From: a virus
Length of the DNA stretch: 64,000 bases
Direction: 5' to 3' (one strand)
IMG/VR virus record: IMGVR_UViG_3300015261_000002
Span: 124,001-188,000 of that record
This document shows positions 1 to 64,000 of this stretch, one piece after another (the stretch's first letter is position 1; every line of letters begins with the position of its first letter). The notes below the pieces were generated by a model. The model was not told the DNA's origin, did not search any database, and saw nothing but the letters and a program-made list of their open reading frames with translations. Made by a program: the position numbers and the translations under genes.

Positions 1-2728
1 TGGCAATACCGAACATCACCTCGTTGTTTGCTGGTTGACGGATCACTATGGAAGCGATCGCAATCAGCGTAGTACCGAGACGTTGCAGGTAGCAGTAGTA
101 AGTACCCGTAGTACCCACCTTAACAGCGTAGTCACGATCCAGGATCGTTGTACGACCGTTCAGCACCACACGAGCACCTGCTGGCAAACGTACCCAGCCA
201 GTTTCGTTCACGTTGAAAGGATCAACCTTACCATTACCGCCGCCGACTTCAGTCATCAATGTAGCAAAACGACTGTTGCCCGGGAGATGCTGGAATACAC
301 CCCGAGCTGGTAAGAGCAGAGGTGGGTAGATTTCTTCAACGGTGTCAAATGCATCAGTGCCCTGATACAGCCGTGCCTTGTTAACAGTGCCTGCAACAAA
401 CGAAGGCGTTGCCGATGCAAAGTTGTTGACAGTAAAGCTCAGGTCGCCGTACACATCGCCAAAGGCGCGAGTAACAACAACGTTGAACGCACTGCCGTTA
501 GCAACTGCCAACAGGTCCGAGTACTTCAGCCAGACGTTATCACCCGAGGAGGAGACCCGGTTACCCGTCATGGCCGGCTGATTGCCCGGGGTCACCTGAT
601 ACAACTTCAGCCCATTGGTTTGGGTGTAGTTGATCGTAGCGGTCGACCCAGAGACTGTCAGACCCACTACAGCAGCTTCGGCATAGCAGAGACCATCACT
701 GATGACGAGCAGTGCTTTACCCGCCGTCAGACCAAACAGCTGGATCTGTGGAGAACGGTAAGCGGGGTCTTGCAATGGGTTGGCAATTGCCGCCCGTGCC
801 ATCGCACTACCGCTTGCAGCTTTGATCGCCATAACACTACCAATAGCCAGCGCTACAGGAGTACCCACGGTCAGGATGTGGTTATTGAACTGGAACGAGC
901 TTCTGCCAACAAAGTGGTTGTTCTCGTTGAAGACCAGTGCGGAGGTCACAACACCCGGGGTTACCCGATCCACATACACCGACATACCGGACGGCATATC
1001 CGCCATGTTTTCGTTGTTATCAACCGAATCAGGCAAACGAATCCCGAAGGTACCGTCCCCACTGAGGGTGCTCACGATGCTGTCAGATACCCAGCCATAT
1101 TCCTGCCAACCGAAGCGACCGGTTTTAGCACTTGCCCCATACACCAAGAAAGAGGTTTGACCCCCGCCGTTGGTATAAGGCACGATGCGCTCAGGCAAGA
1201 GACCAAAGCACGCATGACGACTGGGTGCGTAGATCTCGGGAACCGCCAGCTTAGGGTCCACCGTAGGCCGATTGGCCAACAGGAAGTCCTTTACACCCTT
1301 GTAGGTGGTAGCGAAACGTTTTACCCGCATGCCGTTCTTGGTTGAACAGGTTTTCACGAGTTCGCCGGAGGTCAGCATGGCACCTGGGTATTGGACCAGG
1401 TTCAACAGATCAAAGCGATTACCGTCCTTGAACCAGTTGGATTGACCCACAGGCAGCAGATCATTACCAAGTGTGTCTTTGGTACGGGTTCCCAATTGAC
1501 GGAAGGTAGACGTACCACCCGCCGCGAGACTGCCAGGGATAATCGACTGCATAAAACTGAACACCAGGTTACGGGTAGTCGCACCAAGTGTTGCAATAAC
1601 CGGCACAGCCACATGCATGTAGATCTCAGCGTTCTGAACGTTCCAGAACAACGTGGTCACCACGCCATGACTACCACCACCAATCGCGAGGGTCGCACCC
1701 GCTGGCAGGTTAACGTACTTCGTCAGGTCGATCACCTGGCTGCCGTTGGCCGAAGCGTTGTAGGCAGGCGTGTCAAAACGATCGAACAGGGCTTGGTACT
1801 GAGCGTTAACCAGGTCAACGAGGGTTGGATCGGTTGTTGGGTTTGCGGCGTAGAAGAACTTGTGGTTCAACGTCACCACGGCACCTGCTGAAGAACTCGA
1901 TACCGCCAAGCCTTTATAGACGTTGGTGGCAAAGAGGTTGAACAGCAGGTAGTTCTTGTTGCTGCCCGGCATGCCAAGCGAGTTCTTGTACTGGTAGATC
2001 TTGCGATCCGCCAATGGCTTGAAGAACACCACGGAACCATCCGAAGCATCCGCCCCTACCGTGTTCCAGGACGCGGTGAGGTAGTTCGAACTCAACCCCG
2101 GTACTTCGCCCAGCTTAGCACCTTTAGAACCCCCCAGTGGCATACTGGTAAAGATGGATTGGTTCAGGTACTGCCCGGTGTCCGAAGGTGGAGAGAACAC
2201 AAGACGGTCGCCGTTCAGCAACAGACCTGTTTTCTTGCTCGGGCCTAAGTAACGTACAGGCTCTACCCGAGTCGGTGTGGCAATCGGGTATTGGTCGGGA
2301 TAGAAGAAAGACGCAAACTGGTATAGATCGTTCAGCTGGTAATCGGCCAACACAAACGACGCGTTGTTTGCCACCAGAGACGCCTTGGCACCTTCAGGGG
2401 TTACAAAGGCTTGCACAGGAGCCAGGTTGATCTGTTCCTGCTTAGTAGCCGTCCGGAAGTTATCCTTCTTGCCCAAGCCAATCGACGCCCGCGTTTCCCC
2501 GTGTTGTGCACCCCGAGAGTTCAAGTGCGCATCAATAGGGACTGCAACGGTGTCTTCAAAGATCTGGACGTTCTGCCCAATGGACTCCAGTTTTTCTTCG
2601 TTGTTGCGATTGAATTCTTCCGTGGCCAGTCGAAGGGCGTAAGTGAGCTTGTTGAACTTCTTGATCACCTCACCAAACCGAGGCGCGGGGTTTTCGATGA
2701 ATGGCGGTTCCCCACCCTTAATAATCAT
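1..2728 (-). CDS. Tail-fibre-like virion protein, C-terminus cut by window edge
   Basis: Open from an ATG at 2728 (GGAGAG about 8 nt upstream) to the left edge, giving at least 909 residues without a stop. Near residues 70-95 it has a stretch reading HLNSRGAQHGETRASIGLG followed by KKDNFRTAT, close to the N-P-H-x-V-T...GLG-x-V-D-N motif common in phage tail fibres. The DN[FY]RTAT core is also in the next two genes, so the three are paralogues. Near the left edge, DRDYAVKVGTTGTYYCYL corresponds in position to the DPAPQNKTFY segment of those genes. By analogy with the run of related fibre genes after the portal in phiKZ, it probably forms part of the tail fibres or baseplate-attached fibres. 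The receptor or exact location cannot be read from sequence. Confidence 0.75.
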   Translation of the reverse strand, partial: MIIKGGEPPFIENPAPRFGEVIKKFNKLTYALRLATEEFNRNNEEKLESIGQNVQIFEDTVAVPIDAHLNSRGAQHGETRASIGLGKKDNFRTATKQEQINLAPVQAFVTPEGAKASLVANNASFVLADYQLNDLYQFASFFYPDQYPIATPTRVEPVRYLGPSKKTGLLLNGDRLVFSPPSDTGQYLNQSIFTSMPLGGSKGAKLGEVPGLSSNYLTASWNTVGADASDGSVVFFKPLADRKIYQYKNSLGMPGSNKNYLLFNLFATNVYKGLAVSSSSAGAVVTLNHKFFYAANPTTDPTLVDLVNAQYQALFDRFDTPAYNASANGSQVIDLTKYVNLPAGATLAIGGGSHGVVTTLFWNVQNAEIYMHVAVPVIATLGATTRNLVFSFMQSIIPGSLAAGGTSTFRQLGTRTKDTLGNDLLPVGQSNWFKDGNRFDLLNLVQYPGAMLTSGELVKTCSTKNGMRVKRFATTYKGVKDFLLANRPTVDPKLAVPEIYAPSRHACFGLLPERIVPYTNGGGQTSFLVYGASAKTGRFGWQEYGWVSDSIVSTLSGDGTFGIRLPDSVDNNENMADMPSGMSVYVDRVTPGVVTSALVFNENNHFVGRSSFQFNNHILTVGTPVALAIGSVMAIKAASGSAMARAAIANPLQDPAYRSPQIQLFGLTAGKALLVISDGLCYAEAAVVGLTVSGSTATINYTQTNGLKLYQVTPGNQPAMTGNRVSSSGDNVWLKYSDLLAVANGSAFNVVVTRAFGDVYGDLSFTVNNFASATPSFVAGTVNKARLYQGTDAFDTVEEIYPPLLLPARGVFQHLPGNSRFATLMTEVGGGNGKVDPFNVNETGWVRLPAGARVVLNGRTTILDRDYAVKVGTTGTYYCYLQRLGTTLIAIASIVIRQPANNEVMFGIA

Positions 2729-2748
2729 AGCCACTCTCCGTTAAAATA

Positions 2749-2766
2749 GGGGGACCGAAGTCCCCC
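2749..2766 (-). terminator. UUCG-tetraloop hairpin between fibre genes
   Basis: A 7-bp GC stem (GGGGGAC/GTCCCCC) encloses TTCG on the minus strand, giving the very stable C(UUCG)G tetraloop, followed by TATTTTAACGG. It lies in the 45-bp gap after the 1198-aa fibre gene. The short U-tract suggests partial termination or an mRNA-end stabiliser. Confidence 0.6.
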
Positions 2767-2773
2767 GAATGCA

Positions 2774-5700
2774 TTAAGGCAACAGCTCACCTTGATGAAG
2801 GAATACAAACAAGCCTTCATCCTGAGGGTAGCCCGTGGACATAGGAATGGTCCCACCTTCACGGGTATAGCTCAGCAGCAAGTCGCCCACCATAAACGGT
2901 TGTTCACGAGTGATCGTCAGGATCTGACGGTCGTTGGTAACGATGGTCGCTACCCGCAGCATCGATCCGCTCTTACGAAGCTGTACTGCCGACAACAGAT
3001 ACTTCGGTGTCTCATCCTCGATCGTTGCGTACATGTAGAACGTTTTGTTTTGAGGCGCCGGATCCACATCCCGCAGGTCGATCGTACCACCCTGGATGGA
3101 GTAGGACGTGCCGTTGATCATCATCCGGATGTTGTCTTGGATAAAGAGCAACCAGCCCACTTCAGGATACACCGTCGTAGGGATAATGTAACCGACCCCC
3201 GACTTGGCATGAATCGCCGCACCACCGCCCGTGAACTGATACGGGAACAGGGTTTGGGTAATCAACTTGCCGTCAAAACCATCCTGGTTCGTGATACTGA
3301 GGTCTGTCATCCCCACACCTGGCCACATTACTGCCGCATCGCCCCGATCACGAGCAAGAGAACCCACTGCCAGGTTTTCAATCTGGCTGTTGCCCAGGTT
3401 CAAGTCAAAAGTGGTGATGGGTACTTGACGAGAAGTGGCCACCACATGTTCATAACCCGATGTGATCAAGAGTTTCAGGTAGTTACCATCCCGATAACCT
3501 GTCAGCAACGGCTTGGCGATGTAGATCGTATCCAGCTTTTGCCACTGCTCATACCCTTGCAGTACCGCCCAAGGGCACGTAGAGACATCAGCAGGTGCGG
3601 ACGCCCAGTTATAACTCGTAATGAGGTAAACCCCTGGGTGGTTGGCGTTAGGCGCCTCGACCACAGGAACCCCGATCAGCACACGAGACCGGAAACGAGC
3701 AGTGCCTTCAACAATCCAGTTGACCATAACCACCGAGTGATTCAAACCGCGGAACATCCCGCCGTTCTCTGCGCCCAGATGGTTGATCGTAAAGGACCAT
3801 TTGCTGGCATTGCCTGTGATCGCCCTGATTTGATCGATAACGTTCTGCCGGAAACCATAGAAGCTGGTGGCTGAATAGGTCGCTACCTTGTTGATCGCAT
3901 CGAGTGACTTGGTGTATGTCCGCGGGAAAGAGACCGCCACGTTTCCGCTTGCAGGCGCTCTTAACTGAGGGCACTCCGGCAGATGCTGACTTACCGGATA
4001 GAGACTCGAGTACCCACAGAAGCTTGCCGAACCGCTGCCTTGATCCACACCTGCCGCCGCCAGTTCTACTCCGGTACCTGTAATGCCCAACATGCCGTCG
4101 ACGCGTAGCAGGTTTGTGGAATAGATCTCGGTAGTCAGCGGGCGAGAGTTGATGTTTGGACCCAACGTTAAGTTGTTAACACCGTCCCGTACCGCATAAC
4201 CGCCGCTAACCTTCCGGAAGAACACCTTGCGCCGCAGATCAGGTGTCGACATGTCGGCCGCCCCGAAGACTTCACCGTCCGCTTCAAACGTCATGGACGA
4301 TGTGTACACGCCATTCTTAGTTGCAGGCTGAACAGAAGGGACGTGAAGCACATTGCGTTCAACCTGCGTGGTGTCGCTATCCAACAGTCGCGACATCCAT
4401 TGCTCGGCATTGGTGATGCCTTTCATCTTCAGGATGTTTAACCGACAAGGAAATTCAGCAGCCCCTTCAAACACGCAAGTTGAGACCATTTCACCCGTCG
4501 CCAAAATTACCGAGGACGGTTGCTGATAAGCGACCAACTGGTTGTAAAGATGTCGATATTGACGAATGTACGCTTCGCCGTCACTTACAGTAAAGTCAAG
4601 TGAGATAGGCGGGCTTTTATTCTGTCTGGACATCACACCAGTCGCGGGGTTAAAGATGTGGAACATCTCGGTGATCCCCGGCAGGATCTGAACAAAGAGC
4701 GGGTCGACCGGACGGTCATAGTAGACCATGTGGAAGTATTGAAGAGTATGGAAGTAGTGGTTACCACCTCCGCCAGTTTGTGGCCATGACAGGTTCAGGT
4801 CACGTCGCAAAATCGACAGCCAGGTAATAGGCTGTTGCATCGTGAAACGACCAAAGCGAACGACCTTGCCATTTGCATCCTTGTATACCTGCTGCGCCTG
4901 ATAGTCCAGCACACCGTTGTACTGAACGCCGTCCCAATCCTGGTAGGTCAGTGGAATAGGCTCCCACGCTACCGCAAGACCGTTTACTACGTCGGCCGTC
5001 TTCACACGATAGAAGCGGCTCTTCGGCACACCCTCGGCCGCCACGTACGCTTGCACCAACACCAGGTAGGCACCCATGTGGTGAATGGTAGCCTGGTCAT
5101 TACGACCAAACACTGGGGCGTTACCATATGGCGATCCGAAGAATGCCGTGAGTGCGCTCATGTCGCAGCGGACGTAAGCATGACCGCCTGGATCAAACGA
5201 ACCGTTGGTCAGACAGATAAACCAATCGTTGGTTCCCGCCACACCCGTCATGATGACCTTGTTACCACTGCCCGCAATGATGCGGTCAACATCGATACCG
5301 ATAGCCGTCAGTGCCGGTGGACGGTACTTGTAGTTGCTGTAGGTAACCCGGATGTTGTCCTTGTTGTAGTTCTCAACCACCGAGAAGTACAGCCCTTTAG
5401 TCCGACCATCGTTGTGGTTAGACAACACCATCATCAGACCGCTTGGCTCCAGGCAGATACCTGAGCATTCAGTCTGTTGACCCATGCCTTCAAACGAACC
5501 GCTGATGTTTGGAGGTAGGAAAGACTCACCGCTGTACGAACTGATCGGGAAGATACCCGCCAGCATCGCCTTATCGGTGTCTGGGACGTAGCTCTTGGCA
5601 AGGGCTACCACGCCATGGGGTGTACTGAGAACGTCGCTCCTGACGCCTGCCAGGTCCTCTGCAAGCGTAGCCGTGCGGTAGTTGTCATGGTTACCCATGT

Positions 5701-6370
5701 CGATATCGAACGCATCTGCTTCGTGAGGGTTGTTGTAGTTCTTGTCGTGCGCCTGCAACCGAGTCAACTGTCCATCACGCGCCGCGTACAACTTCTCATA
5801 GGCTGCGTCTACCGCTGCCGTCAGCTTGTCGTCGAAGTCAGGATCCCGAGTACTGCGGATACCTTCCAACTCAGCAAAGAAGTACGTGAAATCATACCAG
5901 TCCATGATTTCAGTTTTGATGTTGTGCGTGTGGTACTCAGGTGGCAGGGTAGGCGGAACGTAAAAGATTTTGCTCCAAGGGATCGGGGTCTTACCCTTGT
6001 GCATCTCGTCCAGCCATTCTTGCAGGTTGTTGCGGGGTACAAACCATGCACCGATGCTCTGGTAGTCGACAGTGATGAAATCGTTTCCTGCCAGGATTGC
6101 ATCAGACACACGGATAAAGGAACAAATAGAACGACCGGTGATCTCGCAGAAAGGAACGAACTCACCTTCAACGTAGTAGTCACGGTCACGGGTCAGAATA
6201 CCGCCCGCTTGGTTACGAACCACGAGCAGTCCGGGTTCGTTAAAGAAAGGGGACCCGTTAGGGATCGTCCAGTTCAAGGTCTTATCCTTGAGTGGGATCT
6301 TCTCGCCGGGGATCGTGTTGACTGGGTTGACACCGCGGATATCAAACACTAAGAGCGGAATGGAATCCAT
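2774..6370 (-). CDS. Tail-fibre-like virion protein (1198 aa), paralogue of its neighbours
   Basis: ATG at 6370 has AAGG 8 nt upstream; a further in-frame TTG upstream is less likely. The N-terminal domain (about 1-160) shares with the next gene a pattern of P.FF, a G.DY/G.HY box, and a proline/histidine stretch ending in WYDFTYFF. The fibre motif NNPHEADAFDIDMGNHDNY with RTAT lies near residue 230. A block DGRTKGLYFSV near residue 330 and a C-terminal segment starting DLRDVDPAPQNKTFY (about 1098) recur in the 1185-aa neighbour, so homology covers the whole length. No signal peptide, TM or enzyme motif is visible. Probable role: long structural fibre protein, like the paralogous fibre group downstream of the portal in phiKZ. 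Confidence 0.75.
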   Translation of the reverse strand: MDSIPLLVFDIRGVNPVNTIPGEKIPLKDKTLNWTIPNGSPFFNEPGLLVVRNQAGGILTRDRDYYVEGEFVPFCEITGRSICSFIRVSDAILAGNDFITVDYQSIGAWFVPRNNLQEWLDEMHKGKTPIPWSKIFYVPPTLPPEYHTHNIKTEIMDWYDFTYFFAELEGIRSTRDPDFDDKLTAAVDAAYEKLYAARDGQLTRLQAHDKNYNNPHEADAFDIDMGNHDNYRTATLAEDLAGVRSDVLSTPHGVVALAKSYVPDTDKAMLAGIFPISSYSGESFLPPNISGSFEGMGQQTECSGICLEPSGLMMVLSNHNDGRTKGLYFSVVENYNKDNIRVTYSNYKYRPPALTAIGIDVDRIIAGSGNKVIMTGVAGTNDWFICLTNGSFDPGGHAYVRCDMSALTAFFGSPYGNAPVFGRNDQATIHHMGAYLVLVQAYVAAEGVPKSRFYRVKTADVVNGLAVAWEPIPLTYQDWDGVQYNGVLDYQAQQVYKDANGKVVRFGRFTMQQPITWLSILRRDLNLSWPQTGGGGNHYFHTLQYFHMVYYDRPVDPLFVQILPGITEMFHIFNPATGVMSRQNKSPPISLDFTVSDGEAYIRQYRHLYNQLVAYQQPSSVILATGEMVSTCVFEGAAEFPCRLNILKMKGITNAEQWMSRLLDSDTTQVERNVLHVPSVQPATKNGVYTSSMTFEADGEVFGAADMSTPDLRRKVFFRKVSGGYAVRDGVNNLTLGPNINSRPLTTEIYSTNLLRVDGMLGITGTGVELAAAGVDQGSGSASFCGYSSLYPVSQHLPECPQLRAPASGNVAVSFPRTYTKSLDAINKVATYSATSFYGFRQNVIDQIRAITGNASKWSFTINHLGAENGGMFRGLNHSVVMVNWIVEGTARFRSRVLIGVPVVEAPNANHPGVYLITSYNWASAPADVSTCPWAVLQGYEQWQKLDTIYIAKPLLTGYRDGNYLKLLITSGYEHVVATSRQVPITTFDLNLGNSQIENLAVGSLARDRGDAAVMWPGVGMTDLSITNQDGFDGKLITQTLFPYQFTGGGAAIHAKSGVGYIIPTTVYPEVGWLLFIQDNIRMMINGTSYSIQGGTIDLRDVDPAPQNKTFYMYATIEDETPKYLLSAVQLRKSGSMLRVATIVTNDRQILTITREQPFMVGDLLLSYTREGGTIPMSTGYPQDEGLFVFLHQGELLP

Positions 6371-6402
6371 CACTTTAACCTTATTCAAAAGAAAGGAGGC
6401 CA

Positions 6403-6417
6403 GGGAGGTTAACTCCC
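6403..6417. terminator. Short hairpin between fibre genes
   Basis: Stem GGGAG/CTCCC with a 5-nt loop in the 67-bp gap between two minus-strand fibre genes. Small and without a clear U-tract, so at most a weak terminator or processing site. Confidence 0.3.
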
Positions 6418-6437
6418 CGGCTATCCGGACCTAAGTT

Positions 6438-9400
6438 TTAAGGAAGGATTTCACTCTGGTAGAACCAAGGGATTTGTCCTTCCTCGACGACCAAACCAGA
6501 CGAAGCTGGAATGGAGTTACCGCGTTTGAGCTCACTGATGCGGTGGCCGTTCATGGCAATCACGTTGTACCGGTCAATGGTAAGAATCTGACTGGCATTA
6601 GTGGTCACCTTGCCGACCCACAGTTGGTACTGACTTTCCAACCGCTTCAAGGTGGTGATCTCGTACTGAGCTGCACCGTCCCTGAGAAACGCATAAATGT
6701 AAAACGTTTTGTTCTGCGGAGCTGGGTCGATATCACGCAAGTCAACAGAGCCCGCCGGAAGTACAAACGGACGACCGTTGAAGATCACATTGATGTCAGT
6801 TTTGAAGAAGATCACCCAACCGGTTTGTGGATACACCGAACCTACCAGTGCATTGTTAACCGGACCCTGTTGAATCGTCGCCGCGCCACCCGTAATCGGT
6901 CCCCAGGCCCAGGCACGGCCGATACCGTTATCGGGTGTTACGCAGACGGTCGGTACACCCGTACTGGTGTCTTGACGAAGGTTACTGCTCCAACGACGGG
7001 TATTCCGGTCATTGTAGCTGAACTGCCAATCCAACGCGTACGAGTCACCCGGGGTATAGGACATGATCCCTGAACCGAAATACACCTGCAAGTTGTTGCC
7101 ATTCAGGTAGTACCGAACCCGCATCGGTCCGTGGTTCGACGACGCCGTTTCGTAGTTGAGGACAGCACCATAAATACGCGCGGTCGGTTGCAACGGAACA
7201 GCTTGGCCTTGACCCACACCATGGACTTTATCGAGCACAGTGTAACCTGTTACTTGATAACGACCGTTAACAGCAGCATAGGTCGGTTGGATGGTCATAA
7301 ACGTCGAGTACAACGTGTTGATATCCGCCCCGCCTGTCGGCGCGTATTGCACGCACACGCAAACCGGCAACCAACCCGCTCGTGCAGACATTGCCGAATA
7401 GGTTGGGTCGCAGATAACGATCAACTTAAACCGAGCCGCCATGGCCGGGAACTGGATCTCGTTCTTCAGCGCGTTGACAATCGCTTCGGGGTAGAGGACC
7501 TCCAGTGTAGGCACAATCGTTACCGTTCCATCGGCTTCAATGCGGTTGTTGTGGTTCGCCACCAAAAGCACGTCGTTCGGGTTGGCGGTATTGGCTGGCC
7601 AAGCAGTCCCTATGGTAGATCGATCGAAGTCTTTCGTCTGGCTGTTCATACAGAACGCACCATCACCCACATCGACGCCGTAGTTACTCAGCTCGTTGGT
7701 GTTAAACACCACCGTTGCCATACCAATACCCACTGGTGCGTTTACTGGTCGGATATCCCCCGTAAGTGGACGAGACGTCACAGTGCCCAACGGGATGTTG
7801 GTGACCTCCGGCCGTACTGCAAAGCGACCTGAGATCGTTTTGAAGAATGGCTTGGAGTAAATCTGCTGTCTCTGCCCAGCCGCCACGTAGAACTCACCCG
7901 TCGGTACGTAGGCGTGGTGCCTAACGTTAATCGACGACGCCAATGGGCTCGTAAGGATTTCGTTCCAGGAAAAGGTGACGAAGTCCTTAGCCAATCCCCA
8001 CAACCTTGAGATAGTCGTGTGTCGGGTATGAGTCCCCGGAATATTGACCACCAGTGCAGCACGCGGGAAGCCTTCGAAACCAGGAGACCCCGACGCCGCA
8101 TACCGACCGTCTGCCAGCACGTTGCCACCTTGGTTCTTGTAGAAGAAGGTCGCGTTATACATGGCCCGGTTTTGGAGGTACTGTGTAGGAGTACCACCTA
8201 CCACGTTGAAGTCAACAGTGAAGACCGGAGTCGCCGATGTCAAAGACATGACACCCGTGTTTGGATCAAAGTTGTAGTTGATTTCAGGAACATACGTGAA
8301 CGAGTTGTTCAACGTTGCACCCACGATCGACGCGTAAAACGCGATCATGAACTTCATCGCATACTGGCCCGGCACAGTCGGGTTCTCAGCCACCAAGATT
8401 GGCGACGAGCGGTACATACCGATCATGCCGTTCGAGGCTTGCGCAAACGGGAACAAGCACTTCGTTGTGAAACCGTTACCGTCCTTGATGTGGTCACACC
8501 AGCGGAAGTATGGCGAGTTGTTCCACTGCACGCCCTCGGCGTCCATAAACGACACGTTCTGATGAACAGGCGTTACAGGGATTTGCGCTTTAACGTCCGC
8601 CAGGTTTACACGGTAGAAGAACTTGAACCGCATGTCCTGACCCACGTATGGAGCAGCCTGCGGAGTTCCGGTTGAGGCGGTATGAAAAATGTAAATCCAT
8701 GGTCCGATCAACGCAATGCTGAGCCAAGGAAAGATCTCGCTGACACGACGAGACCCTGGGTTGGTAAAGATCGCACCCAGCAACCCGGTCAGGTTAATCG
8801 GGGAGTAAACGTGTTTCGCCGGATCCAGGGAACCGTTGGTTACCCCGATGTAGTACATCTCGCTGTCGCTGTCACCCACGAGGATAACGTCTTCACCACT
8901 GCCCTGAGCAACCGTGTTAACCACCGCCCCGTCGATGTTGATACGAGGGTGGTTGTACTTGTAGCCTGTGTACAGTAACTGCCCGGTAGCCGGATCTTCA
9001 GAATCTGTCAGCACTGAGTAGTACAGGCCTTTGGTACGTCCGTCGAAACGGTTCCACAAGTAGGCCATGGAGCCGTCAGACTCCAGCGTGATAGCAGCGG
9101 TCTCACTGAAACCACCAAAGCCCTCAAACGAACCGTCGATGTTCGCAGGGATGAAGTTCGTGTTACCGAAACGAGAGATCGGCAGCAAGCCGGTCTTCAG
9201 GTACTGCGAACTGTCAAAGCCGTAGTTCTCGATAATGGTCTCCAACCCTTGAGGGGTCAGGTGCATATCGCTACGAGCCTGCAACACGTTACCGCTGTTA
9301 GCGGTTTCGAAGTTGTCGACCTTTTCCAGATTGACTTGGAGTGCCGTCAAACCGTGTTCGTTGTTTGTCCGCATGTGGCGGGTCAAGAACTCGGTCAGCA

Positions 9401-9995
9401 TCTCGCTGTAGACGTTGATGTAGTGCGTCAGGAGGTCGTAGAAGTGGTCGATCCGGATCTGAGTCGGTTCACGACCGTTCGCTGCCTTCATGGCCAGGTA
9501 CAGGTCCATCACTTCCAGCGTATCCTGCCAGCACACAACCGTACGGATCAGGCTGTGGCTGTGGAGACGAGGCGGGAATACCACGGGTTTGTTCTTGAGG
9601 TTTTCCCAGAACACTGGACGATCGTCATTGACAGCCGAAAAGATCATTTGCAGCATGCGGTTGTCAATTAACGAGTATTCCCCAACGACGTGATAATCCA
9701 GCAGCACGTCGGTGAGGTCCGGATCCAGCAGCTCGATAAAGCAGGCCACCGATTGTCCGGCCAGATCAGTGAGGCGAGGCATAATGCTAAAGATCTGGTA
9801 ATGCACCCCCAGGTCAAGCGGTTTACCGTTTGGTGCTTTAACCGTCAGTGTCTTGGTGAAGAACGGCGCATGGTCTGGAACAATGATGCGAGACCAAATA
9901 CCTGCTGGGGTGGACTTAGGCTCATCGTAGATTTTGTTTTCCGGATTAAGCCCTTCAAGGTCCTCTTGATACTCACGGAGAATGGGGAAATGCAT
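6438..9995 (-). CDS. Tail-fibre-like virion protein (1185 aa), paralogue of the 1198-aa gene
   Basis: Start set at ATG 9995, which has AAGGA 7 nt upstream; an ATG 33 nt earlier overlaps the previous gene and lacks a good ribosome site. The N-terminal domain repeats the neighbour's layout: APFFTKTL, a GVHYQIF box, then PPRLHSHS. The fibre motif NNEHGLTALQVNLEKVDNF is near residue 235, followed by TPQGLE, which corresponds to TP.G in the other copies. DGRTKGLYYSV and the C-terminal DLRDIDPAPQNKTFYIYA (from about 1085) match the 1198-aa paralogue. The middle diverges strongly, as expected for fibres that vary in receptor contact. Function is inferred from motif and context only. Confidence 0.75.
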   Translation of the reverse strand: MHFPILREYQEDLEGLNPENKIYDEPKSTPAGIWSRIIVPDHAPFFTKTLTVKAPNGKPLDLGVHYQIFSIMPRLTDLAGQSVACFIELLDPDLTDVLLDYHVVGEYSLIDNRMLQMIFSAVNDDRPVFWENLKNKPVVFPPRLHSHSLIRTVVCWQDTLEVMDLYLAMKAANGREPTQIRIDHFYDLLTHYINVYSEMLTEFLTRHMRTNNEHGLTALQVNLEKVDNFETANSGNVLQARSDMHLTPQGLETIIENYGFDSSQYLKTGLLPISRFGNTNFIPANIDGSFEGFGGFSETAAITLESDGSMAYLWNRFDGRTKGLYYSVLTDSEDPATGQLLYTGYKYNHPRINIDGAVVNTVAQGSGEDVILVGDSDSEMYYIGVTNGSLDPAKHVYSPINLTGLLGAIFTNPGSRRVSEIFPWLSIALIGPWIYIFHTASTGTPQAAPYVGQDMRFKFFYRVNLADVKAQIPVTPVHQNVSFMDAEGVQWNNSPYFRWCDHIKDGNGFTTKCLFPFAQASNGMIGMYRSSPILVAENPTVPGQYAMKFMIAFYASIVGATLNNSFTYVPEINYNFDPNTGVMSLTSATPVFTVDFNVVGGTPTQYLQNRAMYNATFFYKNQGGNVLADGRYAASGSPGFEGFPRAALVVNIPGTHTRHTTISRLWGLAKDFVTFSWNEILTSPLASSINVRHHAYVPTGEFYVAAGQRQQIYSKPFFKTISGRFAVRPEVTNIPLGTVTSRPLTGDIRPVNAPVGIGMATVVFNTNELSNYGVDVGDGAFCMNSQTKDFDRSTIGTAWPANTANPNDVLLVANHNNRIEADGTVTIVPTLEVLYPEAIVNALKNEIQFPAMAARFKLIVICDPTYSAMSARAGWLPVCVCVQYAPTGGADINTLYSTFMTIQPTYAAVNGRYQVTGYTVLDKVHGVGQGQAVPLQPTARIYGAVLNYETASSNHGPMRVRYYLNGNNLQVYFGSGIMSYTPGDSYALDWQFSYNDRNTRRWSSNLRQDTSTGVPTVCVTPDNGIGRAWAWGPITGGAATIQQGPVNNALVGSVYPQTGWVIFFKTDINVIFNGRPFVLPAGSVDLRDIDPAPQNKTFYIYAFLRDGAAQYEITTLKRLESQYQLWVGKVTTNASQILTIDRYNVIAMNGHRISELKRGNSIPASSGLVVEEGQIPWFYQSEILP

Positions 9996-10005
9996 ATCCA
10001 GTTCC

Positions 10006-10788
10006 TTAGCTGAGATTGAGGGTACCATTTGCCAGTTGGCGGAATGCCTCTTTCAGGACATCCATGGTAATGATGAGGTTCGCGCTGTTGCCGGCAAGGT
10101 CTGTCTTTTCAGCGGCTGCCATGTTTGGGGTCAGCGGCAGACCGATGTCGGATTTCTTCGCCAAGTGGGCTTCGATCAACGGCAACGAGATGTGTTCTTC
10201 CAGCAGCGACTTCAGCGTCACGCTTTGGCTGTTATCGGTGACCGCCAGGATGAGGCTCTTCAGTTGAGTCATCATCTCGTAGTAGTCGTAGGTCTGATCA
10301 GCTGGGTGATCATGCGGATCTGGTGGGAAGTCCACCGGGATGGTAACCGGGTCGATGTCTGCCCAGTCAGCCACACGAGGGGCGTTCACGATGTTGGCCA
10401 CCAGGGTAGCGAACGCCACTTCGTCAAGAACGAAAGGACCACCGATGGTGTCGTACTTAGGCATCAGTACATCGCCGGCCATAGGGCGCAGCATGATGAT
10501 CGAACCGAAGCAGTTACGGTTGTAGCCAGGAACCGCTGCACCATTCTGGTTGATGTAACCACCGATGAAACGATCAAAGGCATGACCGAAGCAGTAGTCG
10601 TAACCGAGGATCAAAGGATCAGCGCTGCCCTGACGATACAGTTCGAAGTTGCGGCTGAAGAAGGGGGCTGCACGGGGTACGAATTCGACACGGCCGCTTG
10701 CGAAGTCAGCGGTCTTAATGGTCTCCGTGGTGATACGGTTGTTGATGTTTTGTTGGAAGGGGTTCCATGCGTAAACAATGTTGGCCAT
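10006..10788 (-). CDS. Short member of the tail-fibre family (260 aa)
   Basis: ATG at 10788 has GGAG 7 nt upstream. The protein keeps only the N-terminal part of the fibre layout: RAAPFFSRNF (compare SPFFNEP and APFFTKT in the longer genes), LGYDYCFG, then a PDPHDHPAD histidine/proline stretch and YDYYEMMTQL, corresponding to WYDFTYFFAEL. It ends in a degenerate fibre motif (EAHLAKKSDIGLPLTPN). It therefore looks like an attachment domain without the long C-terminal shaft, perhaps an adaptor or short fibre. It is first in the minus-strand fibre operon, ending 11 bp before the next start. Confidence 0.65.
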   Translation of the reverse strand: MANIVYAWNPFQQNINNRITTETIKTADFASGRVEFVPRAAPFFSRNFELYRQGSADPLILGYDYCFGHAFDRFIGGYINQNGAAVPGYNRNCFGSIIMLRPMAGDVLMPKYDTIGGPFVLDEVAFATLVANIVNAPRVADWADIDPVTIPVDFPPDPHDHPADQTYDYYEMMTQLKSLILAVTDNSQSVTLKSLLEEHISLPLIEAHLAKKSDIGLPLTPNMAAAEKTDLAGNSANLIITMDVLKEAFRQLANGTLNLS

Positions 10789-10822
10789 TTCAAAGCTCCA
10801 GGACGCAATAAAAAGGGCATCT

Positions 10823-10826
10823 TATG
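10823..10826 (+). promoter_or_regulatory. Possible TATG late promoter for the plus-strand lysis cluster
   Basis: CATCTTATG lies 83 nt upstream of the 412-aa gene inside a 120-bp divergent gap. phiKZ late promoters centre on TATG, but such a short motif is weak evidence alone. Confidence 0.25.
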
Positions 10827-10849
10827 ACCTGCCCCACATAGTGATACCG

Positions 10850-10882
10850 GCCTCTACAGTAGCCTGTAGGGGCTAGTTTTTT
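10850..10882 (+). terminator. Terminator-like hairpin in the 5' leader of the 412-aa gene
   Basis: A 10-bp stem (10850-10859 with 10864-10873, one G-U pair), loop TAGC, is followed by TAG and six T residues: a textbook plus-strand intrinsic terminator. No plus-strand gene lies upstream, and the ribosome site (AAGGAG) and ATG 10909 follow within 27 nt. It could be an attenuator, or a stop for stray transcription against the fibre operon. Confidence 0.55.
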
Positions 10883-10908
10883 CATAGAATCGTAAGGAGT
10901 CTAACCCA

Positions 10909-12147
10909 ATGTACACGTATAAAAGGGCGGTCGGGATCAACCGGCTGATGCCCAGAGGAGAAGAACTTTTAGACATCAGTGCTATTCAAACCAAGGATCT
11001 TTTTACCCAGTTTGATAAACTGATCATTGTCTTTCGCGATGAGTTGGCTTTTCAAGACGTTGCAATGGATGCTTCGTACTACCAGAACCAGCTCACTACC
11101 TTCACCGGTGTGATTCAGGATTGGTTGACCGCAAACGCCAGTGTCCCACTGATCACATCGAACAAACTGCCGGGTAGCGAGTACCGTTTCGTTACTTGCC
11201 ACGATATCCAGTACAAATGGTTCTCTCTGTTGCCGGGTGATGTCAGCCGCGGTGATGACCACCAGGAACACCTCACGGTTCACAATGCCCCAGACATCCG
11301 TGTGGTTAAAACGGATGGTTCGGCTGTGGAGTATGACAAGCTCGTCAGTCGCTCGCTGTGGACGGTTAACAACCACCTGGTACGAGCGGTAGAAGGTAAT
11401 GAGTGCATCTACCTGCTGAACGCTGGCAGACACTTCAACATCAACGACAACATCCATGTCACGAGCTTGAACTTCAATACGGTCTCTGAACTGAAGACCT
11501 ACCCGATCACCCGGGAGATGATCCAGTTCGAAGGCCATGACACCTACAACTTCCTCCACGTAACTTCCCCTGTGTCGCTGAAGGGCAAGACTGTGTGGGC
11601 GTCGATTGGTGGTCGCTTGTACCTCAACGATGTGTTGCAGGTGCGTGGTGAGAACTCGATGGCTGTACGCACCGAGCTGGTCGATTGGTTCTCTCGTATC
11701 TTTGATTCCAAAGACTGGCTCGACCTGGAGAACATCATTCCTCCAGAGCGTCAGGTGGTTAACGAGGACTTCTTCTCGACTGAAGACTTCTTTGTCAAGC
11801 TTTTGACCAACCCTTCAAGCTTCTTGATTGTGTTGGACAACCCTCACCTCTACACCGAGGTTAAACCGCTGATAACCTATCAGTATCCCTTCACGTATCT
11901 GACAGAAGAAAAACGCCCCCTCCCGTTACTGACTGGCGGTGGTCTCCTTCCTAAGTACTTCACCCGCAAGATTATCAACAGGAGACTTCTCGACATCAAT
12001 ATCGGGACTCAACGGAAATACCTCAACGAAAAGACCGGACCCTATAACGAAGGCCATGTCTTCCACGGGTACACCAACCGGTACAAACCGAGTACTCTCC
12101 ACACAGGGTATATTCTTAAAATACGTGGTCTGATTCAAGAGGACTAA
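10909..12147 (+). CDS. Conserved-type virion protein of unknown role (412 aa)
   Basis: ATG at 10909 has AAGGAG 9 nt upstream. The sequence is a mixed alpha/beta soluble protein without signal peptide, TM or recognisable catalytic motif. It is rich in aromatic and charged residues in the manner of phage baseplate or tail-assembly components. It begins the plus-strand island that continues into the spanin pair, with only 4 bp between its stop and the next start, so it is co-transcribed with lysis genes. A virion role is inferred from position among fibre and structural genes. I do not recognise the family. Confidence 0.5.
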   Translation: MYTYKRAVGINRLMPRGEELLDISAIQTKDLFTQFDKLIIVFRDELAFQDVAMDASYYQNQLTTFTGVIQDWLTANASVPLITSNKLPGSEYRFVTCHDIQYKWFSLLPGDVSRGDDHQEHLTVHNAPDIRVVKTDGSAVEYDKLVSRSLWTVNNHLVRAVEGNECIYLLNAGRHFNINDNIHVTSLNFNTVSELKTYPITREMIQFEGHDTYNFLHVTSPVSLKGKTVWASIGGRLYLNDVLQVRGENSMAVRTELVDWFSRIFDSKDWLDLENIIPPERQVVNEDFFSTEDFFVKLLTNPSSFLIVLDNPHLYTEVKPLITYQYPFTYLTEEKRPLPLLTGGGLLPKYFTRKIINRRLLDINIGTQRKYLNEKTGPYNEGHVFHGYTNRYKPSTLHTGYILKIRGLIQED

Positions 12148-12151
12148 CCAC

Positions 12152-12700
12152 ATGGGTGCGGAGATCAAAGATATGTTCTTCACGGATAAGTTACGCGGCA
12201 TCGTCAGTACGTTGTTCATGCTGATCCTTATCGCTCTCGTTGCAGGCAGTTGGGCGTTTCCTCGCCAGACCTCCAGCAACCTCGATGAGAAGTCGCTTAA
12301 TACCCTCAATGAGGTCAGCGTGCAGCTCAAGAATGCTGCTGACAATTTCGAAAAACAGGCAAATGAATCGTCTCAACTCCGGGAAACCCTGAGTCGAACG
12401 TTTGAGATGCAAAAAGGTGAACGTGATGACGTCTATCTCAAAATCATGCAACGTTACGGGCTGGATCCCACCAAGCTGGAATCCACTCCGGGTAGTTTTA
12501 CTGGCTCTCCTGCTTCTTCTACCATTATCAATGTCGGGGTGCTCCCACCAGACGACGGTAAACGAAGCGTCAACGTATCTACAAGCTCAGGCCATACAGG
12601 TGGAGATCGACAGCTACAGGGCGCAGCTGGAAAGAACAAAGAGCGAGTTGACGAAAGTTCTGCCCCAGTTCCAGCAGGTGGATCCAAATCCCCCCATTAG
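12152..12700 (+). CDS. Inner-membrane spanin subunit (Rz-like)
   Basis: ATG at 12152 with GAGG upstream, 4 bp after the previous stop. Residues 1-15 are charged, 16-35 form one TM segment (IVSTLFMLILIALVAGSWAF), and about 40-100 is a hydrophilic helical, coiled-coil-prone region (LNEVSVQLKNAADNFEKQ). The tail is Gly/Ser/Pro-rich. This N-in, C-periplasmic layout is that of an i-spanin, which joins an outer-membrane lipoprotein partner to fuse the two membranes at the end of lysis. The partner gene starts inside it in the +1 frame, the classic Rz/Rz1 arrangement. Identification rests on topology and gene overlap, not on sequence similarity that I can verify. Confidence 0.75.
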   Translation: MGAEIKDMFFTDKLRGIVSTLFMLILIALVAGSWAFPRQTSSNLDEKSLNTLNEVSVQLKNAADNFEKQANESSQLRETLSRTFEMQKGERDDVYLKIMQRYGLDPTKLESTPGSFTGSPASSTIINVGVLPPDDGKRSVNVSTSSGHTGGDRQLQGAAGKNKERVDESSAPVPAGGSKSPH

Positions 12701-13016
12701 CCTTACAGGCCCTCTGACAGCCTTTCTTGAAGACAACGACTGCCTTAAGGCAGCGGACAAGAAATATTGTTACCAGCTGACCGTCACCCAACTGATCTTG
12801 ACGACACAAAAGTTGGATGAACAGAACCTGAGTAACTGGGCTGCCAAACAAACGATTGCGCAGTTGGTTTCGAATATCAACTTTATCATCTCCGGGCTGG
12901 AGAAAAAGAGTGACTCCCTGACACCCGCTGGGGTAAAGGCAGCTATTCAGAAAGCGATTGTGCCGTCAACACCCCCTCCTATCCAGACGTCCGTTCCGGA
13001 TAAACAACCGCAGTAA
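12426..13016 (+). CDS. Outer-membrane lipoprotein spanin subunit (Rz1-like)
   Basis: Start set at ATG 12426, preceded by AAAAAGGTG with 6 nt spacing; an in-frame ATG at 12402 lacks a ribosome site. The signal peptide has an unusually rich Leu core (VVLLALLLLLPL) ending in a lipobox SMSG|C, so Cys39 should be lipidated; Met at -3 is atypical but tolerated. After processing come a helical, coiled-coil-prone stretch (about 50-85) and a Pro-rich C-terminus (STPPPIQTSVP). It overlaps 275 bp of the i-spanin in another frame and extends past its end, intermediate between fully embedded and separate Rz1 genes. At 196 aa it is long for an o-spanin; mature Cys residues could form disulfides. Confidence 0.75.
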   Translation: MTSISKSCNVTGWIPPSWNPLRVVLLALLLLLPLSMSGCSHQTTVNEASTYLQAQAIQVEIDSYRAQLERTKSELTKVLPQFQQVDPNPPISLTGPLTAFLEDNDCLKAADKKYCYQLTVTQLILTTQKLDEQNLSNWAAKQTIAQLVSNINFIISGLEKKSDSLTPAGVKAAIQKAIVPSTPPPIQTSVPDKQPQ

Positions 13017-13065
13017 CGCAGCAACTAGGAAGTAATGGGTAATAATGGGATGTAATGCGTAATAG

Positions 13066-13099
13066 CCTAACCAGGAGCCCCTAAAGGCTCCTGGTTAGG
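13066..13099. terminator. Bidirectional terminator, perfect 14-bp hairpin
   Basis: Stem 13066-13079 pairs exactly with 13086-13099 around a 6-nt loop, at the convergent junction between the o-spanin and the membrane-protein gene. On the minus strand it is followed by CTATTACGCATT, which recurs after the hairpin at 24144-24173. Confidence 0.8.
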
Positions 13100-13114
13100 T
13101 ATATGTACGGTTGG

Positions 13115-13720
13115 TCAGTATTGCGGTGGAGCAGGAGGACCTGGAGGTGGAGTCTCTGGTCGATCCGTCGAGCGACGTTGTTGATTGGTGTCATTCGGGT
13201 TAGCAACAAACCCCGTCATGGCGTTCTTCAACCGATCTTGCACACCGCGCACTTGCATGATCGTTGAAATGGTCTTGCTGGAGTTCATGAACGTCCACGC
13301 CACCACAATAGGTCCGACGTTGGCGATAAACATCGTGGTCTCGGAAGGCCACCCATTTCCACCGGTCACAGACTTGTACGTGGTGTACGCATTCACAATG
13401 GCGATGATGCACGTGGTTACAGCTGCCAAGATACCACCGGCATTACGCAACATCACCGACCACATACCAAAGACTTCACGCTCGATGCCGACTGGCGCAA
13501 CAGTGTGGGTGATCTTCTTTACCGTAGCGGCCTCTACAACAGGTGCTACAGCCGTTTGATCCTCCACGGCAGCTGCCAGTGCACCTTGTTCTTCAACAGG
13601 GCTTACCGGCGCTTCCAGGGGCACTACGACTTCTTCAACAACGGTCTTCACCACAGTACCTGGAGAGCGTGTTGTATCCACAACCTCCTCCCCTGGTTTT
13701 ACAGGTTCTTGGGTACTCAT
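13115..13720 (-). CDS. Two-TM membrane protein, holin candidate
   Basis: Start set at ATG 13720, overlapping the upstream stop as ATGA and having GGAG 7 nt upstream; ATG 13726 is too close to that site. Residues 1-80 are acidic and rich in Val/Pro/Glu. Two hydrophobic segments follow (about 93-112, AGGILAAVTTCIIAIVNAY; and about 130-150, MFIANVGPIVVAWTFM), with a short polar turn between. The C-terminus is charged and ends in a run of prolines. A small protein with two TM segments beside spanins suggests a holin, but the long charged N-terminus is unusual and no family match is recognised. Alternative: a membrane-modifying or exclusion protein. Confidence 0.45.
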   Translation of the reverse strand: MSTQEPVKPGEEVVDTTRSPGTVVKTVVEEVVVPLEAPVSPVEEQGALAAAVEDQTAVAPVVEAATVKKITHTVAPVGIEREVFGMWSVMLRNAGGILAAVTTCIIAIVNAYTTYKSVTGGNGWPSETTMFIANVGPIVVAWTFMNSSKTISTIMQVRGVQDRLKNAMTGFVANPNDTNQQRRSTDRPETPPPGPPAPPQY

Positions 13721-14304
13721 TTCCATACTCCATAGTTCTTGGCAATCTGGATCGCACGGAAGAGCGTTACAGCACCGGCGTCAATGGTGTGTTCGTCTAC
13801 AACGGTGAGGTCAATGCCATTCCAGTCCAGCATAGGGAATTCCAACAACCCTTTGCGGACATCTTCCTTTTGAGTGCCTTTAAAGTTAGCACCCACCACT
13901 CCCTTGGCCAAATTAGGAAGCACCATACTCAAATGGATACCCCGTTCAATGTAACCACCCGACAACAGACCCACAAACTGAATCAACTGTTTGAAGGTCA
14001 ATGCTGACATCCCCAGGAAGTTATCTTCGCAGATACCTGTGTCCGGTTTGAAGATGTCGATGAGAGTATTGTTTGCACGTGCCAATCCATAGCTACGTGC
14101 AGCCACGCCAGTACCCGCAGTGTCGTCGTATTGCGCAGGAATGTCGTAGATGACCTTATCACCGTAAATGGTGTTCGCGTACAACAGCTTAAAGGGGGCT
14201 GGTTTAGCGATGTTGACATCTACAACAAACGCCCCCAGGTTAGTGGTAGACGGGTCGTTTCCTTGGACCCGTACCACATCGGGGGACTTTACGTCCTCAT
14301 GCAT
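13717..14304 (-). CDS. Putative virion protein of unknown role (195 aa)
   Basis: ATG at 14304 is preceded by AAAGGA (5 nt). It overlaps the upstream gene by 16 nt and the downstream one by 4 nt, so the set is translationally coupled. The sequence is soluble with a mildly hydrophobic middle (FKQLIQFVGLLSGGY) and no motif I recognise. It sits in a run of four small genes between the holin candidate and the 758-aa structural gene; a structural or assembly role follows from that position only. Confidence 0.55.
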   Translation of the reverse strand: MHEDVKSPDVVRVQGNDPSTTNLGAFVVDVNIAKPAPFKLLYANTIYGDKVIYDIPAQYDDTAGTGVAARSYGLARANNTLIDIFKPDTGICEDNFLGMSALTFKQLIQFVGLLSGGYIERGIHLSMVLPNLAKGVVGANFKGTQKEDVRKGLLEFPMLDWNGIDLTVVDEHTIDAGAVTLFRAIQIAKNYGVWK

Positions 14305-14906
14305 ATGAATCCTTTTTGTTCGCCATGCAGGATCTCGATAACAGCCACCATTGGTGACGGGTCCATCGGGAACTCTGCTGGCAGATCTTCACTTGGGCCT
14401 TTATAGACCAGTCGGAAGCCACCCACTGCACGATCACCCAGAGTGCCGGAAACCCAGCCGCCGAGAAATTGGTATGCGTTGAGCAGGTTCTTCAGGTCAA
14501 AGGCAACGTTGTTGTCGGTGCCGGTGGTGGGGTACGTATTACCCGAACCTACTGCATCGAGGAATTCCAGTTCAACCGCAGAGCCCAGTACAATCACAGG
14601 ACCCAGCAGTTCAGCGACTGCCACTTCACTGACCAGCGGGTTCTCGAGTGTCAGCGGACCGTCCACTGTAACAGGAGTAACCTTCGAGGTCTTGTTAACG
14701 AAGCTGGCAATCACTTCACGAGACTTGGGGTCGATCAGATCGATCTGCAACGTCATGTCCGTGTTCCAGAAGGTTTGAGACTTCTTGAACAGCGAAGCGT
14801 CTAACGAGGTCTGATAGAATCCGTTCGCCAGTGTAATTGCCTCGTCACTGGTCATCGCTGGAGTCAGTGGAACGTGCGCACCTTTAAGGATCTCAGGAAA
14901 CTCCAT
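14289..14906 (-). CDS. Putative virion protein of unknown role (205 aa)
   Basis: Start placed at ATG 14906 (AAGGGGGG 4-5 nt upstream); a longer version from a codon at 14966 would run back into the preceding gene. The protein reads as a beta-rich domain (LTLENPLVSEVAVAELLGPV, then AVGSGNTYPTTG), without TM or catalytic signature. It overlaps the following gene by 16 nt, implying coupled translation. Role unknown, probably tail or head structural. Confidence 0.55.
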   Translation of the reverse strand: MEFPEILKGAHVPLTPAMTSDEAITLANGFYQTSLDASLFKKSQTFWNTDMTLQIDLIDPKSREVIASFVNKTSKVTPVTVDGPLTLENPLVSEVAVAELLGPVIVLGSAVELEFLDAVGSGNTYPTTGTDNNVAFDLKNLLNAYQFLGGWVSGTLGDRAVGGFRLVYKGPSEDLPAEFPMDPSPMVAVIEILHGEQKGFICMRT

Positions 14907-14916
14907 GAAACCCCCC

Positions 14917-15846
14917 TTAAGCGCCAGTAGTGGCGTTCGTGTGCAGCAGCATAGGTTCGCTGGCACCGTGGTCGAAGGCGTACTGGATACGTACGTTGTT
15001 CAGGGCAGCACGGGCATCACGCTCGGTGATGTAGTGGGCATAAACAGCGCTCAGTACTTCATCGTAACGAATGGTTGCACCTTGACCGATAGAACCATCC
15101 GTCTTGGTGTCGATACCGTAGGCAATACCCACTTCGTTTGGAGCAGCCAGGCTGGCGTCGCCAAACTTAACGCGGCAGGCGTTTTCCATTTCGCGCAGGT
15201 CGGTTTGATCCAACGAGCAATCGAGGATAGCCGAGTTGTTCATGTACTGGTTGCTGATCGGCACAGAACCGTTGCTGGTGAAGTCCACCGGCTGCGGATT
15301 GAACAGATCGTCTTTCACCGGGATGTAAGGAACCGGCGTTTCGTTGTTGTCGTCATCGCGGGTGATCACAACGACCTGAGGGTTGTAGCTGGCGAAGTTG
15401 ATAACCTTCAGCCAGTAGAACGCGTAGGCCACACCGTTGATGTCTTCAACAGTACGCATGCGATACTTCGCACGGTTGATGCTGTTGAGGTCGGCATCCA
15501 CCGGACGGCAGATAAACGGAATCGGTACAAACAGATTGCCGTCTTTCGGTTGGTGCTGGTTGACCTTCAGCAGGGTAGTACCCAGAGCGGTCTTACCAAC
15601 TGCATCCGCACCGCGAATACCGATGCCGAAATACTTCAGGCTGAAGTCATCACCGTTCTTCAGACCGATCGACTCTTCTGCCAGAATGCCGTGGAACTCG
15701 TTGAGGGTGGTCCACTGCGGCAGGGTGAAGTTTTGTTTGGTGTTGGAACACTTTGCGATCAGCCCACCCCAGGCTGTGTTGGTCACCGACTGAGTAGGAA
15801 CCTCAGAACGGTTCTGGTCTTGAAGTTCGGTTGCAGAAAGAGCCAT
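14917..15846 (-). CDS. Putative virion structural protein (309 aa)
   Basis: Start set at ATG 15846, with AGGGA about 11 nt upstream; an upstream TTG is ignored. Codons are mostly C/G-ending, as in the capsid gene, suggesting high expression. The sequence mixes beta-rich segments with acidic loops (VVVITRDDDNNETP) and has a terminal region of helices (ERDARAALNNVRIQYAFDHG). No TM or signal peptide. Abundance and position near the portal make a tail or neck structural role plausible (tube, connector or fibre base), but I do not recognise the family. Confidence 0.55.
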   Translation of the reverse strand: MALSATELQDQNRSEVPTQSVTNTAWGGLIAKCSNTKQNFTLPQWTTLNEFHGILAEESIGLKNGDDFSLKYFGIGIRGADAVGKTALGTTLLKVNQHQPKDGNLFVPIPFICRPVDADLNSINRAKYRMRTVEDINGVAYAFYWLKVINFASYNPQVVVITRDDDNNETPVPYIPVKDDLFNPQPVDFTSNGSVPISNQYMNNSAILDCSLDQTDLREMENACRVKFGDASLAAPNEVGIAYGIDTKTDGSIGQGATIRYDEVLSAVYAHYITERDARAALNNVRIQYAFDHGASEPMLLHTNATTGA

Positions 15847-15858
15847 AATCAAAAATCC

Positions 15859-16260
15859 CTATAGTCGGGTTATGCGGAAACTGTTCTTAAAGCGCATAGA
15901 ATCCGGGGCTAACGTCACCACGACTGCGCTTCTTTCCAGAGTTAAATAACGAATGTCCTGGGCCAAGAGACGATGGCCGGTAAAACGATACACCCAATCT
16001 GCAATGAAGGCTTTATTGGGGTCGCTCTCAAGCTGTAGCCGGTACTCTGCGGGAATGTCCAGCGCACGGTAAGCGGTCAAGCCGCTCATGTCCGTGCGCT
16101 TGTAGACATACACCTGACCAGCCTTGCCGTCTTCAACGTAGAACACGGGATCGCCGTTCGCCTGTACCTGAGTAAAAGACAGGCTAACCGAATTGCGATC
16201 CTTGATCCTGTTGTCTTCACAGTAGCGTTCTTTAACTAACGCCAAGACTTTTCTGTTCAA
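15859..16260 (-). CDS. Hypothetical protein with TTG start (133 aa)
   Basis: The only start that fits is TTG at 16260, with a strong AAGGAG 6 nt upstream; the next ATG would remove nearly half the protein. It fills the 11-bp-spaced slot between the 758-aa gene and the 309-aa gene in one operon. Content: basic N-terminus (MNRKVLALVKERY), then a compact alpha/beta domain (VYVYKRTDMSGL). No motif recognised. A small tail-completion or neck protein is possible by position only. Confidence 0.55.
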   Translation of the reverse strand: MNRKVLALVKERYCEDNRIKDRNSVSLSFTQVQANGDPVFYVEDGKAGQVYVYKRTDMSGLTAYRALDIPAEYRLQLESDPNKAFIADWVYRFTGHRLLAQDIRYLTLERSAVVVTLAPDSMRFKNSFRITRL

Positions 16261-16270
16261 GGTGCTCTCC

Positions 16271-18547
16271 TTAGAGATCGCCGTTAGGCTTTAAACCACC
16301 GTAGTAGGTGCGCGGGATAACCTTAGCCGGAACCACTGGATCTTCTTCAGGCGACAACAGGCCGTAGTAAGTCCCAGGAATGGTGTAACCGTCTTCAGGC
16401 TCCAACTCCCCGTAATAGGTAGGCGGAATAACCAGCGGTGCCAGAGCCCCATCTGGGAGCATACGCAGATAGCTGTTGTCATACAGCTTGATCGCATAGT
16501 CTGCCAGGTTGTTTGTCAGGTTAACTGGTTTGAAGATATCGTGCGTGATGATATCAATCTTCATCTCGCTATCCGCTACCAACACCGGATCCGGGTTACT
16601 GATGATCGGGATGTTTGCTTCCAGGGCATGGATGCTGTCCATGTTGGAATGCTGGGTAATCATGACGTTTTTGAAATCGCCATAACTGCCGTTACCAACC
16701 CCTACCCAACGAGAATCCCCTACAAAGGTTTCGTTGACCAGTTCCGTTTGATCCGTACCGTCGTTGATGTCTTTTACAATGTGAATCGTGTAGGACGACA
16801 ACTCAGACATGATGTCAATCAGATCGCTCTGTTTAACCCGTGTCGACGGCGTTGCGTTGGTATCCCACCCAGTCACCCTTTTAAAGATGTCCCAGGAGAA
16901 GTTACGCGCTTCCTCGGCGGTGTAATCAGTGAAGTCCAACTCGTAGGTTTTAAGCAACGAGTCGAAGTCACCGTATTCCGTCAGGTTAACGATACCCGAG
17001 TCATACATCAATTTGCAGCTGTTCTTCACCCGGGCTCTTTTGTTCAGATCGTAGAACTGACTGTAGAGCTTTTTATGCTTCCACATGGTTCCGTAGACTT
17101 CAGTGGCGTACTGGATCAAATAATCCGGGGCCAAGAAGGGGGCTACAGGGAACCAGAGCTTTTGGATGTCGGCGGCTACATAAGGACGAATGAAATCGGG
17201 ACCGCCGATCTCAATGATCTCGTCAATGGTCGGGGGCTTCAGTTTCAGAACGTTCTGGTAATACGCTGGTTCGATTACCAGGGGGCTTTTACCCTTGGCG
17301 TACTCTACCAGGTACTTCCAAATGTAATAGGCGTCTCCCACGGGCAGTCGGTATTGCTTACCGCTCTTGGGGTCAACCGTAATTACTTTGCCATTGAAGA
17401 TCTTGTTACCCGCCAGGTAGATCCACTCGTTGTACACGACCTTCATCAATGTATCGATGTGACGGTTCGTGTAGTCCATCATTGAGGACTCAAGCGCCTT
17501 GGTAGGCAGCTCGGAGTGCAGGCTGTACTTACCTTTGACCAGCGCATCGTCCAGATAGAAATCAGTCTGGTCGTAATTCTCCTTTGCCATCACCTGTTGC
17601 TTAGTGATCATGGCTTGGGTGTCAATAAACGAAGCAGTGCGACCGTAGACGTCTACCAGGTTCATTTGCATGCGACGGTACAGCGGTGTAGGGGTCAAGT
17701 CTTCCAGCTGTGTTTCAGTCGACGATACCATGTCAAACCGAGCCAACGGAATGTTAGCTTTCGTCAACAGGTTCTTCATCAACTTGTCAAACGTGTACTG
17801 CTGGCCGGGGTTGTTACGCACCCAAGCAATGTTACGAAACAACCACATCGTTTGTTCTTTGCTGAGGCTGCGCTTGTACTGCGAGAACTCACCAAAGGAA
17901 TCGATATGGCTCCACACGAAGAACTCGTGTGTATGACGTGTGTAGCAGTATTCCAGACGGATCGCGTGGATCGCACCCAGCAGGTGTGCATAGAGCTTTT
18001 CAAGCATCCACGTCAGGAACAAGTCGTCGGTTGTAACGTAGTCATTCTTCATCGAATGAATTACATCACTGTTGACGAACTCCTGCAATTTGGGGATGAG
18101 TTGCTCCTCGTTCCAAAGCACCAGACTCTTGTTGTAGCGCAGAATCTTATAGTCTTTGGCCTCGATGGTTTCAGAGTACGGGATTGGTGAGAGTATGCCG
18201 TTGATCAAAACAATTTGGCTTTGGTACTCATCGGCTAGCCGATTAAACCAGTACCCACCTTTACTGTACTCCCGATTTGTTGCGAGGTGCAGCTTCAAGT
18301 TCTCTTTGTTGAAAACAATCCGTTCACCAGTATCAATGGAATTAATCCACATGATCTCATCATTGGGGTGGTAATCCCCGTTGAGGTTCATGTAATAACG
18401 CCATGTCGTTTTGTCCGAAGATACGGAATACCCAGCGTCAGTCAACACCAGGTTATCTCGTTCGGCCAAGGCCTCGATTTTGATAACCATGGTTCGAACT
18501 AGGCTGAAAGTGTCCGTGTGATACTTATCCAGATCGACACTATTCAT
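16271..18547 (-). CDS. Large virion protein with C-terminal triple PxTYYG repeat (758 aa)
   Basis: ATG at 18547 is 22 bp from the divergent portal start. The body (1-700) is soluble, rich in Tyr, Trp and Asn, as in baseplate and tail proteins of large myoviruses, with no TM or enzyme signature. The last 53 residues hold three tandem copies of I-P-x-T-Y-Y-G-x-L-x-P-x-x-(D/G): PPTYYGELEPEDG, PGTYYGLLSPEED, PRTYYGGLKPNGD. These look like short linear binding motifs or beta-strands that dock to a partner with three sites. Gene order beside the portal is like the phiKZ gp129/gp130 region. Role inferred as baseplate or tail structural. Confidence 0.6.
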   Translation of the reverse strand: MNSVDLDKYHTDTFSLVRTMVIKIEALAERDNLVLTDAGYSVSSDKTTWRYYMNLNGDYHPNDEIMWINSIDTGERIVFNKENLKLHLATNREYSKGGYWFNRLADEYQSQIVLINGILSPIPYSETIEAKDYKILRYNKSLVLWNEEQLIPKLQEFVNSDVIHSMKNDYVTTDDLFLTWMLEKLYAHLLGAIHAIRLEYCYTRHTHEFFVWSHIDSFGEFSQYKRSLSKEQTMWLFRNIAWVRNNPGQQYTFDKLMKNLLTKANIPLARFDMVSSTETQLEDLTPTPLYRRMQMNLVDVYGRTASFIDTQAMITKQQVMAKENYDQTDFYLDDALVKGKYSLHSELPTKALESSMMDYTNRHIDTLMKVVYNEWIYLAGNKIFNGKVITVDPKSGKQYRLPVGDAYYIWKYLVEYAKGKSPLVIEPAYYQNVLKLKPPTIDEIIEIGGPDFIRPYVAADIQKLWFPVAPFLAPDYLIQYATEVYGTMWKHKKLYSQFYDLNKRARVKNSCKLMYDSGIVNLTEYGDFDSLLKTYELDFTDYTAEEARNFSWDIFKRVTGWDTNATPSTRVKQSDLIDIMSELSSYTIHIVKDINDGTDQTELVNETFVGDSRWVGVGNGSYGDFKNVMITQHSNMDSIHALEANIPIISNPDPVLVADSEMKIDIITHDIFKPVNLTNNLADYAIKLYDNSYLRMLPDGALAPLVIPPTYYGELEPEDGYTIPGTYYGLLSPEEDPVVPAKVIPRTYYGGLKPNGDL

Positions 18548-18569
18548 AGTTTAACTCGTGAGGTTTAAT

Positions 18570-21500
18570 ATGGGGTTCCAAACGCGCACTGCGACCCGTG
18601 GTAACACGACGGTCGACTACACCAAGATTCGTGAGAACATCAAGAATGTGTCGCCAGCCATTGCGGCTACCCTGCGCAACGCGACGCCTAAAAATGGGGT
18701 CGCTCCTGATCGTGAGGAAGCTGGTGGTACTAAGACCGTCAACGAATATAAGCTTCATCGGCTGAGTAACATCATCAGCAATAACATCAACTCGGCATAT
18801 GACCTTCGGTCTATCACGCCGATGATTGACAAGGCCAACCTGATCTGGAACACGATCATCCTGTACCCTAACGGGAAACAGGACAAGATGTTGACCTACG
18901 ACACGCTGAGTTCGAAAATCAAGAATGCGGCTTTGCACACCAGCCTACTGGGCATCTGGGACAATTATTACACCAATGACTATAAGATCGAGTCGCTTTT
19001 AAAGAAGATGCTCGACGATATCATGTGGAATACCGGCAGTTACGCGATCTTTAACCTGAGCCGTCCCGGCCTGGATTACTTGATCAACGGTTCCGAAGTT
19101 GATCCCTCCAAACGGAGTGGTAACGAAGAATTCATCAAGGCAAAGAGCGAACTGGATCGTGAGTTCGTAAGCCGTGATGGCAAGACCCTTGTGAAGAACA
19201 AGGGACGCTTTGTTCGCAACCCATTCGCGGCTAAGGCGGCTAACTCCGATAACGCCTCTGTCAGTGGCCTGGAAGCGTTGTTCACGACCGGTTCTGATCT
19301 GGCGGAAGAAGAGTTCTCCATCTTTGACCCGTCCAGCGATGAGGGCAAGCTGTTTAATATCACCATTACCGATAACCCGGCAGTGTTGTACCTCCAGAAG
19401 TTCCAGGAGGCTCGACGCGACCAGGACATCAAGTCGGTCATGGGGGCAGAGAGTTTTGATAACATCATCTCTTCTGCCATGATGACTCAGAAGCAGCGTG
19501 ACGCTGAAGCGGCTAAAGCCGAAGAAGACGCCAACAAGGGCGGCAAGAAGAAGGGCGGCGAAGGTAAGGCAGGTAAACCTGAACTGGCCACCACTCAGAA
19601 CCTGAACGAAGACCAGCTTAATGCTTTGAATGCTTCGGTGTTCAAGCCACGTAACCTGCGCAGTCAGTCGTTGCAGTTCATCAAGTCAAACGACTCGCTG
19701 AGCGTAGCACCTTACGGCCGTGGTCTGAGCTGGCATATTCCTTCTGAAGCGATCTTCCCGATCCACTTCAACGGCAGTAACGGCAAGATCGATGACTACA
19801 TCATCCTGCTCGATCCGGAAACTGGTGCGTTCCTGAAGAACACTGATGACCCAGAGTTCTACCAGTCGTTGGCGAAGAACAAAGACAGCATCACAAACAA
19901 GAACAAGATGGGCAGCGACAACTCGCTCGTCTCCAGTTTGCGTACGGTGCAGTCTGGCAAGCCGTGTGACTTCGACATGTCTGAGTTTGCTGACATGGCC
20001 GAGAAGAGCATTGTGCGTCAGTTCATCTCGTCTGTTTATAGCGACAAGGCCAACAGCATCAGCATTACCCTAGACGAAGAGGTCAACAAGATCTTCCTGG
20101 CGCGTATCTTTAAAGGCCAGGGTGTGCGTTGCCTGTACGTTCCGGGTGAAGCTGTTTCGTACGGTGCTATCAAGTTCAACCGTCTGGGCGTTGGTCAGTC
20201 CCTGACTCAAGCAGCAAAGATGCAGATTGCTCGTCTGGCAGCTTACGACGTAGCGGATGCATTGGCTAACCTGGAAGCAGCTCAGCCTCATACCGAGATG
20301 GTTATCAACATCGAGAAAGAGGACTCTGATCCAGAACACACCATTGCGCTTGCTCGTGCAACCTTCTTCGACACCAACCCTAAGCTGCACTCCATCCTGT
20401 CGACGGCCCAGCTGTCGGTTCCTCAGGTAGTGGATGCACTGCGGGAAGCGTCGCTGTCGGTTAAGGTAAACGCAGGCGACAACGTTCACTTGCCGACACC
20501 GGATATCACTACGCAGGGTAAACCTAAGGATAACTTCCAGCCGGTGGACCAGGCCAGTCGTGATGCCGTAATGAACTCCATCGCAAACTACTTCAACCTG
20601 CCTCGTGCATGGCTGGATGTATCGGACGATCAGAACAACTTCAAGATTGAAGCGGTGACTGAGTACGAGATGGTGTTCAACCAAGCTGTTAACTGGCAGG
20701 AAATGATCTGCGACTTCTTGATTGACTTCCAGCGTAAACATGCTCGAGTCAATGGTCCTCTGATGCAAGACCTTGTTCAGTGCATTCTGGAAAACAAGAA
20801 CCTGTGGAAGCCTGATAGCAAAGAAGCCCTGGAAGGCAGCGATGAGGAAAAGGTCAAGGTTATCCTGTCTGACTTCTTCTCCTCGGTTTATTGCTACCTG
20901 CCGGTGCCTACCAGTACTGAATCCACTAACAAGCTGAAGGAAAGCTTGGACGCGGTGACTGCATTGGTGGGTGCGTGGGAAGAGGCTGCGGGTAACAACG
21001 GTGTGCTGCCTCAGATCTTGAAGATGCTCAACATCAACTCCGAAGATTTCACCGACGCGGAAATCAAAGCGATGGTGAAGTCTGCTCTGACCACTGAAGC
21101 ATTCCGCAAGTTTAACTTGCCGATGCCGTTTGATGAGATTGTTAACGAAGGTAAAGGTGGCGGTATCGCTTCGCTTGTGCAGAAAATGCTGCATCAGCGC
21201 ATCAACACCGCTAGCTTCGTGGCAGACCTTATTGATGGGGTGGTTGACTCCAACAAGAAGCTCATTAAACAGTTTGGCAGTAAACTGGCGAAGAAACTTG
21301 AGCCGGACGAACCTGCTGCTGGGGGGGGAGGAGACAATGGTGGGTTGCCTGATGATGATAGCGCGCTTACTGGATCTCCTGATAATGATCTGGGTGCGGG
21401 TGCGGGTCCCGACGATCAAGACGTTGATAATCCTCTCGGGGATAACAGCGATCCTGATGCTGTTGATGCTGACTCCGATACGCCGACTGATAAAGACGAC

Positions 21501-21584
21501 GATGCGGAGCCTAAAGACGACAAGCCGGCTGATGATGAACCGGGTGGGAAGAACTTCAACCCATGGCCAGGTGACAAAGCGTAA
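18570..21584 (+). CDS. Portal protein (phiKZ gp129-like)
   Basis: Start set at ATG 18570 (GAGG 6 nt upstream); a GTG 12 nt earlier overlaps that site. At 1004 aa it has the size of jumbo-phage portals. A processing-type site SVMGAE|SFDN ends at Glu294, and a Lys/Gly-rich linker follows (NKGGKKKGGEGKAGK). The 600-740 part (FNLPRAWLDVSDDQNNFKIE, then a long helix with MVFNQAVNWQEM) resembles the stem/crown helices of portals that grip DNA. The last 90 residues are almost all Asp, Gly, Pro and Ala, an acidic disordered tail. The portal forms the dodecameric DNA gate at one capsid vertex. Family call is from length, context and the layout described; moderately sure. Confidence 0.75.
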   Translation: MGFQTRTATRGNTTVDYTKIRENIKNVSPAIAATLRNATPKNGVAPDREEAGGTKTVNEYKLHRLSNIISNNINSAYDLRSITPMIDKANLIWNTIILYPNGKQDKMLTYDTLSSKIKNAALHTSLLGIWDNYYTNDYKIESLLKKMLDDIMWNTGSYAIFNLSRPGLDYLINGSEVDPSKRSGNEEFIKAKSELDREFVSRDGKTLVKNKGRFVRNPFAAKAANSDNASVSGLEALFTTGSDLAEEEFSIFDPSSDEGKLFNITITDNPAVLYLQKFQEARRDQDIKSVMGAESFDNIISSAMMTQKQRDAEAAKAEEDANKGGKKKGGEGKAGKPELATTQNLNEDQLNALNASVFKPRNLRSQSLQFIKSNDSLSVAPYGRGLSWHIPSEAIFPIHFNGSNGKIDDYIILLDPETGAFLKNTDDPEFYQSLAKNKDSITNKNKMGSDNSLVSSLRTVQSGKPCDFDMSEFADMAEKSIVRQFISSVYSDKANSISITLDEEVNKIFLARIFKGQGVRCLYVPGEAVSYGAIKFNRLGVGQSLTQAAKMQIARLAAYDVADALANLEAAQPHTEMVINIEKEDSDPEHTIALARATFFDTNPKLHSILSTAQLSVPQVVDALREASLSVKVNAGDNVHLPTPDITTQGKPKDNFQPVDQASRDAVMNSIANYFNLPRAWLDVSDDQNNFKIEAVTEYEMVFNQAVNWQEMICDFLIDFQRKHARVNGPLMQDLVQCILENKNLWKPDSKEALEGSDEEKVKVILSDFFSSVYCYLPVPTSTESTNKLKESLDAVTALVGAWEEAAGNNGVLPQILKMLNINSEDFTDAEIKAMVKSALTTEAFRKFNLPMPFDEIVNEGKGGGIASLVQKMLHQRINTASFVADLIDGVVDSNKKLIKQFGSKLAKKLEPDEPAAGGGGDNGGLPDDDSALTGSPDNDLGAGAGPDDQDVDNPLGDNSDPDAVDADSDTPTDKDDDAEPKDDKPADDEPGGKNFNPWPGDKA

Positions 21585-21607
21585 ATAGCAAAAAAGAAAG
21601 AACCATA

Positions 21608-21645
21608 GCTAACCCTCCTAGCCTTTGCGGGCTAGGAGGGTTAGC
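21608..21645. terminator. Bidirectional terminator, perfect 16-bp hairpin
   Basis: 21608-21623 pairs with 21630-21645 around a 6-nt loop, between the convergent portal and 206-aa genes. It is the only feature in the 72-bp junction. Confidence 0.8.
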
Positions 21646-21656
21646 CTTATGGCTGC

Positions 21657-22277
21657 TTACTGCTGATCAGCAGCTTGTTCTGGTGCTGGTTCTTCAGCAA
21701 CTTCTTTCGCAGGAGTAACCGACGCACGCAGACGATCGGTCATTGCAACGACTGCCAGCAGAAGGCTTTCACCACGACCGGCGCTCAGGAGCTCTTCCAG
21801 TTGCTCGAAGGTGCTGACGGCATTGAAGCCAGCGGCGAGTTCTTCGTCGGTAGGACCGGCAGCCGGCACTTCCACTTCAACGCGCTTTTCAACGGGTTCG
21901 ATGGTCGAAGCCACGGCGGTCAGTACGCGGGACTTCATTTCACCCAGGGCGTCGGCCAGTTCGTTGCCAGCAGCCAGAGGTGCAGCTTCGGTCAGCAGGT
22001 CGGCGAAGTGGTTGGTCAGGGTGTCCAGGTCAGTGACCGTGGAAACGTTGTTCATGGCCGCTTCAGGGGTCATGCGTGCCGCTTCAGGTGCGGCTTCCAC
22101 CACAGGCTTGCCGGTGGCTGCGATCAGACGCTCTTTGATCAGGGAGACCAGACCGTCGCCGCTCGGGCAAGGGTCGTTCGCGTAACGCTGAGGGCGTGGA
22201 TAAACCTGCGTGAGGCGATGGTCGGCCAGCAGGTTCGCTACGTCGCCATTGGTGAGATGTGGGTAAGTACTAGACAT
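21657..22277 (-). CDS. Hypothetical protein (206 aa), paralogue of the 196-aa gene upstream
   Basis: ATG at 22277 with GAGAGA upstream. Residues 5-52 align with 12-62 of the 196-aa neighbour: HLTNGDVANLLADHR against HLTDEDLAILLGGYR, and PSGDGLVSLIKERL against PTGLELVYEIQRRL. The remainder is Ala/Glu/Pro/Val-rich, helical, with a charged tail (KEVAEEPAPEQAADQQ). No TM. The shared N-terminal domain could be a small protein-binding fold. Codon use is more C/G-ending than in the neighbour, suggesting higher expression. Function unknown. Confidence 0.6.
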   Translation of the reverse strand: MSSTYPHLTNGDVANLLADHRLTQVYPRPQRYANDPCPSGDGLVSLIKERLIAATGKPVVEAAPEAARMTPEAAMNNVSTVTDLDTLTNHFADLLTEAAPLAAGNELADALGEMKSRVLTAVASTIEPVEKRVEVEVPAAGPTDEELAAGFNAVSTFEQLEELLSAGRGESLLLAVVAMTDRLRASVTPAKEVAEEPAPEQAADQQ

Positions 22278-22352
22278 CGTTTCTCTCTCTTTTGGTTACG
22301 GATGGGTTTCTACAAAGGATGTTAACAGGACAAAAAAATAAAAAGATGTTAC

Positions 22353-22374
22353 CTGTGCCGTGTTACCGGCACAG
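22353..22374 (-). terminator. Intrinsic terminator after the 196-aa gene
   Basis: An 8-bp stem CTGTGCCG/CGGCACAG with a 6-nt loop is followed on the minus strand, after GTAACATC, by TTTTTATTTTTTTG. It separates the 196-aa gene from its 206-aa paralogue. Confidence 0.65.
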
Positions 22375-22380
22375 TGTCTA

Positions 22381-22971
22381 CTAAATAACTTCGTGCAGTT
22401 CACTTCTTCTTGCCAGAAAGCAAAAGAAAGGTGTGAGACTTCGAGCCGTTCGTTCTTTGTTGATTTCCGCAAGGACCTGATTATCTTCTTTGGGGAAAAC
22501 GACACAGCAGTCACTAGGCAGCAGTGACGTTCTCGCAAGAGTATCGATACTGGTCGTCAGGAAGGTAGAGAACAGGTGTGACGCATCGTCACGGGAAGGC
22601 CAGGAACTAGGAAGGTTGCCATCCACTACCAATTTGTCATACAACGCTTCAAATGTATTGCGCATTTGATCAGGTGTGGTTGTAAACATCTTGTCGGGGA
22701 ATGGCATGATTTGTGGTAACGAGAACGACAACAGATCCGGATTGGGGTTACGTCGCTCTTTCGCGTCATCCCAACTCAAGTTAGGTCCCGACTTCTTCAG
22801 GCGACGCTGGATCTCGTAGACAAGTTCCAGACCGGTCGGTATTTCAATCCCCTCGAACTCCTTAGGAGGATTCTCGAAGTTGATCACACGATAACCGCCT
22901 AGCAAGATTGCCAGGTCTTCGTCGGTCAGGTGTTTGTAGCATTTCGGCGGTACGTCAGTAATGTCGGTCAT
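22381..22971 (-). CDS. Hypothetical protein (196 aa), paralogue of the 206-aa gene
   Basis: ATG at 22971 with AGGAG 6 nt upstream, 10 bp after the preceding stop. The N-terminal third shares the HLTxxDxAxLL...PxGxxLVxxIxxRL pattern with the 206-aa gene. The C-terminal part differs entirely (FSTFLTTSIDTLARTSLLPS; two Cys in SDCCVVFP). The pair therefore keeps a common N-terminal domain fused to different tails. It belongs to the small-gene set behind the early-type promoter at 24090, so takeover of the host is possible but not shown. Confidence 0.6.
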   Translation of the reverse strand: MTDITDVPPKCYKHLTDEDLAILLGGYRVINFENPPKEFEGIEIPTGLELVYEIQRRLKKSGPNLSWDDAKERRNPNPDLLSFSLPQIMPFPDKMFTTTPDQMRNTFEALYDKLVVDGNLPSSWPSRDDASHLFSTFLTTSIDTLARTSLLPSDCCVVFPKEDNQVLAEINKERTARSLTPFFCFLARRSELHEVI

Positions 22972-22980
22972 GCTATTCTC

Positions 22981-23343
22981 CTAATGAAGAGTAGGTGATT
23001 GAGGTGGGTTGTTGGCCGAGAAAATATAGACAGGGTCTGCGAGCAGGCTGTCGATCGGTTTAAGCAGGATTACCCAGTCTTTGAAGGGCTGATGTCTGTA
23101 GAAGCTTGCAAAGCTCCTGGGCAGCGTCTCAGGCGCTCCTACATAGAGAAACGCGTGGTAGTGAAGTAAAGTGTTAGCAAAGTCGTCTTCACTTACTACA
23201 ATGCGCAGTTCAGTGATAATATCCTTCGACTCACGGATACCTTCAGGCCAACCATCAACTACAATTGTCCCGGTAATGTAATCCAGGATTTGTTCAATGA
23301 TCTCCATCCCCATGAGTTTGGGATGGTGCAGTTTAAGCAACAT
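22981..23343 (-). CDS. Hypothetical protein (120 aa)
   Basis: ATG at 23343 with GAGGA 7 nt upstream. A small acidic/neutral protein with alternating hydrophobic strands (TGTIVVDGWPEG, ITELRIVVSEDDF, DWVILLKPIDSL). No TM or known motif. Third gene of the small-gene cluster, separated from the 87-aa gene by a terminator-like hairpin (23369-23398). Confidence 0.55.
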   Translation of the reverse strand: MLLKLHHPKLMGMEIIEQILDYITGTIVVDGWPEGIRESKDIITELRIVVSEDDFANTLLHYHAFLYVGAPETLPRSFASFYRHQPFKDWVILLKPIDSLLADPVYIFSANNPPQSPTLH

Positions 23344-23368
23344 GTTAGATTCCTCGTAGGGGACAAAA

Positions 23369-23398
23369 AATAAAGGGAAGTGTAACCTCCCCTTTATT
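23369..23398 (-). terminator. Intrinsic terminator after the 87-aa gene
   Basis: A 12-bp stem (one mismatch) with loop TGTAAC (plus-strand reading) runs directly into TTTATTTTTTG on the minus strand. Placed immediately after the 87-aa gene's stop. Confidence 0.7.
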
Positions 23399-23404
23399 CA
23401 CCGC

Positions 23405-23668
23405 TTAGGCCGCCTTGGCCATAAACAGGTTCAGCAAGTTGCCGTTGAACACCATGTGATCTTTCAGTGTTTTAGGGAACTGCTGAACTTCCATTTTTAC
23501 CAGTGGCTCGTAGAGGCGGGTGTCCAGGATTACCTGGTCGCCGCCTTCAACTGCACTGCTGTTACGCAGGCTTTCCAGTTTGTTGCGGAAACGGATCAAT
23601 TCCACTTCAGACTTAGGAAAGTCGCTGGTGGAGAAATCCATCAGCATGTCAAAGATTTTAGCGACCAT
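23405..23668 (-). CDS. Hypothetical protein (87 aa)
   Basis: ATG at 23668 with a strong AAAAGGAG 7 nt upstream. Small soluble protein, amphipathic helices at both ends (MVAKIFDMLMDF; NGNLLNLFMAKAA) and a charged middle. It contains AVEGGDQV, which does not fit the S/A/G-x-E site well. Flanked upstream by the glycine-zipper gene and downstream by a terminator. Function unknown. Confidence 0.6.
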   Translation of the reverse strand: MVAKIFDMLMDFSTSDFPKSEVELIRFRNKLESLRNSSAVEGGDQVILDTRLYEPLVKMEVQQFPKTLKDHMVFNGNLLNLFMAKAA

Positions 23669-23701
23669 GGTTAAACTCCTTTTAGAGGAGCCTAGGTGAG
23701 A

Positions 23702-24034
23702 TTACTTAGGCTCGTTTACGAAACAGTCAACGATCGAGCACACTGTGCCCGCTACTGCAACACCGAACAGGCCGGACATAGTCCCGCTGATGATCTTGCC
23801 GGTGTTGTTGATTTCTGCGGTACCCCAGAGAGTACCTACTGCATAACCAGCGACGCCGCCAGCAATGCCACCCAGGATCCCGCTGGCCAGGGGGCTGCCT
23901 TGAGCAACCGATGCTGCTGCACCCACCAGGGCACCGGCAACACCAGCGATTTGACCAACCTTGATACCTTCGTCACGCTGGCCACGGAAGGAGCGCATAA
24001 TGGATTCACGTTCTGCTTGGTTCATCGAGGACAT
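23702..24034 (-). CDS. Glycine-zipper membrane protein (110 aa)
   Basis: Start set at ATG 24034 (GGGAG 8 nt upstream); longer in-frame starts at 24085 would take in the leader. Residues about 25-105 form Gly/Ala-rich hydrophobic segments (GVAGALVGAAASVAQG, GILGGIAGGVAGYAVGTLWG, GTMSGLFGVAVAGTVCSI) with GxxxG spacing typical of glycine-zipper helices that pack or oligomerise in membranes. It is the first gene after a perfect TATATTAC box 56 nt upstream, hence a candidate early protein acting on the host membrane. Alternatives: superinfection exclusion or pore-like protein. Confidence 0.65.
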   Translation of the reverse strand: MSSMNQAERESIMRSFRGQRDEGIKVGQIAGVAGALVGAAASVAQGSPLASGILGGIAGGVAGYAVGTLWGTAEINNTGKIISGTMSGLFGVAVAGTVCSIVDCFVNEPK

Positions 24035-24089
24035 AGTTGTAACTCCCATTGGGTTAAGATGTGAAAGACTTATTGTCTTAATCACCCAA

Positions 24090-24097
24090 GTAATATA
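24090..24097 (-). promoter_or_regulatory. Early-type promoter box TATATTAC
   Basis: The minus strand reads TATATTAC exactly, the core published for phiKZ early promoters used by the virion RNA polymerase. AT-rich sequence flanks it and the glycine-zipper gene starts 56 nt downstream. That this phage uses the same box is inference. Confidence 0.5.
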
Positions 24098-24143
24098 GAC
24101 GTGAAACTAACTGTATCTTAAAAAAACAAAATGCGTAATAGAG

Positions 24144-24173
24144 GTAACCTACCGGGGCGACCCGGTAGGTTAC
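24144..24173 (-). terminator. GNRA-type hairpin terminator after the 775-aa gene
   Basis: A perfect 13-bp stem, 24144-24156 with 24161-24173; the plus-strand loop GCGA fits GNRA. On the minus strand it is followed by CTATTACGCATTTTG and seven T residues. It ends the 775-aa/RNAP operon before the early-type promoter. Confidence 0.75.
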
Positions 24174-24189
24174 TTGCTCTAGTCTTGGA

Positions 24190-26517
24190 TTAGCACAGAG
24201 ACAGCAGGCACAGCGGCTTCTCACGCGATACGAAACGCAACGTCGCAACGTTACGATCAATCGTGGAGTAGCTGAACAACCACATGCCACCGCTTTCGGT
24301 AAAGCGCAGCAGTTTGTCGGTGATCATGACATCATCATCTTCAGTCATGGTTTCATCGAAACCGTCTTCAATCATCTTGAAGTATTCCGGCCATTTACTA
24401 CGCTTGATACGCACTGGCACGTTGGCTTCGAGATACGCTGGACCGGTACGCTTGTTGATCACATTGATATACATGTGACGACCGACGACAAGTTCCAGCT
24501 CACCTTTCAACAGATCAATCGCCGATGGCTCTTGACCTTCTTTCAGCTCGTAGGGGTTCGTGTAGTCAAACATGCGAACCGCTTCGTTCAGGTAGTTGGG
24601 CTTGTCGACCTCTACCAGGTGCAGCATGGTTTCTGGATCTTTTTCCTTGAGGTAATCGAGCAGTGCGCGATAGTCCGTCAGGATGTCGTTAACCGACAGA
24701 TGGCCGACACCATTCTTGTTTGGGTTGTAGCCCGCACAGTTGATGAGCCAGTTGTTGATCACCTGGGTCAGGTGAGTGCCGATGAACTTGATCAGATCCG
24801 GGCTGACTTTCTTCTGTGCTTCATAACGAGCCACAGCCGCTACCGCGTTCACGAAGCTTGCACGATCGTCGTTATCCTTGAACAGGAGTGCGAGGTCTTC
24901 GTACAGCGCGTCTTTCTCTTCCTTGCTGGTGCAGGTGTAGGTGTCCCAGTTAACAGCATGGAACCCAGTCGCATTGATCTTCGTGAAGTTTTTGGTCAGG
25001 CGTTCGTTGACGGTGTCGATCGTGTTTTCCAGACTTTTGCTGGAGTTGCTGACAACGGTGTCGGTGATCGCGATGACCGGTACTGCTTGTTGCAGCTTCT
25101 CAACCGTTTCGATTGGAATGTCCATGGTCTTTTCAACCACGACTTCTTCCAGCGGGAACGGCTTCACAACCCAGGAGTCATCCAGCTCGTCTGGGTTTTC
25201 CAGCAACGGCAGGAGTTTCGCCGGGTCCGTGAGGACAGTTTGCATATCAAGGCCCTCTTTGCGGACGATAGTACTGAACCAGCCACTGTCGTTCTCGAGG
25301 TCGATGATGACGATACGGAAGCAGTCTTTGAGAACTGTTTCTTCTGCCTTCTGTTCCTCGTGGCGACGGTAAGCATGTTGGATTTTCTTCCAATCAGTCT
25401 CCGGAATGAAGTAGTGATTGGGTTTGCCGATGTTGTAGAAGAATCGGCTGAGACGGAACTCGTTGCGGTTACCCGGGTTCAGGTTGTTGAAGTCCCCACG
25501 TACTTCATCCCAACTTTTCATGACCTCACCTCCAATAACAAGCGATCTGTCTTGTGGCGGGGCTTGATACTGACCCCGGCTGTTAGCGTTGTGTTGCACC
25601 ATGCGGTAGATATCTTGCATGGCTTCATCCTGATAAGCAGCCGACGGAAGCGCTTGCGGTTCGAACGAACGTTGGATGTAGTCGGACGCCGGACCATAGA
25701 GCATGGTGTAATCGGTACGGGTCGACTCTGGACGTTTGAACTCGAGGTTGTTGTAGGGCGACGTTTGGTTAAACACGTCGTACACAGCAGCCGCAGCTTC
25801 TTTAAAGTTCTCCAGGTTATTAATGCGTGCCTGGATGGACTTTGTCAGACGGTTGGTATAACGACGTCCATTCGGGGACTTCATTAACCAGTTGATCATT
25901 TCAAAGAACAAAATGTTGCGACAAGCAATAAACGCCATGTTCAGATACTCGGCTTGAGTCAGCTGATCACGGTTGCCATTCCGCAGCAGTTCAATCAGAC
26001 CTTTACCAAAGAACGGCATGGCGTTGATTGCAATGACACGGGTGAACTCGTGTTGCTTGTTAACGTCGTCGATAAACGCGTTGCGGATCTCATCGATCTG
26101 CTGCGCTTCGTTCAGACGAAAATCTTCACGGGCTTTACGGTACTCTTCAAAGAAAGGACCTGCCCGGTGATACACTTGTTGCAAGAACATCTGCATTGCA
26201 CCAGCGACCCGATCAATCAAGTAGGCTGTGCTGGTTGGATCGTTTTCCTGATTGGTACGGAGTGCCCGCAGTGCTTCATCTTCATAAAGACTGCCGGCAA
26301 CACCGCCCCAGTTGAAACCACCACCAGAACCTGCGTTGGTGTTGTTCAGGTTTTGCGACATGATGTTGCGAATAACATCACCGGGAGACATATTGGCGTT
26401 GTTATTTTGCAGGGGGTTTTGATACCCCGTCCGATTCATCGGGTTCAGGGGGTTATTACCCCCCATCGCGTTCCCGTCTGGAATCTGTACCGCAGCTGGG
26501 TTTGTTGGTTTAATCAT
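24190..26517 (-). CDS. Large protein of unknown function (775 aa), next to RNAP subunit
   Basis: ATG at 26517 with AGGAG 6 nt upstream. Residues 1-60 are low-complexity, rich in Asn, Pro, Met and Gly (NPLNPMNRTG, NPLQNNNANM). The rest is a soluble, mostly helical protein with charged stretches (YEDEALRALR) and a C-terminal beta-rich region. No TM or catalytic motif recognised. It follows the RNAP beta-N-like gene by 23 bp, so it should be on the same transcript and may be an RNAP accessory or a virion protein. The gene lies in the same relative place as the phiKZ genes between gp123 and the portal. Confidence 0.55.
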   Translation of the reverse strand: MIKPTNPAAVQIPDGNAMGGNNPLNPMNRTGYQNPLQNNNANMSPGDVIRNIMSQNLNNTNAGSGGGFNWGGVAGSLYEDEALRALRTNQENDPTSTAYLIDRVAGAMQMFLQQVYHRAGPFFEEYRKAREDFRLNEAQQIDEIRNAFIDDVNKQHEFTRVIAINAMPFFGKGLIELLRNGNRDQLTQAEYLNMAFIACRNILFFEMINWLMKSPNGRRYTNRLTKSIQARINNLENFKEAAAAVYDVFNQTSPYNNLEFKRPESTRTDYTMLYGPASDYIQRSFEPQALPSAAYQDEAMQDIYRMVQHNANSRGQYQAPPQDRSLVIGGEVMKSWDEVRGDFNNLNPGNRNEFRLSRFFYNIGKPNHYFIPETDWKKIQHAYRRHEEQKAEETVLKDCFRIVIIDLENDSGWFSTIVRKEGLDMQTVLTDPAKLLPLLENPDELDDSWVVKPFPLEEVVVEKTMDIPIETVEKLQQAVPVIAITDTVVSNSSKSLENTIDTVNERLTKNFTKINATGFHAVNWDTYTCTSKEEKDALYEDLALLFKDNDDRASFVNAVAAVARYEAQKKVSPDLIKFIGTHLTQVINNWLINCAGYNPNKNGVGHLSVNDILTDYRALLDYLKEKDPETMLHLVEVDKPNYLNEAVRMFDYTNPYELKEGQEPSAIDLLKGELELVVGRHMYINVINKRTGPAYLEANVPVRIKRSKWPEYFKMIEDGFDETMTEDDDVMITDKLLRFTESGGMWLFSYSTIDRNVATLRFVSREKPLCLLSLC

Positions 26518-26540
26518 TACACACTCCTAACACCCCCTGA

Positions 26541-28202
26541 TCAAGCAAAGGGTTCACGGTAGCGTAGGCGCTTATCCGTCTTCAGGTACAGCCACTTCAG
26601 CGATGGATCCAACGCTGTTGTTTTGCCTTGAATCAGATACACACATGGGTTGAGATAACCTCGACCATCCGGGTAGGGTCCAGTTACCCGAAGGAAGCTG
26701 TTGACAAATGCAATCGACGCGTGTGCGCTACCTGCACTGTCTGTGGTGTCAAATTCACCACGCTTCTTCGCTTTGGTCGAATTCGTGTAAACACGATGTT
26801 GAGGCATGCAACCCAACACATAGTCCACGTAAGGGCAATCGGTTGGTGTCGCTTCCTGAATGAGATTGGTTGTGCGCGAATTGTCAATCTCCTTAATGTG
26901 AAAGTTGTTAGTCAGGAAACGAGCCACCTTTTTCTGGTTTAGCTCGGAGTTGTTTTTGATTTCGTGCTTGAACTTGTTGGCGGCTGTGATCAGCTTGTCC
27001 AACGTGAACTCCAAGCTAGCCAGTTCCTTGTGGAACATGTCCGCTCGATCCGTGGTTTGTACAATCTCACTACGGTTAGCGATGATGTAGTTGAACAACT
27101 CAAACATGTTGCTCACTACGATCGACTGGCTGGCAAACTTCTTAATCGAGTCTTCGTCGAGGTACTCGTTAATGGAATCAAAGTGCTCGTTCATCAAGCG
27201 CATGATGTAATCATTGCTGTCACCGGATTTAACCGAGCAACGACCAATGATCAACTTCCAGTAGTTCGGGTTATCGATGTTGTCAATATCGAAGTACGAC
27301 GAAAGGCAATCGACTACGAACAACAGAGCACTGGCATACTGCAAGCCCATTGCACTGAGTTCTTTACGTTTGCTCGATTTGTTGCGAATTGCGATGCCGT
27401 AGTCATGGGGAACAAACTCCCCCAGGTACTTGGCATTACCGGAGCGACTTGCGCGGGTAAAGATCTCCCAGCGGTCTTCCGGACGGCATTCCGATAGCAG
27501 TACGTCGATAGGTGCGATTTCATAATCACACTCACCAAAGATATCGATTGCCTTGCTGAACCCCATGTCAGCAAAGGTATACCATGCCAACAACGGCATA
27601 GGGGTTTTCGTATCGGTGATCTTGCGCGACTCAGTCGGGCTGTAGAAGCGGTTAGCCGCCAGGTTCAGCTCGGTGGTCTTGTACGTGATGTTACCCGTGT
27701 CACTAAGGACCTGGGAGAACTTGAAGTGCTCGGTACCGATCTTGAACTTAAAGCCCAACACCTTAACAAACAAGGCGTTCTCTTTGGTAACCGGCAAACC
27801 ACGCTCTGCCAACACGATTTGCAAGCTGTACTGCGTCCCCCGCAGCCACAGGTCACCATAGACATCGGTATACGGCAGCATGGTGTACTGCTGCATCTCG
27901 ATGATCTCACCAGCGCGGTTGACGTATTCAAACTTCAACTTAACCGGGTACAGGGTTTCCTTGTGGATGTCGAACAGCTTTGTACTGCTTTGAATCAAGT
28001 GGCCGATGTACTCATCAGGATCGACTTCGTCAACACCGATAAAGAACACGCCACGTTTTTCGATACTCTTGAAGATCATCTTCAGAGCATTCTCGTAATA
28101 GTAGACAGCACCCTCAAATTCGTTTTGATGAAATCCCTCTGTGATCGTTGAGTTAAACCGAGGCATTGAATTATCAATGGCTTTGGCTAATTTCAGTGAC
28201 AT
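26541..28202 (-). CDS. RNA polymerase beta-subunit N-terminal-like protein (phiKZ gp123-like)
   Basis: ATG at 28202 with GGAG 5 nt upstream. Residues 85-140 follow the N-terminal region of bacterial RpoB: a strand (YPVKLKFEYVNRAGEI), then MLPYTDVYGDLWLRGTQYS, matching E-I-P-L-M-T-D-x-G-x-F-x-I-N-G-x-E and the following hydrophobic helix. At 553 aa it can only be part of beta; the rest of beta and beta' must be encoded elsewhere, as in phiKZ, whose polymerases are split over several genes. Its position three genes from the capsid gene matches gp123 of the non-virion RNAP, which transcribes late genes, so that is preferred over the virion enzyme. The similarity is distant. Confidence 0.65.
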   Translation of the reverse strand: MSLKLAKAIDNSMPRFNSTITEGFHQNEFEGAVYYYENALKMIFKSIEKRGVFFIGVDEVDPDEYIGHLIQSSTKLFDIHKETLYPVKLKFEYVNRAGEIIEMQQYTMLPYTDVYGDLWLRGTQYSLQIVLAERGLPVTKENALFVKVLGFKFKIGTEHFKFSQVLSDTGNITYKTTELNLAANRFYSPTESRKITDTKTPMPLLAWYTFADMGFSKAIDIFGECDYEIAPIDVLLSECRPEDRWEIFTRASRSGNAKYLGEFVPHDYGIAIRNKSSKRKELSAMGLQYASALLFVVDCLSSYFDIDNIDNPNYWKLIIGRCSVKSGDSNDYIMRLMNEHFDSINEYLDEDSIKKFASQSIVVSNMFELFNYIIANRSEIVQTTDRADMFHKELASLEFTLDKLITAANKFKHEIKNNSELNQKKVARFLTNNFHIKEIDNSRTTNLIQEATPTDCPYVDYVLGCMPQHRVYTNSTKAKKRGEFDTTDSAGSAHASIAFVNSFLRVTGPYPDGRGYLNPCVYLIQGKTTALDPSLKWLYLKTDKRLRYREPFA

Positions 28203-28212
28203 GGATGCTCCG

Positions 28213-29349
28213 TTATGCTGTTAGCAGCTTATACCCCGTGATTGCCACACCTGCCAAGGTGCCTACGGCTTTCGCAAAATCCCCCCAGGAGTTCTGCGCG
28301 CCCTTCTGTTTTACAAGCTCAGTGTTCGCCTTGTTCACTGTATCCTTAATGCGACTCTCAAACTTAAACAAGTCCGAGGCCATTTTGCCGCTATGCTTCA
28401 AGGTATTGGATTCCATACGGTGCTCCAGCTTGATCGCATTAACCTCAATTCGGTGATCTTCTTTTAACTTCGTGATCTCTGTATTTAGGCGAAAGGCATT
28501 GGTTTCTGACTTGGCAAGCGCTTCAGTCAGATTTTGGATTTGGGTACGCATACTGCTGTTGTCTTTGTTAAGGTCTCGGTTCTTGCTCTCTGCCGTCAAG
28601 AACCGCTCTGTATTACCTCCTGCATCACACTCGGCTTTGGTTTTGAACAGACCTAATTGTGTCAGTTTAAGATCGTCCAATTCGCCGAAGGCGTAATATT
28701 GGGTCCCCCGTGGTTCAATACCGCGGGAAATGCCAACATACAATCCGGGTTGTTTGTTTACATCATAGTCAACCGGTACCTCAGTCGATTTACCCATGAT
28801 GTTCGTATAGAGTGGTTTGTTAACCCGCTGCGGGTCGTTTACGTAAACAAAGTAGTGCAACGCTGCCTTGCCCTGCATGGATTCATCACCTGGGTTCTCA
28901 AAGAGTTCCTTCATGGTGAATGCCGGAGTGTTCAGGCAAGGTTGGTTCAGATTCTCTCCGCCAACGTACAGGGTAATGCCCATCAGCTCACTGTGGATCG
29001 CGTTGTTGCGTTCCACCAGGCCTTTGTGCAGGTCCAGCTGTACTCGCAGGCTGGCGGGCATCCGGATGTGGTATTCGGTGTTCACCTTCTTCAGGCGTTC
29101 GTGCTCCTTACTCAGTTCAGTCAGGATAGCTTTATCCAGCTTAGTGAGTGCGGCGTTCACGTCAATCACGAGGTTGTCCAGATAGACGTTCTCAATGACT
29201 ACGTGGATCTGTTGTTCATTGACAAAGGTGGCTTCTGCACCACGTTGGACAATATAGCTCAAACCACCCTTGACCTTTACAATGATCTCTTTGCTCGAGA
29301 TATTGGTGATCCGGTAGTTGAGCTGAAAGCAATTCAATTCAGTAGTCAT
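28213..29349 (-). CDS. Coiled-coil protein with hydrophobic C-terminus (378 aa)
   Basis: ATG at 29349. The N-terminal 230 residues form a beta-rich domain (IIVKVKGGLSYIVQRG). Residues about 255-350 are a long charged coiled coil (NRDLNKDNSSMRTQIQNLTE and on). The last 24 residues are amphipathic to hydrophobic (WGDFAKAVGTLAGVAITGY), possibly a membrane or partner anchor. It is first in the operon with the RNAP beta-N-like gene (10-bp spacing), behind a TATTAC-type box. Function unknown; the coiled coil suggests a tether or scaffold. Confidence 0.6.
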   Translation of the reverse strand: MTTELNCFQLNYRITNISSKEIIVKVKGGLSYIVQRGAEATFVNEQQIHVVIENVYLDNLVIDVNAALTKLDKAILTELSKEHERLKKVNTEYHIRMPASLRVQLDLHKGLVERNNAIHSELMGITLYVGGENLNQPCLNTPAFTMKELFENPGDESMQGKAALHYFVYVNDPQRVNKPLYTNIMGKSTEVPVDYDVNKQPGLYVGISRGIEPRGTQYYAFGELDDLKLTQLGLFKTKAECDAGGNTERFLTAESKNRDLNKDNSSMRTQIQNLTEALAKSETNAFRLNTEITKLKEDHRIEVNAIKLEHRMESNTLKHSGKMASDLFKFESRIKDTVNKANTELVKQKGAQNSWGDFAKAVGTLAGVAITGYKLLTA

Positions 29350-29386
29350 GGTGGGAACCTCTATCGACTTCCTTAAAAGCCTATTT

Positions 29387-29394
29387 GTAATACG
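29387..29394 (-). promoter_or_regulatory. Possible early-type promoter (CGTATTAC) for the RNAP operon
   Basis: Six of eight bases match TATATTAC, 38 nt upstream of the coiled-coil gene, after a strongly AT-rich 50 bp (29415-29460). It lies in the 242-bp gap between the capsid and coiled-coil genes. Confidence 0.3.
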
Positions 29395-29462
29395 TAGTCT
29401 GCTCTAATAATGTAGGTTTAAAAAATTATAACAAGAATACAAAATCCAAAAAAAAGACATAA

Positions 29463-29494
29463 CCCCCTCCCCCACCCGAAGGCAGAGGAGGAGG
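29463..29494 (-). terminator. Strand-specific UUCG terminator after the capsid gene
   Basis: In minus-strand RNA, 14 consecutive pairs (several G-U) close a UUCG tetraloop and run into ATGTCTTTTTTTTGG. On the plus strand the G-U pairs become C-A mismatches, so it acts only on capsid-direction transcripts. Confidence 0.75.
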
Positions 29495-29545
29495 GTATGT
29501 TCTATTCCCTTTACAGGGGTTACCGCAGCCTTACAACACCACGGA

Positions 29546-29577
29546 GCCTACTCAGGAGAAAGTACTCCGTAGTAGGC
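29546..29577 (-). terminator. First hairpin downstream of the capsid gene
   Basis: GCCTACT/AGTAGGC plus GGAG/CTCC with a 2-nt internal mismatch and a 6-nt loop, 14 bp after the capsid stop codon. Together with 29463-29494 it makes a tandem terminator. Confidence 0.6.
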
Positions 29578-29591
29578 TGCCGCAACCCTTA

Positions 29592-31784
29592 TTACGGGTT
29601 TACAGGTGCGTTACCTTCGGTAGCGGTAACCAGCTTGTCGATGCCGTCGGTCAGACCTTGGACTTCAACAACCTGTTTAGCCAGCTTGGTCAGCAGGCCA
29701 TCGTCACCCAGGAACTCGTGAGCATCTTCGATGATCAGCGAGCCGATGATGACGTTCAGCGGCCAGTGACGGTAGGTAGGCATGGTCATGACCACACCGA
29801 AGTCCTGTTGGTCACGAGTCACGTTACCCTGCACGACGATGTTCTCTTTCGAGATGTTCACGCCGATGCCGCCCAGCGGGTTGATGAAGTCGTTGGTGGA
29901 GGTGTTCTTCGGAACGATCAGCAGTTGGCCGATTTGGCTGTCGAAGTTGGTCTCAACGATTTGCATCGGGGTCACTGGACCCAGGGAACGAGCGTCGCCC
30001 GAACGCATCAGGAAGCGCGCCAGGTTCTGGTGAACCACGACGGTCCACTCGATCTTGTCGGTGCCACCGTATTCAGCGATCGCAGCCAGGCCGGACTTGG
30101 TGTTCAGCGCAGCGGTGATATCGCTGATTTCGTTCAGGAACACAGCAGCAACGTTGTCGAACACGTCGGCCGAGTCCAGGGACGATACACGGTCCTTGAT
30201 CTTGAACGAACGGTTGATGGCCGCAGCCGAAACGTAGTGCTGACCAGGCAGGACGTTGGAGCCCTGTTGGTTACCAACAACTGGAGAGCCGTCGATCGAG
30301 GTGATGTACTTCAGGTGTTCCTGAGCCACATCGAACGCTTTCTTCGAGCACTGGTTGTTGATCGCGATCGACATCTGCTGAATCGCGAAGTCCAGGGAAC
30401 CCTGGTTGACGTCGTCAGCCGATACTGGGTACTTGACCGAGACCGGGCTGTTGCGACGAACGGACAGACGCTTGTCGGCATCGAACACTTCGATACGGTA
30501 GCCGAAGTTACCACGCGAGGTGTTGGAGACGTTACCGCCCATGTCGATACCAGTAACGGCACCGGCAGTCAGCAGCTTGATCAGAGCCTTTTGAGTGGCG
30601 TCAGCTTTGTGCATGGTGACAACGTTGCCGTTGGTCAGGTCACGCAGGCCGTGGACGGTCACTTGACCCGAGTTCAGACGCAGCTCGTTGGTCTGGCGCT
30701 GGTAGTTGCCGTTCATGCTGATGTTCAGCAGAGGCTCGTAGCCGGCGGTTTTGAACGCAGCGAACAGGGTTTCGCCGACGGTGGCGCCGGTTTTGTCCAG
30801 AACGCTGAAGCCTGGCAGAGCGCGCAGGTGCAGGTTCACTTCACGGTCGTCGGACGACTGGCCTTGGCTGGTAGGGCCGAAGGTGTTGTTCGAAATCGCG
30901 ATGGTGTTCACGAAGAAGTTGACCGCGGTGTTGCCCAGCTTGGCGGAAGCCAGCAGTTCTTTGATGACGAGCGAGTTGGACTCGAGTTCGTCGGTGCTGG
31001 TCCATGGACGTTGGCCAGGAACCTGGGTCAGAGCCAGGAAGTTCGGAATGGTGTTCGGAACTTTCAGGTACTGAGTAGCGTGGGAGCTACGGTTGTAGGC
31101 GTCTGCTTCCGGGTAGGTCGCAGTAGTCGGAGCAACGATGGCCGCGTCGACGAAGAAGTCGCGGTTGTCGTCGTCAGCGTCTTCTGGGTAAACAGCGTGC
31201 ACGGCCAGGACTTCGTCCTTGAACATGTCGCCGGTACGCAGCAGACCGAAGATCGGACGCAGTTCGGAAGCCGACTGCCAGGCCGAGTTGCCGTAGGCGT
31301 ACGAACCGATACCCGCAGCGCGGACTACCAGGTTGGCGCCTTCGTCTTCGTAACGAACGGTGATGGTGGAGAACAGCGCTTCAGCGCCCGGGGTTTGCAG
31401 GTGCGACTGAGCGTTCAGCGTCAGGTTCGCAGCCTTGATGTCCATCTCGCTGCCTTTGAAGTTCTGGAGCGAGAAACCCTCGATACCAGTTACTTCGGCC
31501 AGAGCCTTGGCAGCTTCGTTCATGACCGCCATTTCGGTGCCCGGCACGCCTTTACGGTTCAGGGAACCGGCGAACGCGTCGAACTGCTTTGGCGTGATGG
31601 AGTTGAACAGGGTGGTGAGCTGATGGCTTTCAACGCCGGCAACGGATTTGAGACCGGTGCTGAAGACGTCGAAGCTTTCAGCGCCGATGACGCTGTTGAG
31701 TTGTTGGTTGCCCAGGGCTTCGCGGACGGCGCTGAAGAGGTTTCCGGTATTCTTCAGTGACGCAGTGACTTGTTTAAAGGCCAT
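29592..31784 (-). CDS. Major capsid protein precursor (phiKZ gp120-like)
   Basis: ATG at 31784 with AAAGGA 8 nt upstream. At 730 aa it is close to the phiKZ capsid protein in length. The N-terminal 36 residues (helical, ending SVIGAE) form a delta-type propeptide; cleavage after Glu36 would leave a mature protein starting SFDVFSTG, matching the S/A/G-x-E rule of the phiKZ prohead protease. The body is beta-rich with long charged loops, as in HK97-fold proteins. Codons are strongly C/G-ending and the gene is insulated by its own promoter motif and two terminators, all fitting very high expression. Adjacent genes (helicase one side, RNAP fragment the other) match the phiKZ order. Confidence 0.85.
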   Translation of the reverse strand: MAFKQVTASLKNTGNLFSAVREALGNQQLNSVIGAESFDVFSTGLKSVAGVESHQLTTLFNSITPKQFDAFAGSLNRKGVPGTEMAVMNEAAKALAEVTGIEGFSLQNFKGSEMDIKAANLTLNAQSHLQTPGAEALFSTITVRYEDEGANLVVRAAGIGSYAYGNSAWQSASELRPIFGLLRTGDMFKDEVLAVHAVYPEDADDDNRDFFVDAAIVAPTTATYPEADAYNRSSHATQYLKVPNTIPNFLALTQVPGQRPWTSTDELESNSLVIKELLASAKLGNTAVNFFVNTIAISNNTFGPTSQGQSSDDREVNLHLRALPGFSVLDKTGATVGETLFAAFKTAGYEPLLNISMNGNYQRQTNELRLNSGQVTVHGLRDLTNGNVVTMHKADATQKALIKLLTAGAVTGIDMGGNVSNTSRGNFGYRIEVFDADKRLSVRRNSPVSVKYPVSADDVNQGSLDFAIQQMSIAINNQCSKKAFDVAQEHLKYITSIDGSPVVGNQQGSNVLPGQHYVSAAAINRSFKIKDRVSSLDSADVFDNVAAVFLNEISDITAALNTKSGLAAIAEYGGTDKIEWTVVVHQNLARFLMRSGDARSLGPVTPMQIVETNFDSQIGQLLIVPKNTSTNDFINPLGGIGVNISKENIVVQGNVTRDQQDFGVVMTMPTYRHWPLNVIIGSLIIEDAHEFLGDDGLLTKLAKQVVEVQGLTDGIDKLVTATEGNAPVNP

Positions 31785-31828
31785 GACTCGAATCCTTTAC
31801 TGAGGATGATTGCAAATATATATTTGTC

Positions 31829-31847
31829 TGTGTATTAGCGCTACACA
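31829..31847 (-). promoter_or_regulatory. Hairpin at the 5' end of the capsid mRNA
   Basis: TGTGTA/TACACA 6-bp stem with a 7-nt loop directly after the GTATTTTATG box, so it would sit at the very 5' end of the transcript. Such hairpins can protect mRNA from decay. Confidence 0.4.
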
Positions 31848-31855
31848 TAAAATAC
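31846..31855 (-). promoter_or_regulatory. Late promoter motif GTATTTTATG for the capsid gene
   Basis: The minus strand reads GTATTTTATG, ending 61 nt before the capsid ATG and starting 8 bp past the preceding stop. The same motif precedes two other minus-strand genes (57547-57556, 61323-61332), and TATG is the core of phiKZ late promoters. Confidence 0.55.
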
Positions 31856-31862
31856 AGTGAAG

Positions 31863-32411
31863 TTACGGGTTTTGTATGCTAACCAGTTTGTAAACCTCTG
31901 CCAAGGTAAATTCACCCTGGTTAGGTTTTGGGATTTTGCCGTTGTGGGATTCCATGTACCCCACCTTAGCAAAAATGGTTTCCAGCAAGGCGCCGGAGAA
32001 TGTGACACACTCCAGCGTGTCGAAGCCAGGGGCCTTTGAAGCATTCTCCCCATTAAATAGAAAGATAATGGTGTTCATGCCCGCATCGATGCAGCTGAAC
32101 GACTTCGCTTCGTTGGCAATCGCGGATAAGCTTTCACCGTCCAGGCTATTAAATGCAGCCTCGACCATGCCGGCGTTATACCCTTCACCAAACATGTGTT
32201 TAGGGTCGAGCATCAGAACGCCGAGCTGTTGAGCCACGATGTATTGAAACTTCAGGATGCTTGCGATCTCACCAAAGGTCAACTTCTGATGATATGTTGA
32301 CAGCTTAGCAACATCGCTGTAAGGAATCGATTGACTGGCCAGCAAACGTTGCATTTCGCTGGTCAGGTAAAAAATACGGACTGACTTCCCTTGAGGGGTC
32401 TTAAGAATCAT
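31863..32411 (-). CDS. Hypothetical protein upstream of capsid gene (182 aa)
   Basis: ATG at 32411 with AGGAG 6 nt upstream, provided by a palindrome shared with the divergent helicase gene. Soluble, mixed alpha/beta with a run of small hydrophobic strands (NTIIFLFNGE, CVTFSGALLETIF). It contains GES and GEN sites but no clear processing motif. It does not look like a scaffold (not charged or helical enough). Function unknown. Confidence 0.55.
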   Translation of the reverse strand: MILKTPQGKSVRIFYLTSEMQRLLASQSIPYSDVAKLSTYHQKLTFGEIASILKFQYIVAQQLGVLMLDPKHMFGEGYNAGMVEAAFNSLDGESLSAIANEAKSFSCIDAGMNTIIFLFNGENASKAPGFDTLECVTFSGALLETIFAKVGYMESHNGKIPKPNQGEFTLAEVYKLVSIQNP

Positions 32412-32417
32412 TTTCAG

Positions 32418-32427
32418 CTCCTAGGAG
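32418..32427. promoter_or_regulatory. Palindromic ribosome site serving both divergent genes
   Basis: CTCCTAGGAG reads AGGAG on each strand: 6 nt from the minus ATG (32411) and 7 nt from the plus ATG (32435). One 10-bp palindrome gives both genes their Shine-Dalgarno sequence. Confidence 0.8.
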
Positions 32428-32434
32428 TTTCCTA

Positions 32435-33982
32435 ATGAACGATTTATTGGTACTGGTTAAGTTGTTGTCCGCGTTGTATCAGGCTAAAAAGCTGAAGGAC
32501 ACCAACCTAATCACGGAACTGGTAGATACGTTAAACGATTTGCCTGTCCCCAACTCCGACGTCTTTACTCAAGACAAGGGTATCCGAGATAGCATTCGCG
32601 CAACTATCCGCTGGCTGTTGGAACAGCCCGAAGAAGATGTACTGGTCATAAAATCATCGTTGTTGCAACGTGTCAGCATGTTTGTCAAGAACGATGAAAG
32701 CTTGAAGGAAGCAATTACCCACGGTCTGGAAGACTATCCGTCTGATGAACAGACGCGAAAGGTTATCTACCAGCACATTTCTGAGATCCGTCTGAACTCG
32801 GAAGGTGAAGAGTTCTCCAAGAAGTTCAAGAAGGCCATCAAGGACTTTTACTTCAAAGACATCAACGACATGGGTAAAGACGATTGGGCTAACCTAATCG
32901 ACTTGGTACAGGCCGGTGTTAACCAAGGTCTGGAAGAACGGCAATCTGAAATTGTTGCACAGGTGACGTCTGAGACGCCTGACTCGTTTAATGCCATCAT
33001 TGACATGGCCAAACGCGAGAACAGTCTCGAAGGCATCATGAAGTCAGGTATCCAAGGTTTGAACCAATCCTTGAATCCTGATGGTGGTTTCCGCCGTGGC
33101 AAGATGTACATGATTGAAGCATTGACTAACCGGGGTAAGTCTCTCGCTACAAGTCACATGGTGGCTAGTATTGGTCTGTACAACAAACCGATGCTGCGGG
33201 ATAAGGCCAAGATCCCTACGATCCTCCTGGAGTCTGCTGAAGACACCATGGACCTGATCATCATGCGCATGTACAAGCTGGCGCTCTCAGCCCGTCACGG
33301 CATTGCTGCTGACTTCCAATCTGCTGAGAACATGGACATCGTTGATGCCATCGTTAGCTGCTTTAAAGAAAACGGTTGGTATCTCATCATCAACCAAATT
33401 GATTCCAGTAAAGACTCGGCTAACACCATGTTTGCCCGCTGCCGTCAACTGGAACTTAAAGGTCACGAAATTATCTTCTGGGCCTACGACTACTGCGGTC
33501 TGCAAAACATCGACAAGATCCCTGGTGAAACAAAGTCCGACAAACTGCAACTGCATTTCCGGAAGATCAGGGGTTTCATCATTGCTCGCGGTATCTGCTT
33601 CCTGACACCTCATCAACTCTCGCCAGCGGCGAAGATGAAGCTCCAGGAGTCGGACGAAGAATCCGAGGTGTACTTTGCTCGTGAAGTTTCCGGTAAGTCG
33701 CTTACTGAAACCTCGACAAAGATCACCAACGAAGTGGATGTGGTAATTACCATCCATGTGGCCAAAACATCCTTCAAGGTTTACTTCACTTGGTGTGTGG
33801 GTAAACAACGGGGCGAAGGGTGCTTGCCAGAAGAACGGTTCGGGATCTATGATTTGCATCCAGAGAAAGGTCTTGAACACGACATCAACAAGAAACCAGC
33901 ATTCCGACGCAGCTTGACTCAACGACTAAACGCCAACGGCGATCTCGAAAATGATTTTGATTCGTTTGAAGTAGCAGCATAA
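32435..33982 (+). CDS. DnaB-like replicative helicase
   Basis: ATG at 32435 with AGGAG 7 nt upstream. The C-terminal RecA-like core begins near residue 215 (GGFRRGKMYMIEALTNRGKS). Walker A is A-L-T-N-R-G-K-S with Gly234-Lys235-Ser236; Walker B is HEIIFWAYDYCGLQ with Asp352; a following PHQLSPAAK matches the helicase H3-type Q/H sensor loop. The N-terminal 200 residues are helical with no primase motif. Such hexameric helicases unwind the phage fork; partner primase and polymerase must lie elsewhere apart from the gene at 57568. Overall length (515 aa) fits DnaB/gp4 helicases. Loss of the first Gly in Walker A (Ala instead) is common in this superfamily. Confidence 0.75.
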   Translation: MNDLLVLVKLLSALYQAKKLKDTNLITELVDTLNDLPVPNSDVFTQDKGIRDSIRATIRWLLEQPEEDVLVIKSSLLQRVSMFVKNDESLKEAITHGLEDYPSDEQTRKVIYQHISEIRLNSEGEEFSKKFKKAIKDFYFKDINDMGKDDWANLIDLVQAGVNQGLEERQSEIVAQVTSETPDSFNAIIDMAKRENSLEGIMKSGIQGLNQSLNPDGGFRRGKMYMIEALTNRGKSLATSHMVASIGLYNKPMLRDKAKIPTILLESAEDTMDLIIMRMYKLALSARHGIAADFQSAENMDIVDAIVSCFKENGWYLIINQIDSSKDSANTMFARCRQLELKGHEIIFWAYDYCGLQNIDKIPGETKSDKLQLHFRKIRGFIIARGICFLTPHQLSPAAKMKLQESDEESEVYFAREVSGKSLTETSTKITNEVDVVITIHVAKTSFKVYFTWCVGKQRGEGCLPEERFGIYDLHPEKGLEHDINKKPAFRRSLTQRLNANGDLENDFDSFEVAA

Positions 33983-33998
33983 AGAACTAGAATGGAGC

Positions 33999-34038
33999 TT
34001 AATACCCTATCCGCTCATAGGAGCGGATAGGGTATTAA
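33999..34038. terminator. Bidirectional terminator, perfect 18-bp hairpin
   Basis: 33999-34016 pairs exactly with 34021-34038 around a 4-nt loop (ATAG), in the 75-bp convergent junction after the helicase gene. Flanking AATT/AAGC gives little U-tract on either strand. Confidence 0.8.
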
Positions 34039-34057
34039 TTATAGCCGCTACAACGAT

Positions 34058-34201
34058 CTACAGCACGCGCAGGGCGCTTTCAATCAAAAGCTTGTGATCT
34101 TCCTTTGCAAGCTCCTTTCGCTCCTCCTGCTGCTTTTTAGACGGCTTGGGGAGAAGCAAACCCAATAAGGAGACTTTTTTCTTTGCAAGGTCATTTAACA
34201 T
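34058..34201 (-). CDS. Small basic protein (47 aa)
   Basis: ATG at 34201 with AAAGGGG about 11 nt upstream. Predicted MLNDLAKKKVSLLGLLLPKP then a Lys/Glu-rich helix (SKKQQEERKELAKEDHK). The short hydrophobic run (SLLGLLL) is too short for a TM. It follows the 452-aa structural gene across a 148-bp gap that holds a hairpin. Coding status is plausible, not certain: it is convergent with the helicase and ends neatly before the terminator. Confidence 0.4.
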   Translation of the reverse strand: MLNDLAKKKVSLLGLLLPKPSKKQQEERKELAKEDHKLLIESALRVL

Positions 34202-34236
34202 AATTGCTAATTCCCCTTTACAGCAGAACAAGGAAA

Positions 34237-34255
34237 CCCTTAGCGTAGCTAAGGG
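34237..34255 (-). terminator. Short hairpin after the 452-aa gene
   Basis: CCCTTAGC/GCTAAGGG (8 bp), loop GTA, in the 148-bp gap (34202-34349) before the small 47-aa gene. On the minus strand it is followed by TTTCCTTGTTC. The rest of the gap is C-rich with no other feature seen. Confidence 0.45.
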
Positions 34256-34349
34256 GCTAGTTAATATCAGCCAACTCCCCTCTCCCACCCCCCTGGTTTC
34301 CCAAGAGTTTTACTCTTTCGAGCATAGGCATAGGAGAGCGGCTGAAGAT

Positions 34350-35708
34350 TTATTCCGCAGCAATTTCCTCATCAGAGATAAACAACCCCAAAAGGGCTTT
34401 CTCCCTGAAGGTAGGTTGCCCAGCACTCTGGGTATCCATTTGCCACTCAGACTTGATGAAGTGCACAGTCCCTTCTTTATACACCAGGTTGTTACTACCA
34501 CTCATGTAGTAATAACGCACTGGCATAGCCGGGTCAATCAACGAGGCATCGGAGTTGTGCCAAGCAACCTGTACCAGGTTACCGTCGTTTCTGGCGTTCT
34601 CCGACAAATGCTTGCAGAGGTTGTTGGTAGGCTGCCCATGGTAGCCCATCATCTCTTCCCCACTTGCACGCTTGGATGTCTGGTACTCGGACAGGGAGTC
34701 AGCACGGGTGGTCATGGCTTGACCTTTGTTGTAGTACACGCCAGTCTCAGCCATGGCCGCATCAGAGGTGATAATGCGCTTACCCGTACCCACGTTCTGC
34801 TTCTTGATGTCAGAGCCGTCTTTCGTAGCCCCTCCACCTGTTGACAGAACCGTCAGCACCTTCCCTTCCAGGTAGTACGAACGCTTCAGCGTCGGTATTA
34901 CGTCTTCCGGTACCCGATATACGTTCAGCACCTTAGGAGCGCGCTCGTAGCGACCTGTGCGGTACAGCGGGTAGATCCACCACATACCCTTCCGGTAGTA
35001 ACAACCCAACCCCGTGTTGTAGAAACCAAACTCATCGTGTTCCTGGATCCACATGGCCAACTTCACCAACGGCACTGCCGCAGGAATAGCCACATGACTG
35101 AAGATCCTGGCATTATCCACCGGCTCTTCGATGTTGACCCCTTTAAAGCTGTCAGGGCCCGGCAAGGAGATAGCCGAACCGTATTGCGTCAGGATACCGT
35201 GGAGCAGATCCTTCAGAGACGTCATCAACACAGTGTCAGCAACCAGTTCGTTGCGGAGGAGGGCATAACCCGTCTCAAACAACTGGAAGGTCACCGTGAT
35301 CATGTTGGTTTCGTCTTTGGTGCTGAGGTCAGCCAGGGCGGAGTTACCACCCTGCATCTCAGGATCCGCATCACCCAAAGGCACTGCACGCCAACGACGC
35401 ATGATCTGCCGGATACCAATACGCTCGGTCACTTCAATAAAGAGGTTATCCTTATTGGGCAACACTTTGCGCATGTAGACACCTGGCTGGATCTGAGCCT
35501 GAAGCCTGGCGTTATCACTGTGGGAGACCCCACCCCCATGGGCAGGACCAAATAGCGACAGACAGGCAAACCCGTTAGGGATCAACAGAGGGATCTGTTC
35601 GGTAGGCGTCACTACCATGGCTTCCATGGTAAAGACTCGCTCAGTACCAACGTTATCCAACGCATTGGCATGAGCGATGATGTTGCCTATCGGCTTTGGC
35701 ATTTCCAT
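34350..35708 (-). CDS. Virion structural protein (452 aa), tail/baseplate type
   Basis: ATG at 35708 with GGAG 8 nt upstream, 3 bp after the preceding stop. Beta-rich, with many aromatic residues (YYRKGMWWIYPLYRTGRYER; PVRYYYMSG), as in baseplate or hub domains. No TM, signal peptide or processing motif. It is last of a four-gene coupled set (505, 429, 245, 452 aa) with ATGA overlaps or a 3-bp gap, so the four products probably assemble in fixed ratio. Assignment to tail or baseplate is inference from composition and coupling. Confidence 0.55.
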   Translation of the reverse strand: MEMPKPIGNIIAHANALDNVGTERVFTMEAMVVTPTEQIPLLIPNGFACLSLFGPAHGGGVSHSDNARLQAQIQPGVYMRKVLPNKDNLFIEVTERIGIRQIMRRWRAVPLGDADPEMQGGNSALADLSTKDETNMITVTFQLFETGYALLRNELVADTVLMTSLKDLLHGILTQYGSAISLPGPDSFKGVNIEEPVDNARIFSHVAIPAAVPLVKLAMWIQEHDEFGFYNTGLGCYYRKGMWWIYPLYRTGRYERAPKVLNVYRVPEDVIPTLKRSYYLEGKVLTVLSTGGGATKDGSDIKKQNVGTGKRIITSDAAMAETGVYYNKGQAMTTRADSLSEYQTSKRASGEEMMGYHGQPTNNLCKHLSENARNDGNLVQVAWHNSDASLIDPAMPVRYYYMSGSNNLVYKEGTVHFIKSEWQMDTQSAGQPTFREKALLGLFISDEEIAAE

Positions 35709-35711
35709 GGG

Positions 35712-36449
35712 TCAGTCTCCTTTGAAGATCCAGTCATTCGTGTCTTGCGAAGTGTCCACAAAACTGAGACTGTCTGAGGAGATCCGCGAAGGAAAGAAGT
35801 TACCGGGCGCCGGAGCTTGGTGGTCGATCATGTACTGCTGGTTCTCATGACCTTCCAATTCGTCCAGGTGGCTGACAAAGCTGATATCCTGGCCCACACC
35901 TTTATTCAGCATGGGGGTCATGGTAAACAGCATACCCAAGGAAGCTAGACCCATGCCCTCATGTTGCTTCGACTCTTTACCGGCATCACGGATCGCCTGG
36001 TTAGTGACAAAGGGCTTGATCTTCTTGTAAGAAGGAAACAGCATGTAAGCCAGGTGCTCCAGAGAACGCAGTTCCTCACGAGGAGGAGACTTGAACTCTG
36101 GAACCGTTCTGATCATCTCACACCACAGCGCCAAGTACTCCTGGATGCTTTCGTAAATACTTGGCACTGTTTCGTTGGCTTTGTTAAACCCCAGTTCATC
36201 CGGGGTCAAAACGTTTGGGAGGAACCCCAGGATCTGGGGCACCTTCATTTGTCGCAGCTGGGGTTCGTCGTAGTAGTTATGGTCGTTCGCAAACCCGGCC
36301 TGGTTGTTGTGATAACGACCACGCAGGTCCTCGATCGACATCAAACTCTTAGGCGCTACCCAGATACCGTAAACGCGATGGTTCAAAATGCCGTACAGCT
36401 CAATCAACCGAGACCGTACAGCACCGTAACGAGGATAAAGCATTTTCAT
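35712..36449 (-). CDS. Virion protein (245 aa) in coupled set
   Basis: ATG at 36449 overlaps the previous stop as ATGA, so translation is coupled. Soluble protein with helical, Pro-containing segments (EYLALWCEMIRTVPEFKSPP; HLAYMLFPSYKKIKPF). No recognised motif. Probably a structural or assembly partner of the 429-aa and 452-aa products. Confidence 0.55.
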   Translation of the reverse strand: MKMLYPRYGAVRSRLIELYGILNHRVYGIWVAPKSLMSIEDLRGRYHNNQAGFANDHNYYDEPQLRQMKVPQILGFLPNVLTPDELGFNKANETVPSIYESIQEYLALWCEMIRTVPEFKSPPREELRSLEHLAYMLFPSYKKIKPFVTNQAIRDAGKESKQHEGMGLASLGMLFTMTPMLNKGVGQDISFVSHLDELEGHENQQYMIDHQAPAPGNFFPSRISSDSLSFVDTSQDTNDWIFKGD

Positions 36450-37735
36450 AGCGGAGGTCCGAACTTACGGCTCACCTGAATCAACAGCAACAGGATTGCG
36501 CCGTGGTAGAGTTGTTTCCACTTGTCCAGTTTGAAATACCCCTCGCAGTATTTCAGGAGTCTCTCCCGATCTACCATCTGGTTCTTCAGGGCATCTACCA
36601 CCAGGTGTTCGAATTCATTCTGGGGCAGTCCCTCGTAAAACTCAGGGGTGAACAAGTAGGCAGTTGTGTATTGCGGACTGGAGGCGAGTAGCGGGAAGCC
36701 GTCCATGTTGAAGTACATACGCTGGATCTCGTAACGCTCTGGATCGGCAACCACCACCCAATCAAACTTGCTGGAACGCAAGTTCCCGTATTGACGGGTA
36801 TTGATAAGCCGGTTGGTCGACACAATAGTGATCGTCGAGTTCTTGGCGACCGGGAGGAGATTGAAGTCACCTCGCATCAGCACTTCCCAGATCGTAATAT
36901 CCCCGAAGCCACCGTATTCCCGTCCACCGTATTGGGTGGAGAACAGGTTGATCGGAGGATACGACGTACGCAGGTCCGAAGGCATTTGACCGGCCAGGAA
37001 CTTAACCAGGTATTGGTCGTAGATCTTGCGGCCGTTCTTGTCTTCCCAGGAGATGGTTCGTTCCGGGTTCCAGTAGAAGTTGTTCATGATGTAGTTGGCA
37101 ATCGTCAGCCGCCAATCGAACAGCTTCTTTGCCGTACCGAACTCAGGGGTGGTAATGATCGCCACACCACCGTGCAGCACCGAGTCCTTCGAATAAACGA
37201 GTTCTTCAACTACCCGGATGTTCAACTGCGCCATGAGCTCTTCGGTAAGGATACCGAGTTTCTCAAACGTGCAGAGGTACACCTTGTTCGAGGTGTCGTT
37301 ACGGATTTCTGGCTGTTCCTTGATGTGGTAGAGACCCGCTCGGCCTTCACCCGCATCCATGATTGCAACGTCCCACTGAAGGGGGTTGAGGTCAAAGGCA
37401 AGCCACATCTCAAACGTGGTTGCACTTTCAGCCTTGGTCGGATCAAAGGCGTAAGCATCTGCATCGAGCTGCTTACCGACCAGGTTCTTGATACGGCTGT
37501 AGCTTTGATACACGGCGTCGTTAGACGGCTGGAACTGACTCAGCTCCTCATCCGGCATCAGTTTGCGGCGATAGTACTCCATCAGACGCGGGGTACCATC
37601 GACCATCGACAGCAAAGACGTCTCAGGCGTATAGGCCGAGTCTACGATGCTGTGTCTGTAGGTATTGCTGTAGATCTTGGGACGTTCCGGTTCTGGCGGA
37701 ACTTGCTGCCCCAGAGCAGTTGTCTTCAAACTCAT
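36446..37735 (-). CDS. Virion protein (429 aa) in coupled set
   Basis: ATG at 37735 within an ATGA overlap with the 505-aa gene. The protein is alpha/beta, rich in Tyr/Trp and Arg, with a beta-rich middle (GFGDITIWEVLMRGDFNLLP). No TM or enzyme signature. Second gene of the coupled set; structural role by context. Confidence 0.55.
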   Translation of the reverse strand: MSLKTTALGQQVPPEPERPKIYSNTYRHSIVDSAYTPETSLLSMVDGTPRLMEYYRRKLMPDEELSQFQPSNDAVYQSYSRIKNLVGKQLDADAYAFDPTKAESATTFEMWLAFDLNPLQWDVAIMDAGEGRAGLYHIKEQPEIRNDTSNKVYLCTFEKLGILTEELMAQLNIRVVEELVYSKDSVLHGGVAIITTPEFGTAKKLFDWRLTIANYIMNNFYWNPERTISWEDKNGRKIYDQYLVKFLAGQMPSDLRTSYPPINLFSTQYGGREYGGFGDITIWEVLMRGDFNLLPVAKNSTITIVSTNRLINTRQYGNLRSSKFDWVVVADPERYEIQRMYFNMDGFPLLASSPQYTTAYLFTPEFYEGLPQNEFEHLVVDALKNQMVDRERLLKYCEGYFKLDKWKQLYHGAILLLLIQVSRKFGPPL

Positions 37736-39249
37736 TGGCGTCTGTCCTCTACCAATACGTAACTGTTAAGACCGAGGTTCATCATGTACCGGGTAGGGTT
37801 GTGGCCCGGCAGGCCTAAGCCTTTATCGATGTCCTTGCGGATCCGTTGAATATCATTCAGCCATGGCTTCGGCAACAGGTCCCAGCGATACCACGGGAAA
37901 ATAGCCGGCAACAGGTTGAGGTCTTGCGGGTTCTTTGCGAGATCCTCCCAGAAGTCGTCTGTGTAGTCGCGCACCGAATAATCGAGTGTTACCACGATGT
38001 GATGGACATTCTTCATTGTAGGCAGTCTGGAGAGCCTTACAGAGCCTGTCTCATCCATGCTCAGCTGTGTGGGCAAGATACGCAGGTTGTTGCTGAATAC
38101 CCACACCAGGAACGGCGTGGCGTATTGCGTGAATGCCACCTTGTGACGACGGAGCATGTAAGCCTTTACCTGCTCATTCCATTTAAAGCCTGGAATGTCG
38201 AAGATATTGACCAGCTCCTGGTTCTCGATGTTTTCAACCGCCAGTCGTGCTTGAATGATCGGCTGTACAAAAGGAACCCGCTTCATGACCCAAGGATCAT
38301 GTTTAGGCAGTTTCAGGAAGTAAGGGGCTTCCTGCTGACGGGTTGTCTGGTTAGACAAACCCCAGGCCACCTCAGGCGCTACCCGTACGTTGAATGGGCG
38401 ATTGAACTGCTCATTCGGGATAGGGATCCACTTCTCGGGAATCTCATCCTGGTAGATGTCGAGCGGGTAAAAGAACTCCCAGTTCGTGAACTCGTTAAAG
38501 TAGAAGGAGTATCTGAATTCAACTTCAAACTTACTGCTGCTACCACGACGAGCACGTTGGATTTCAGCATCCTGGAACTGGATACCGATGTAGTCCAAAC
38601 GCTGGGGTACTACGAGACGCTTGTTCTTGCCGGCGACGTTAGAGATCGTGGTAAACGGCACCTGGCAGTACTTGTTGAACCAAGCTCCGAACTCAGGGGT
38701 GGTGGGGTCGTTCTTCAGGAGCAGGGCATGGACGTCCTGCATGCAGGCCAGAATGCTGTTGTTAACGCCCAGATGTACGGTGGCGCTGAACGCCATGTCA
38801 GCCATCTGGTTATCGCGTGTACGGTTGATACGGCGCTGGTAGTGCTCAGCCAACTTGCTGCTGTTAAACGAAGCCACTACGGAGACGTTCACCTTAATGC
38901 CGGAGAACGCTGGATAGAGCCCCATAGGCTCTTCGTCATCGGTTAACCATACCGGGCGTTCGGTCGGTTCACGACGCTGGTTGGAATAACCGGTGTTAAA
39001 TGGGGTGTCTTCTTTCTCGACAACGATATAAAGTTTATTGCGGAAAATACCGTCAGTTGCCATGTCACCACGGAAACCGTCATCACTGTTGCTGCCGATC
39101 ATCTTGGCAACGTCGTTCTCGCCATTGTAAATAATTTGCGAGGCGTTGTCCAAGCTGTAGTACTTGAGAACTTGTCTGAGGGAATCCAGCACTGCTGGAC
39201 GGAAGAACGAAGCATAGTCGTCTTCAGACATAACGATTGATTTCAGCAT
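37732..39249 (-). CDS. Virion structural protein (505 aa) heading coupled set
   Basis: Start set at ATG 39249 (GTAGG about 4-5 nt upstream); an earlier codon at 39312 would overlap the terminator hairpin. Rich in aromatic residues and beta-strands (VEFRYSFYFNEFTNWEFFYP), like tail-tube or baseplate wedge proteins. The DNQMADMAFSATVHLGVN segment and Gln/Asn-rich loops resemble surface-exposed virion proteins. Ends in an ATGA overlap with the 429-aa gene. Function is inferred. Confidence 0.55.
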   Translation of the reverse strand: MLKSIVMSEDDYASFFRPAVLDSLRQVLKYYSLDNASQIIYNGENDVAKMIGSNSDDGFRGDMATDGIFRNKLYIVVEKEDTPFNTGYSNQRREPTERPVWLTDDEEPMGLYPAFSGIKVNVSVVASFNSSKLAEHYQRRINRTRDNQMADMAFSATVHLGVNNSILACMQDVHALLLKNDPTTPEFGAWFNKYCQVPFTTISNVAGKNKRLVVPQRLDYIGIQFQDAEIQRARRGSSSKFEVEFRYSFYFNEFTNWEFFYPLDIYQDEIPEKWIPIPNEQFNRPFNVRVAPEVAWGLSNQTTRQQEAPYFLKLPKHDPWVMKRVPFVQPIIQARLAVENIENQELVNIFDIPGFKWNEQVKAYMLRRHKVAFTQYATPFLVWVFSNNLRILPTQLSMDETGSVRLSRLPTMKNVHHIVVTLDYSVRDYTDDFWEDLAKNPQDLNLLPAIFPWYRWDLLPKPWLNDIQRIRKDIDKGLGLPGHNPTRYMMNLGLNSYVLVEDRRQ

Positions 39250-39282
39250 GGGCCTACGCTCATTAAAGAAATAAAAAGATAA

Positions 39283-39309
39283 GTAGTGGAAGGGGTTACC
39301 TTCCACTAC
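39283..39309 (-). terminator. Intrinsic terminator upstream of the coupled set
   Basis: Perfect 11-bp stem GTAGTGGAAGG/CCTTCCACTAC with loop GGTTA; the minus strand continues CTTATCTTTTTATTTCTTT, a good U-tract. It ends the transcript of the 232-aa gene and its upstream inner-head genes. Confidence 0.75.
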
Positions 39310-39324
39310 CAACCAGTGAGGGTG

Positions 39325-40023
39325 TTACTTCCAGCGAACAGGGGCAACAAGACCGTCTACAAACTGGAGGATCAGCAGATTGGAAATGCCATCCTTCAAC
39401 TGACAGACAACCTCTGCCTCGGCGAAGTCTTCTGCCGACAGCGACATCTTGAACCCCAACGAGTTTACAAACGTGGAGGCCTTTTCTGCCAGGTCATCGG
39501 GCACGCGTTCTTCTGGTGCATCCGCCGCTTCGAAGATTTTACCCGCCAGCGCCAGACGCACACGCTGTTCTTCGAGATCGACCGCAATGCATTCCTTGGA
39601 ACGCTCAGGAGCATCTTTGTTCTTGACGGTAAAGATCAGGACGCCCGTCAGGCTGATGCTCGATTCCAACATCGGAACCGACACCTGGTACTGGGCTTTA
39701 CTACCGAACTCGACCACGGCACCTTCAACGTCGTAGTCCACCTTATCCAACAGGTGAAGGTCGTACGCGTCAGCGAGTTCCTGGATAACAAGGTTCAGTG
39801 GATCACCCTCACGCGCCGATACTTCTGGCGCACGACGGACCATGACTTGCAAGAGGTTACCCTTGTTCATCTTGGCCTTTTGGGTCTGACCATCTTTCTC
39901 AACGAAAAAGACTGCGGCAGATTCCGACTCCGATTCTGCACGGAGCACTGAGTAACCCTGAGGGAGCTGCTTCTTGAGTCTTTCAAGAAACACTGGGTGG
40001 ACGTTTTCCAAAGCCATTGCCAT
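39325..40023 (-). CDS. Hypothetical virion-associated protein (232 aa)
   Basis: ATG at 40023 shares one base with the preceding stop (TAATG). Acidic, alpha/beta (SVPMLESSISLTGVLIFTVK; SKECIAVDLEEQRVRLALAG). No TM or processing site of the inner-head type. Coupled to the 475-aa inner-head gene, so it may be its chaperone or partner; not demonstrated. Confidence 0.5.
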   Translation of the reverse strand: MAMALENVHPVFLERLKKQLPQGYSVLRAESESESAAVFFVEKDGQTQKAKMNKGNLLQVMVRRAPEVSAREGDPLNLVIQELADAYDLHLLDKVDYDVEGAVVEFGSKAQYQVSVPMLESSISLTGVLIFTVKNKDAPERSKECIAVDLEEQRVRLALAGKIFEAADAPEERVPDDLAEKASTFVNSLGFKMSLSAEDFAEAEVVCQLKDGISNLLILQFVDGLVAPVRWK

Positions 40024-41450
40024 TACTCCTTCTTAGCTTTTTCGTCAGGTTTGTCAGCAGCTTCGTTGGGGAAGATCTTGCTGTTGATACCGGCAGCGGC
40101 TTTGCGGATCCCACTGACCAGTTTCTTGTGAGCAGTAACCTTTTCCTTAAGCCCCTTGAGACTGTCTTTGGCAGCAGCGATCTTTTCCTGGGTCGACTTC
40201 CGGGTGGTGGCAACAACTTCCTTGTTGGCCTCGTCTTTACCCGAAACATTACTGGCTGCGGTTTTCAGCTCAGCAAGTTTCTGTTGAGCAAGGTTCATCG
40301 CCTCACCGAGTGCAGCACCGTAACCGCTCTGCTTGTTCAGCAGACCCAACAGCTTGTCGAGTGCAGTGGCTGCATCTGCCTTACTGTTAAGACCGCCTAC
40401 GATGGCACTGAATGCACCAGAAGGATCGGATTCAGCCGCCAGCTTAACCAGGCCTGCTTTAGCCACCGAGTTGATTTGATCACCCGTAGTCGCCTTGGCA
40501 GCAGCCAGGTCTTTCTTGTTGGCCTCAGCTGCATCAACCGTGGCTTTATTCGTATCCTTTTCATCGGACGAAGTGAACCACTCCTTAATAGCTTTGAAAG
40601 ACTCTGAGATCGTTTCCCAGGCCTTTGTAGCCATTTCCTTGATACCATCCAGGATTGCGCCTTCAGTACCCTCTACAGCGCTCATACGAGCGTTGCGCGC
40701 ACTGGCTACGCCAATGAGGTAGTTCGACGCAAAGGTGTTCTGGCCGTTCAGGTAATCTTCCATACCCTGGAGGAGTTGCAGCGGGTGATCGAACTTGCAA
40801 CCGCAGTCACAATCATCGTTCCGTTGGCAGTCTTCCGGTTCGTCGAAATCAACCACCGGGGCTTCTGGCAGATCTTCCAACTGGGAAGGGGCAAACTCTT
40901 CTGCACCCATTACCATACCGAGACGGCTGGTCACAAACACATCGACGATGTTCAGCACCCGTTCCGCGTACTCCATTTGGCGGATGTTTGCGTTCATGCA
41001 TTCGATGTTTGGTTGTTCATGGCCTTCGTAGATCTCCATGAAGTAGCGAAGACCTTTGTGAGCGAACTCGATCCAGTCATTGACGGCGGCACCGCTCAGG
41101 TGGTCAGAGTTCTTGTTACCGAGCGCGCAGACCTGCATGGCCACATTACGCTCTGGATTACGACCGCCATTCTGGAGGTCAGCCAGCAGTTCGCCGAGGT
41201 ATTGATTGACGAGGGTATTGACAAGCAACTCACTCGCATCGTAATACGCCAGGCGGCTTTCAATAGCGGACACAATGGAGCACATCCGCTCTTTGACACG
41301 GTCGGTATCCGTCGCTTCACCCTCGAACACATAATCGAGTCCGATGGAGCGCAGGAGGTCAACCATCACCGGGTTATTCTCGGCGGTCAGTTTACCAGCT
41401 CTGCCGGTCAGCATGAGGCCAACCAACCCCAATTCAAAGTACAAATTCAT
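40023..41450 (-). CDS. Inner-head (processed internal) protein with long propeptide (475 aa)
   Basis: Start at ATG 41450 (GGAGAAGGGA just upstream); a longer frame to 41555 lacks a site. Processing-type sites are GAE|E at 184 and, with the family pattern, GTE|G at 263. The second is followed by ILDGIKEMATKAWETISESF and KAIKEWF, the amphipathic aromatic helix shared with sister proteins. The mature part (264-475) is Lys/Ala-rich and helical, with a basic C-terminus (KPDEKAKKE). The propeptide is unusually long and holds a Cys cluster (CQRNDDCDCGC, 208-218) plus nearby His222. phiKZ inner-body proteins pack in the capsid as a protein core and many are ejected with DNA; that role is inferred. 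Confidence 0.7.
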   Translation of the reverse strand: MNLYFELGLVGLMLTGRAGKLTAENNPVMVDLLRSIGLDYVFEGEATDTDRVKERMCSIVSAIESRLAYYDASELLVNTLVNQYLGELLADLQNGGRNPERNVAMQVCALGNKNSDHLSGAAVNDWIEFAHKGLRYFMEIYEGHEQPNIECMNANIRQMEYAERVLNIVDVFVTSRLGMVMGAEEFAPSQLEDLPEAPVVDFDEPEDCQRNDDCDCGCKFDHPLQLLQGMEDYLNGQNTFASNYLIGVASARNARMSAVEGTEGAILDGIKEMATKAWETISESFKAIKEWFTSSDEKDTNKATVDAAEANKKDLAAAKATTGDQINSVAKAGLVKLAAESDPSGAFSAIVGGLNSKADAATALDKLLGLLNKQSGYGAALGEAMNLAQQKLAELKTAASNVSGKDEANKEVVATTRKSTQEKIAAAKDSLKGLKEKVTAHKKLVSGIRKAAAGINSKIFPNEAADKPDEKAKKE

Positions 41451-41460
41451 TCCCTTCTCC

Positions 41461-41946
41461 TCACAAATACTTGATGGCCACGGTACCGCGGTAGTAGGTG
41501 GCACGGCGCGCAGTGACGTACAGGTAACCATCACTGGTCCCCAATTCCACTTCAAAGCGTCCCAGGTCGCTCAACCCCACCAGCCGCATCCAATTGAAGA
41601 ACAGCTGACTCACCTCATCGCCAGGCTCAGCCTGATCGGCGTCAGTCAGTGTAATGATGGGTTCTTCGACACAACCATCTACCAGGCCTTCGAGGGGCAG
41701 GAGGTCACCTTGCTCAGGCTCACCAAAGGTAATGCCGCTGATATCCTGAGGGATACCTTTGAAGAGTTCCCCCAGGTCTACCTTTTCGATCATCAGGCCG
41801 GCGCCTACGGTGCCTTGTTCAACGTAGGTAAAGATGTTGTCACTCACAGAACGACCAACGCCAAAGCGTGGGTTCAATCCATCAATACCCTGTTGCTCCA
41901 TGGCTTTGGCAACCAACAAAGTTTTGTTAAAGCAATTCAAGCGCAT
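41461..41946 (-). CDS. Hypothetical protein (161 aa)
   Basis: ATG at 41946 with AAAGGG about 9 nt upstream. Acidic, beta-rich (GRFEVELGTSDGYLYVTARR), ending ATYYRGTVAIKYL. No processing site. It lies between two inner-head genes with 6-10 bp spacing, so it is in the same operon. Function unknown. Confidence 0.5.
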   Translation of the reverse strand: MRLNCFNKTLLVAKAMEQQGIDGLNPRFGVGRSVSDNIFTYVEQGTVGAGLMIEKVDLGELFKGIPQDISGITFGEPEQGDLLPLEGLVDGCVEEPIITLTDADQAEPGDEVSQLFFNWMRLVGLSDLGRFEVELGTSDGYLYVTARRATYYRGTVAIKYL

Positions 41947-41952
41947 AATGGA

Positions 41953-43008
41953 TTACCCTTTGACGTCGATGCTGCTCGACACAATGCTGGACGCGGTGTT
42001 GTAGACCTTGAACACGAGAGTCTCCAAGAGCTTGATACCCGCCATGCCATTGCGAATGATCTCTTCCAGGCTGTGGGCAATCGCTTTAGCAGCGGCCTGA
42101 TCTTCAGCCTCGGCTTTCTTCGAGAACGCCAGACTGGTATTGAGGCCCTTGATAAAGACCTTTTCCAGCTCTACCGATTTCGTGATCATGCCCTGGAACT
42201 TGGTGTTCATTGTGTCCAGGCTTTTGGCAACCGAACGGGTGGTGGTTTCGCTGCTAATAAAGCCAGCGTTCTTGTCGGATTCCAGCAGATCAGGATCGGC
42301 CTTCAGCGACAGCTTACCGTGCGATGTGATCGACACAGTTGTACCGCCGATATAAGGAGCAGGGTCCTTACCAAAGATCTTGATCAGCGCATCGTGGTGC
42401 TCTTTAAAGAGCTTTTCCATGGCGTCCTTGGTATGGCTCAGCTGCTTGCCAGTAAACAGGGCTTCAGCCTTACGAGCGGTATCACCCACTTCCTTGATGT
42501 ACTCTTCGACCTTACCGGTTGCAGCAGTCCAGTCTGCAATGGCTTTGGTCATCCAATCCAGGTTAGCCGGGATCTTGGCCTTGCTGGCCCACAGGTTCAT
42601 GTAACCCTGGGGATAATGCGTGAAGTGTTTCCTGACCCCGTTCTTATCCAGCTTAGCGATCAGGTCTTTGTTCTTGCGTGCAGCCACTTCTTTCTTGCCG
42701 GTGAAGAAACTGAACACCCACTTGAAGAAGTTCTTTACAGCGGTGATAAGCGAAGACACCATATCACCAATCCAGCTCATGAACCCTTCGGTGCCTTCAA
42801 CACTGTCGAGGTTCTTTTGGCGGGGGATATGGGAAAAGACGTACTGGTAATAGAGACACTCATTACCGGAGACTTTGTCGTATTCGTCAGACAAGTCATC
42901 GATCTTGTCGTCTGGAGCATCCACAACGCTTTCAGGATTCTCGGCGTTGTAGAGTGCTTCAACTGTTGGGGTATTGATAAAACGTCGAGCAAGCACTGGT
43001 TGCGTCAT
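41953..43008 (-). CDS. Inner-head processed protein (351 aa)
   Basis: Start at ATG 43008 with AGGT about 10 nt upstream; a codon at 43080 would need the leader. Processing site VEGTE|G at Glu74 is followed by FMSWIGDMVSSLITAVKNFF and a very aromatic stretch (KWVFSFFTG), then Lys-rich helices to the end. The propeptide (1-74) is acidic. This is the clearest case of the shared module described for the inner-head family: cleavage, about 15 residues, then aromatic amphipathic helix. Expected inside the capsid as part of the inner body and possibly delivered to the cell. Confidence 0.7.
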   Translation of the reverse strand: MTQPVLARRFINTPTVEALYNAENPESVVDAPDDKIDDLSDEYDKVSGNECLYYQYVFSHIPRQKNLDSVEGTEGFMSWIGDMVSSLITAVKNFFKWVFSFFTGKKEVAARKNKDLIAKLDKNGVRKHFTHYPQGYMNLWASKAKIPANLDWMTKAIADWTAATGKVEEYIKEVGDTARKAEALFTGKQLSHTKDAMEKLFKEHHDALIKIFGKDPAPYIGGTTVSITSHGKLSLKADPDLLESDKNAGFISSETTTRSVAKSLDTMNTKFQGMITKSVELEKVFIKGLNTSLAFSKKAEAEDQAAAKAIAHSLEEIIRNGMAGIKLLETLVFKVYNTASSIVSSSIDVKG

Positions 43009-43084
43009 GGTAAAAGTACCTGTTAAAAAGGATATGTAGCAAAACCTATAGCATTCCTCAAAAAACCATATAGCAGCCATAAGA

Positions 43085-43114
43085 CTACTAAGGGGGATTG
43101 CTCCCCCTTAGTAG
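43085..43114. terminator. Perfect 13-bp hairpin after the 422-aa gene
   Basis: 43085-43097 with 43102-43114, 4-nt loop. No long U-tract on the minus strand. It lies in the 141-bp gap downstream of the strongly biased 422-aa gene; the rest of the gap is AT-rich with TATG words at 43065-43079 that may be promoters. Confidence 0.65.
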
Positions 43115-43149
43115 CTACCTTACGGTGGTACAGCAACCGCTACGTCGAC

Positions 43150-44418
43150 TTAGAAGCCGATGTGAGCAGCAACGCAGTCCAGCGTAGCGCCAGCGGCGTT
43201 GACGGCCACTTTGGTCACGTTGGTGGCCATGCTCGAAGTCGAGCTGTAAACAGCCTTGACCAGGTTGACCTGACCGTTGACTTCAGCCGACTTGTCGGCG
43301 TCGCCAGCTTTGATCGAGTTCAGGGAACCGATCACGCGATCACGCTCAGCAGCGCTGAAAGCCTTGGCCACTTTGGTGTTGCGCAGGAACGCGCCGACGC
43401 CACGGACTTCGGAGATCGCTTTCAGCAGGCCAGCCTTGTCGGTTTTGGCCTTGACTTCGCCGGTGGTCAGCTTCTTGGCTTCCGGATCCTTCATCACAAC
43501 CATTTTCAGGGAGCGAGCAGCGGCAGCGGCTTCGGCCATGGTTTTGATTTCGGCATCGCTGTACGAAACCTGGATGCGGATACCGTTCATCACGCCGATC
43601 AGGACGTCATGGGAACCAGCCTTCTTCTCGTTGTACTTGCCGGCCGCCTTGGCGTCGGTTTTGACAGCGGAGATCAGACCGGTGTAAGCCGACTTGAAGT
43701 CTTCCAGGCTGATGCCGGAAACGTTTTTGCCCAGCTCGGTCAGCTTGGCGATCGCGCCTTGGGTGGCTTCGAAGCCTGCGGATTTCACAGTGCCCAGGCC
43801 GCCTTTGGCGTAGTCGACGTAGATGTTCCAGCCGCCCAGCTTGACCATCTCTTTCAGCTTGGCGCCGTCTTCCAGGCGCTTCTTCAGGGTGTCGCAACGG
43901 CGCTCGAGGCCGGCGGCCTTGTCGAAGATCGACACGAAGAAACCGATGACGGTGTTGAAGATGTGCTTGATGAACTCGACGGCTTTCTTGCCGTACTCCT
44001 TGATGGAGTCCATGATGCTTTCCATGCCCTCGCGAGCATGCATCTGAGCGGTCGACGCGTCGGTGATGGATTCAGCACCCATGCGCTCGCCCTGGATGTT
44101 GGCACCCAGTTTGTTGCCGAGTTTCACGCCACGGTTGTAGAGGTGGGCGAAAGCCAGGCCGCTGAAGTTGCCGGAGTTGATCAGGGATTCCATGCCTTCG
44201 ACGACTTCGGTCGCTTCTTCGACGGCTTCTTCCAGATCGTCCATCTTGTCGACCAGCGCTTCAACTTGCTGCGACTGCTCTTCGATGGCCACGGTGACTT
44301 CGGCGATTTCGGTTTTCACCGCTTCTTCGACGGCTTCAACGACTGCTTCACCACCGGCGCCTTGCAGCTCCAGTTCTTCAGCGCCAGTGTACATGTTCAG
44401 AAGATCAATACCGGACAT
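43150..44418 (-). CDS. Abundant inner-head processed protein (422 aa)
   Basis: ATG at 44418 with AAAGGA about 10 nt upstream. Candidate processing sites: GAE|S at Glu116 and GME|S at Glu133. After the second comes IMDSIKEYGKKAVEFIKHIF and NTVIGFFVSIF, the family helix. The propeptide is acidic with a long coiled-coil-like run of Glu/Val/Ala (25-75). Codons are strongly C/G-ending, more than neighbours and similar to the capsid gene, suggesting one of the most abundant virion proteins. The C-terminal half is Ala/Lys-rich and helical. Inner body component by analogy with phiKZ. Confidence 0.7.
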   Translation of the reverse strand: MSGIDLLNMYTGAEELELQGAGGEAVVEAVEEAVKTEIAEVTVAIEEQSQQVEALVDKMDDLEEAVEEATEVVEGMESLINSGNFSGLAFAHLYNRGVKLGNKLGANIQGERMGAESITDASTAQMHAREGMESIMDSIKEYGKKAVEFIKHIFNTVIGFFVSIFDKAAGLERRCDTLKKRLEDGAKLKEMVKLGGWNIYVDYAKGGLGTVKSAGFEATQGAIAKLTELGKNVSGISLEDFKSAYTGLISAVKTDAKAAGKYNEKKAGSHDVLIGVMNGIRIQVSYSDAEIKTMAEAAAAARSLKMVVMKDPEAKKLTTGEVKAKTDKAGLLKAISEVRGVGAFLRNTKVAKAFSAAERDRVIGSLNSIKAGDADKSAEVNGQVNLVKAVYSSTSSMATNVTKVAVNAAGATLDCVAAHIGF

Positions 44419-44472
44419 AGCTATGTATCCTTTTTCGTTAACGAAGGAAAATTGTGTGTTTAATTAAACGGT

Positions 44473-45486
44473 TTACGCGAAAACACCAAGCACACCATGA
44501 ATGTACCTGTCGGTGTAGCTGACCACCCGAGGAGTGAATCCGCTATAGAATGCCAACGCATTCGCCTCACCAGAGAGAATCTTCTCACCCTCTGCCATGG
44601 CACTTGAACTAACCTTGTCCAACTTACTCAGGTTAGCGTCAACGGTTTTCACCATATCCGACCAGCTCTTGATAAAGGCCAAGTAGCTGTCGTACGACGA
44701 CTTCAAGCGTTTGTGCATAGAGTTGATCTTGTCCAGCTTGTTCAACAGCGCGTTGACTTCAGACTTGGATAAGGTCGTGGAGGACCCCGCCTCAGCAGGT
44801 GCGTCACCACCTATAACATATTTCGGGTGTTTGCCGTCGCCGTAGACGCATTCCCAGACTTTGCCACCTGGCAGAGTGTCAGAGAACGTCGTGTCGCCTT
44901 TTGAATGCGGCAACTTGAACGGAGGATACTTCAACGCCTCGAACTCCTCCACAATCGCGAAGATGTTCTCAGAGGTTGAAGCACCCTTGAGCTTACGGAC
45001 GACAATCAGCTGCTTGTCCAGGTAACTCAGAATTTCTTTGCTGTGCTTATCCAGTGCATCCAACGTGCTCAGCAGAGTGTCCATATCATGCCCAATATGG
45101 CCAACATCGCCATTCGAGGTGATAAGGGCAATCGTGGTCTTGCTGAGGTTCAGCTCGTGATCTTCGATCTTGCTGAAGCTTTGCGTCAGCTTTTTGATCA
45201 AGGTATCGTTGTCGCTGAAAGCACGGTACAAGCCAGCTCCTGCCGCGCCAAGGGCTTTGCCAAACAGGTCGACAGTCTTACCGCCTACCCACTTGCTGAC
45301 TTCAAAGAGGCCAGCGCCAAGTTCTTTGGCGTTCTCCATAAAGTCTTCATTGCCTTCGACCCGGATCTTCATCCGGTGAGGTTCCGCGAGCAACAGGTTA
45401 CCTGCTTTGTGCAGATCGTTCTGTTCCTCACGGGTCTCCAGATGGTTCTCCAGGCAGGTTTGATATAACCGATGGGTGTTGCTCAT
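44473..45486 (-). CDS. Inner-head processed protein (337 aa)
   Basis: ATG at 45486 with AAGGAGG 6 nt upstream. Processing site VEGNE|D at Glu47 gives a short propeptide. It is followed by FMENAKELGAGLFEVSKWVG and GKTVDLFGKALG, a glycine-rich version of the family helix. The rest is helical with many Lys and Ser (EVNALLNKLDKINSMHKRLK). The site (Asp at P1') is the least typical of the set. Operon member between the 422- and 437-aa genes. Confidence 0.6.
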   Translation of the reverse strand: MSNTHRLYQTCLENHLETREEQNDLHKAGNLLLAEPHRMKIRVEGNEDFMENAKELGAGLFEVSKWVGGKTVDLFGKALGAAGAGLYRAFSDNDTLIKKLTQSFSKIEDHELNLSKTTIALITSNGDVGHIGHDMDTLLSTLDALDKHSKEILSYLDKQLIVVRKLKGASTSENIFAIVEEFEALKYPPFKLPHSKGDTTFSDTLPGGKVWECVYGDGKHPKYVIGGDAPAEAGSSTTLSKSEVNALLNKLDKINSMHKRLKSSYDSYLAFIKSWSDMVKTVDANLSKLDKVSSSAMAEGEKILSGEANALAFYSGFTPRVVSYTDRYIHGVLGVFA

Positions 45487-45497
45487 GTCCAGCCTCC

Positions 45498-46811
45498 TTA
45501 GGGCGTGTTGGCCTTAACCGAGAGGTTAGACAGCTCGATCAAGCCGTGGATGATCAAGGTCAGGTAGCTGGTCAGAGCGGCGCGCAGGTTCAGCAGCTCC
45601 ATTTGGTTACGACGAACAATCGAGGAGAAGGCAGTGAGTACCTTGTCTTTCAGTTCATCGTCCATCTGCGACTCGTAGATACCTTTGGCAACATCGTTGT
45701 AATCGCTGTCCGCCAGTTTGTACTTGTCGCCGGCCTCGTACACCTTGCTCCATTCCTTCAGCAGTTCTTTCAAATGCTTTGCAATGATCTTGATCTGCTG
45801 GGACGATAGGCTCTTCACTTCATTACCCAGTTTCGGGTAAATCACTTCAGAACTGTTTTCGAAGCCGGTGAGTTCTTCGTTGAGGTAGATGTAGAGGAAC
45901 TGATCCACATCTTCCGGCGTGTGCATCCGATAGTTCGGCTTGCTCTGGCGGATATCGATGAAGTACGCACCACCCATCAGCTCCACGGATTGTTTCGCAG
46001 TAACACGACCCGTAGAGAAGTCCTTGTTGACCTTGTTACATTCCTTGAACGGTGTCGACGGCAGTTGCGACGGCAGGTCCAGGAAACGCTCCAGGCCAAG
46101 TTGTTGATCCAAGCCCGCAAACCCGCCAAAGAAGCTCAGGACGGCGTTCATGTTGTTCTTGCTGTTGAGGTAGTAGTTCGAGCTCACCGCCGAGATAGTG
46201 CGGCTCAGCTTGCTCACATCACCTGTCCAGTCACCGGAGATCTGACCATTGATCTTGAACAGGTTAAACAGACGAGCGCCCAGCAACAGGTTCTCACGAC
46301 CTTCATCGAAGCGCGGGGTGGTTTCAATCCCACGTTCCAATGCGTCCACCGCTTCAATCAAACTGTCATGGGTTTGAGTAAAGACGATGTAGGCTTCTTT
46401 AAAGCCGTCGTTGATGCGAACCACTACTTCCTTGGACTTACGGAAGAAGTCACCCAGGAAGCTCTCACAGCCCATCAGGCGCGTCAGAAGGTAATCTTCC
46501 GGCATGAGGGTGCGTCCGAGCGCTTCAGCGCCCTCAACAGCGTCCAAACCGCTTACAGGCGGAATGTCGACATTGGAACGTACCAACGAACCGTCCATGG
46601 CGTTTGCCAGCTCGGGTGTCACCTGGTGAGGTTCAGTGCCTTCAAGCACCGCCTTAACCATGTTGACACGATCCTTGCTGTCATCCAGACGGTTCTGGAA
46701 GCGATCGAGATCACCGGTGTCTTTGGCCAGGCTGACAATCTCCGCAGACTTAACAGCGGAGATAGCGGCCATTTCGGCCGCCAGCTGGAGTTCCTGGTTA
46801 ATTTGACCCAT
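45498..46811 (-). CDS. Inner-head processed protein (437 aa)
   Basis: Start at ATG 46811 (GGAG about 9 nt upstream); an earlier ATG at 46856 lies inside the previous gene. Two processing-type sites: VEGAE|A at 96 and MGCE|S at 116, the latter followed by FLGDFFRKSKEVVVRINDGF, the family helix. The C-terminal half is helical with charged runs. It overlaps the preceding gene by 14 nt. Probable inner-body component. Confidence 0.65.
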   Translation of the reverse strand: MGQINQELQLAAEMAAISAVKSAEIVSLAKDTGDLDRFQNRLDDSKDRVNMVKAVLEGTEPHQVTPELANAMDGSLVRSNVDIPPVSGLDAVEGAEALGRTLMPEDYLLTRLMGCESFLGDFFRKSKEVVVRINDGFKEAYIVFTQTHDSLIEAVDALERGIETTPRFDEGRENLLLGARLFNLFKINGQISGDWTGDVSKLSRTISAVSSNYYLNSKNNMNAVLSFFGGFAGLDQQLGLERFLDLPSQLPSTPFKECNKVNKDFSTGRVTAKQSVELMGGAYFIDIRQSKPNYRMHTPEDVDQFLYIYLNEELTGFENSSEVIYPKLGNEVKSLSSQQIKIIAKHLKELLKEWSKVYEAGDKYKLADSDYNDVAKGIYESQMDDELKDKVLTAFSSIVRRNQMELLNLRAALTSYLTLIIHGLIELSNLSVKANTP

Positions 46812-47316
46812 AGTAGGCTTCTCCTCCAAGCAGCAGGAAGATACGCCCGACAACACCAGCGCCTACACCTGCCATGAGACGATAGAGATCGTTGTCGAAG
46901 ACTTTGTCCCCATCCTGCAAGAAGGCCGCATGGCCACCTGTACGGGAGGTAGGGGTATAAGTGCCGTAACGGCTGCTGGCAGCATCCTGGAGTTTGTTTT
47001 CCTGGATACCAACAGAGGTGATCAGCTGACGATGACCACAACGACCATTCAGGTAATGAATGATGTCGCGGATCAGTTCAGACAAAGGACCCTTGCCGTT
47101 GTCGAAGTTGACTTCCATCCACCCTGCAAAGGAAGTACCGCACAGGGCAGTGACTTCGCGCAGGGTCTCGATGGTTACGTCACCTTTCATGATGAGCTCA
47201 AAATCCTGGTACGCATCCTGACGGAGGTACTTCAGGTTCTTGAACATGGTTGCCAGTTCACCTTCACTCAGGTTAGCACTGACGTACCCGTTGTTACCCC
47301 GGCGAAATTCAGGCAT
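46798..47316 (-). CDS. Hypothetical protein with hydrophobic C-terminus (172 aa)
   Basis: Start at ATG 47316 (GAGG 6 nt upstream), overlapping the upstream gene by 8 nt and the downstream one by 14 nt. The middle is helical (DIIHYLNGRCGHRQLI) and residues about 148-168 form a hydrophobic Gly/Val helix (AGVGAGVVGRIFLLLGGEAY) that could be membrane-seeking. No processing site. Part of the inner-head operon; function unknown. Confidence 0.5.
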   Translation of the reverse strand: MPEFRRGNNGYVSANLSEGELATMFKNLKYLRQDAYQDFELIMKGDVTIETLREVTALCGTSFAGWMEVNFDNGKGPLSELIRDIIHYLNGRCGHRQLITSVGIQENKLQDAASSRYGTYTPTSRTGGHAAFLQDGDKVFDNDLYRLMAGVGAGVVGRIFLLLGGEAYYGSN

Positions 47317-48190
47317 AGTCGGCCTCGATCTCTGCAATGGTGTGGTCGTTGCGAATGATCTTGTCCTGGTAGATCTCGATACGGCGATCGAGGTCAGGGT
47401 CATTCGTGCCGTTGCGCTTGTTGATCGCCTGGGAGATCTTCATCGCAAAGTACTCGTTGTCACGACGCATCTTCTCGATACGCATGCCCTGAATCTTGCT
47501 CCAGCCCAGACCCCACCAGAACATCGGGTTAACCAGGTGAACACCGAAACCCTTGTTCAGCAGGTCGACTTGCGTCTTGCCGCCGGTGCTTTCCATAACG
47601 TCCAGGGACGTCTGGGTGATTTCGATGTCCGGCAGGTTGTTCATGTTCTTCATGATCAACGACGCGCCGCGCAGCAGGTCAACGGTGAAGTTGTTGTAGA
47701 ACAGCGCAGTGCCGTTGATGAACTTCATGTCGATCGGTTGCAGGTAACGCTCCGGCTCAACACCCTGGTTGTTCATGGTCAACAGTACGTCGTAGATCAT
47801 GCGGGTGTAACGCAGCCAGAAGTTCAGGTACTCGATGACGTTCAGCAGGTTCGCTTGCTTGACGGTCATCAGCTTACCGTCCCACAGGCTTTCCTTGTAG
47901 CTGTTGACCGCTTTGGTCAGCTCGGTGGTCAGTGCATCGAGAGCGCCGAGACCGTGCTTGTTGATACCGACCAGATCGCCACCACGGAAGCCAGCGGAGT
48001 TGACCGCCTTCTTCAGGGAGCGGGTGATGACCCAATGCTCAGCCTGATCGCTCAGGTCGATATCGTTCATCTCGATGTTTTCCAGACCTGCCTTCAGGTC
48101 TTCACCGGCTACCTTGATGCTCAGGATAGCAGACAGGATTTCGTTCTTCTTTACCGCTTTGACTTTCCCGATGTAGGAGAAAATATCCAT
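47309..48190 (-). CDS. Virion-type protein (293 aa)
   Basis: ATG at 48190 overlaps the upstream stop in TGATG; GGAGG lies 6 nt upstream, so ATG is preferred to the GTG just before. Mostly helical with a Trp-rich segment (NPMFWWGLGWSKIQGMRIEK) and a charged C-terminal helix (DRRIEIYQDKIIRNDHTIAE). No TM or processing site. Tight coupling to the 365-aa gene suggests a complex. Function unknown. Confidence 0.5.
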   Translation of the reverse strand: MDIFSYIGKVKAVKKNEILSAILSIKVAGEDLKAGLENIEMNDIDLSDQAEHWVITRSLKKAVNSAGFRGGDLVGINKHGLGALDALTTELTKAVNSYKESLWDGKLMTVKQANLLNVIEYLNFWLRYTRMIYDVLLTMNNQGVEPERYLQPIDMKFINGTALFYNNFTVDLLRGASLIMKNMNNLPDIEITQTSLDVMESTGGKTQVDLLNKGFGVHLVNPMFWWGLGWSKIQGMRIEKMRRDNEYFAMKISQAINKRNGTNDPDLDRRIEIYQDKIIRNDHTIAEIEADYA

Positions 48191-49287
48191 CACATGCCTC
48201 CGTTCAGCAACTTGACCAGGTCCGCCAGGGTGTTGGAGCCCGAATCTTTCTTCGATTTGATGGCGATATCCTTGCGGGTGTAAATTTCCGGCATATCGCT
48301 GCCATGGGTGTAGAAGGTGTAGATACCGCGATCTTCGTTGCAGACCACGATGGTGTTTGCCACCACAGCCTTGAAGATACCTTCACGCGACTTTGGATCA
48401 CGGAAGCGTTTACCGATGTCCAGTTCCAGCTGGGTAGCTGCTTCCTGGGAGATGATGAACGAGTTGGCCATGCTGTTGAAGCTGACCACGCCGGTACGCA
48501 CAGCAGTGAGCTTGTTACCGGTTTCACGACGCAGGGCTTCTTTGTAGTAGCCCGACATCTCTTCGTTCTTGATGTTGAAGCGTTCCTTGATGATGTCCTT
48601 GCCGCTGAGGAACTCAGGGTAGGTGATCTCACGGGTCTTGGCCATGGTCAAGCGAGCAAAGAAGCCCTCTTCGATCTTGGCAGCAGAGAAGGTACGCTTG
48701 AGGTCCTTCGTGGACATCGGCACCGGGATCTGACGGAAGGTCAGTGGGAAGTCGATCTTGCCACCACGTTCGGTGTGCAGGGTAGCGTTAACCACCTTAC
48801 CGATCGCGAGCGGGGTGTACTCTTGCAGGTCGGGCATGGTTTTGCCGCCGACTTGAACGTAGTCCTGCTCGGGGTTTTTCTTTGCTTCGTTCGGGATGTT
48901 GTCGTCGAAAGCTTCGCAGCCTTGGATCGACATCATGCCGGCACGGTTCGGGTTGATGGAACCGATAATGTCCTTGATCTGCACGCCCATCGACACGGTG
49001 CCTTCCAGCGCCAGGTGAGTCAGGGTGGCGACCACGTCACGCATCATGACGATTTGCATGAGGTCGGACATGAATTCCTGGTGCAGAAGGGACTGTTCAA
49101 CGCCGACCATTGGCGCAATGATCGCGCGGTTTGCGCTCTGATGCACCGATGTGGTCGAGACCACATTGTATGAACGTTGAACCTGGCCCGCCACTTTGGC
49201 GGCGGAGTTTATGTCTTTGCTATCGGGATAAAACTTACTTGCAATGTCCAGCAGGTAAGACCCCAGCCCTAATACGTTACCAATCAT
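48190..49287 (-). CDS. Virion-type protein with a GxE site (365 aa)
   Basis: ATG at 49287 with GAAGGT about 8 nt upstream, 33 bp from the divergent plus-strand start. A site SIQGCE|AFDD at Glu125 follows the S/A/G-x-E rule and resembles the capsid and portal sites, but it is not followed by the aromatic helix of the inner-head family. The N-terminal 120 residues are hydrophobic and helical. Coupled to the 293-aa gene. It may be a processed head protein of another class. Confidence 0.5.
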   Translation of the reverse strand: MIGNVLGLGSYLLDIASKFYPDSKDINSAAKVAGQVQRSYNVVSTTSVHQSANRAIIAPMVGVEQSLLHQEFMSDLMQIVMMRDVVATLTHLALEGTVSMGVQIKDIIGSINPNRAGMMSIQGCEAFDDNIPNEAKKNPEQDYVQVGGKTMPDLQEYTPLAIGKVVNATLHTERGGKIDFPLTFRQIPVPMSTKDLKRTFSAAKIEEGFFARLTMAKTREITYPEFLSGKDIIKERFNIKNEEMSGYYKEALRRETGNKLTAVRTGVVSFNSMANSFIISQEAATQLELDIGKRFRDPKSREGIFKAVVANTIVVCNEDRGIYTFYTHGSDMPEIYTRKDIAIKSKKDSGSNTLADLVKLLNGGM

Positions 49288-49320
49288 TTTTAATTACCTT
49301 CATTAATGGGAGCCAGAGAA

Positions 49321-50397
49321 ATGGCGGATGATCCTAATCTGTATAGCGGGTGGTACGACAAGACCCCAGGGAATGAAGAACCCAAAGGCGATCTGACCAG
49401 TCAGACGTTTGACGACTGGCTTGAATACGCGTTTCGAGAAAACGGCGGACCGGGTTACTCGAGCGCACTGATCAGCATGCTGAAAGGGGTACGAATTCTA
49501 GGCCCTGGGAACCAGTTGGCTCCCATCCCCGACGACACCATAGGATTAGTCTTTATTAACCGGCCGTTGTTGAACTTATCCGACGAAAACGTTGTAAAAC
49601 ATCCTCAAATGTTGCCGCTTTACAACCCAACTCGAAATACCCTGCAACATTACGTGAAGGGGTTACTCGATCCGGTGTGGGGAAGAGCGAACAGTGGTAA
49701 CAGCGAAATGCTCGATCCGTTGTATCCCTGGATGGGTTGTTTGACAAACCTGTGCAAGGTGTCCTCGGGCTTTCCTGACGTCAACATGCCTGTCGAGAAA
49801 TCGACCCCCGGTATTCGTAAAGAAGTCTATCAGTACCCCAACGGGATCCTGAAGGTGAACTACGACTACGACATGCGACTCACCTTTCACAACCCCAAGC
49901 CTAACGTGGTGCCGTTTATCTTCGACGTGATCAACCACTACATCGAAGGGGTGACGTTGGGTGACGAAGGTATGGAACCCTACCCGGAAGCGCTGATCCA
50001 GAACTACCGCGATTATGATGTGCGCATCTATCACATCATCATGAACAAGAACATGCGCAGTATTGAAGGGATCTACTGCAACGGCTACTCCTGGCCTAAC
50101 ACTTATCCGTCGGGTGCTTTCAGTACCATCGACCGTACGCAGAACAGTTTGCGTGGCCAGGGGCAGGATGAAGTAGAGATCAACTTCCCGAGTGTTATCT
50201 TCCGCTATAACAATTTGCGTCTTGCGGACATGTTTAACCGCACGACGCTGTTCTTCAATCCAAACATGAACCCTCGTGTTCGCGAGAACAACTATCGCAA
50301 GTTGAAATTCAGTGAGTACTACGCGGCTAACTATGCGTTGTGCTATCCATGGATTAACGTGAACTCGATGGAAATGGAATACTGGGGTGCTAAGTAA
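49321..50397 (+). CDS. Virion structural protein (358 aa)
   Basis: Start set at ATG 49321 (GGGAG 8 nt upstream); an in-frame ATG at 49306 overlaps that site. Rich in Pro, Asn and Tyr with long beta-like segments (RLTFHNPKPNVVPFIFDVIN). No TM or processing site. It ends one base before the next ATG (TAAATG), so the two plus-strand genes form one unit. Probably tail or baseplate; I do not recognise the family. Confidence 0.55.
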   Translation: MADDPNLYSGWYDKTPGNEEPKGDLTSQTFDDWLEYAFRENGGPGYSSALISMLKGVRILGPGNQLAPIPDDTIGLVFINRPLLNLSDENVVKHPQMLPLYNPTRNTLQHYVKGLLDPVWGRANSGNSEMLDPLYPWMGCLTNLCKVSSGFPDVNMPVEKSTPGIRKEVYQYPNGILKVNYDYDMRLTFHNPKPNVVPFIFDVINHYIEGVTLGDEGMEPYPEALIQNYRDYDVRIYHIIMNKNMRSIEGIYCNGYSWPNTYPSGAFSTIDRTQNSLRGQGQDEVEINFPSVIFRYNNLRLADMFNRTTLFFNPNMNPRVRENNYRKLKFSEYYAANYALCYPWINVNSMEMEYWGAK

Positions 50398-53328
50398 ATG
50401 GCCGACATTACACAACGAGAACTGATCGCACTGGCCAACAACCCTATTCGTGGGGTCAACCGTGTGATCAACCAGATCGAAGAGAACTACTTCGGTCGAT
50501 CGGTAAAACTGAACAGCAAGAGCCACCCGTTTGTCTTTGGTACCGACATCATCCTCGGAACCGCCCACGGTATCTTGAACCGTGTTGACGATGCGGTGGC
50601 TAAACTGTTCCCCGCTCATGCACGCAGTACTGCTGATCTCAGCCGGCACATGTCGGAAGAAGAGCAGGTCGGGATGTTTGGTACCCCGGCGATCATGGAC
50701 CTGCAATACGCGATCAACACCGACGTCTACATGTCGTTGGCAAAAGACGTAACGATCACCCTCGGCAAAAGTACCTTCACGTACAAAATGCTGTTGCTGC
50801 CGAAGGACACCGAACTGACCTTTGGTGGTTACACCTTTGCGATCGAGAACGGTATTGAAATCCGTTACAGCGAGCAGACGGGCTACCAGGTCGTCTACGA
50901 TGACAGCACGAACAATCCGCTGAACCCGATCTCGAACAACCTCCTGAAGCGAGTGGTGACCCCTAACGGTTACCTGACGATCGTTATCCCGTGCCGTCAG
51001 TTGATGTGCCAGCCTACCGAGAATCTGACGTCGAACATCAGCTCGGGTTGTGCCGGTGATATCGACTTCATTGACTATCTGTTTGCCGTTCGTGCATTCC
51101 AGACGGTCAATGGCATCAAGACGGAAATCCCGGTTACCTACAACCAGGATGTCTTCGACCCTAACACGGTCACCATGGCATTGAGCCTGGATGTCAGCAA
51201 CCAGCGGTTCAATTACCGTATCCCGGATGTCTACATTGCCAACGGCCTGGGCATCGGTTCGATCGACATCTATACCTACACGACGAAGGGTGAACTGTCG
51301 AAAGACTTTACCCAGACTGCGTTGCCGGATGTTGGGGTTAACTACCAGGACTATCGTTTTGGTGCAGGTACCCTCGGTCCGTTCTCTAACGCACTGAAGT
51401 CGTCAGGCGGTATGGCATGGCGGGCAATGACGCCGACGTCGGGTGGTAGCAATGCCATTCCTTTTGCTCAGATGAAGGCTTCCTTTATCATGGGTCGTCG
51501 TCAGCGCAATCTGCCGATCACCGAAAACAACCTGGTGGGTACCGTGGAGAACTACGGCTACAACTCGGTTAAGGCGATCGACTACATGACGAAGCGTAGC
51601 TACTCGTTGACCAAGGAACTTCGGATCCAGGACAACAAGAAGCTGTTTGCTCCCATGGGTTGCTTTGTTGGCAGTTACCTGGCATCGGTTAACAGTCTCA
51701 TTGGTAGCGGTGTGGTGATCGACAATGGTCAGCGTATTACCATCCCGCACAACGTGCTGTTTGATATCAGCCAGCCAACTACGGTCCTGATCAACCAGGT
51801 CACGAAGAACAACTACGAAGCCAGAAGCAACGAAGCCAAGGTAGACCTGGTAGCGTCGACGACTCTCGTCTATACACCGTTCTACTACGTTATGGACCTG
51901 ACGAACAACCAGGCTGTGTTGCGTACCTACCACCTCGACCAACCTAAGTTCCAAAGCCAGACGTTTAAGGCTGAGAACAGCTTGCTGGGTATCGACGTGG
52001 GTGTGGGCTCTGTGGCCATCGAGCAGAATGACTCGGGTTACCTGATCACGATTGTGACGGCATCGGGTAAGAGCTATAAGGAACTGGACGACTCCACGTT
52101 GGGCCTCCAGCTCTCTGTACAGCCTGAAGACACAAACAGCCTGGCCAGTATTGCAGCCACCCTGTACGGCCTCACAGAAGACGGTGAACGTATCTGGCAG
52201 TTCGCACTCGACAGTCGTTTCGATGTTGATGTGAATGACGTGATGTACTTCACAAACTTCGTGCAGTTCGGTAACACCCAACCGACCACCGGCGTTCCAC
52301 TGGATCTGACGATGACGTTTATCTTCACCTTCCAAGGCGATAAGGCTAACACAGCGACCGACTCGGATGACAAGATTGACCAAAGTCTGTTCCCAGTGCC
52401 GATGGTGGCTATCATCGAAACTCAGTACAGTGTTGTGTTGGGCAAGAAGATGGGTAACCTGTACAGCCGTATCCGTCCTCTCGTAGGCGAAGCGCAGTAC
52501 AAGAAGTATGGCGTCGACGTTCCGCTTGTGTATCAGGAAACGATCTACAAGCGTGACGAGAATAAAGAGATCATCTTTATCGATGGTGTTGCTCAAGTTG
52601 AGCACGAAGTGGGTGAGGTCATGTACGACAAGAACGTACCGCCTCGCATCATGCTGGAATACACCAAAGACGACTACATGCTTGATGGTGAAGGCAACTA
52701 CATCGAAGTGGCTCCTCGTGAGAAACTCTATCACTGGGACTTCATCGGTTTCGACGGTGCGTACTTCTTCAGTCATGATGCCTATGACATGCAGTTTGCC
52801 CAAGAGACCAAGGACTACTTCGTTGATGTCATCAGTCAGGACATGGCTTACTTTGCATCGTCCTCGCTTGATCAGACTAGCCTGGTCTACCAACCGCGCA
52901 ACAAGCTGGGCTACCAGAAGGTGGTCGTCAACAGCAACTACACCTCGTACCTCCGTCAGGATCTGAGCTTTGTGGTCACCTACTACCTCACGTCAGCGGG
53001 TATGAAGAACCAGAGCCTGAAGAGTTCCCTGGAAGCCAGTACTCCACGGACACTCAACGAAGGGTTGTTTGGAGCGACAACCTTCAGTGCCAACGACTTG
53101 GCGTTCCAATTGAAGGACGGTACCTCCCGAGAAGTGGTTGCGGTTAAACTGAGTGCCATCGCAGGTGACAGTACTGTGGATGTCATCAGTAACGCTGACT
53201 CCCTGACGGGCTTCAGTGTTCGTAAACTGTTGCAGGTGAGTTCGGACGGCTTGCTGTCGATCAAGGAAGACATCGACATCGTGTTCTTGCCGCATGACGT
53301 TTCCATGGTCAACATGGGTCCGGTGTAA
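50398..53328 (+). CDS. Large virion protein (976 aa), possibly baseplate
   Basis: ATG at 50398 follows the previous stop directly. After a helical N-terminus (ITQRELIALANNPIRGVNRV) comes ADLSRHMSEEEQVGMFGTPA with a following long beta-rich region containing many Asn/Thr/Tyr, Asp/Gly turns and repeats such as FRFGAG-type loops. Size, beta content and early position in a structural operon suggest a large baseplate or wedge-type component, as in T4-like contractile tails, but the alignment to any T4 gene is not evident. Ends before a strong bidirectional terminator. Confidence 0.5.
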   Translation: MADITQRELIALANNPIRGVNRVINQIEENYFGRSVKLNSKSHPFVFGTDIILGTAHGILNRVDDAVAKLFPAHARSTADLSRHMSEEEQVGMFGTPAIMDLQYAINTDVYMSLAKDVTITLGKSTFTYKMLLLPKDTELTFGGYTFAIENGIEIRYSEQTGYQVVYDDSTNNPLNPISNNLLKRVVTPNGYLTIVIPCRQLMCQPTENLTSNISSGCAGDIDFIDYLFAVRAFQTVNGIKTEIPVTYNQDVFDPNTVTMALSLDVSNQRFNYRIPDVYIANGLGIGSIDIYTYTTKGELSKDFTQTALPDVGVNYQDYRFGAGTLGPFSNALKSSGGMAWRAMTPTSGGSNAIPFAQMKASFIMGRRQRNLPITENNLVGTVENYGYNSVKAIDYMTKRSYSLTKELRIQDNKKLFAPMGCFVGSYLASVNSLIGSGVVIDNGQRITIPHNVLFDISQPTTVLINQVTKNNYEARSNEAKVDLVASTTLVYTPFYYVMDLTNNQAVLRTYHLDQPKFQSQTFKAENSLLGIDVGVGSVAIEQNDSGYLITIVTASGKSYKELDDSTLGLQLSVQPEDTNSLASIAATLYGLTEDGERIWQFALDSRFDVDVNDVMYFTNFVQFGNTQPTTGVPLDLTMTFIFTFQGDKANTATDSDDKIDQSLFPVPMVAIIETQYSVVLGKKMGNLYSRIRPLVGEAQYKKYGVDVPLVYQETIYKRDENKEIIFIDGVAQVEHEVGEVMYDKNVPPRIMLEYTKDDYMLDGEGNYIEVAPREKLYHWDFIGFDGAYFFSHDAYDMQFAQETKDYFVDVISQDMAYFASSSLDQTSLVYQPRNKLGYQKVVVNSNYTSYLRQDLSFVVTYYLTSAGMKNQSLKSSLEASTPRTLNEGLFGATTFSANDLAFQLKDGTSREVVAVKLSAIAGDSTVDVISNADSLTGFSVRKLLQVSSDGLLSIKEDIDIVFLPHDVSMVNMGPV

Positions 53329-53345
53329 AGCAGCTATAAACCATG

Positions 53346-53379
53346 CCTACCCTACCTCCCGCAAAGGAGGTAGGGTAGG
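53346..53379. terminator. Bidirectional terminator, perfect 14-bp hairpin
   Basis: 53346-53359 with 53366-53379, loop CGCAAA, in the convergent junction. It is preceded by TAAAGCAGCTATAAACC, which also precedes the terminator at 59435. Confidence 0.8.
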
Positions 53380-53395
53380 TTATGGCCGGTACAAC

Positions 53396-54154
53396 TTATT
53401 CCGCAGGCTGTTCCATCGGAGTCCCTGGGTACTTCAGGTTCAGGTATTCCGCAAACATGAACGGCAGCTTCAACTTGTTGCACATGTCGCTCGTGCGCCA
53501 AGAGAAGTCCTTCAGACTGTAACCCGTCAACTTCAGGTCAGGCTTGAAGGTACCTTCCAGATAGCTGGAGTGCGCCTTAGCCATGATGTCCTTGAACTCG
53601 TTAACAAAGAGGTAGTCCCCGTTGATGACGATATCCGGAACACGGTTGAGTTGATCCCACGAGGTGAGCGAACCGTCTTTCAACTTCTGCTCAGCTTCGT
53701 AGAAGTAGTCGCCGGTGTACGCGGTGTATTTCAACACCTCGCAACGGAACTCGTTCAGACGTTCCTGGCTCTCCACCGTGAAGTCAGCTGCGAGCAGCTC
53801 TTTCATTGTGGTGTTGACGACCTGGTCGATGTAGGCGTAAATGACCTCGAAGTACTCGCGGGTTTCTTTCAGCTCGCCCAGTTGCTTGCGTGCTTCTTCA
53901 ACGGGCAGGCCTGCATACAGCACAACAGACTTGTTCGTTTCAGGAAAGCATTCGGACAACTGAACAATCAGCGAGTTAGCCCGAGAGCTACTACCCCAGA
54001 TACCGCGGATGATCTTTGTAGCGACCGGCAGTGGAAGACCTTCGTCTTCCATCGCGGTGATCAGGGATTCGAGTTCGTCGATGTACGTCTGAGTCGTGAC
54101 ATCAGCCACACCCTTCAGTTTGACGATCTCTTCCCACATGGCTGCTCGGCTCAT
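53396..54154 (-). CDS. Hypothetical protein (252 aa)
   Basis: ATG at 54154 overlaps the preceding inner-head gene's stop (ATGA). Helical, charged (EEARKQLGELKETREYFEVI), with a DWRT-like patch (FSWRTSDMCNKLKLP). No processing site or TM. As translation is coupled to the 504-aa inner-head gene, it may be its assembly partner. Function unknown. Confidence 0.5.
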   Translation of the reverse strand: MSRAAMWEEIVKLKGVADVTTQTYIDELESLITAMEDEGLPLPVATKIIRGIWGSSSRANSLIVQLSECFPETNKSVVLYAGLPVEEARKQLGELKETREYFEVIYAYIDQVVNTTMKELLAADFTVESQERLNEFRCEVLKYTAYTGDYFYEAEQKLKDGSLTSWDQLNRVPDIVINGDYLFVNEFKDIMAKAHSSYLEGTFKPDLKLTGYSLKDFSWRTSDMCNKLKLPFMFAEYLNLKYPGTPMEQPAE

Positions 54155-55665
54155 AGCAATTTACCTGCTCCGATTTGCTTGGTGAAGTTGTTGAGGTTGG
54201 TCTTAACCCCACCAATATCACTTTGGATGGCGAAGTTCACGTTGGCGGTCAACTTCTCGCCAAACGTTTTTGCATCGGCATCCTTGATGAACACACGACC
54301 TTCGATGATCGGGCTCAGACCGCGAGAGCGTGCCTCAGCAACGATCTTCTCGACCGCCTCGATATCGCCGACCACACCACTGTAGTAGTAGGCATGGATG
54401 CGACCGTACCATTCAACCAGGCTGACGATCTGCCGTTCAACGCGGAGAACTTCCTTGTTGATGGAGTAGCACATCTGGCTGAAGTTACGGCAAGCGACGC
54501 TCAACATCTGGTAGTCGGATAGCAGTTGCGGTGCGTTGTAGTAGGTCGCCATCGCGCTGATCTTTTCAGAGTCAGACTTGTCGATGATCTCGCCTAGTGC
54601 TTTCCAGTTGACTTTCGAGATATCAACCTCGTCGTCCACCAGTTCCTGGTAACGCACGTTCAGACGCTGGATCTCGAGCAGGGTAGCGGACACATCCACA
54701 CCGGCTACAGTCGAAGCACTTGCCACAACTTCGGTCTTCAGGCGGTTCTGTACCTGGTCAAACTTGTTGGCCAGTTCTTCGTTCGAGAAGTCAAGGCTAT
54801 ACAGATCCTTGTACAGTTTGCTCATGAGACCAGAGATCTCTTCAACGCCAAAGGTCAGCAGCGTTTCGTTCATTGCCTTGGTGATAACAATCACTTCGGT
54901 AGACGATTCACCGGCGACGTGGTTACCCGACTTGTGACGCACACGAGAACGGTTGTACTCGTCGAGGATCACTTTCTTCAGACGCTTCTGAGCGATCGTA
55001 ACCTTGTCAGTGGCCTGCTTGATCTTCACGTTCAGCTGCTGGATCAACGGAACACTGGCCGCCAGCTTCTTCACTTGATCGATATCGCTATCGAGCTTGT
55101 TCTTCAGCAGGTGGATCTGTGCAACACGATCCTTGTCCTTTGGCAGGCTGCCGAGGAACTTCTCGACGTTGTACTCAGCGACGTTGAAGCCAAAGCTGAT
55201 CAGCGTGTCTTCGAACTCTTTCTTCAGATCGCCGAGGCTGTCATTGATGGCTTTGGTGATCCGTTCCGACTTGCGGAAACCGAAGATCCCTTTAACCATG
55301 TCGACAACCCAGTCGATGGCCATGCGGATGTAACGAATGATGGTTTCGATGAAGTCTTTGAAACCGGTGTAGACCGCACTGAAGAAGCCTTCAGCGCCCA
55401 TGCGAGCGTTGCGCTCCGAAGGGAACGGGTCATAGTTCTCGACGCCTTTGAGTTTGAGGTGGCGGGCAACCTGCTTGGAGAAACGACCGAGGCTCAGTTG
55501 TTCGGAACCCATCACCATAACGGTGGCGTTGTTCTGTTCACTGACCTGGTAGTATTCAGTCAGGTCGATACGTTGTTTGTTTTCGCCAGGCTGATACGAA
55601 TCAACCGGCTCCGCATTACCGTACTGCTGGTAATCGTCAATCTTGGTAGTGGCGGAGTCACTCAC
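54151..55665 (-). CDS. Inner-head processed protein (504 aa)
   Basis: Start is GTG at 55665 with GGAGG 6 nt upstream; no ATG lies near. Processing site RMGAE|G at Glu92 is followed by FFSAVYTGFKDFIETIIRYI and RMAIDWVVDMVKGIFGF, the longest version of the family helix. The propeptide has charged and Gln/Asn-rich parts with a second possible GSE site (55). The mature part is long and helical with coiled-coil character (LGDLKKEFEDTLISFGFNVA). Probable inner-body protein; one of the larger ones. Confidence 0.7.
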   Translation of the reverse strand: MSDSATTKIDDYQQYGNAEPVDSYQPGENKQRIDLTEYYQVSEQNNATVMVMGSEQLSLGRFSKQVARHLKLKGVENYDPFPSERNARMGAEGFFSAVYTGFKDFIETIIRYIRMAIDWVVDMVKGIFGFRKSERITKAINDSLGDLKKEFEDTLISFGFNVAEYNVEKFLGSLPKDKDRVAQIHLLKNKLDSDIDQVKKLAASVPLIQQLNVKIKQATDKVTIAQKRLKKVILDEYNRSRVRHKSGNHVAGESSTEVIVITKAMNETLLTFGVEEISGLMSKLYKDLYSLDFSNEELANKFDQVQNRLKTEVVASASTVAGVDVSATLLEIQRLNVRYQELVDDEVDISKVNWKALGEIIDKSDSEKISAMATYYNAPQLLSDYQMLSVACRNFSQMCYSINKEVLRVERQIVSLVEWYGRIHAYYYSGVVGDIEAVEKIVAEARSRGLSPIIEGRVFIKDADAKTFGEKLTANVNFAIQSDIGGVKTNLNNFTKQIGAGKLL

Positions 55666-56053
55666 GGCCGGCCTCCAGTTCTTTTACCAGGTAGTCGGTC
55701 AGAACGGAGCAGGCCGGCAGCTCGCCAACGTCCACGTCATTCACGATGGTGGTGAACTCTTTCTTGCACGGCAGGGTGCCGGTGTTCATCATCACACCGT
55801 TCAGCATGCCGATGCGCACTTGAGCGGTCTTGTGGATCAGCGGGGCTGGGATAGGGGATACCTTGTTCCACTTGTCGAGCATGGCCCAGGCTTTCTCATC
55901 CATCTCGGTGGTCCAACCGCCCAGACGGTACGAACGACGGATCAGGGCACGGGCGAACGGTTCGGCCAGCAGCTTGCTCTGCTCGATGGGACAGGTGATA
56001 CCTTTTTCGGTCAGGGCTTTCTTGAATTCAACAACATGGATCAAATGCGACAT
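55658..56053 (-). CDS. Hypothetical protein (131 aa)
   Basis: ATG at 56053 with AAGGA 7 nt upstream. Overlaps the GTG-start gene by 8 nt. Soluble, basic middle (ARALIRRSYRLGGW), acidic end (VKELEAGRE), two Cys (ITCPIEQ; LPCKKE; also LPACSV). No motif recognised. Confidence 0.5.
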   Translation of the reverse strand: MSHLIHVVEFKKALTEKGITCPIEQSKLLAEPFARALIRRSYRLGGWTTEMDEKAWAMLDKWNKVSPIPAPLIHKTAQVRIGMLNGVMMNTGTLPCKKEFTTIVNDVDVGELPACSVLTDYLVKELEAGRE

Positions 56054-56080
56054 GGTAGAGTTCCTTGCAAGGGGAGAGGG

Positions 56081-57484
56081 TTAGAATTCGTACGTCTTGT
56101 TTTCTTCTGGACTCTTGTCCGTTCCGTCACGACGCGCTTTCAGGTTGGCCAGTTTTACAGCAATGGTGTTCACCTCGTGGTTGGCGACCACAGAAGTGTA
56201 ATGTTCAACTTCTTGGGCTTTAAAGTCAGACTGACTGAACACCCAACCCATGAAGCGGTGGATCACGGTACTCTCATACCAAGGACGCAGGTCTTTCGCA
56301 TGGTTCAGCAGTTGCTGCACTTCATCTGCCAGGGCATTCTTTTCAGAGGCCGGCATCTTCGTGTCCTCTTTCAGCTTTTGGATCAGCTGACGGACAGCAT
56401 CTTCAAACCGACGGTGGTCAGCGTTATAGACGCCCGAGTAACCTTTGCTGAAGTAGTTCAGAACAAAGATAAACATATAGAAGACCATGGCCATGAACAA
56501 AGCACCGGCGACGCCGATAGAGATCGTTACCGAGAGCCAGGCAGGCAATGCAATGATCGTGGTCACTGCGGCAATCATCAGGCTGTTGACAACCGTTTGG
56601 ATGCAACCCTGGTCAGTCAGGATGCCGATCGCTGCGATAATGCCCTTGTCACAGCCCATGCGGATGGCGTACATGTCAGCCACAACTTCGGACGACATCG
56701 ACTCAACCCCTACCGACAAACTGCGTCGCATATTACGTTGGGCGATTAATTTATCGAAGTAGAGGAAGACAGTCTTGTCATCCTGTTCTTGGGCGAGCAT
56801 TTGCAGCTCACCTTGTTTGGCCGCTGGAACATCCAGCAGAGAAGCAACATCCTTGAGCACTACAACGCGATCTGAGACGTCTTTAGCCTCGCGATAGTAG
56901 AGCAGGGCGCTCTTCAGGTAGAGGTTGTCAGACGCGACTGTGAGCAGCATCATGCAACCGCTGAACACATGACCGAGTTCGTGGGCGATCGCACCTGCCA
57001 GGATACCCGGCAACGGTACGCCAAACTTCTTCACCTTATCGGCTGGGAAGGTAGCGTTCAGGTCAGGGTTGATCTGGAAGGTCACGGGTACGGTTTGGAA
57101 GGAACCGAGGACCTTACCACTGGTGTAATCGATGCCACCTTTAAACACCTTGTCCTTGTTCTGGGTAAACCAGCGGTACAGGGTGGTTTGAGTTGGCTTC
57201 AGCAGGTCGTCTACCAGTGCGTTGTTCAGCACATGGTTGGGGGAGAAGTAACCGGCGTCAACAGACAGGTTTCCGCTCTTGGAGAACTTCATGTCCACGT
57301 TCTTGAAACCCGTGAACTCCTCGATGAGGTCTTTGATGCCTGGGATGGCTTCTTTACTCAGAACACCGTCGGGACCAATCTGACTTTCGAGGTACAGCGA
57401 CAGCTTGCGGTAGAAGTCAGTGGACTGGAAGTTAATGAACTCCAACCCTCCGACGGGTCGTTTCAAAAAATCCATCGAGATCAT
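56081..57484 (-). CDS. Membrane-anchored gluzincin-type metallopeptidase (HELGH)
   Basis: ATG at 57484 with GGAG 9 nt upstream. Residues 168-172 are H-E-L-G-H in AIAHELGHVFSGC, the zinc-binding HExxH helix; Glu169 would be the catalytic base. About 95 residues later E266-V-V-A-D270 matches the ExxAD third-ligand motif of M48-type gluzincins. Two TM segments follow (about 298-318 and 320-345, IISIGVAGALFMAMVFYMF-like), then a cytoplasmic or periplasmic charged tail. This order (catalytic domain first, then TMs) differs from typical HtpX. It lies between inner-head genes behind its own GCATTTTATG promoter motif. It could process a virion or host envelope protein, or open the membrane during entry. 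It is not the prohead protease, which in phiKZ is a serine enzyme. Confidence 0.7.
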   Translation of the reverse strand: MISMDFLKRPVGGLEFINFQSTDFYRKLSLYLESQIGPDGVLSKEAIPGIKDLIEEFTGFKNVDMKFSKSGNLSVDAGYFSPNHVLNNALVDDLLKPTQTTLYRWFTQNKDKVFKGGIDYTSGKVLGSFQTVPVTFQINPDLNATFPADKVKKFGVPLPGILAGAIAHELGHVFSGCMMLLTVASDNLYLKSALLYYREAKDVSDRVVVLKDVASLLDVPAAKQGELQMLAQEQDDKTVFLYFDKLIAQRNMRRSLSVGVESMSSEVVADMYAIRMGCDKGIIAAIGILTDQGCIQTVVNSLMIAAVTTIIALPAWLSVTISIGVAGALFMAMVFYMFIFVLNYFSKGYSGVYNADHRRFEDAVRQLIQKLKEDTKMPASEKNALADEVQQLLNHAKDLRPWYESTVIHRFMGWVFSQSDFKAQEVEHYTSVVANHEVNTIAVKLANLKARRDGTDKSPEENKTYEF

Positions 57485-57506
57485 GCACCTGTACTCCTCA
57501 AAGATA

Positions 57507-57514
57507 TTTATTAC
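57507..57514 (+). promoter_or_regulatory. Possible early promoter box TTTATTAC for DNA polymerase
   Basis: Seven of eight bases match TATATTAC, 54 nt before the polymerase ATG, the same distance as the 24090 box from its gene. Lies in the 83-bp divergent gap. Confidence 0.4.
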
Positions 57515-57533
57515 TGGGACGCCATTGGTATAG

Positions 57534-57544
57534 CGCTAAAAGCG
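57534..57544 (-). promoter_or_regulatory. Short hairpin downstream of GCATTTTATG
   Basis: CGCT/AGCG with a 3-nt loop, two bases past the promoter motif, so near the 5' end of the metallopeptidase mRNA. Small; compare the hairpins after the capsid and 209-aa gene motifs. Confidence 0.25.
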
Positions 57545-57546
57545 GG

Positions 57547-57556
57547 CATAAAATGC
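57547..57556 (-). promoter_or_regulatory. Late promoter motif GCATTTTATG for metallopeptidase
   Basis: Minus strand reads GCATTTTATG, 62 nt before the ATG at 57484. Same motif as at 31846 and 61323. Confidence 0.5.
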
Positions 57557-57567
57557 AGGATAAACCC

Positions 57568-59427
57568 ATGACACAAAATCTTTCACCAATTATCGCGAAA
57601 GTCTGCAAACATGCTCATTATTCAGAGCATCGCTGGGACAAAACCAAAGACCTCCTCACAGCGAAGATCACGAACATCCATGAGGACGGTACTCGGTCGA
57701 CAACCTTTAAGTCCTACGAGAATTACAAGCAGCCGTTCTGGATCATTAAGGAACAGCATCGCAAGTTCAACCAACCAAAGGACTACATCGAAGAACGGTA
57801 CGTCAGGGAATACCGTTGCAATCGTCGTCAGATTCCATTTGAAGTCAAGAAGCAGTTGTTTGGGGCAGCTGATCGCAGTGCTTCGATTTATGACATCAAG
57901 TCGGGCAAAGGTATTCAATACGTGTTTGGTCTTGACCAGACGCCTGCGGTGCATTTGAAGCAACAGTTCTTTAAACGGTATGCGGAATACCAGGAAAAAG
58001 AAAAGTACACCATTGCGGCATTCGACGTTGAAGCCGACATGGAAGCGATTGGTGAAGTGAAACCGATCATGATGGCTTCGGTCACTATGAAGGACAAAGC
58101 TTACTTCGCCGGGTGCCGGGGTTGGTATCAGTCTCGGCAGGACAAGATTGACCCGAAGGTTCGTTTAACTGACTTTGCGATTTTAGCGGAGTTAAAAGCG
58201 GCCGAGAAGAAGTACCTGCAAGAACACTTGGATCGTCGAGGTTGCACGATTGAGTATGAGTTGTTCGATACACCGGGTCAGGTAGCCTTTGCTTGTATTC
58301 AGAAGTTCCACGAGTGGGAACCAGACTGGGTACTGAGCTGGAACGCCGCTTACGATATGGAAGCGTGTGAGCGTGCATTGCGGTCCGAGGGTTATAACCT
58401 GGCCGACGTGTATTGCGATCCTCGTGTTCCAAAAGAGTATCGGATGTATGAACTTAACCTGGGTCGTACACACAAGGTTAAAGAGAACGGCGACCGTACT
58501 CCTCTCGAACCTCAAGAGAAGTTCCCAACCGTTCGTTGTGTAGCAACATGGCAGTGGGCTGATGCCATGTCGGGTTATGCCATCAAGCGATTCTCTTCGG
58601 GTAAGCTCGAGAGTTACTCGCTGGAGGCGACTGCGCAACGGGAGAAGGTCAAGGGTAAGCTGTACACCGAAGAAGGCGCTGATAAGCTCCCAGGGTCTCC
58701 TCAGTGGCATCGATACATGCAGAAGCATTATCCGTATCTGTATTCGATGTACAACATTGGCGATAACTTCCCAATCGAAGAGATCAACGAAACCACGCTG
58801 GACTTTGTACTGTCGATTCCAATGCTGCTGCGTTATTCGGAGTATTTCAACTTCGTTTCGCAACCACGTTTGATTGCAGATACCTTGTCCTTTATTGCGC
58901 GTGAGCATGGTTACGTTTGGGGCAGCACTCCTGCTAAACGGGATAAAGTCTTTACTGACCGACTGCCGACTCTCGACAACTGGATTGCACTTCTCGATAC
59001 TGAGAAGAACGCAGACATGGGTCGGGCAATCTTTATCGGTCTGGATGACGTTATCAGTGCGGGTCGTGGTCTTACTGACGACCTTGACGTTGAAGGGGCG
59101 TACCCAACCGGTACACTGGCTTCTAACGCAGCGAACAAAACCACGCAGATGGAGGTGTATGCCATTCAGGGTGCTAATGACATGAAGTTCCGGGAGATTG
59201 CCGTGAACTATGCCAGCAGTACTCAAGCGAATGCCATGGGTCTGAGTCACGCACTGTTCCGTTTCCCACAAGCCGACAAACTGCAATCTGAGTTTGAGAA
59301 AGGTTTGGAAGAACTGGGTTATGCAGACATGTTGAAGCAACTGCGTGAAAGTGCAGAGAAAGCAAAAGCAGAACGAGAAGCACGTCAAGCCAAAGTCCTA
59401 CCAGAAGTACTGAAAGAAGCGGCGTAA
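57568..59427 (+). CDS. Family-B DNA polymerase N-terminal half: exonuclease and palm motif A
   Basis: Start set at ATG 57568 (AGGA 8 nt upstream). Exo I is FDVEAD with Asp153/Glu155; Exo II is SWNAAYDME with Asn259, Tyr262, Asp263; Exo III Y-x3-D is YNIGD with Tyr395/Asp399. This gives an intact 3'-5' proofreading exonuclease. Palm motif A appears as DLDVEGAYPT at Asp507 (compare DxxSLYPS). The 619-aa protein then ends in a charged helix; I see neither motif B (KxxxNSxYG) nor motif C (DTD). So the catalytic palm is incomplete, and a second polypeptide should supply it, unless these motifs are very divergent. Family-B enzymes are usually 800-1000 aa. Alone in its plus-strand unit behind an early-type box. 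Confidence 0.7.
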   Translation: MTQNLSPIIAKVCKHAHYSEHRWDKTKDLLTAKITNIHEDGTRSTTFKSYENYKQPFWIIKEQHRKFNQPKDYIEERYVREYRCNRRQIPFEVKKQLFGAADRSASIYDIKSGKGIQYVFGLDQTPAVHLKQQFFKRYAEYQEKEKYTIAAFDVEADMEAIGEVKPIMMASVTMKDKAYFAGCRGWYQSRQDKIDPKVRLTDFAILAELKAAEKKYLQEHLDRRGCTIEYELFDTPGQVAFACIQKFHEWEPDWVLSWNAAYDMEACERALRSEGYNLADVYCDPRVPKEYRMYELNLGRTHKVKENGDRTPLEPQEKFPTVRCVATWQWADAMSGYAIKRFSSGKLESYSLEATAQREKVKGKLYTEEGADKLPGSPQWHRYMQKHYPYLYSMYNIGDNFPIEEINETTLDFVLSIPMLLRYSEYFNFVSQPRLIADTLSFIAREHGYVWGSTPAKRDKVFTDRLPTLDNWIALLDTEKNADMGRAIFIGLDDVISAGRGLTDDLDVEGAYPTGTLASNAANKTTQMEVYAIQGANDMKFREIAVNYASSTQANAMGLSHALFRFPQADKLQSEFEKGLEELGYADMLKQLRESAEKAKAEREARQAKVLPEVLKEAA

Positions 59428-59434
59428 AGCAGCT

Positions 59435-59477
59435 ATAAACCCTCCTACTCCCTTTGTCGGGGAGTAGGAGGGTTTAT
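59435..59477. terminator. Bidirectional terminator, 18-bp hairpin
   Basis: 59435-59452 with 59460-59477, 7-nt loop. Convergent junction after the polymerase gene; preceded by the same TAAAGCAGCTATAAACC as at 53325-53341. Confidence 0.8.
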
Positions 59478-59512
59478 TCACGATCGATGCTCAGAACGCC
59501 TTACAGACGTTA

Positions 59513-60592
59513 TTAAGCAGCGATACCAAAGACCTTGTTCAGGGCATTGGACGCTTCGGTCACGCGGGTGTAGTTGGCTTCGATCAGCTTGGACGCTTTA
59601 ACGCCAGTACCAACGATCACACGCAGAGCGGCGATGTCTTTCTGGAGTTCAGTTTTGTCTTTCGCTTCTTTGGCCTTCTTCATCTTCGCTTCAGCGCTGG
59701 CCAGCAGTTTCTCGATGGCCGACTTCTTGTTCTTGAATTCGTCGGAGAACGCCTTCAGGGACACGATGTTGGTGGCGCAGTCTTTGCTGAACTGGATGGC
59801 AGCAGCAGGCTCGGTGATGGAGGTGGCTTTTTCCAGCTTGGCCAGGAACTGAGCGTCCCGGGTCATGAACTTGGTAACCAGGCCAGCCATGTCGATGGCG
59901 TTGTCGGTGAAGTCGGTGTTACCCGACAGGTGACCGGCGGCTTGCTTTTCCTTGTCGCTGCCCTGGGAAGTGGCGAGGGTCAGGAATGCTTTCTTCGCCT
60001 TCACAGCCGCAGCCACAACGTTGGCCAGAGTTGCTTGAGCCTTCTTGTTCATCTTGCCCATTTCTTTCAGGGCAGCCTTGACGGCGTCGCGCTTCTCTTT
60101 CAGGCCCTTCTTCTTGGCGTCAGCGATTTCTTTCGCAGTTGCTTCGGAAACGTTGCCGGCCATCGCGTTCAGTTGCTTGTCGGCGGTGGCTTCGTCCTGG
60201 GTACCCGAAACAGCGGCTTGGAGTTCAGCAGCGTTTTCGTTGCACGCTTCTTTGGCCACTTCAGCGTCTTTGGCGCTGTCACGGTTGAAGAAGAAGTCCC
60301 AGATGGACTTGAAGGTTTTAGCGATGTAGTCATACACCGCTTTGAAGCCGTTGCCGATGGCGGAGAACACGCCTTCGTTACCGGTCACTTGAGCGCCGGT
60401 AATAATGCCAGCAGCACTGAGCACGCCTTGAGCATAACGCTGAGCGTCAGTCAGGGAGATCGATTCGGTACCCGCAACGTCCAGCTGTTCAGCCGTATCG
60501 TTGAGGGCGTCGAACATGATCTCGACGTGCGGTACGTCGGGGAGACCAAAGCCGTCGCCATCAGGTTGGTAGGAGCCTTCTACGTATTCCAT
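59513..60592 (-). CDS. Abundant inner-head processed protein (359 aa)
   Basis: ATG at 60592 with AAGGA 8 nt upstream. Two processing sites: GTE|S at 43 and GNE|G at 73; the second is followed by VFSAIGNGFKAVYDYIAKTF and KSIWDFFF, the family helix. The mature part is Ala/Lys-rich and helical, as in DNA- or core-binding internal proteins. Codons are strongly C/G-ending. It is separated from the other inner-head genes by the polymerase and metallopeptidase block, so the family is scattered. Confidence 0.7.
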   Translation of the reverse strand: MEYVEGSYQPDGDGFGLPDVPHVEIMFDALNDTAEQLDVAGTESISLTDAQRYAQGVLSAAGIITGAQVTGNEGVFSAIGNGFKAVYDYIAKTFKSIWDFFFNRDSAKDAEVAKEACNENAAELQAAVSGTQDEATADKQLNAMAGNVSEATAKEIADAKKKGLKEKRDAVKAALKEMGKMNKKAQATLANVVAAAVKAKKAFLTLATSQGSDKEKQAAGHLSGNTDFTDNAIDMAGLVTKFMTRDAQFLAKLEKATSITEPAAAIQFSKDCATNIVSLKAFSDEFKNKKSAIEKLLASAEAKMKKAKEAKDKTELQKDIAALRVIVGTGVKASKLIEANYTRVTEASNALNKVFGIAA

Positions 60593-60641
60593 TTGTTCGA
60601 TCCTTGCGGGGAGGGGGTTATGATGTATTGACGGCGGTGGA

Positions 60642-61271
60642 TTAGACGTTGGTCAGGTAGCGGAAGTACTGGGTAACGTTTTCTTTACCCTTGCGATTCA
60701 GGTCAGTGATAACACTGGCCAGGTCGATCAGCGAGTGCAACTTGTACCGCGCTTCCCAGTTCTTGGCGACCATGGTCAAGAACGCGAGGTAGGTGTGGTA
60801 CAGGCGGATGGTCTGGGCAGGGTACTTCTTGTCCAGTCCCACGGTGTAACGGAATGCCAGGCCGCTGGAGAACACATCAGCGTTCTGACGGATGACGGTC
60901 AGCAGGTCGTCGGTAACGACAACGAACTGTTCGAAATCGAGGCGCATGGAGTTGCCGATCGTTTCAATGAAACTGATCTGTTCGTCCTGCTCTTCCTTCT
61001 TGTCCTTGAAGCGGCGACGACCGGCCAAGAATTCGATGTGGCGGTTGATACGAGTGACCATGATGTCAGTCGTGGTATCGCCCTTAGCGTTGACCATCTT
61101 GGCAATGCCGATGACCATTGGCTCAGGTTCGAAAGTAGCCTCAGCAGGAGCAGCAGCTTTGGCAGGTTGGGTGATAACAGCAGGGGCTTTAGCAGCAGGT
61201 GCGGCAACCTCCTTTGCTTCATCACCACTGAGATCTTCGCTCTCAGGTGGCGTGTATTCATTTTTGCTCAT
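60642..61271 (-). CDS. Hypothetical protein (209 aa), own late promoter motif
   Basis: ATG at 61271 preceded by AAAGGG inside a perfect palindrome. N-terminal 50 residues are Ala/Pro/Glu-rich and disordered; the rest is a helical domain (ETIGNSMRLDFEQFVVVTDD) with a basic patch (FLAGRRRFKDKKEE). No processing site. GTATTTTATG lies 52 nt upstream, so it is the start of a late transcript that may continue into the 359-aa gene. Confidence 0.55.
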   Translation of the reverse strand: MSKNEYTPPESEDLSGDEAKEVAAPAAKAPAVITQPAKAAAPAEATFEPEPMVIGIAKMVNAKGDTTTDIMVTRINRHIEFLAGRRRFKDKKEEQDEQISFIETIGNSMRLDFEQFVVVTDDLLTVIRQNADVFSSGLAFRYTVGLDKKYPAQTIRLYHTYLAFLTMVAKNWEARYKLHSLIDLASVITDLNRKGKENVTQYFRYLTNV

Positions 61272-61272
61272 G

Positions 61273-61286
61273 GAAAGGGCCCTTTC
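61273..61286 (-). promoter_or_regulatory. 14-bp palindrome over the ribosome site of the 209-aa gene
   Basis: GAAAGGGCCCTTTC is a perfect palindrome that contains the AAAGGG ribosome site, ending 2 bp from the ATG. It might be an operator or RNA-pairing control point; too tight for a stable hairpin loop on its own. Confidence 0.4.
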
Positions 61287-61322
61287 GTAGAGAGTTATAG
61301 GCTACCGTAAATACGGTTTCAG

Positions 61323-61332
61323 CATAAAATAC
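61323..61332 (-). promoter_or_regulatory. Late promoter motif GTATTTTATG for the 209-aa gene
   Basis: Identical to the capsid-gene motif, ending 52 nt before the ATG at 61271. A CCGT/ACGG mini-hairpin (61305-61316) follows. Confidence 0.55.
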
Positions 61333-61369
61333 GCCTCCACCCCTAGGGTCCGCTGGGACCCTAGAGGCG
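61332..61369 (-). terminator. Hairpin after the 178-aa gene
   Basis: Inner stem 61343-61351 with 61356-61364 (9 bp), plus an outer CGCCT/AGGCG pair set across a bulge. The minus strand continues TATTTTATG, which is also the promoter motif, so terminator and next promoter abut. Confidence 0.6.
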
Positions 61370-61377
61370 AAAGGTAT

Positions 61378-61914
61378 CTAAAACAGTTTCTTGTCCAAAC
61401 CCAGCTGTCGCATAACTTCCAGCACGTCTTTGTTGGTATCCCCAACCTTTGGCATTTTGGTATTACCATTTGACTCAGGTGGGTTATCCTGCTTGTCCCG
61501 CTGACTACGTCCTTCACCCACACCCGTGATCAAGTCATCGATCATAAACATGGGCATTTCCATGTAATCCCTTAACGGCATGATCTCATGGAGTTTGTAG
61601 AACCCATACTTCTTAGCGACAGACTTAATTGACCACTCATGGTAGAACTCGTTCTCCTCAGGAATGTAGAGAACCGAAGAGAACGGATCCATGGTGGCAG
61701 GGGTGTAGTAGTTCATGTTCAAGTCATGCAACATGGACTCGTTAAACGACATCGCCTCTGGGGTAACATCCTTCATGGACTTACCCAGAAGCGAATTGTT
61801 TACCTGGTTGAACGCGGGACTGAAGACAATCCGATTGTTGACGCGCTCTATTATTGCGAGAGGGCTTCGGATTTGACTTTGTTTTGGACGGCCGTCTGCT
61901 TGAGCATTGACCAC
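61378..61914 (-). CDS. Hypothetical virion-type protein (178 aa)
   Basis: Drawn from ATG 61914, which overlaps the upstream gene by 64 nt; an internal ATG near 61777 (MKDVTPEAM) would avoid the overlap and may be the real start. Met- and Tyr-rich (MNYYTPATMDP; YMEMPMFMIDD), soluble, with a hydrophilic tail (SQRDKQDNPPESNGNTKMP). No motif recognised. Possibly tail/baseplate assembly. Confidence 0.5.
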   Translation of the reverse strand: MVNAQADGRPKQSQIRSPLAIIERVNNRIVFSPAFNQVNNSLLGKSMKDVTPEAMSFNESMLHDLNMNYYTPATMDPFSSVLYIPEENEFYHEWSIKSVAKKYGFYKLHEIMPLRDYMEMPMFMIDDLITGVGEGRSQRDKQDNPPESNGNTKMPKVGDTNKDVLEVMRQLGLDKKLF

Positions 61915-63578
61915 TGGGTGAGGGTAAAAAAACTCATCACCGGATCGATAGGCGTGTAGCCCAGCTTACGATCCAGGAGGTTTTCGGGGTCTTCCAGGTC
62001 GGCCATGTTCTTGCGGCACTTCGGACACACGTAGTTACGCACACCAAAGAAGGTACGCGACATGTACGGGGTCTTGTTCAGCACGAACTTGACGAGGTTA
62101 CGGTTGAGGTCTTCGTGGTCACGCAGTACATCGAGAAGACCGCCGTTGAAGTCGTTCGGTTCGATTTCGCTGCGGTTGAACACCGTTTCCTTTTCGTCGG
62201 TGTTTTCTGCCGGCAGGTCGACCTGACGTTGCACCCAGTGGATGAACTCGGTAGAACCGAGGTTGTTGTGAACCATCGTCACCTGAGTTTGGTATTCGGC
62301 CGGATCGATCAACTTCGTACGCAGCTCAGCCAACTCAGGGTTGATCTCGCCGATAAAGAAGTCGAACGCGTCGAAGGCTTCAGCCAGGGTAGGCGGTGCA
62401 CATTCCAGGTACATCGTTCTGTCGTCGTTGTACACGCGGTTGCTTTCGAGACCGTAGGTCGAAGCACGGCTCATGGCACGCGTTTCTTCCATGGTGTACT
62501 TCGCATGGCCGTTCAGCAGGTTGGCGTAGATCGCCTCATCAGCATCGCTGGTGATGTGGTGACGATGACGCAGCAGCTTGCTTGCCTGCACCAACTTGAA
62601 GGCTTCCCAATCACAGCTGCCGGAGAAGCAACGGAGGTTGAGGTTGATACCCTTGGCGTTGGTGGACTCGATGAGCGCACTGATGATGGCATCCATGTCG
62701 GTCAGCAGGATCACGTTGGACAGCTGATTGAAGTCAGCCAGGTCAGTAACGCTGGAGTTCGTGATACGCTTCGCGATGAAGTTCCAGATCACACGGATCG
62801 ATGCAATGCGAGCCAGGACGGCGCTGTTGTTGCCGATCTGCTGTACATAGCCGGTGATGGTCCGGCGGATGTCGTTCAGCAGCGAGCCCATCTCGGTGTG
62901 GTTAGTCCGCGAGAAAGCGAACATCGCAAACGAGTCACGGCAGAGAACGTCGAAGGCCAGCTTGTCGGCACCGGGTGCTGTGGTTTTACGCGCAGCACGA
63001 CGACGCATGTTTTCACGAGCCGAGAAGCCTTCGGTCTGAGCAGAAGGACGTTTACCGACGACGTCACCGGTGTTTACACCGCCACGGTTGGCGACGTTGC
63101 TGAGACCCGGCTCATTCATGATCGAGGTACGAACTTTCAGCTCGTCCTGGATCTCCGACATGAACGCATACATGTCGGCAGCGTGTGCCATGACCTGGTC
63201 AGAGGTCTTGCCCGGGAACTTCTCTTCGATGTACGCCATCCAGTCCGCTTCAGCCTTCTTGAAGACCGACTCAGGGATGCGCTCTTCCTCGTACATGGCC
63301 TTGGAGCCACTGAAGGTCAACCAACGGCCAATGACGCTCTGGGCCTTCTGGATGTCTTCCTTGCGGTTACCGAGGAACACAGTGAGGAAACCACCGTCTT
63401 GACGTTCTTCTTCGGAGAGGTCGCGGAGGACTTCATCTTCAGGAGCCAGGACTTGCTTCATCGTGGTGTTTTGAGCGGTGTGTACGTCGTGGTGCGTTGG
63501 AGTTGATGCAGTCGGTGCAGGAGTTGCATCAGCACCTTGAACAGACGTCTCAACCGGATCTTGAGGTTCAGTACTCAT
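61851..63578 (-). CDS. Virion-type protein with CPxC pair (575 aa)
   Basis: ATG at 63578 with AAGGA about 9 nt upstream. N-terminal 60 residues are Thr/Pro/His-rich and disordered. Basic patch ENMRRRAARK follows a site QTE|GFSAR that only loosely fits S/A/G-x-E. The core is helical. Near the C-terminus is NYVCPKCRKNM, a CPxC knuckle; a second possible pair, RCFSGSC, is upstream, so one zinc could be bound. T4-type baseplate hub assembly proteins can have such features, but homology is not evident. Confidence 0.5.
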   Translation of the reverse strand: MSTEPQDPVETSVQGADATPAPTASTPTHHDVHTAQNTTMKQVLAPEDEVLRDLSEEERQDGGFLTVFLGNRKEDIQKAQSVIGRWLTFSGSKAMYEEERIPESVFKKAEADWMAYIEEKFPGKTSDQVMAHAADMYAFMSEIQDELKVRTSIMNEPGLSNVANRGGVNTGDVVGKRPSAQTEGFSARENMRRRAARKTTAPGADKLAFDVLCRDSFAMFAFSRTNHTEMGSLLNDIRRTITGYVQQIGNNSAVLARIASIRVIWNFIAKRITNSSVTDLADFNQLSNVILLTDMDAIISALIESTNAKGINLNLRCFSGSCDWEAFKLVQASKLLRHRHHITSDADEAIYANLLNGHAKYTMEETRAMSRASTYGLESNRVYNDDRTMYLECAPPTLAEAFDAFDFFIGEINPELAELRTKLIDPAEYQTQVTMVHNNLGSTEFIHWVQRQVDLPAENTDEKETVFNRSEIEPNDFNGGLLDVLRDHEDLNRNLVKFVLNKTPYMSRTFFGVRNYVCPKCRKNMADLEDPENLLDRKLGYTPIDPVMSFFTLTQWSMLKQTAVQNKVKSEALSQ

Positions 63579-63601
63579 GTACTACTTCCTTGCTTAAGGG
63601 G

Positions 63602-64000
63602 TTAGTTAACTTGTTTGGCGCCAATGTCTTCATAGGCGTCTTCAGGCAACACGGTGCCTTCCAGCGGCTTGCTGGCTGCCGGTGCGGCGGAAGGCGAGAC
63701 AGTGCGGTAGGTCGCAGCAACGATGGCCATACGCTCACCGTGCAGACGCATGCCGAAGGTGTAGTTGTCTTCGTCCTGGCCTTTGTGTTCGCGGACGTAT
63801 TCGTTGATGATTTCTTCGCGAGGACGCAGCACACCTTCCATAACGGACGGGATGTCGAATTCCATCACTTCGGCGAGGGTGTCGGTGTAGTGGACGAACA
63901 GTGAGATGTAATCGTCGACTTCCTGGCCTTTGTTGATGAACTCGAAGATGGCATGAACGTCTTCGGCGATCGAGACGATCTTCTGATCGAAGAGGTTGAT
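63602..64000 (-). CDS. C-terminal part of a virion-type gene, cut by right edge
   Basis: Open from the right edge to TAA at 63602 (at least 132 residues), continuing without a stop past the internal ATG at 63868. Visible: helical, acidic (IVSIAEDVHAIFEFINKGQE; DDYISLFVHYTDTLAEVMEF), then VLRPREEIINEYV and an Ala/Pro-rich end (SPSAAPAASKPLEG). Lies 24 bp upstream of the 575-aa gene in the same operon. N-terminus not seen; function unknown. Confidence 0.55.
   Translation of the reverse strand: MNLFDQKIVSIAEDVHAIFEFINKGQEVDDYISLFVHYTDTLAEVMEFDIPSVMEGVLRPREEIINEYVREHKGQDEDNYTFGMRLHGERMAIVAATYRTVSPSAAPAASKPLEGTVLPEDAYEDIGAKQVN

Follow-up and report, generated by a model that had tools for sequence, protein, structure and literature searches.

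A homologous N-terminal cassette, set before unrelated mature domains in ejection proteins, is the best explanation for a group of seven minus-strand genes (g1 to g7; Table 1) in an EL/RisingSun-like jumbo phage. Taken as a whole, including the assignment of all seven products to the inner head, this account is credited with slightly better than an even chance. The window, the entire 64,000-nucleotide stretch of DNA that was analysed, is part of a 224.7-kb phage, and a nucleotide-level search among phage records returned no close match to it.

Table 1. Genes, predicted spacers and predicted helices (window positions, except for the g7 paralogue).
Feature	Position	Strand	Description	Basis
g1	40023..41450	-	475 aa, EL gp66 / RisingSun gp73 family	homologue in RisingSun and EL by MS (PMC6034870)
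g2	41953..43008	-	351 aa, EL gp64 / RisingSun gp69 family	conservation, AlphaFold
g3	43150..44418	-	422 aa, PF12699 internal head protein, EL gp63 / RisingSun gp68	
g4	44473..45486	-	337 aa, divergent PF12699 member, EL gp62 / RisingSun gp67	
g5	45498..46811	-	437 aa, PF12699 member, EL gp61 / RisingSun gp66	
g6	54151..55665	-	504 aa, EL gp54 / RisingSun gp59 family	
g7	59513..60592	-	359 aa	
g7 paralogue	G000:C1:62243-63148		outside the window	
Major capsid protein	29592..31784	-	PF25620, invariant GxE at 36, 52, 102	
g1 spacer	40662..40757	-	residues 232-263	between two invariant GxE
g2 spacer	42787..42858	-	residues 51-74	
g3 spacer	44020..44070	-	residues 117-133	
g6 spacer	55390..55500	-	residues 56-92	
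g7 spacer	60374..60463	-	residues 44-73, SISLTDAQRYAQGVLSAAGIITGAQVTGNE	
g1 helix	40542..40661	-	residues 264-303, GAILDGIKEMATKAWETISESFKAIKEWF...	amphipathic, predicted exposed
g2 helix	42667..42786	-	residues 75-114, GFMSWIGDMVSSLITAVKNFFKWVFSFFTGKK...	amphipathic, predicted exposed
g3 helix	43900..44019	-	residues 134-173, SIMDSIKEYGKKAVEFIKHIFNTVIGFFVSIF...	amphipathic, predicted exposed
g6 helix	55270..55389	-	residues 93-132, GFFSAVYTGFKDFIETIIRYIRMAIDWVVDMVKGIFGF...	amphipathic, predicted exposed
g7 helix	60254..60373	-	residues 74-113, GVFSAIGNGFKAVYDYIAKTFKSIWDFFFNRD...	amphipathic, predicted exposed

The seven genes are present at the lengths given in an earlier, sequence-only reading of this DNA, three of those lengths being counted from internal ATGs. 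Three products score above the gathering score of PF12699, phiKZ_IP (g3 135.1, g5 129.1 and g4 32.0 bits; gathering score 27 bits), and g1, g2, g6 and g7 gave no match to this family. An NCBIfam search with the seven proteins returned no meaningful match. Relatives of g1, g3, g5 and g6 were detected by mass spectrometry (MS) in RisingSun lysate and are reported there for EL too; RisingSun gp68, the g3 relative, is the rank 2 protein in that lysate (PMC6034870). That processed inner-head proteins form a known class, as the earlier reading held, is confirmed by published jumbo-phage processing.

The proposed cleavage site is G-x-E, with T, A, M, N or C at x, and it is fully conserved when counted over the non-redundant sequences of each family (15/15 for g1, 16/16 for g2, g3 and g4, 13/13 for g5, 21/21 for g6 and 14/14 for g7). 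In every family the predicted cut falls at the final fully conserved GxE, with no other downstream of it, and invariant GxE always lies inside the leader or at its end. Predicted cuts follow GTE-263 in g1, GTE-74 in g2 and GNE-73 in g7, where the other invariant GxE stands at 231, 50 and 43, respectively. Invariant GxE occurs at 14, 77, 116 and 133 in g3, as GAE-96 and GCE-116 in g5 and as GSE-55 and GAE-92 in g6, while GNE-47 is the sole invariant site in g4. Six of the seven families have an additional invariant GxE 17-37 residues upstream of the predicted cut, from which release of a conserved spacer peptide is expected. Leader length ranges from 47 to 263 residues, and each leader holds one to four invariant sites. 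GxE density per residue in leaders is 0.016-0.020, versus 0.003-0.004 in mature parts and background. Propeptide charges from g1 to g7 are -24, -9, -21, -2, -10, -4 and -12. The residue after the cut is G, S or A in six families and D in g4, and the next one is aromatic in some families only.

Elsewhere in the window, the genes examined show clustered conserved GxE only in the major capsid protein (MCP), apart from a few single-site exceptions from small sequence sets; the invariant GxE of the MCP provide an independent check on the cut motif. A conserved x-x-E motif closing an N-terminal leader, the criterion for a prohead-protease substrate, is found in the MCP as well as in each of the seven families, and cutting of g1 to g7 at GxE by the phage's prohead protease is predicted. 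Every Glu listed in the sequence-only reading is present, and the site it proposed coincides with the last fully conserved GxE of each family. Its motif, [GTACN]-x-E, does not hold as written but does as G-x-E. The acidic propeptide it described is clear in five families and weak in g4 and g6, and the Gly/Ser/Ala-aromatic start is borne out in its first residue for all families except g4, and in its aromatic for some. Its paired positions in g3 (116/133) and g5 (96/116) are both invariant and are not alternatives, pairs being the rule in six of seven families.

Together with the conserved sites, homology of the cassette is supported: profile comparison indicates a true common origin in five of the seven families, g6 probably, and in one copy outside the window. 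By hhalign, one homologous cassette of ~90 residues, comprising site and helix, links g1, g2, g3 and g7 (P 91-99%), and that of g6 reaches P 89% to g2 and 93% to g7, on a scale where reversed-profile controls now and then reach P 80-90%. When each family was left out of the HMM in turn, E-values were 9e-12 for g1, 2e-10 for g2, 3e-8 for g3 and 1e-12 for g7, against 2e-3 to 4e-2 for the best reversed decoys. g6 fell short of its decoy in this comparison (E 0.01 versus 0.0019), and on its hhalign scores it probably carries the same cassette. In g4 and g5 the cassette was detected neither by hhalign nor by leave-one-family-out HMM (g4 at E 0.5-8; g5 at E 4-40 or unmatched). Outside the cassette the proteins that carry it are mutually unrelated (hhalign <7%); g1, g2 and g7, and probably g6, have only the cassette in common with g3. 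PHROG profiles of unknown function also cross-match exactly at the cassette.

A sixth copy lies in the g7 paralogue, and 5-9 copies per genome were found in 15/15 related genomes tested. All 26 held-out copies have both the site and the upstream GxE, which was absent from the search profile; GxE has a background rate of 9% per 33-residue window, and because the held-out copies share ancestry the count carries no exact probability. The shared propeptide, site and helix module claimed for all seven genes is thus retained, as homology, for g1, g2, g3, g7 and probably g6, along with the copy outside the window, and is not supported on sequence for g4 and g5. The same division applies to the common aromatic helix. 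In the HMM comparison g1, g2, g3 and g7 stand above the reversed decoys, and g4 and g5 do not. The claim that the seven are unlike in most of their length fits the remainders of the cassette proteins but not g3, g4 and g5, which are all PF12699 members. No published description of a shared two-site cassette was found in the literature. phiKp_32 has an apparently stand-alone 166-aa cassette protein, which may be half of a split gene; its neighbour bore no clear resemblance to g7, and the protein was set aside.

By hydrophobic moment, the segment after the cut belongs to the top ~1% of window 40-mers in g1, g2, g3, g6 and g7, and stands at 1.9% in g5 and at 14% in g4; g5 has an amphipathic segment without a detectable cassette, and the g4 helix is weak. 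No such helix follows the site in MCP, SPN3US gp45 and gp50 or the 48190 protein. Membrane-interface scores are exceptional in g2 and g7 only, and unremarkable for g1, g5 and SPN3US gp53/gp54. In the AlphaFold model of g2, a disorder-to-helix boundary falls at residues 73-75, at the predicted cut. Confident Foldseek matches of g7 were limited to related jumbo-phage proteins, and neither g2 nor g7 had a significant match in PDB; ClyA-like and flagellin-like hits for this pair were accordingly set aside. A PDB sequence match of g7 to 'PVC protein gp65' (11fg, E 0.012) was weak, reflected helix character and was not used, and what the cassette profile retrieved from PDB, designed helical proteins among it, was unconvincing.

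In the favoured account, the cassette runs from an acidic variable leader through a G-x-E cut, a spacer helix of 17-37 residues and a second G-x-E cut to the amphipathic helix. The spacer helix of g7-like members conforms to LTxAQxYxxGVL, and the amphipathic helix opens with a G/S-(hydrophobic) start and, in several members, finishes with a cluster of aromatics ahead of Lys (FKxIWDFFFGKK-like). Leader and spacer would bring the precursor into the prohead core, and the prohead protease would cut the GxE ladder, removing both and leaving a mature protein with a free N-terminal amphipathic helix. Cleavage and ejection alike are inferred from relatives. After ejection, the helix would most likely help the protein to associate either with the inner membrane or with the early-infection vesicle, a conjecture placed somewhat short of an even chance. 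The precedents of SPN3US gp47 and phiKZ gp86 and the interface scores of g2 and g7 favour a membrane role, whereas the failure of g1, g5 and SPN3US gp53/gp54 to score as interface-seeking disfavours it, as does the conservation of the aromatic face by identity, which fits a protein partner. Of the candidate common functions offered in the earlier reading, membrane insertion, core packing and docking to the vRNAP, the last gained no evidence. No chimallin match turned up in the genome with a single phiKZ-type query and a single Pfam family lacking a positive control, a scope too narrow to establish absence; a vesicle/nucleus life cycle thus has no support here for this phage. A bolder version, which is doubtful, is that EL-like jumbo phages mount a reusable, protease-armed membrane anchor on 5-9 head-packed proteins per genome, several otherwise unrelated. 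The acidic leader and spacer would silence this anchor and capsid maturation would arm it; on ejection it would keep cargo on the inner membrane or serve to construct the early-infection vesicle.

The helix may instead serve inner-body packing, as a docking or coiled-coil element that co-assembles different cargo and persists after leader removal, with no membrane role; this is plausible, if below an even chance and a little behind the membrane conjecture. Residues F94, K95, I97, W98 and F102 of g7-like proteins are invariant in 13 sequences down to 23% identity, with zero invariant columns outside the cassette, and such conservation of aromatic residues by identity suits packing. So do the several cassette proteins in each genome, the ordinary interface scores of g1, g5 and SPN3US gp53/gp54, and the finding that phiKZ inner-body proteins bind one another (PMC10449902). 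It sits less well with the predicted transmembrane helix at the equivalent place in SPN3US gp47 (PMC5694885) and with the low AlphaFold confidence (single chain, pLDDT about 50-69) for the g7 helix, which lies outside the well-predicted domain.

Spacer and post-site helix could also form a single bipartite signal that the prohead core reads for capsid targeting, resembling a lengthened T4 capsid-targeting sequence, with cleavage destroying the signal and leaving a helix stub of little further role. In g7-like proteins conservation is highest in the spacer and the helix, an LTxAQxY-type spacer motif occurs in 22/26 held-out copies, and the SPN3US gp47 leader was inferred to direct prohead targeting (PMC5694885). 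This is nevertheless unlikely: the cassette is missing from g4 and g5 although both have packaged homologues, and SPN3US gp53/54 and phiKZ gp86 keep strong post-cleavage amphipathicity while the spacer sequence is not conserved. Chance or convergence, in which ordinary amphipathic helices happen to follow protease sites in helical proteins, gains something from how common such helices are, from the high-scoring reversed profiles and from the failure of g4 and g5 in the cassette tests, but is very improbable given leave-one-out E-values down to 1e-12 and upstream GxE in every held-out copy against its 9% background, being contradicted for g1, g2, g3 and g7 and compatible with g4, g5 and partly g6.

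The favoured cassette account gives a concrete handle on the assembly or host-membrane action of packed, injected giant-phage proteins. It bears on how tens of megadaltons of protein are loaded into giant-phage heads and what they do on entry, and on which proteins form the early-infection vesicle from host membrane. One cassette across several cargo families, with exact predicted mature ends, reduces the question to a small set of peptides that can be tested, and the last conserved GxE offers a rule for predicting mature cargo across the whole lineage. The cassette points, in addition, to a portable tag for packaging and maturation.

Comparison with known systems relies on mature N-termini measured in SPN3US and phiKZ relatives, the sites in g1 to g7 being predicted; a literature search found no measured EL or RisingSun virion N-terminus. 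PF12699 includes phiKZ gp93/94/95/162/163 and SPN3US paralog family A (gp53/gp54), as well as g3, g4 and g5. Its proteins are processed, abundant and internal. Injection has been shown for phiKZ gp93/94/95/97 (PMC10449902). MS mapping places the mature start of SPN3US gp53 at GWKETLKDLFER and that of gp54 at SLWDDIK (PMC10052503): these ends have a G/S start and an aromatic within three residues, followed by an amphipathic helix. Together with phiKZ gp86, processed at SQE-122 (PMC5694885) and continuing as AVMATIINTLKTWFEKLMELFAKLMRWISDFKK, they show the design of the cassette proteins, resembling them in character and hardly in sequence; HMM and hhalign comparisons of SPN3US gp47, gp53 and gp54 with the seven gave no significant links. 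PF12699 is one full-length family, whereas the cassette crosses family borders.

SPN3US gp47 and phiKZ gp86 occupy the genomic place of EL gp54 (PMC5694885), of which g6 is the orthologue. A processed N-terminal leader with a hydrophobic or amphipathic helix past the cut is common to this locus, the cut being a predicted one in g6. gp47 is essential and inferred to be ejected, and its mature N-terminus is predicted to contain a transmembrane helix (PMC5694885); this TM-like helix is unlike that of g6, and the two proteins have no detectable similarity (hhalign <1%). The authors of the gp47 work already speculated on contact with the host membrane. The literature leaves gp47 unlinked to other cargo proteins, unlike the cassette grouping proposed here. 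In T4, IPI-III and Alt (capsid-targeting sequences, gp21 cut) are DNA-coejected proteins whose leaders are removed by a related prohead protease, as proposed for the jumbo-phage proteins. T4 leaders, however, have 10-20 residues, compared with 47-263 and one to four invariant sites here, and in the jumbo phage a conserved element would stay on the mature protein.

The analysis supports a conserved ladder of G-x-E sites in the putative inner-head proteins of this phage, a homologous two-site cassette, and an amphipathic helix where the new N-terminus is predicted to lie. The cassette is an N-terminal module of about 90 residues, with two GxE sites, a spacer peptide between them and the helix after the last site. 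The seven minus-strand genes of the sequence-only reading (g1-g7) were all found in the window, which spans bases 124,001-188,000 of a 224,747-bp IMG/VR phage record. A DNA-level search of the phage collection found no near-identical phage; protein similarity groups it with Pseudomonas phage EL and the Erwinia phages RisingSun and Joad. Genes g1-g5 and one 161-aa gene have the same order as EL gp61-gp66 and RisingSun gp66-gp73, while EL gp54 and RisingSun gp59 are the counterparts of g6.

For each family, 13-21 non-redundant homologues were taken from EL, RisingSun and IMG/VR contigs, and fully conserved GxE was sought at all alignment positions. The glutamate proposed as the cut site proved invariant, together with a Gly at -2, in each sequence of all seven families, and no family has a fully conserved GxE downstream of it. 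Among other window genes with homologues, conserved GxE occurs in the major capsid protein (MCP), the archetypal prohead-protease substrate; a helicase-like gene, a 575-aa gene and two antisense frames have one each, in small homologue sets. Given this distribution across the seven families, MCP and few other window genes, G-x-E is probably a good lineage-specific cut signal. The product of the gene at 48190 (Table) is a further likely substrate, occupying the place of SPN3US gp50 (processed) and phiKZ gp89.

Table. Features and conserved GxE sites (window coordinates unless marked; GxE fully conserved in g1-g7 except where noted, the last being the proposed cut)
Feature	Coordinates	Strand	Length (aa)	Conserved GxE
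g1		-	475	184 (kept in 93%), 231, 263
g2		-	351	50, 74
g3		-	422	14, 77, 116, 133
g4		-	337	47
g5		-	437	96, 116
g6		-	504	55, 92
g7		-	359	43, 73
MCP	29592-31784	-		36, 52, 102
48190 protein	48190-49287	-		125 (aligned in EL, RisingSun, phiKp_32 homologues)
Metallopeptidase-like protein	56081-57484	-	467	
g7 paralogue	62,243-63,148 of record	+		
Klebsiella phage phiKp_32 cassette protein	L071:8674-9632	-	166, then overlapping 153-aa frame	

The earlier proposal of one shared helix in all seven proteins holds for g1, g2, g3 and g7, partly for g6, and not for g4 and g5. Compared by hhalign from -35 to +55 around the site, the first four are all related to one another (91-99%), and g6 shows a relation to g2 (89%) and to g7 (93%); beyond the cassette, no pair shows one (<7%). 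Among 42 values from reversed profiles, which retain helical periodicity, 2 exceeded 80%, and the best score was 33.4; accepted pairs score 36-98. Leave-one-out HMMs, built without the tested family, returned E-values of 9e-12 (g1), 2e-10 (g2), 3e-8 (g3) and 1e-12 (g7), with the best reversed-sequence decoys at 0.002-0.04; g6 reached 0.01, so its membership is not independently established, and the cassette was undetected in g4 and g5. A Pfam match to PF12699 (phiKZ_IP) joins g3, g4 and g5 over most of their length, their last GxE falling at a similar profile position (about 90-94, by arithmetic from match ranges, not alignment). Because g3 belongs to both sets, it bridges the cassette carriers (g1, g2, g3, g7 and perhaps g6) and the phiKZ_IP proteins. 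PHROG families without a known function also show cross-matches among several of the seven, located exactly at the cassette. Judged by sequence, the cassette appears to cross at least four mature domains without detectable mutual relation.

Searched with a profile of 50 positions, this genome yields six copies (g1, g2, g3, g6, g7 and a g7 paralogue), and 15 related genomes including this one contain 97 in all, 5-9 per genome; the open frames that carry them are about 310-550 aa long. All 26 held-out copies, absent from the profile build, have GxE at the helix start, a column of the profile, and 26/26 have a second GxE 10-33 residues upstream, a column absent from it; the background chance is 9% per 33 residues, and no exact probability is given because the copies are related. 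In most of them the spacer follows the pattern G(T/S/N)E-(G/S)LTxAQxYxxGVLxAxG...V-GNE. Proteins of Klebsiella phiKp_32, Aeromonas AerS_266, Vibrio Aphrodite1 and Shewanella FishSpeaker also contain homologous cassettes; phiKZ gives a weak match in gp93 (1e-4) and marginal ones in gp162 and gp163. The g7 paralogue lies outside the window, ~120 kb from g7, and several of the related genomes likewise carry distant additional copies. The phiKp_32 protein (Table) may be a short cassette protein standing on its own or half of a split g7-like gene.

Helix strength was taken as the best 18-mer hydrophobic moment within 40 residues after the site, relative to window 40-mers. The five carriers (g1, g2, g3, g6, g7) have moments of 0.60-0.67, matched by only 0.4-1.1% of background; the figures are 1.9% for g5 and 14% for g4. 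A strong post-site helix is absent from MCP (0.20), SPN3US MCP (0.42), gp45 (0.47) and gp50 (0.33), and the 48190 protein after its GxE (0.36), so the helix is not general to prohead-protease substrates; its restriction to inner-head substrates is supported. In the AlphaFold model of g2, the disordered leader ends precisely at the site, and residues 73-123 form a long helix. That of g7 has low confidence in leader and helix and a well-predicted domain from about 106, and is consistent with, without proving, a helix not packed against its own domain. The g7 cassette helix and beyond weakly match (E 0.012) residues 126-269 of the PDB 11fg/11mk chain 'PVC protein gp65', whose solved structure has an aromatic amphipathic stretch there.

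Relatives provide experimental precedents. Mass spectrometry placed the mature N-termini of SPN3US gp53 and gp54 at GWKETLKDLFER... and SLWDDIK..., with several leader cuts (PMC10052503); the moments at these starts are 0.74 and 0.75. EL gp54, the g6 orthologue, was placed at the locus of phiKZ gp86, a protein with a processing site at SQE-122 (PMC5694885); the sequence beyond this site reads AVMATIINTLKTWFEKLMELFAKLMRWISDFKK (moment 0.76). RisingSun lysate contained gp59, gp66, gp68, gp71, gp72 and gp73 by mass spectrometry (PMC6034870), matching g6, g5, g3, g7 (both gp71 and gp72) and g1, respectively. Injection has been shown for phiKZ gp93, gp94, gp95 and gp97 (PMC10449902).

By analogy with these phages, the prohead protease would cleave the precursors, which would be packaged and later ejected; the function of the exposed helix is conjecture. 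Membrane association is the tentative first choice, slightly ahead of inner-body packing. The Wimley-White interface sum is exceptional in g2 (1.1% of background) and g7 (3.8%) and unexceptional in g1, g3, g4, g5 and g6. SPN3US gp47, essential, of inferred ejection and cut before SWANAGKVGLVVLIMTAIIKIIGWIIS, has a predicted transmembrane helix, and its authors speculated on contact with the host membrane (PMC5694885). Statements on early-infection vesicles are borrowed from relatives (PMC12908238, PMC13282480), as phiKZ-type queries found no chimallin in this record. Packing of the helix within the inner body is a possible second reading, and a bipartite packaging tag ranks third; these two and membrane association are not mutually exclusive. 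Docking to the virion RNA polymerase, also raised by the sequence-only reading, finds no support in the present analysis.

Adjoining g6, the metallopeptidase-like protein (Table) has hydrophobic segments and HELGH, an HExxH zinc-metallopeptidase-like motif retained in EL gp52, RisingSun gp57, FishSpeaker and SPN3US gp45, a processed head protein, and by position also in phiKZ gp84. These features point to a possible membrane metallopeptidase packaged in the head.

No description of a cassette combining two invariant sites with a conserved, presumably released spacer turned up in Pfam, in NCBIfam, in the PHROGs (where function is not assigned) or in the papers accessible to the search, and an earlier mention is possible. 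That jumbo-phage inner-head proteins are processed and include paralogues is already known, and a membrane role has been suggested for one of them. The cut motif differs between systems, being G-x-E here, A-x-E in SPN3US (PMC10052503) and S/A/G-x-E in phiKZ (PMC10449902).

What the first reader, a model, noticed from the sequence alone, without database searches (positions are those of the whole stretch)
57568..59427. DNA polymerase B truncated after motif A
All three exonuclease motifs and palm motif A are present, but the protein ends about 110 residues after motif A with no visible motif B or C. The stop is followed at once by a strong terminator, so this is not a window artefact. Either the polymerase is split between two genes, or this lineage has very divergent palm motifs.
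Basis: partly seen in the sequence, partly recalled or inferred. Interest (0 to 1): 0.65.

Follow-up and report, generated by a model that had tools for sequence, protein, structure and literature searches.

The report
Split DNA polymerase of giant phage
The gene makes the front half of a DNA-copying enzyme that this giant bacterial virus, like its relatives, encodes in two separate genes; the split was already known, but here the cut is placed exactly: it separates active-site parts that must meet again between the two proteins.

Summary
Confirmed and explained; the split itself is known. The 624-codon ORF (619 aa from the conserved start at 57568) holds Exo I-III and palm motif A and ends 112 residues after the motif A Asp. 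The window lies in a 224,747-bp EL-like jumbo phage record with a nuclear shell gene. The missing half is a 694-aa divergent family B polymerase (PF20286) with fingers R/K, motif B (KIFNNAQSG), motif C (SDTDS) and KHY, encoded 31 kb downstream, outside the window. The stop is no frameshift: 70 of 73 N-half rows end 73-127 residues after motif A. Both halves occur unfused in 40 of 40 records tested. The two models map onto RB69 gp43 residues 1-~388 (motif A by sequence, to 434) and ~447-894, so the catalytic palm must be assembled from two chains. Thomas et al. (2016, 2017) already name this the split-subunit DNA polymerase of phiKZ-like phages. Not seen in the papers I could read: Ser replaces the motif B fidelity Tyr in one clade (72 of 81 split C halves), always with a small residue at the contacting motif A position of the other chain (34 of 34 genomes).

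The parts
57568..59427 (+). N-half of split family B DNA polymerase: N-terminal domain, 3'-5' exonuclease, first palm segment with motif A (619 aa; ORF open from ATG 57553)
58024..58032 (+). Exo I, DVE (D158, E160)
   Evidence: invariant in 73 of 73 rows
58339..58356 (+). Exo II, WNAAYD (W263, N264, D268)
   Evidence: invariant in 73 of 73 rows
58750..58764 (+). Exo III, YNIGD (Y400, D404)
   Evidence: invariant in 73 of 73 rows
59080..59106 (+). Palm motif A, DLDVEGAYP: D512 = RB69 D411, A516 = L415, Y517 = Y416; D510 is an extra invariant Asp of the split family
59158..59424 (+). C-terminal tail (residues 536-624) beyond the RB69-equivalent segment; proposed contact with the partner chain
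   Evidence: contact is inference
59435..59477 (.). 19-bp hairpin between convergent genes, probable terminator for both strands
   Evidence: z -6.8; function inferred
59513..60592 (-). convergent neighbour ORF of unknown function (phrog_21850), not part of the polymerase

Best explanation
The gene encodes one subunit of the phage's own replicative DNA polymerase, a divergent family B enzyme related to T4/RB69 gp43 that is encoded in two pieces. This chain supplies the N-terminal domain, the proofreading exonuclease and the first palm strand with motif A (one catalytic Asp and the sugar-sensing Tyr). The second chain, 31 kb away, supplies the fingers, motif B, the motif C Asps, the DNA-gripping KHY region and the thumb. 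The two chains join after translation, so that each polymerase active site is built from both. The cut corresponds to RB69 residues 434-447; about 89 extra residues at the end of this chain and about 86 at the start of the other probably form the joint. Shown: both genes, their motifs, complementary coverage, co-occurrence. Inferred: physical association, activity, and the role of the extra segments.
For: Partner found in the same genome: 694 aa, PF20286 E 1.7e-239, motif B KIFNNAQSG, motif C SDTDS. Complementary sequence coverage: the N profile hits RB69 gp43 up to residue 434 and includes motif A; the C profile hits fingers/motif B of other family B enzymes and RB69 705-755. On a full-length 860-aa relative (L240) the N profile ends at residue 424 and the C profile starts at 435. 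Pfam DNA_pol_B: AR9 N half covers profile positions 45-91, C halves start at 92-103. Structure: N model aligns with RB69 1 to ~388, Z 26.3; C model (L050, 97% identical to the window's partner) aligns with RB69 ~447-894, Z 13.9. In the N model alone residues 463-560, with motif A, have pLDDT under 50, as expected of a segment that needs a partner. Both halves in 40 of 40 records. Contacting pocket residues on the two chains change together: 34 of 34 Ser genomes have A/T/S/G at the 415 position, 6 of 6 Tyr genomes L/M.
Against: No complex was modelled (two-chain prediction not on offer) and no activity was measured. The low pLDDT around motif A may reflect the small alignment (28 rows) rather than a missing partner. 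The correlated pocket change falls on one branch of the tree, so it is a single event, not repeated coevolution. The 40 records were chosen because they carry the C half (35) or were known phages (5), so 40 of 40 is not an unbiased rate; one 39-kb fragment in a second set had a C half only. The C model's Foldseek fit is poor (TM 0.25-0.33), probably because of the long helical insert.
Confidence: 0.92

Rival explanations
1. Sequencing frameshift or pseudogene: the true gene is a full-length polymerase and the stop is an error or decay.
For: The ORF ends inside the palm domain, which is unusual for a family B polymerase.
Against: Same stop and tail in four relatives (L009, L010, L011, L014) compared codon by codon, with mostly third-position changes up to the stop; 70 of 73 N-half rows end 73-127 residues after motif A; no motif B/C in any downstream frame; the rest of the enzyme exists as a separate gene.
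Confidence: 0.01
2. The two proteins are independent: this one is a stand-alone proofreading exonuclease (with a vestigial palm strand) that only associates with a self-sufficient polymerase, the PF20286 protein, as Iyer et al. 2021 describe it.
For: PMC7824862 (passages) treats the C half as the polymerase and says its exonuclease is a separate protein. The exonuclease region folds well by itself in the N model.
Against: Motif A Asp/Tyr/Pro are kept in 71-72 of 73 N-half rows, which a vestige would not need. No acidic residue is invariant upstream of the fingers in 42 C halves (first invariant columns R125, K129), and structural coverage of RB69 by the C half starts at about 447, after motif A. 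The AR9 record itself annotates the N half as exonuclease plus partial catalytic domain.
Confidence: 0.06
3. The two pieces are covalently rejoined, e.g. by protein trans-splicing, as proposed for Nanoarchaeum equitans PolB.
For: That split archaeal PolB may be trans-spliced through an intein (PMC4104785, passage).
Against: Pfam finds only polymerase families in the C half and none in the N half; the ends are variable in length across the family. No intein-specific search was made.
Confidence: 0.01

Closest known systems
Split-subunit DNA polymerase of phiKZ-like (nucleus-forming) phages: SPN3US gp18 + gp44, phiKZ PHIKZ050 + PHIKZ082, EL ORF021 + gp051, OBP
   Same: Same two families (phrog_2927/PF20286 and phrog_3011), same halves, tens of kb apart, SH3DP-type gene beside the C half; 62% (N) and 61% (C) identity to EL.
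   Different: Nothing essential: a new member from a metagenome. The published passages I read do not place the cut between motif A and the fingers.
T4 / RB69 gp43, single-chain family B replicase
   Same: Complementary sequence and fold coverage of the whole enzyme by the two chains; equivalents of D411, Y416, R482, K486, K560, N564 and the motif C Asps are present.
   Different: Two genes; long helical insert before motif C; L415 to Ala, S565 to Ala and Y567 to Ser in the pocket; extra Asp two residues before the motif A Asp; extra segments at the joint.
Split gp43A/gp43B of T4-like Aeromonas phages 25 and 44RR
   Same: A family B phage polymerase in two chains that co-purify and are active (PMC2988022, passage): the working precedent for this mechanism.
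   Different: There the two genes are separated only by an untranslated sequence or a homing endonuclease gene; here they are 31 kb apart, on opposite strands, and the split is shared by a whole lineage.
Split archaeal PolB (Methanobacteriales; Nanoarchaeum equitans)
   Same: Family B polymerase encoded by two genes (PMC4104785, passage).
   Different: Different lineage and, as that paper proposes, an intein-related origin.

Membership tests
phiKZ-type split family B DNA polymerase | N chain belongs to the phrog_3011 DNA polymerase family | tested here: met
   E 8.7e-186; 62% identity to EL
phiKZ-type split family B DNA polymerase | second gene of the PF20286/phrog_2927 family in the same genome | tested here: met
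   G000:C1:214710-216794, PF20286 E 1.7e-239, phrog_2927 E 9.4e-224
phiKZ-type split family B DNA polymerase | SH3DP gene next to the C half | tested here: met
   PF20287 E 3.4e-31 at L006:6912-7322 minus, directly upstream of the C half
phiKZ-type split family B DNA polymerase | phage encodes a nuclear shell protein (nucleus-forming group) | tested here: met
   phrog_4795 nuclear shell protein E 6.9e-119 at L006:393-2537 minus; a direct search with phiKZ chimallin found nothing
phiKZ-type split family B DNA polymerase | the two chains form one active enzyme | not testable with these tools
   no two-chain model or assay available
Canonical single-chain T4-type family B polymerase | exonuclease and complete palm/fingers/thumb in one polypeptide | tested here: not met
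Family B DNA polymerase (two chains together) | motif A D....YP and motif C DTDS | tested here: met
   N chain D512-Y517-P518; C chain D391-T392-D393-S394
Family B DNA polymerase (two chains together) | motif B KxxxNSxYG | tested here: not met
   K, N and G kept, but Ser and Tyr replaced (KIFNNAQSG); relatives AR9, SA1 and gut phages keep NSxYG or nearly so, so this is a derived change of the motif, not its absence
Frameshifted or decayed polymerase gene | stop not shared by relatives | tested here: not met

The most novel reading that the evidence does not exclude
The replicase of nucleus-forming phages has a re-shaped base-pair-sensing pocket that straddles two chains. The residue equal to RB69 L415 (motif A, N chain) is Ala/Thr/Ser/Gly, and the residue equal to Y567 (motif B, C chain) is Ser; these are positions important for base selection in RB69. 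An additional invariant Asp two residues before the catalytic motif A Asp marks the split members. The enzyme may therefore select nucleotides differently (looser selection balanced by proofreading, or tolerance of altered bases or templates), with the pocket rebuilt from two sides.
Probability: 0.3. Interest if true: 0.55.

Novelty: new member of a known kind. Interest (0 to 1): 0.3.

Why it matters
It also sharpens a known but little-studied system. Records label either half alone as DNA polymerase, and sometimes the N half as a ribonuclease, and Iyer et al. describe the C half as the polymerase; the data here indicate that neither chain alone holds the complete active site. The joint pocket change gives a simple, testable prediction about copying fidelity in nucleus-forming phages.

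Tried and rejected
Frameshift or pseudogene: rejected by codon-level comparison with four relatives and by the family-wide end point. Motif B/C hidden in other frames: none. Natural fusion of the two halves: none among the 227 ORFs hit by either profile in the first 224 loci. In the enlarged set six ORFs were hit by both profiles, all from two records (G044, G045), which encode an ordinary 860-aa T4-type polymerase; this served as the full-length yardstick. One record of ten in the second set (G043, a 39-kb fragment) had a C half and no N half, and in three others (G037, G038, G042) the N half came out in pieces with stops; I did not resolve why. Rows dropped before counts: one search dropped two N and three C fragments and identical copies; one search dropped eleven short C pieces and identical copies; one C row had a gap at motif B; the tree used 39 rows thinned from 83. 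L159 carries 444 residues after motif A, an outlier with no motif B/C. A first profile-wide search for N-half relatives failed for lack of conserved blocks, so narrower queries were used. A direct search for phiKZ chimallin in the genome was empty; the PHROG profile found a nuclear shell protein. Papers: Cornelissen et al. 2012 and Kazlauskas and Venclovas 2011 are not held and were not seen; I know them only from passages that cite them. The statement that the pocket residues are not in print rests only on the searches, of which I opened a few papers by passage.

Full report
WHAT IS THERE. The window is positions 124001-188000 of a 224,747-bp virus record. No near-identical phage is in the GenBank phage collection (19 kb tested), but the protein is 62% identical to gp051 of Pseudomonas phage EL and matches 272 phage records, 251 of them over at least 80% of its length. 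PHROGs names the family DNA polymerase (phrog_3011, E 8.7e-186); Pfam finds nothing.

THE TRUNCATION IS REAL AND ANCESTRAL. In an alignment of 73 N-half rows (the window's own protein is in it twice) the exonuclease residues D158, E160, W263, N264, D268, Y400 and D404 are identical in all rows; the motif A Asp D512 in 72, and Y517 and P518 in 71, the gaps coming from two phages (Goslar, PhiPA3) whose gene is interrupted at that spot. The protein ends 112 residues after the motif A Asp; in 70 of 73 rows the tail is 73-127 residues, the exceptions being the two interrupted genes and one with 444 residues. Against four relatives the stop codon is the same and changes up to it fall mostly at third codon positions, so this is no frameshift. 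A strong hairpin (59435-59477, -34 kcal/mol, z -6.8) follows the stop and separates it from a convergent gene.

THE OTHER HALF. Thomas et al. [quoted passage not shown] Thomas et al. 2016 (PMC5105663, passages) say the same of phiKZ. SPN3US gp44 is the homologue of the window protein (both phrog_3011). Searching the window's own genome with gp18 found the partner at G000:C1:214710-216794, minus strand, 31.3 kb downstream. It is 694 aa, PF20286 divergent family B DNA polymerase (E 1.7e-239), with helix-N residues R125/K129, motif B K155-N159-G163, motif C D391-T392-D393 and K467-Y469. In 77 C-half rows R125, K129 and T392 are kept in 76 and the others in 77. Directly upstream is SH3DP, the SH3-fold protein associated with phage DNA polymerases (PF20287, E 3.4e-31), and further downstream a nuclear shell protein (phrog_4795, E 6.9e-119): this is a nucleus-forming-type phage.

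WHERE THE CUT LIES. Four measures agree. (1) The N profile matches RB69 gp43 up to residue 434, including motif A; the C profile matches the fingers and motif B of other family B enzymes and RB69 705-755. (2) On a full-length 860-aa relative (L240) the N profile stops at residue 424 and the C profile starts at 435. (3) Within Pfam DNA_pol_B the AR9 N half covers 45-91 and its C half 103-211. (4) Predicted structures: the N chain aligns with RB69 1 to ~388 (best row Z 26.3, rmsd 3.9, 367 residues), the C chain with about 447-894 (best row Z 13.9, rmsd 4.4, 373 residues). The cut is therefore between the motif A strand and the fingers. The N model is confident in the N-terminal and exonuclease domains but under pLDDT 50 at 463-560, where motif A lies. 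Both chains carry extra segments at the joint (N 536-624, C 1 to ~86) in place of about a dozen residues in RB69; the C segment is predicted to be folded (pLDDT mostly over 80). That these form the interface is inference.

BOTH HALVES TRAVEL TOGETHER. Of 40 records (35 large IMG/VR contigs chosen because they hold a C half, plus 5 named phages) 40 have an N half and 40 a C half, at separate places. In a further set of ten, seven had both as separate genes, some N halves in pieces; one 39-kb fragment had only the C half, and two records encoded a single-chain T4-type enzyme. Bacillus AR9, Staphylococcus SA1, Yersinia phiR1-37 and Fusobacterium JD-Fnp1 are split as well, so the split appears older than the nucleus-forming family.

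HOW IT WORKS. Using RB69 numbering from PMC3564110 (passages): the N chain supplies metal-binding D411 and Y416 (D512, Y517 here); the C chain supplies R482, K486, K560, N564 and the motif C Asps. Neither chain has a full set: no acidic residue ahead of the fingers is invariant in 42 C halves. The two must assemble one active site. A working precedent is gp43A/gp43B of Aeromonas phage 25, which co-purify and are active (PMC2988022, passage). This differs from the description by Iyer et al. 2021 (PMC7824862, passages) of the C half as the polymerase with a separate exonuclease.

A SIDE RESULT WORTH TESTING. RB69 Y567 in motif B senses base-pair geometry (PMC3564110, passages). In 81 split C halves with data it is Ser in 72 and Tyr in 9 (the single-chain outgroup also has Tyr). 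The Ser rows form one side of a branch with support 100/99 (39 rows). In 40 genomes read for both chains (one of them is the single-chain enzyme) all 34 with Ser have Ala, Thr, Ser or Gly at the L415 position of the other chain and all 6 with Tyr have Leu or Met. In RB69, L415 mutants misincorporate more and Y567 is needed for faithful base selection. This is one evolutionary event, so it is suggestive, not proof of coevolution. D510, two residues before the motif A Asp, is Asp in 73 of 73 N-half rows but Val in the single-chain relative and Ser in RB69.

VERDICT. New here are only the exact cut, the complementary models, the breadth and the pocket residues. I found no statement of the pocket change in the papers I could search, but the two key papers are not held.

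Noticed in passing
L167 (PhiPA3) and L049 (Goslar): The N-half gene is interrupted exactly at motif A (profile position 492/493; the Goslar ORF ends just before the catalytic Asp and is followed by a NUMOD1/HNH ORF): probably a selfish element sitting at the catalytic codon.
   Followed up: partly
P0004 residues 155-165 (L006:4711-6795 minus; G000:C1:214710-216794): Motif B Tyr replaced by Ser throughout the nucleus-forming clade, paired with a small residue at the motif A Leu position of the other chain.
   Followed up: yes
L036 (Yersinia phage phiR1-37, g164-g167): The C half is itself in pieces, separated by small ORFs, between the fingers part and the KKRY/thumb part.
   Followed up: no
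G036, G039, G040, G041: In these AR9-like relatives the two halves are divergent near-neighbours, about 1 to 1.5 kb apart, instead of tens of kb apart.
   Followed up: no
L159:1459-4308 minus (record G031): An N half with a long extra C-terminal region (444 residues after motif A), rich in charged helical-looking sequence, with no motif B/C.
   Followed up: no
G037, G038, G042 (loci L246-L248, L251-L253): Relatives whose N half appears in two or three pieces with in-frame stops; recoding, introns or errors were not told apart.
   Followed up: no
L006:6912-7322 minus: SH3DP protein directly upstream of the C half in the window's genome; a similar small gene precedes the C half in the six phages aligned with it (15-46% identity). 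Possible third subunit, an idea of Iyer et al. 2021.
   Followed up: partly
L006:393-2537 minus (G000:C1:210392-212536): Nuclear shell protein (PHROG family) near the C half, so the phage is probably nucleus-forming; phiKZ chimallin itself did not match by direct search.
   Followed up: partly
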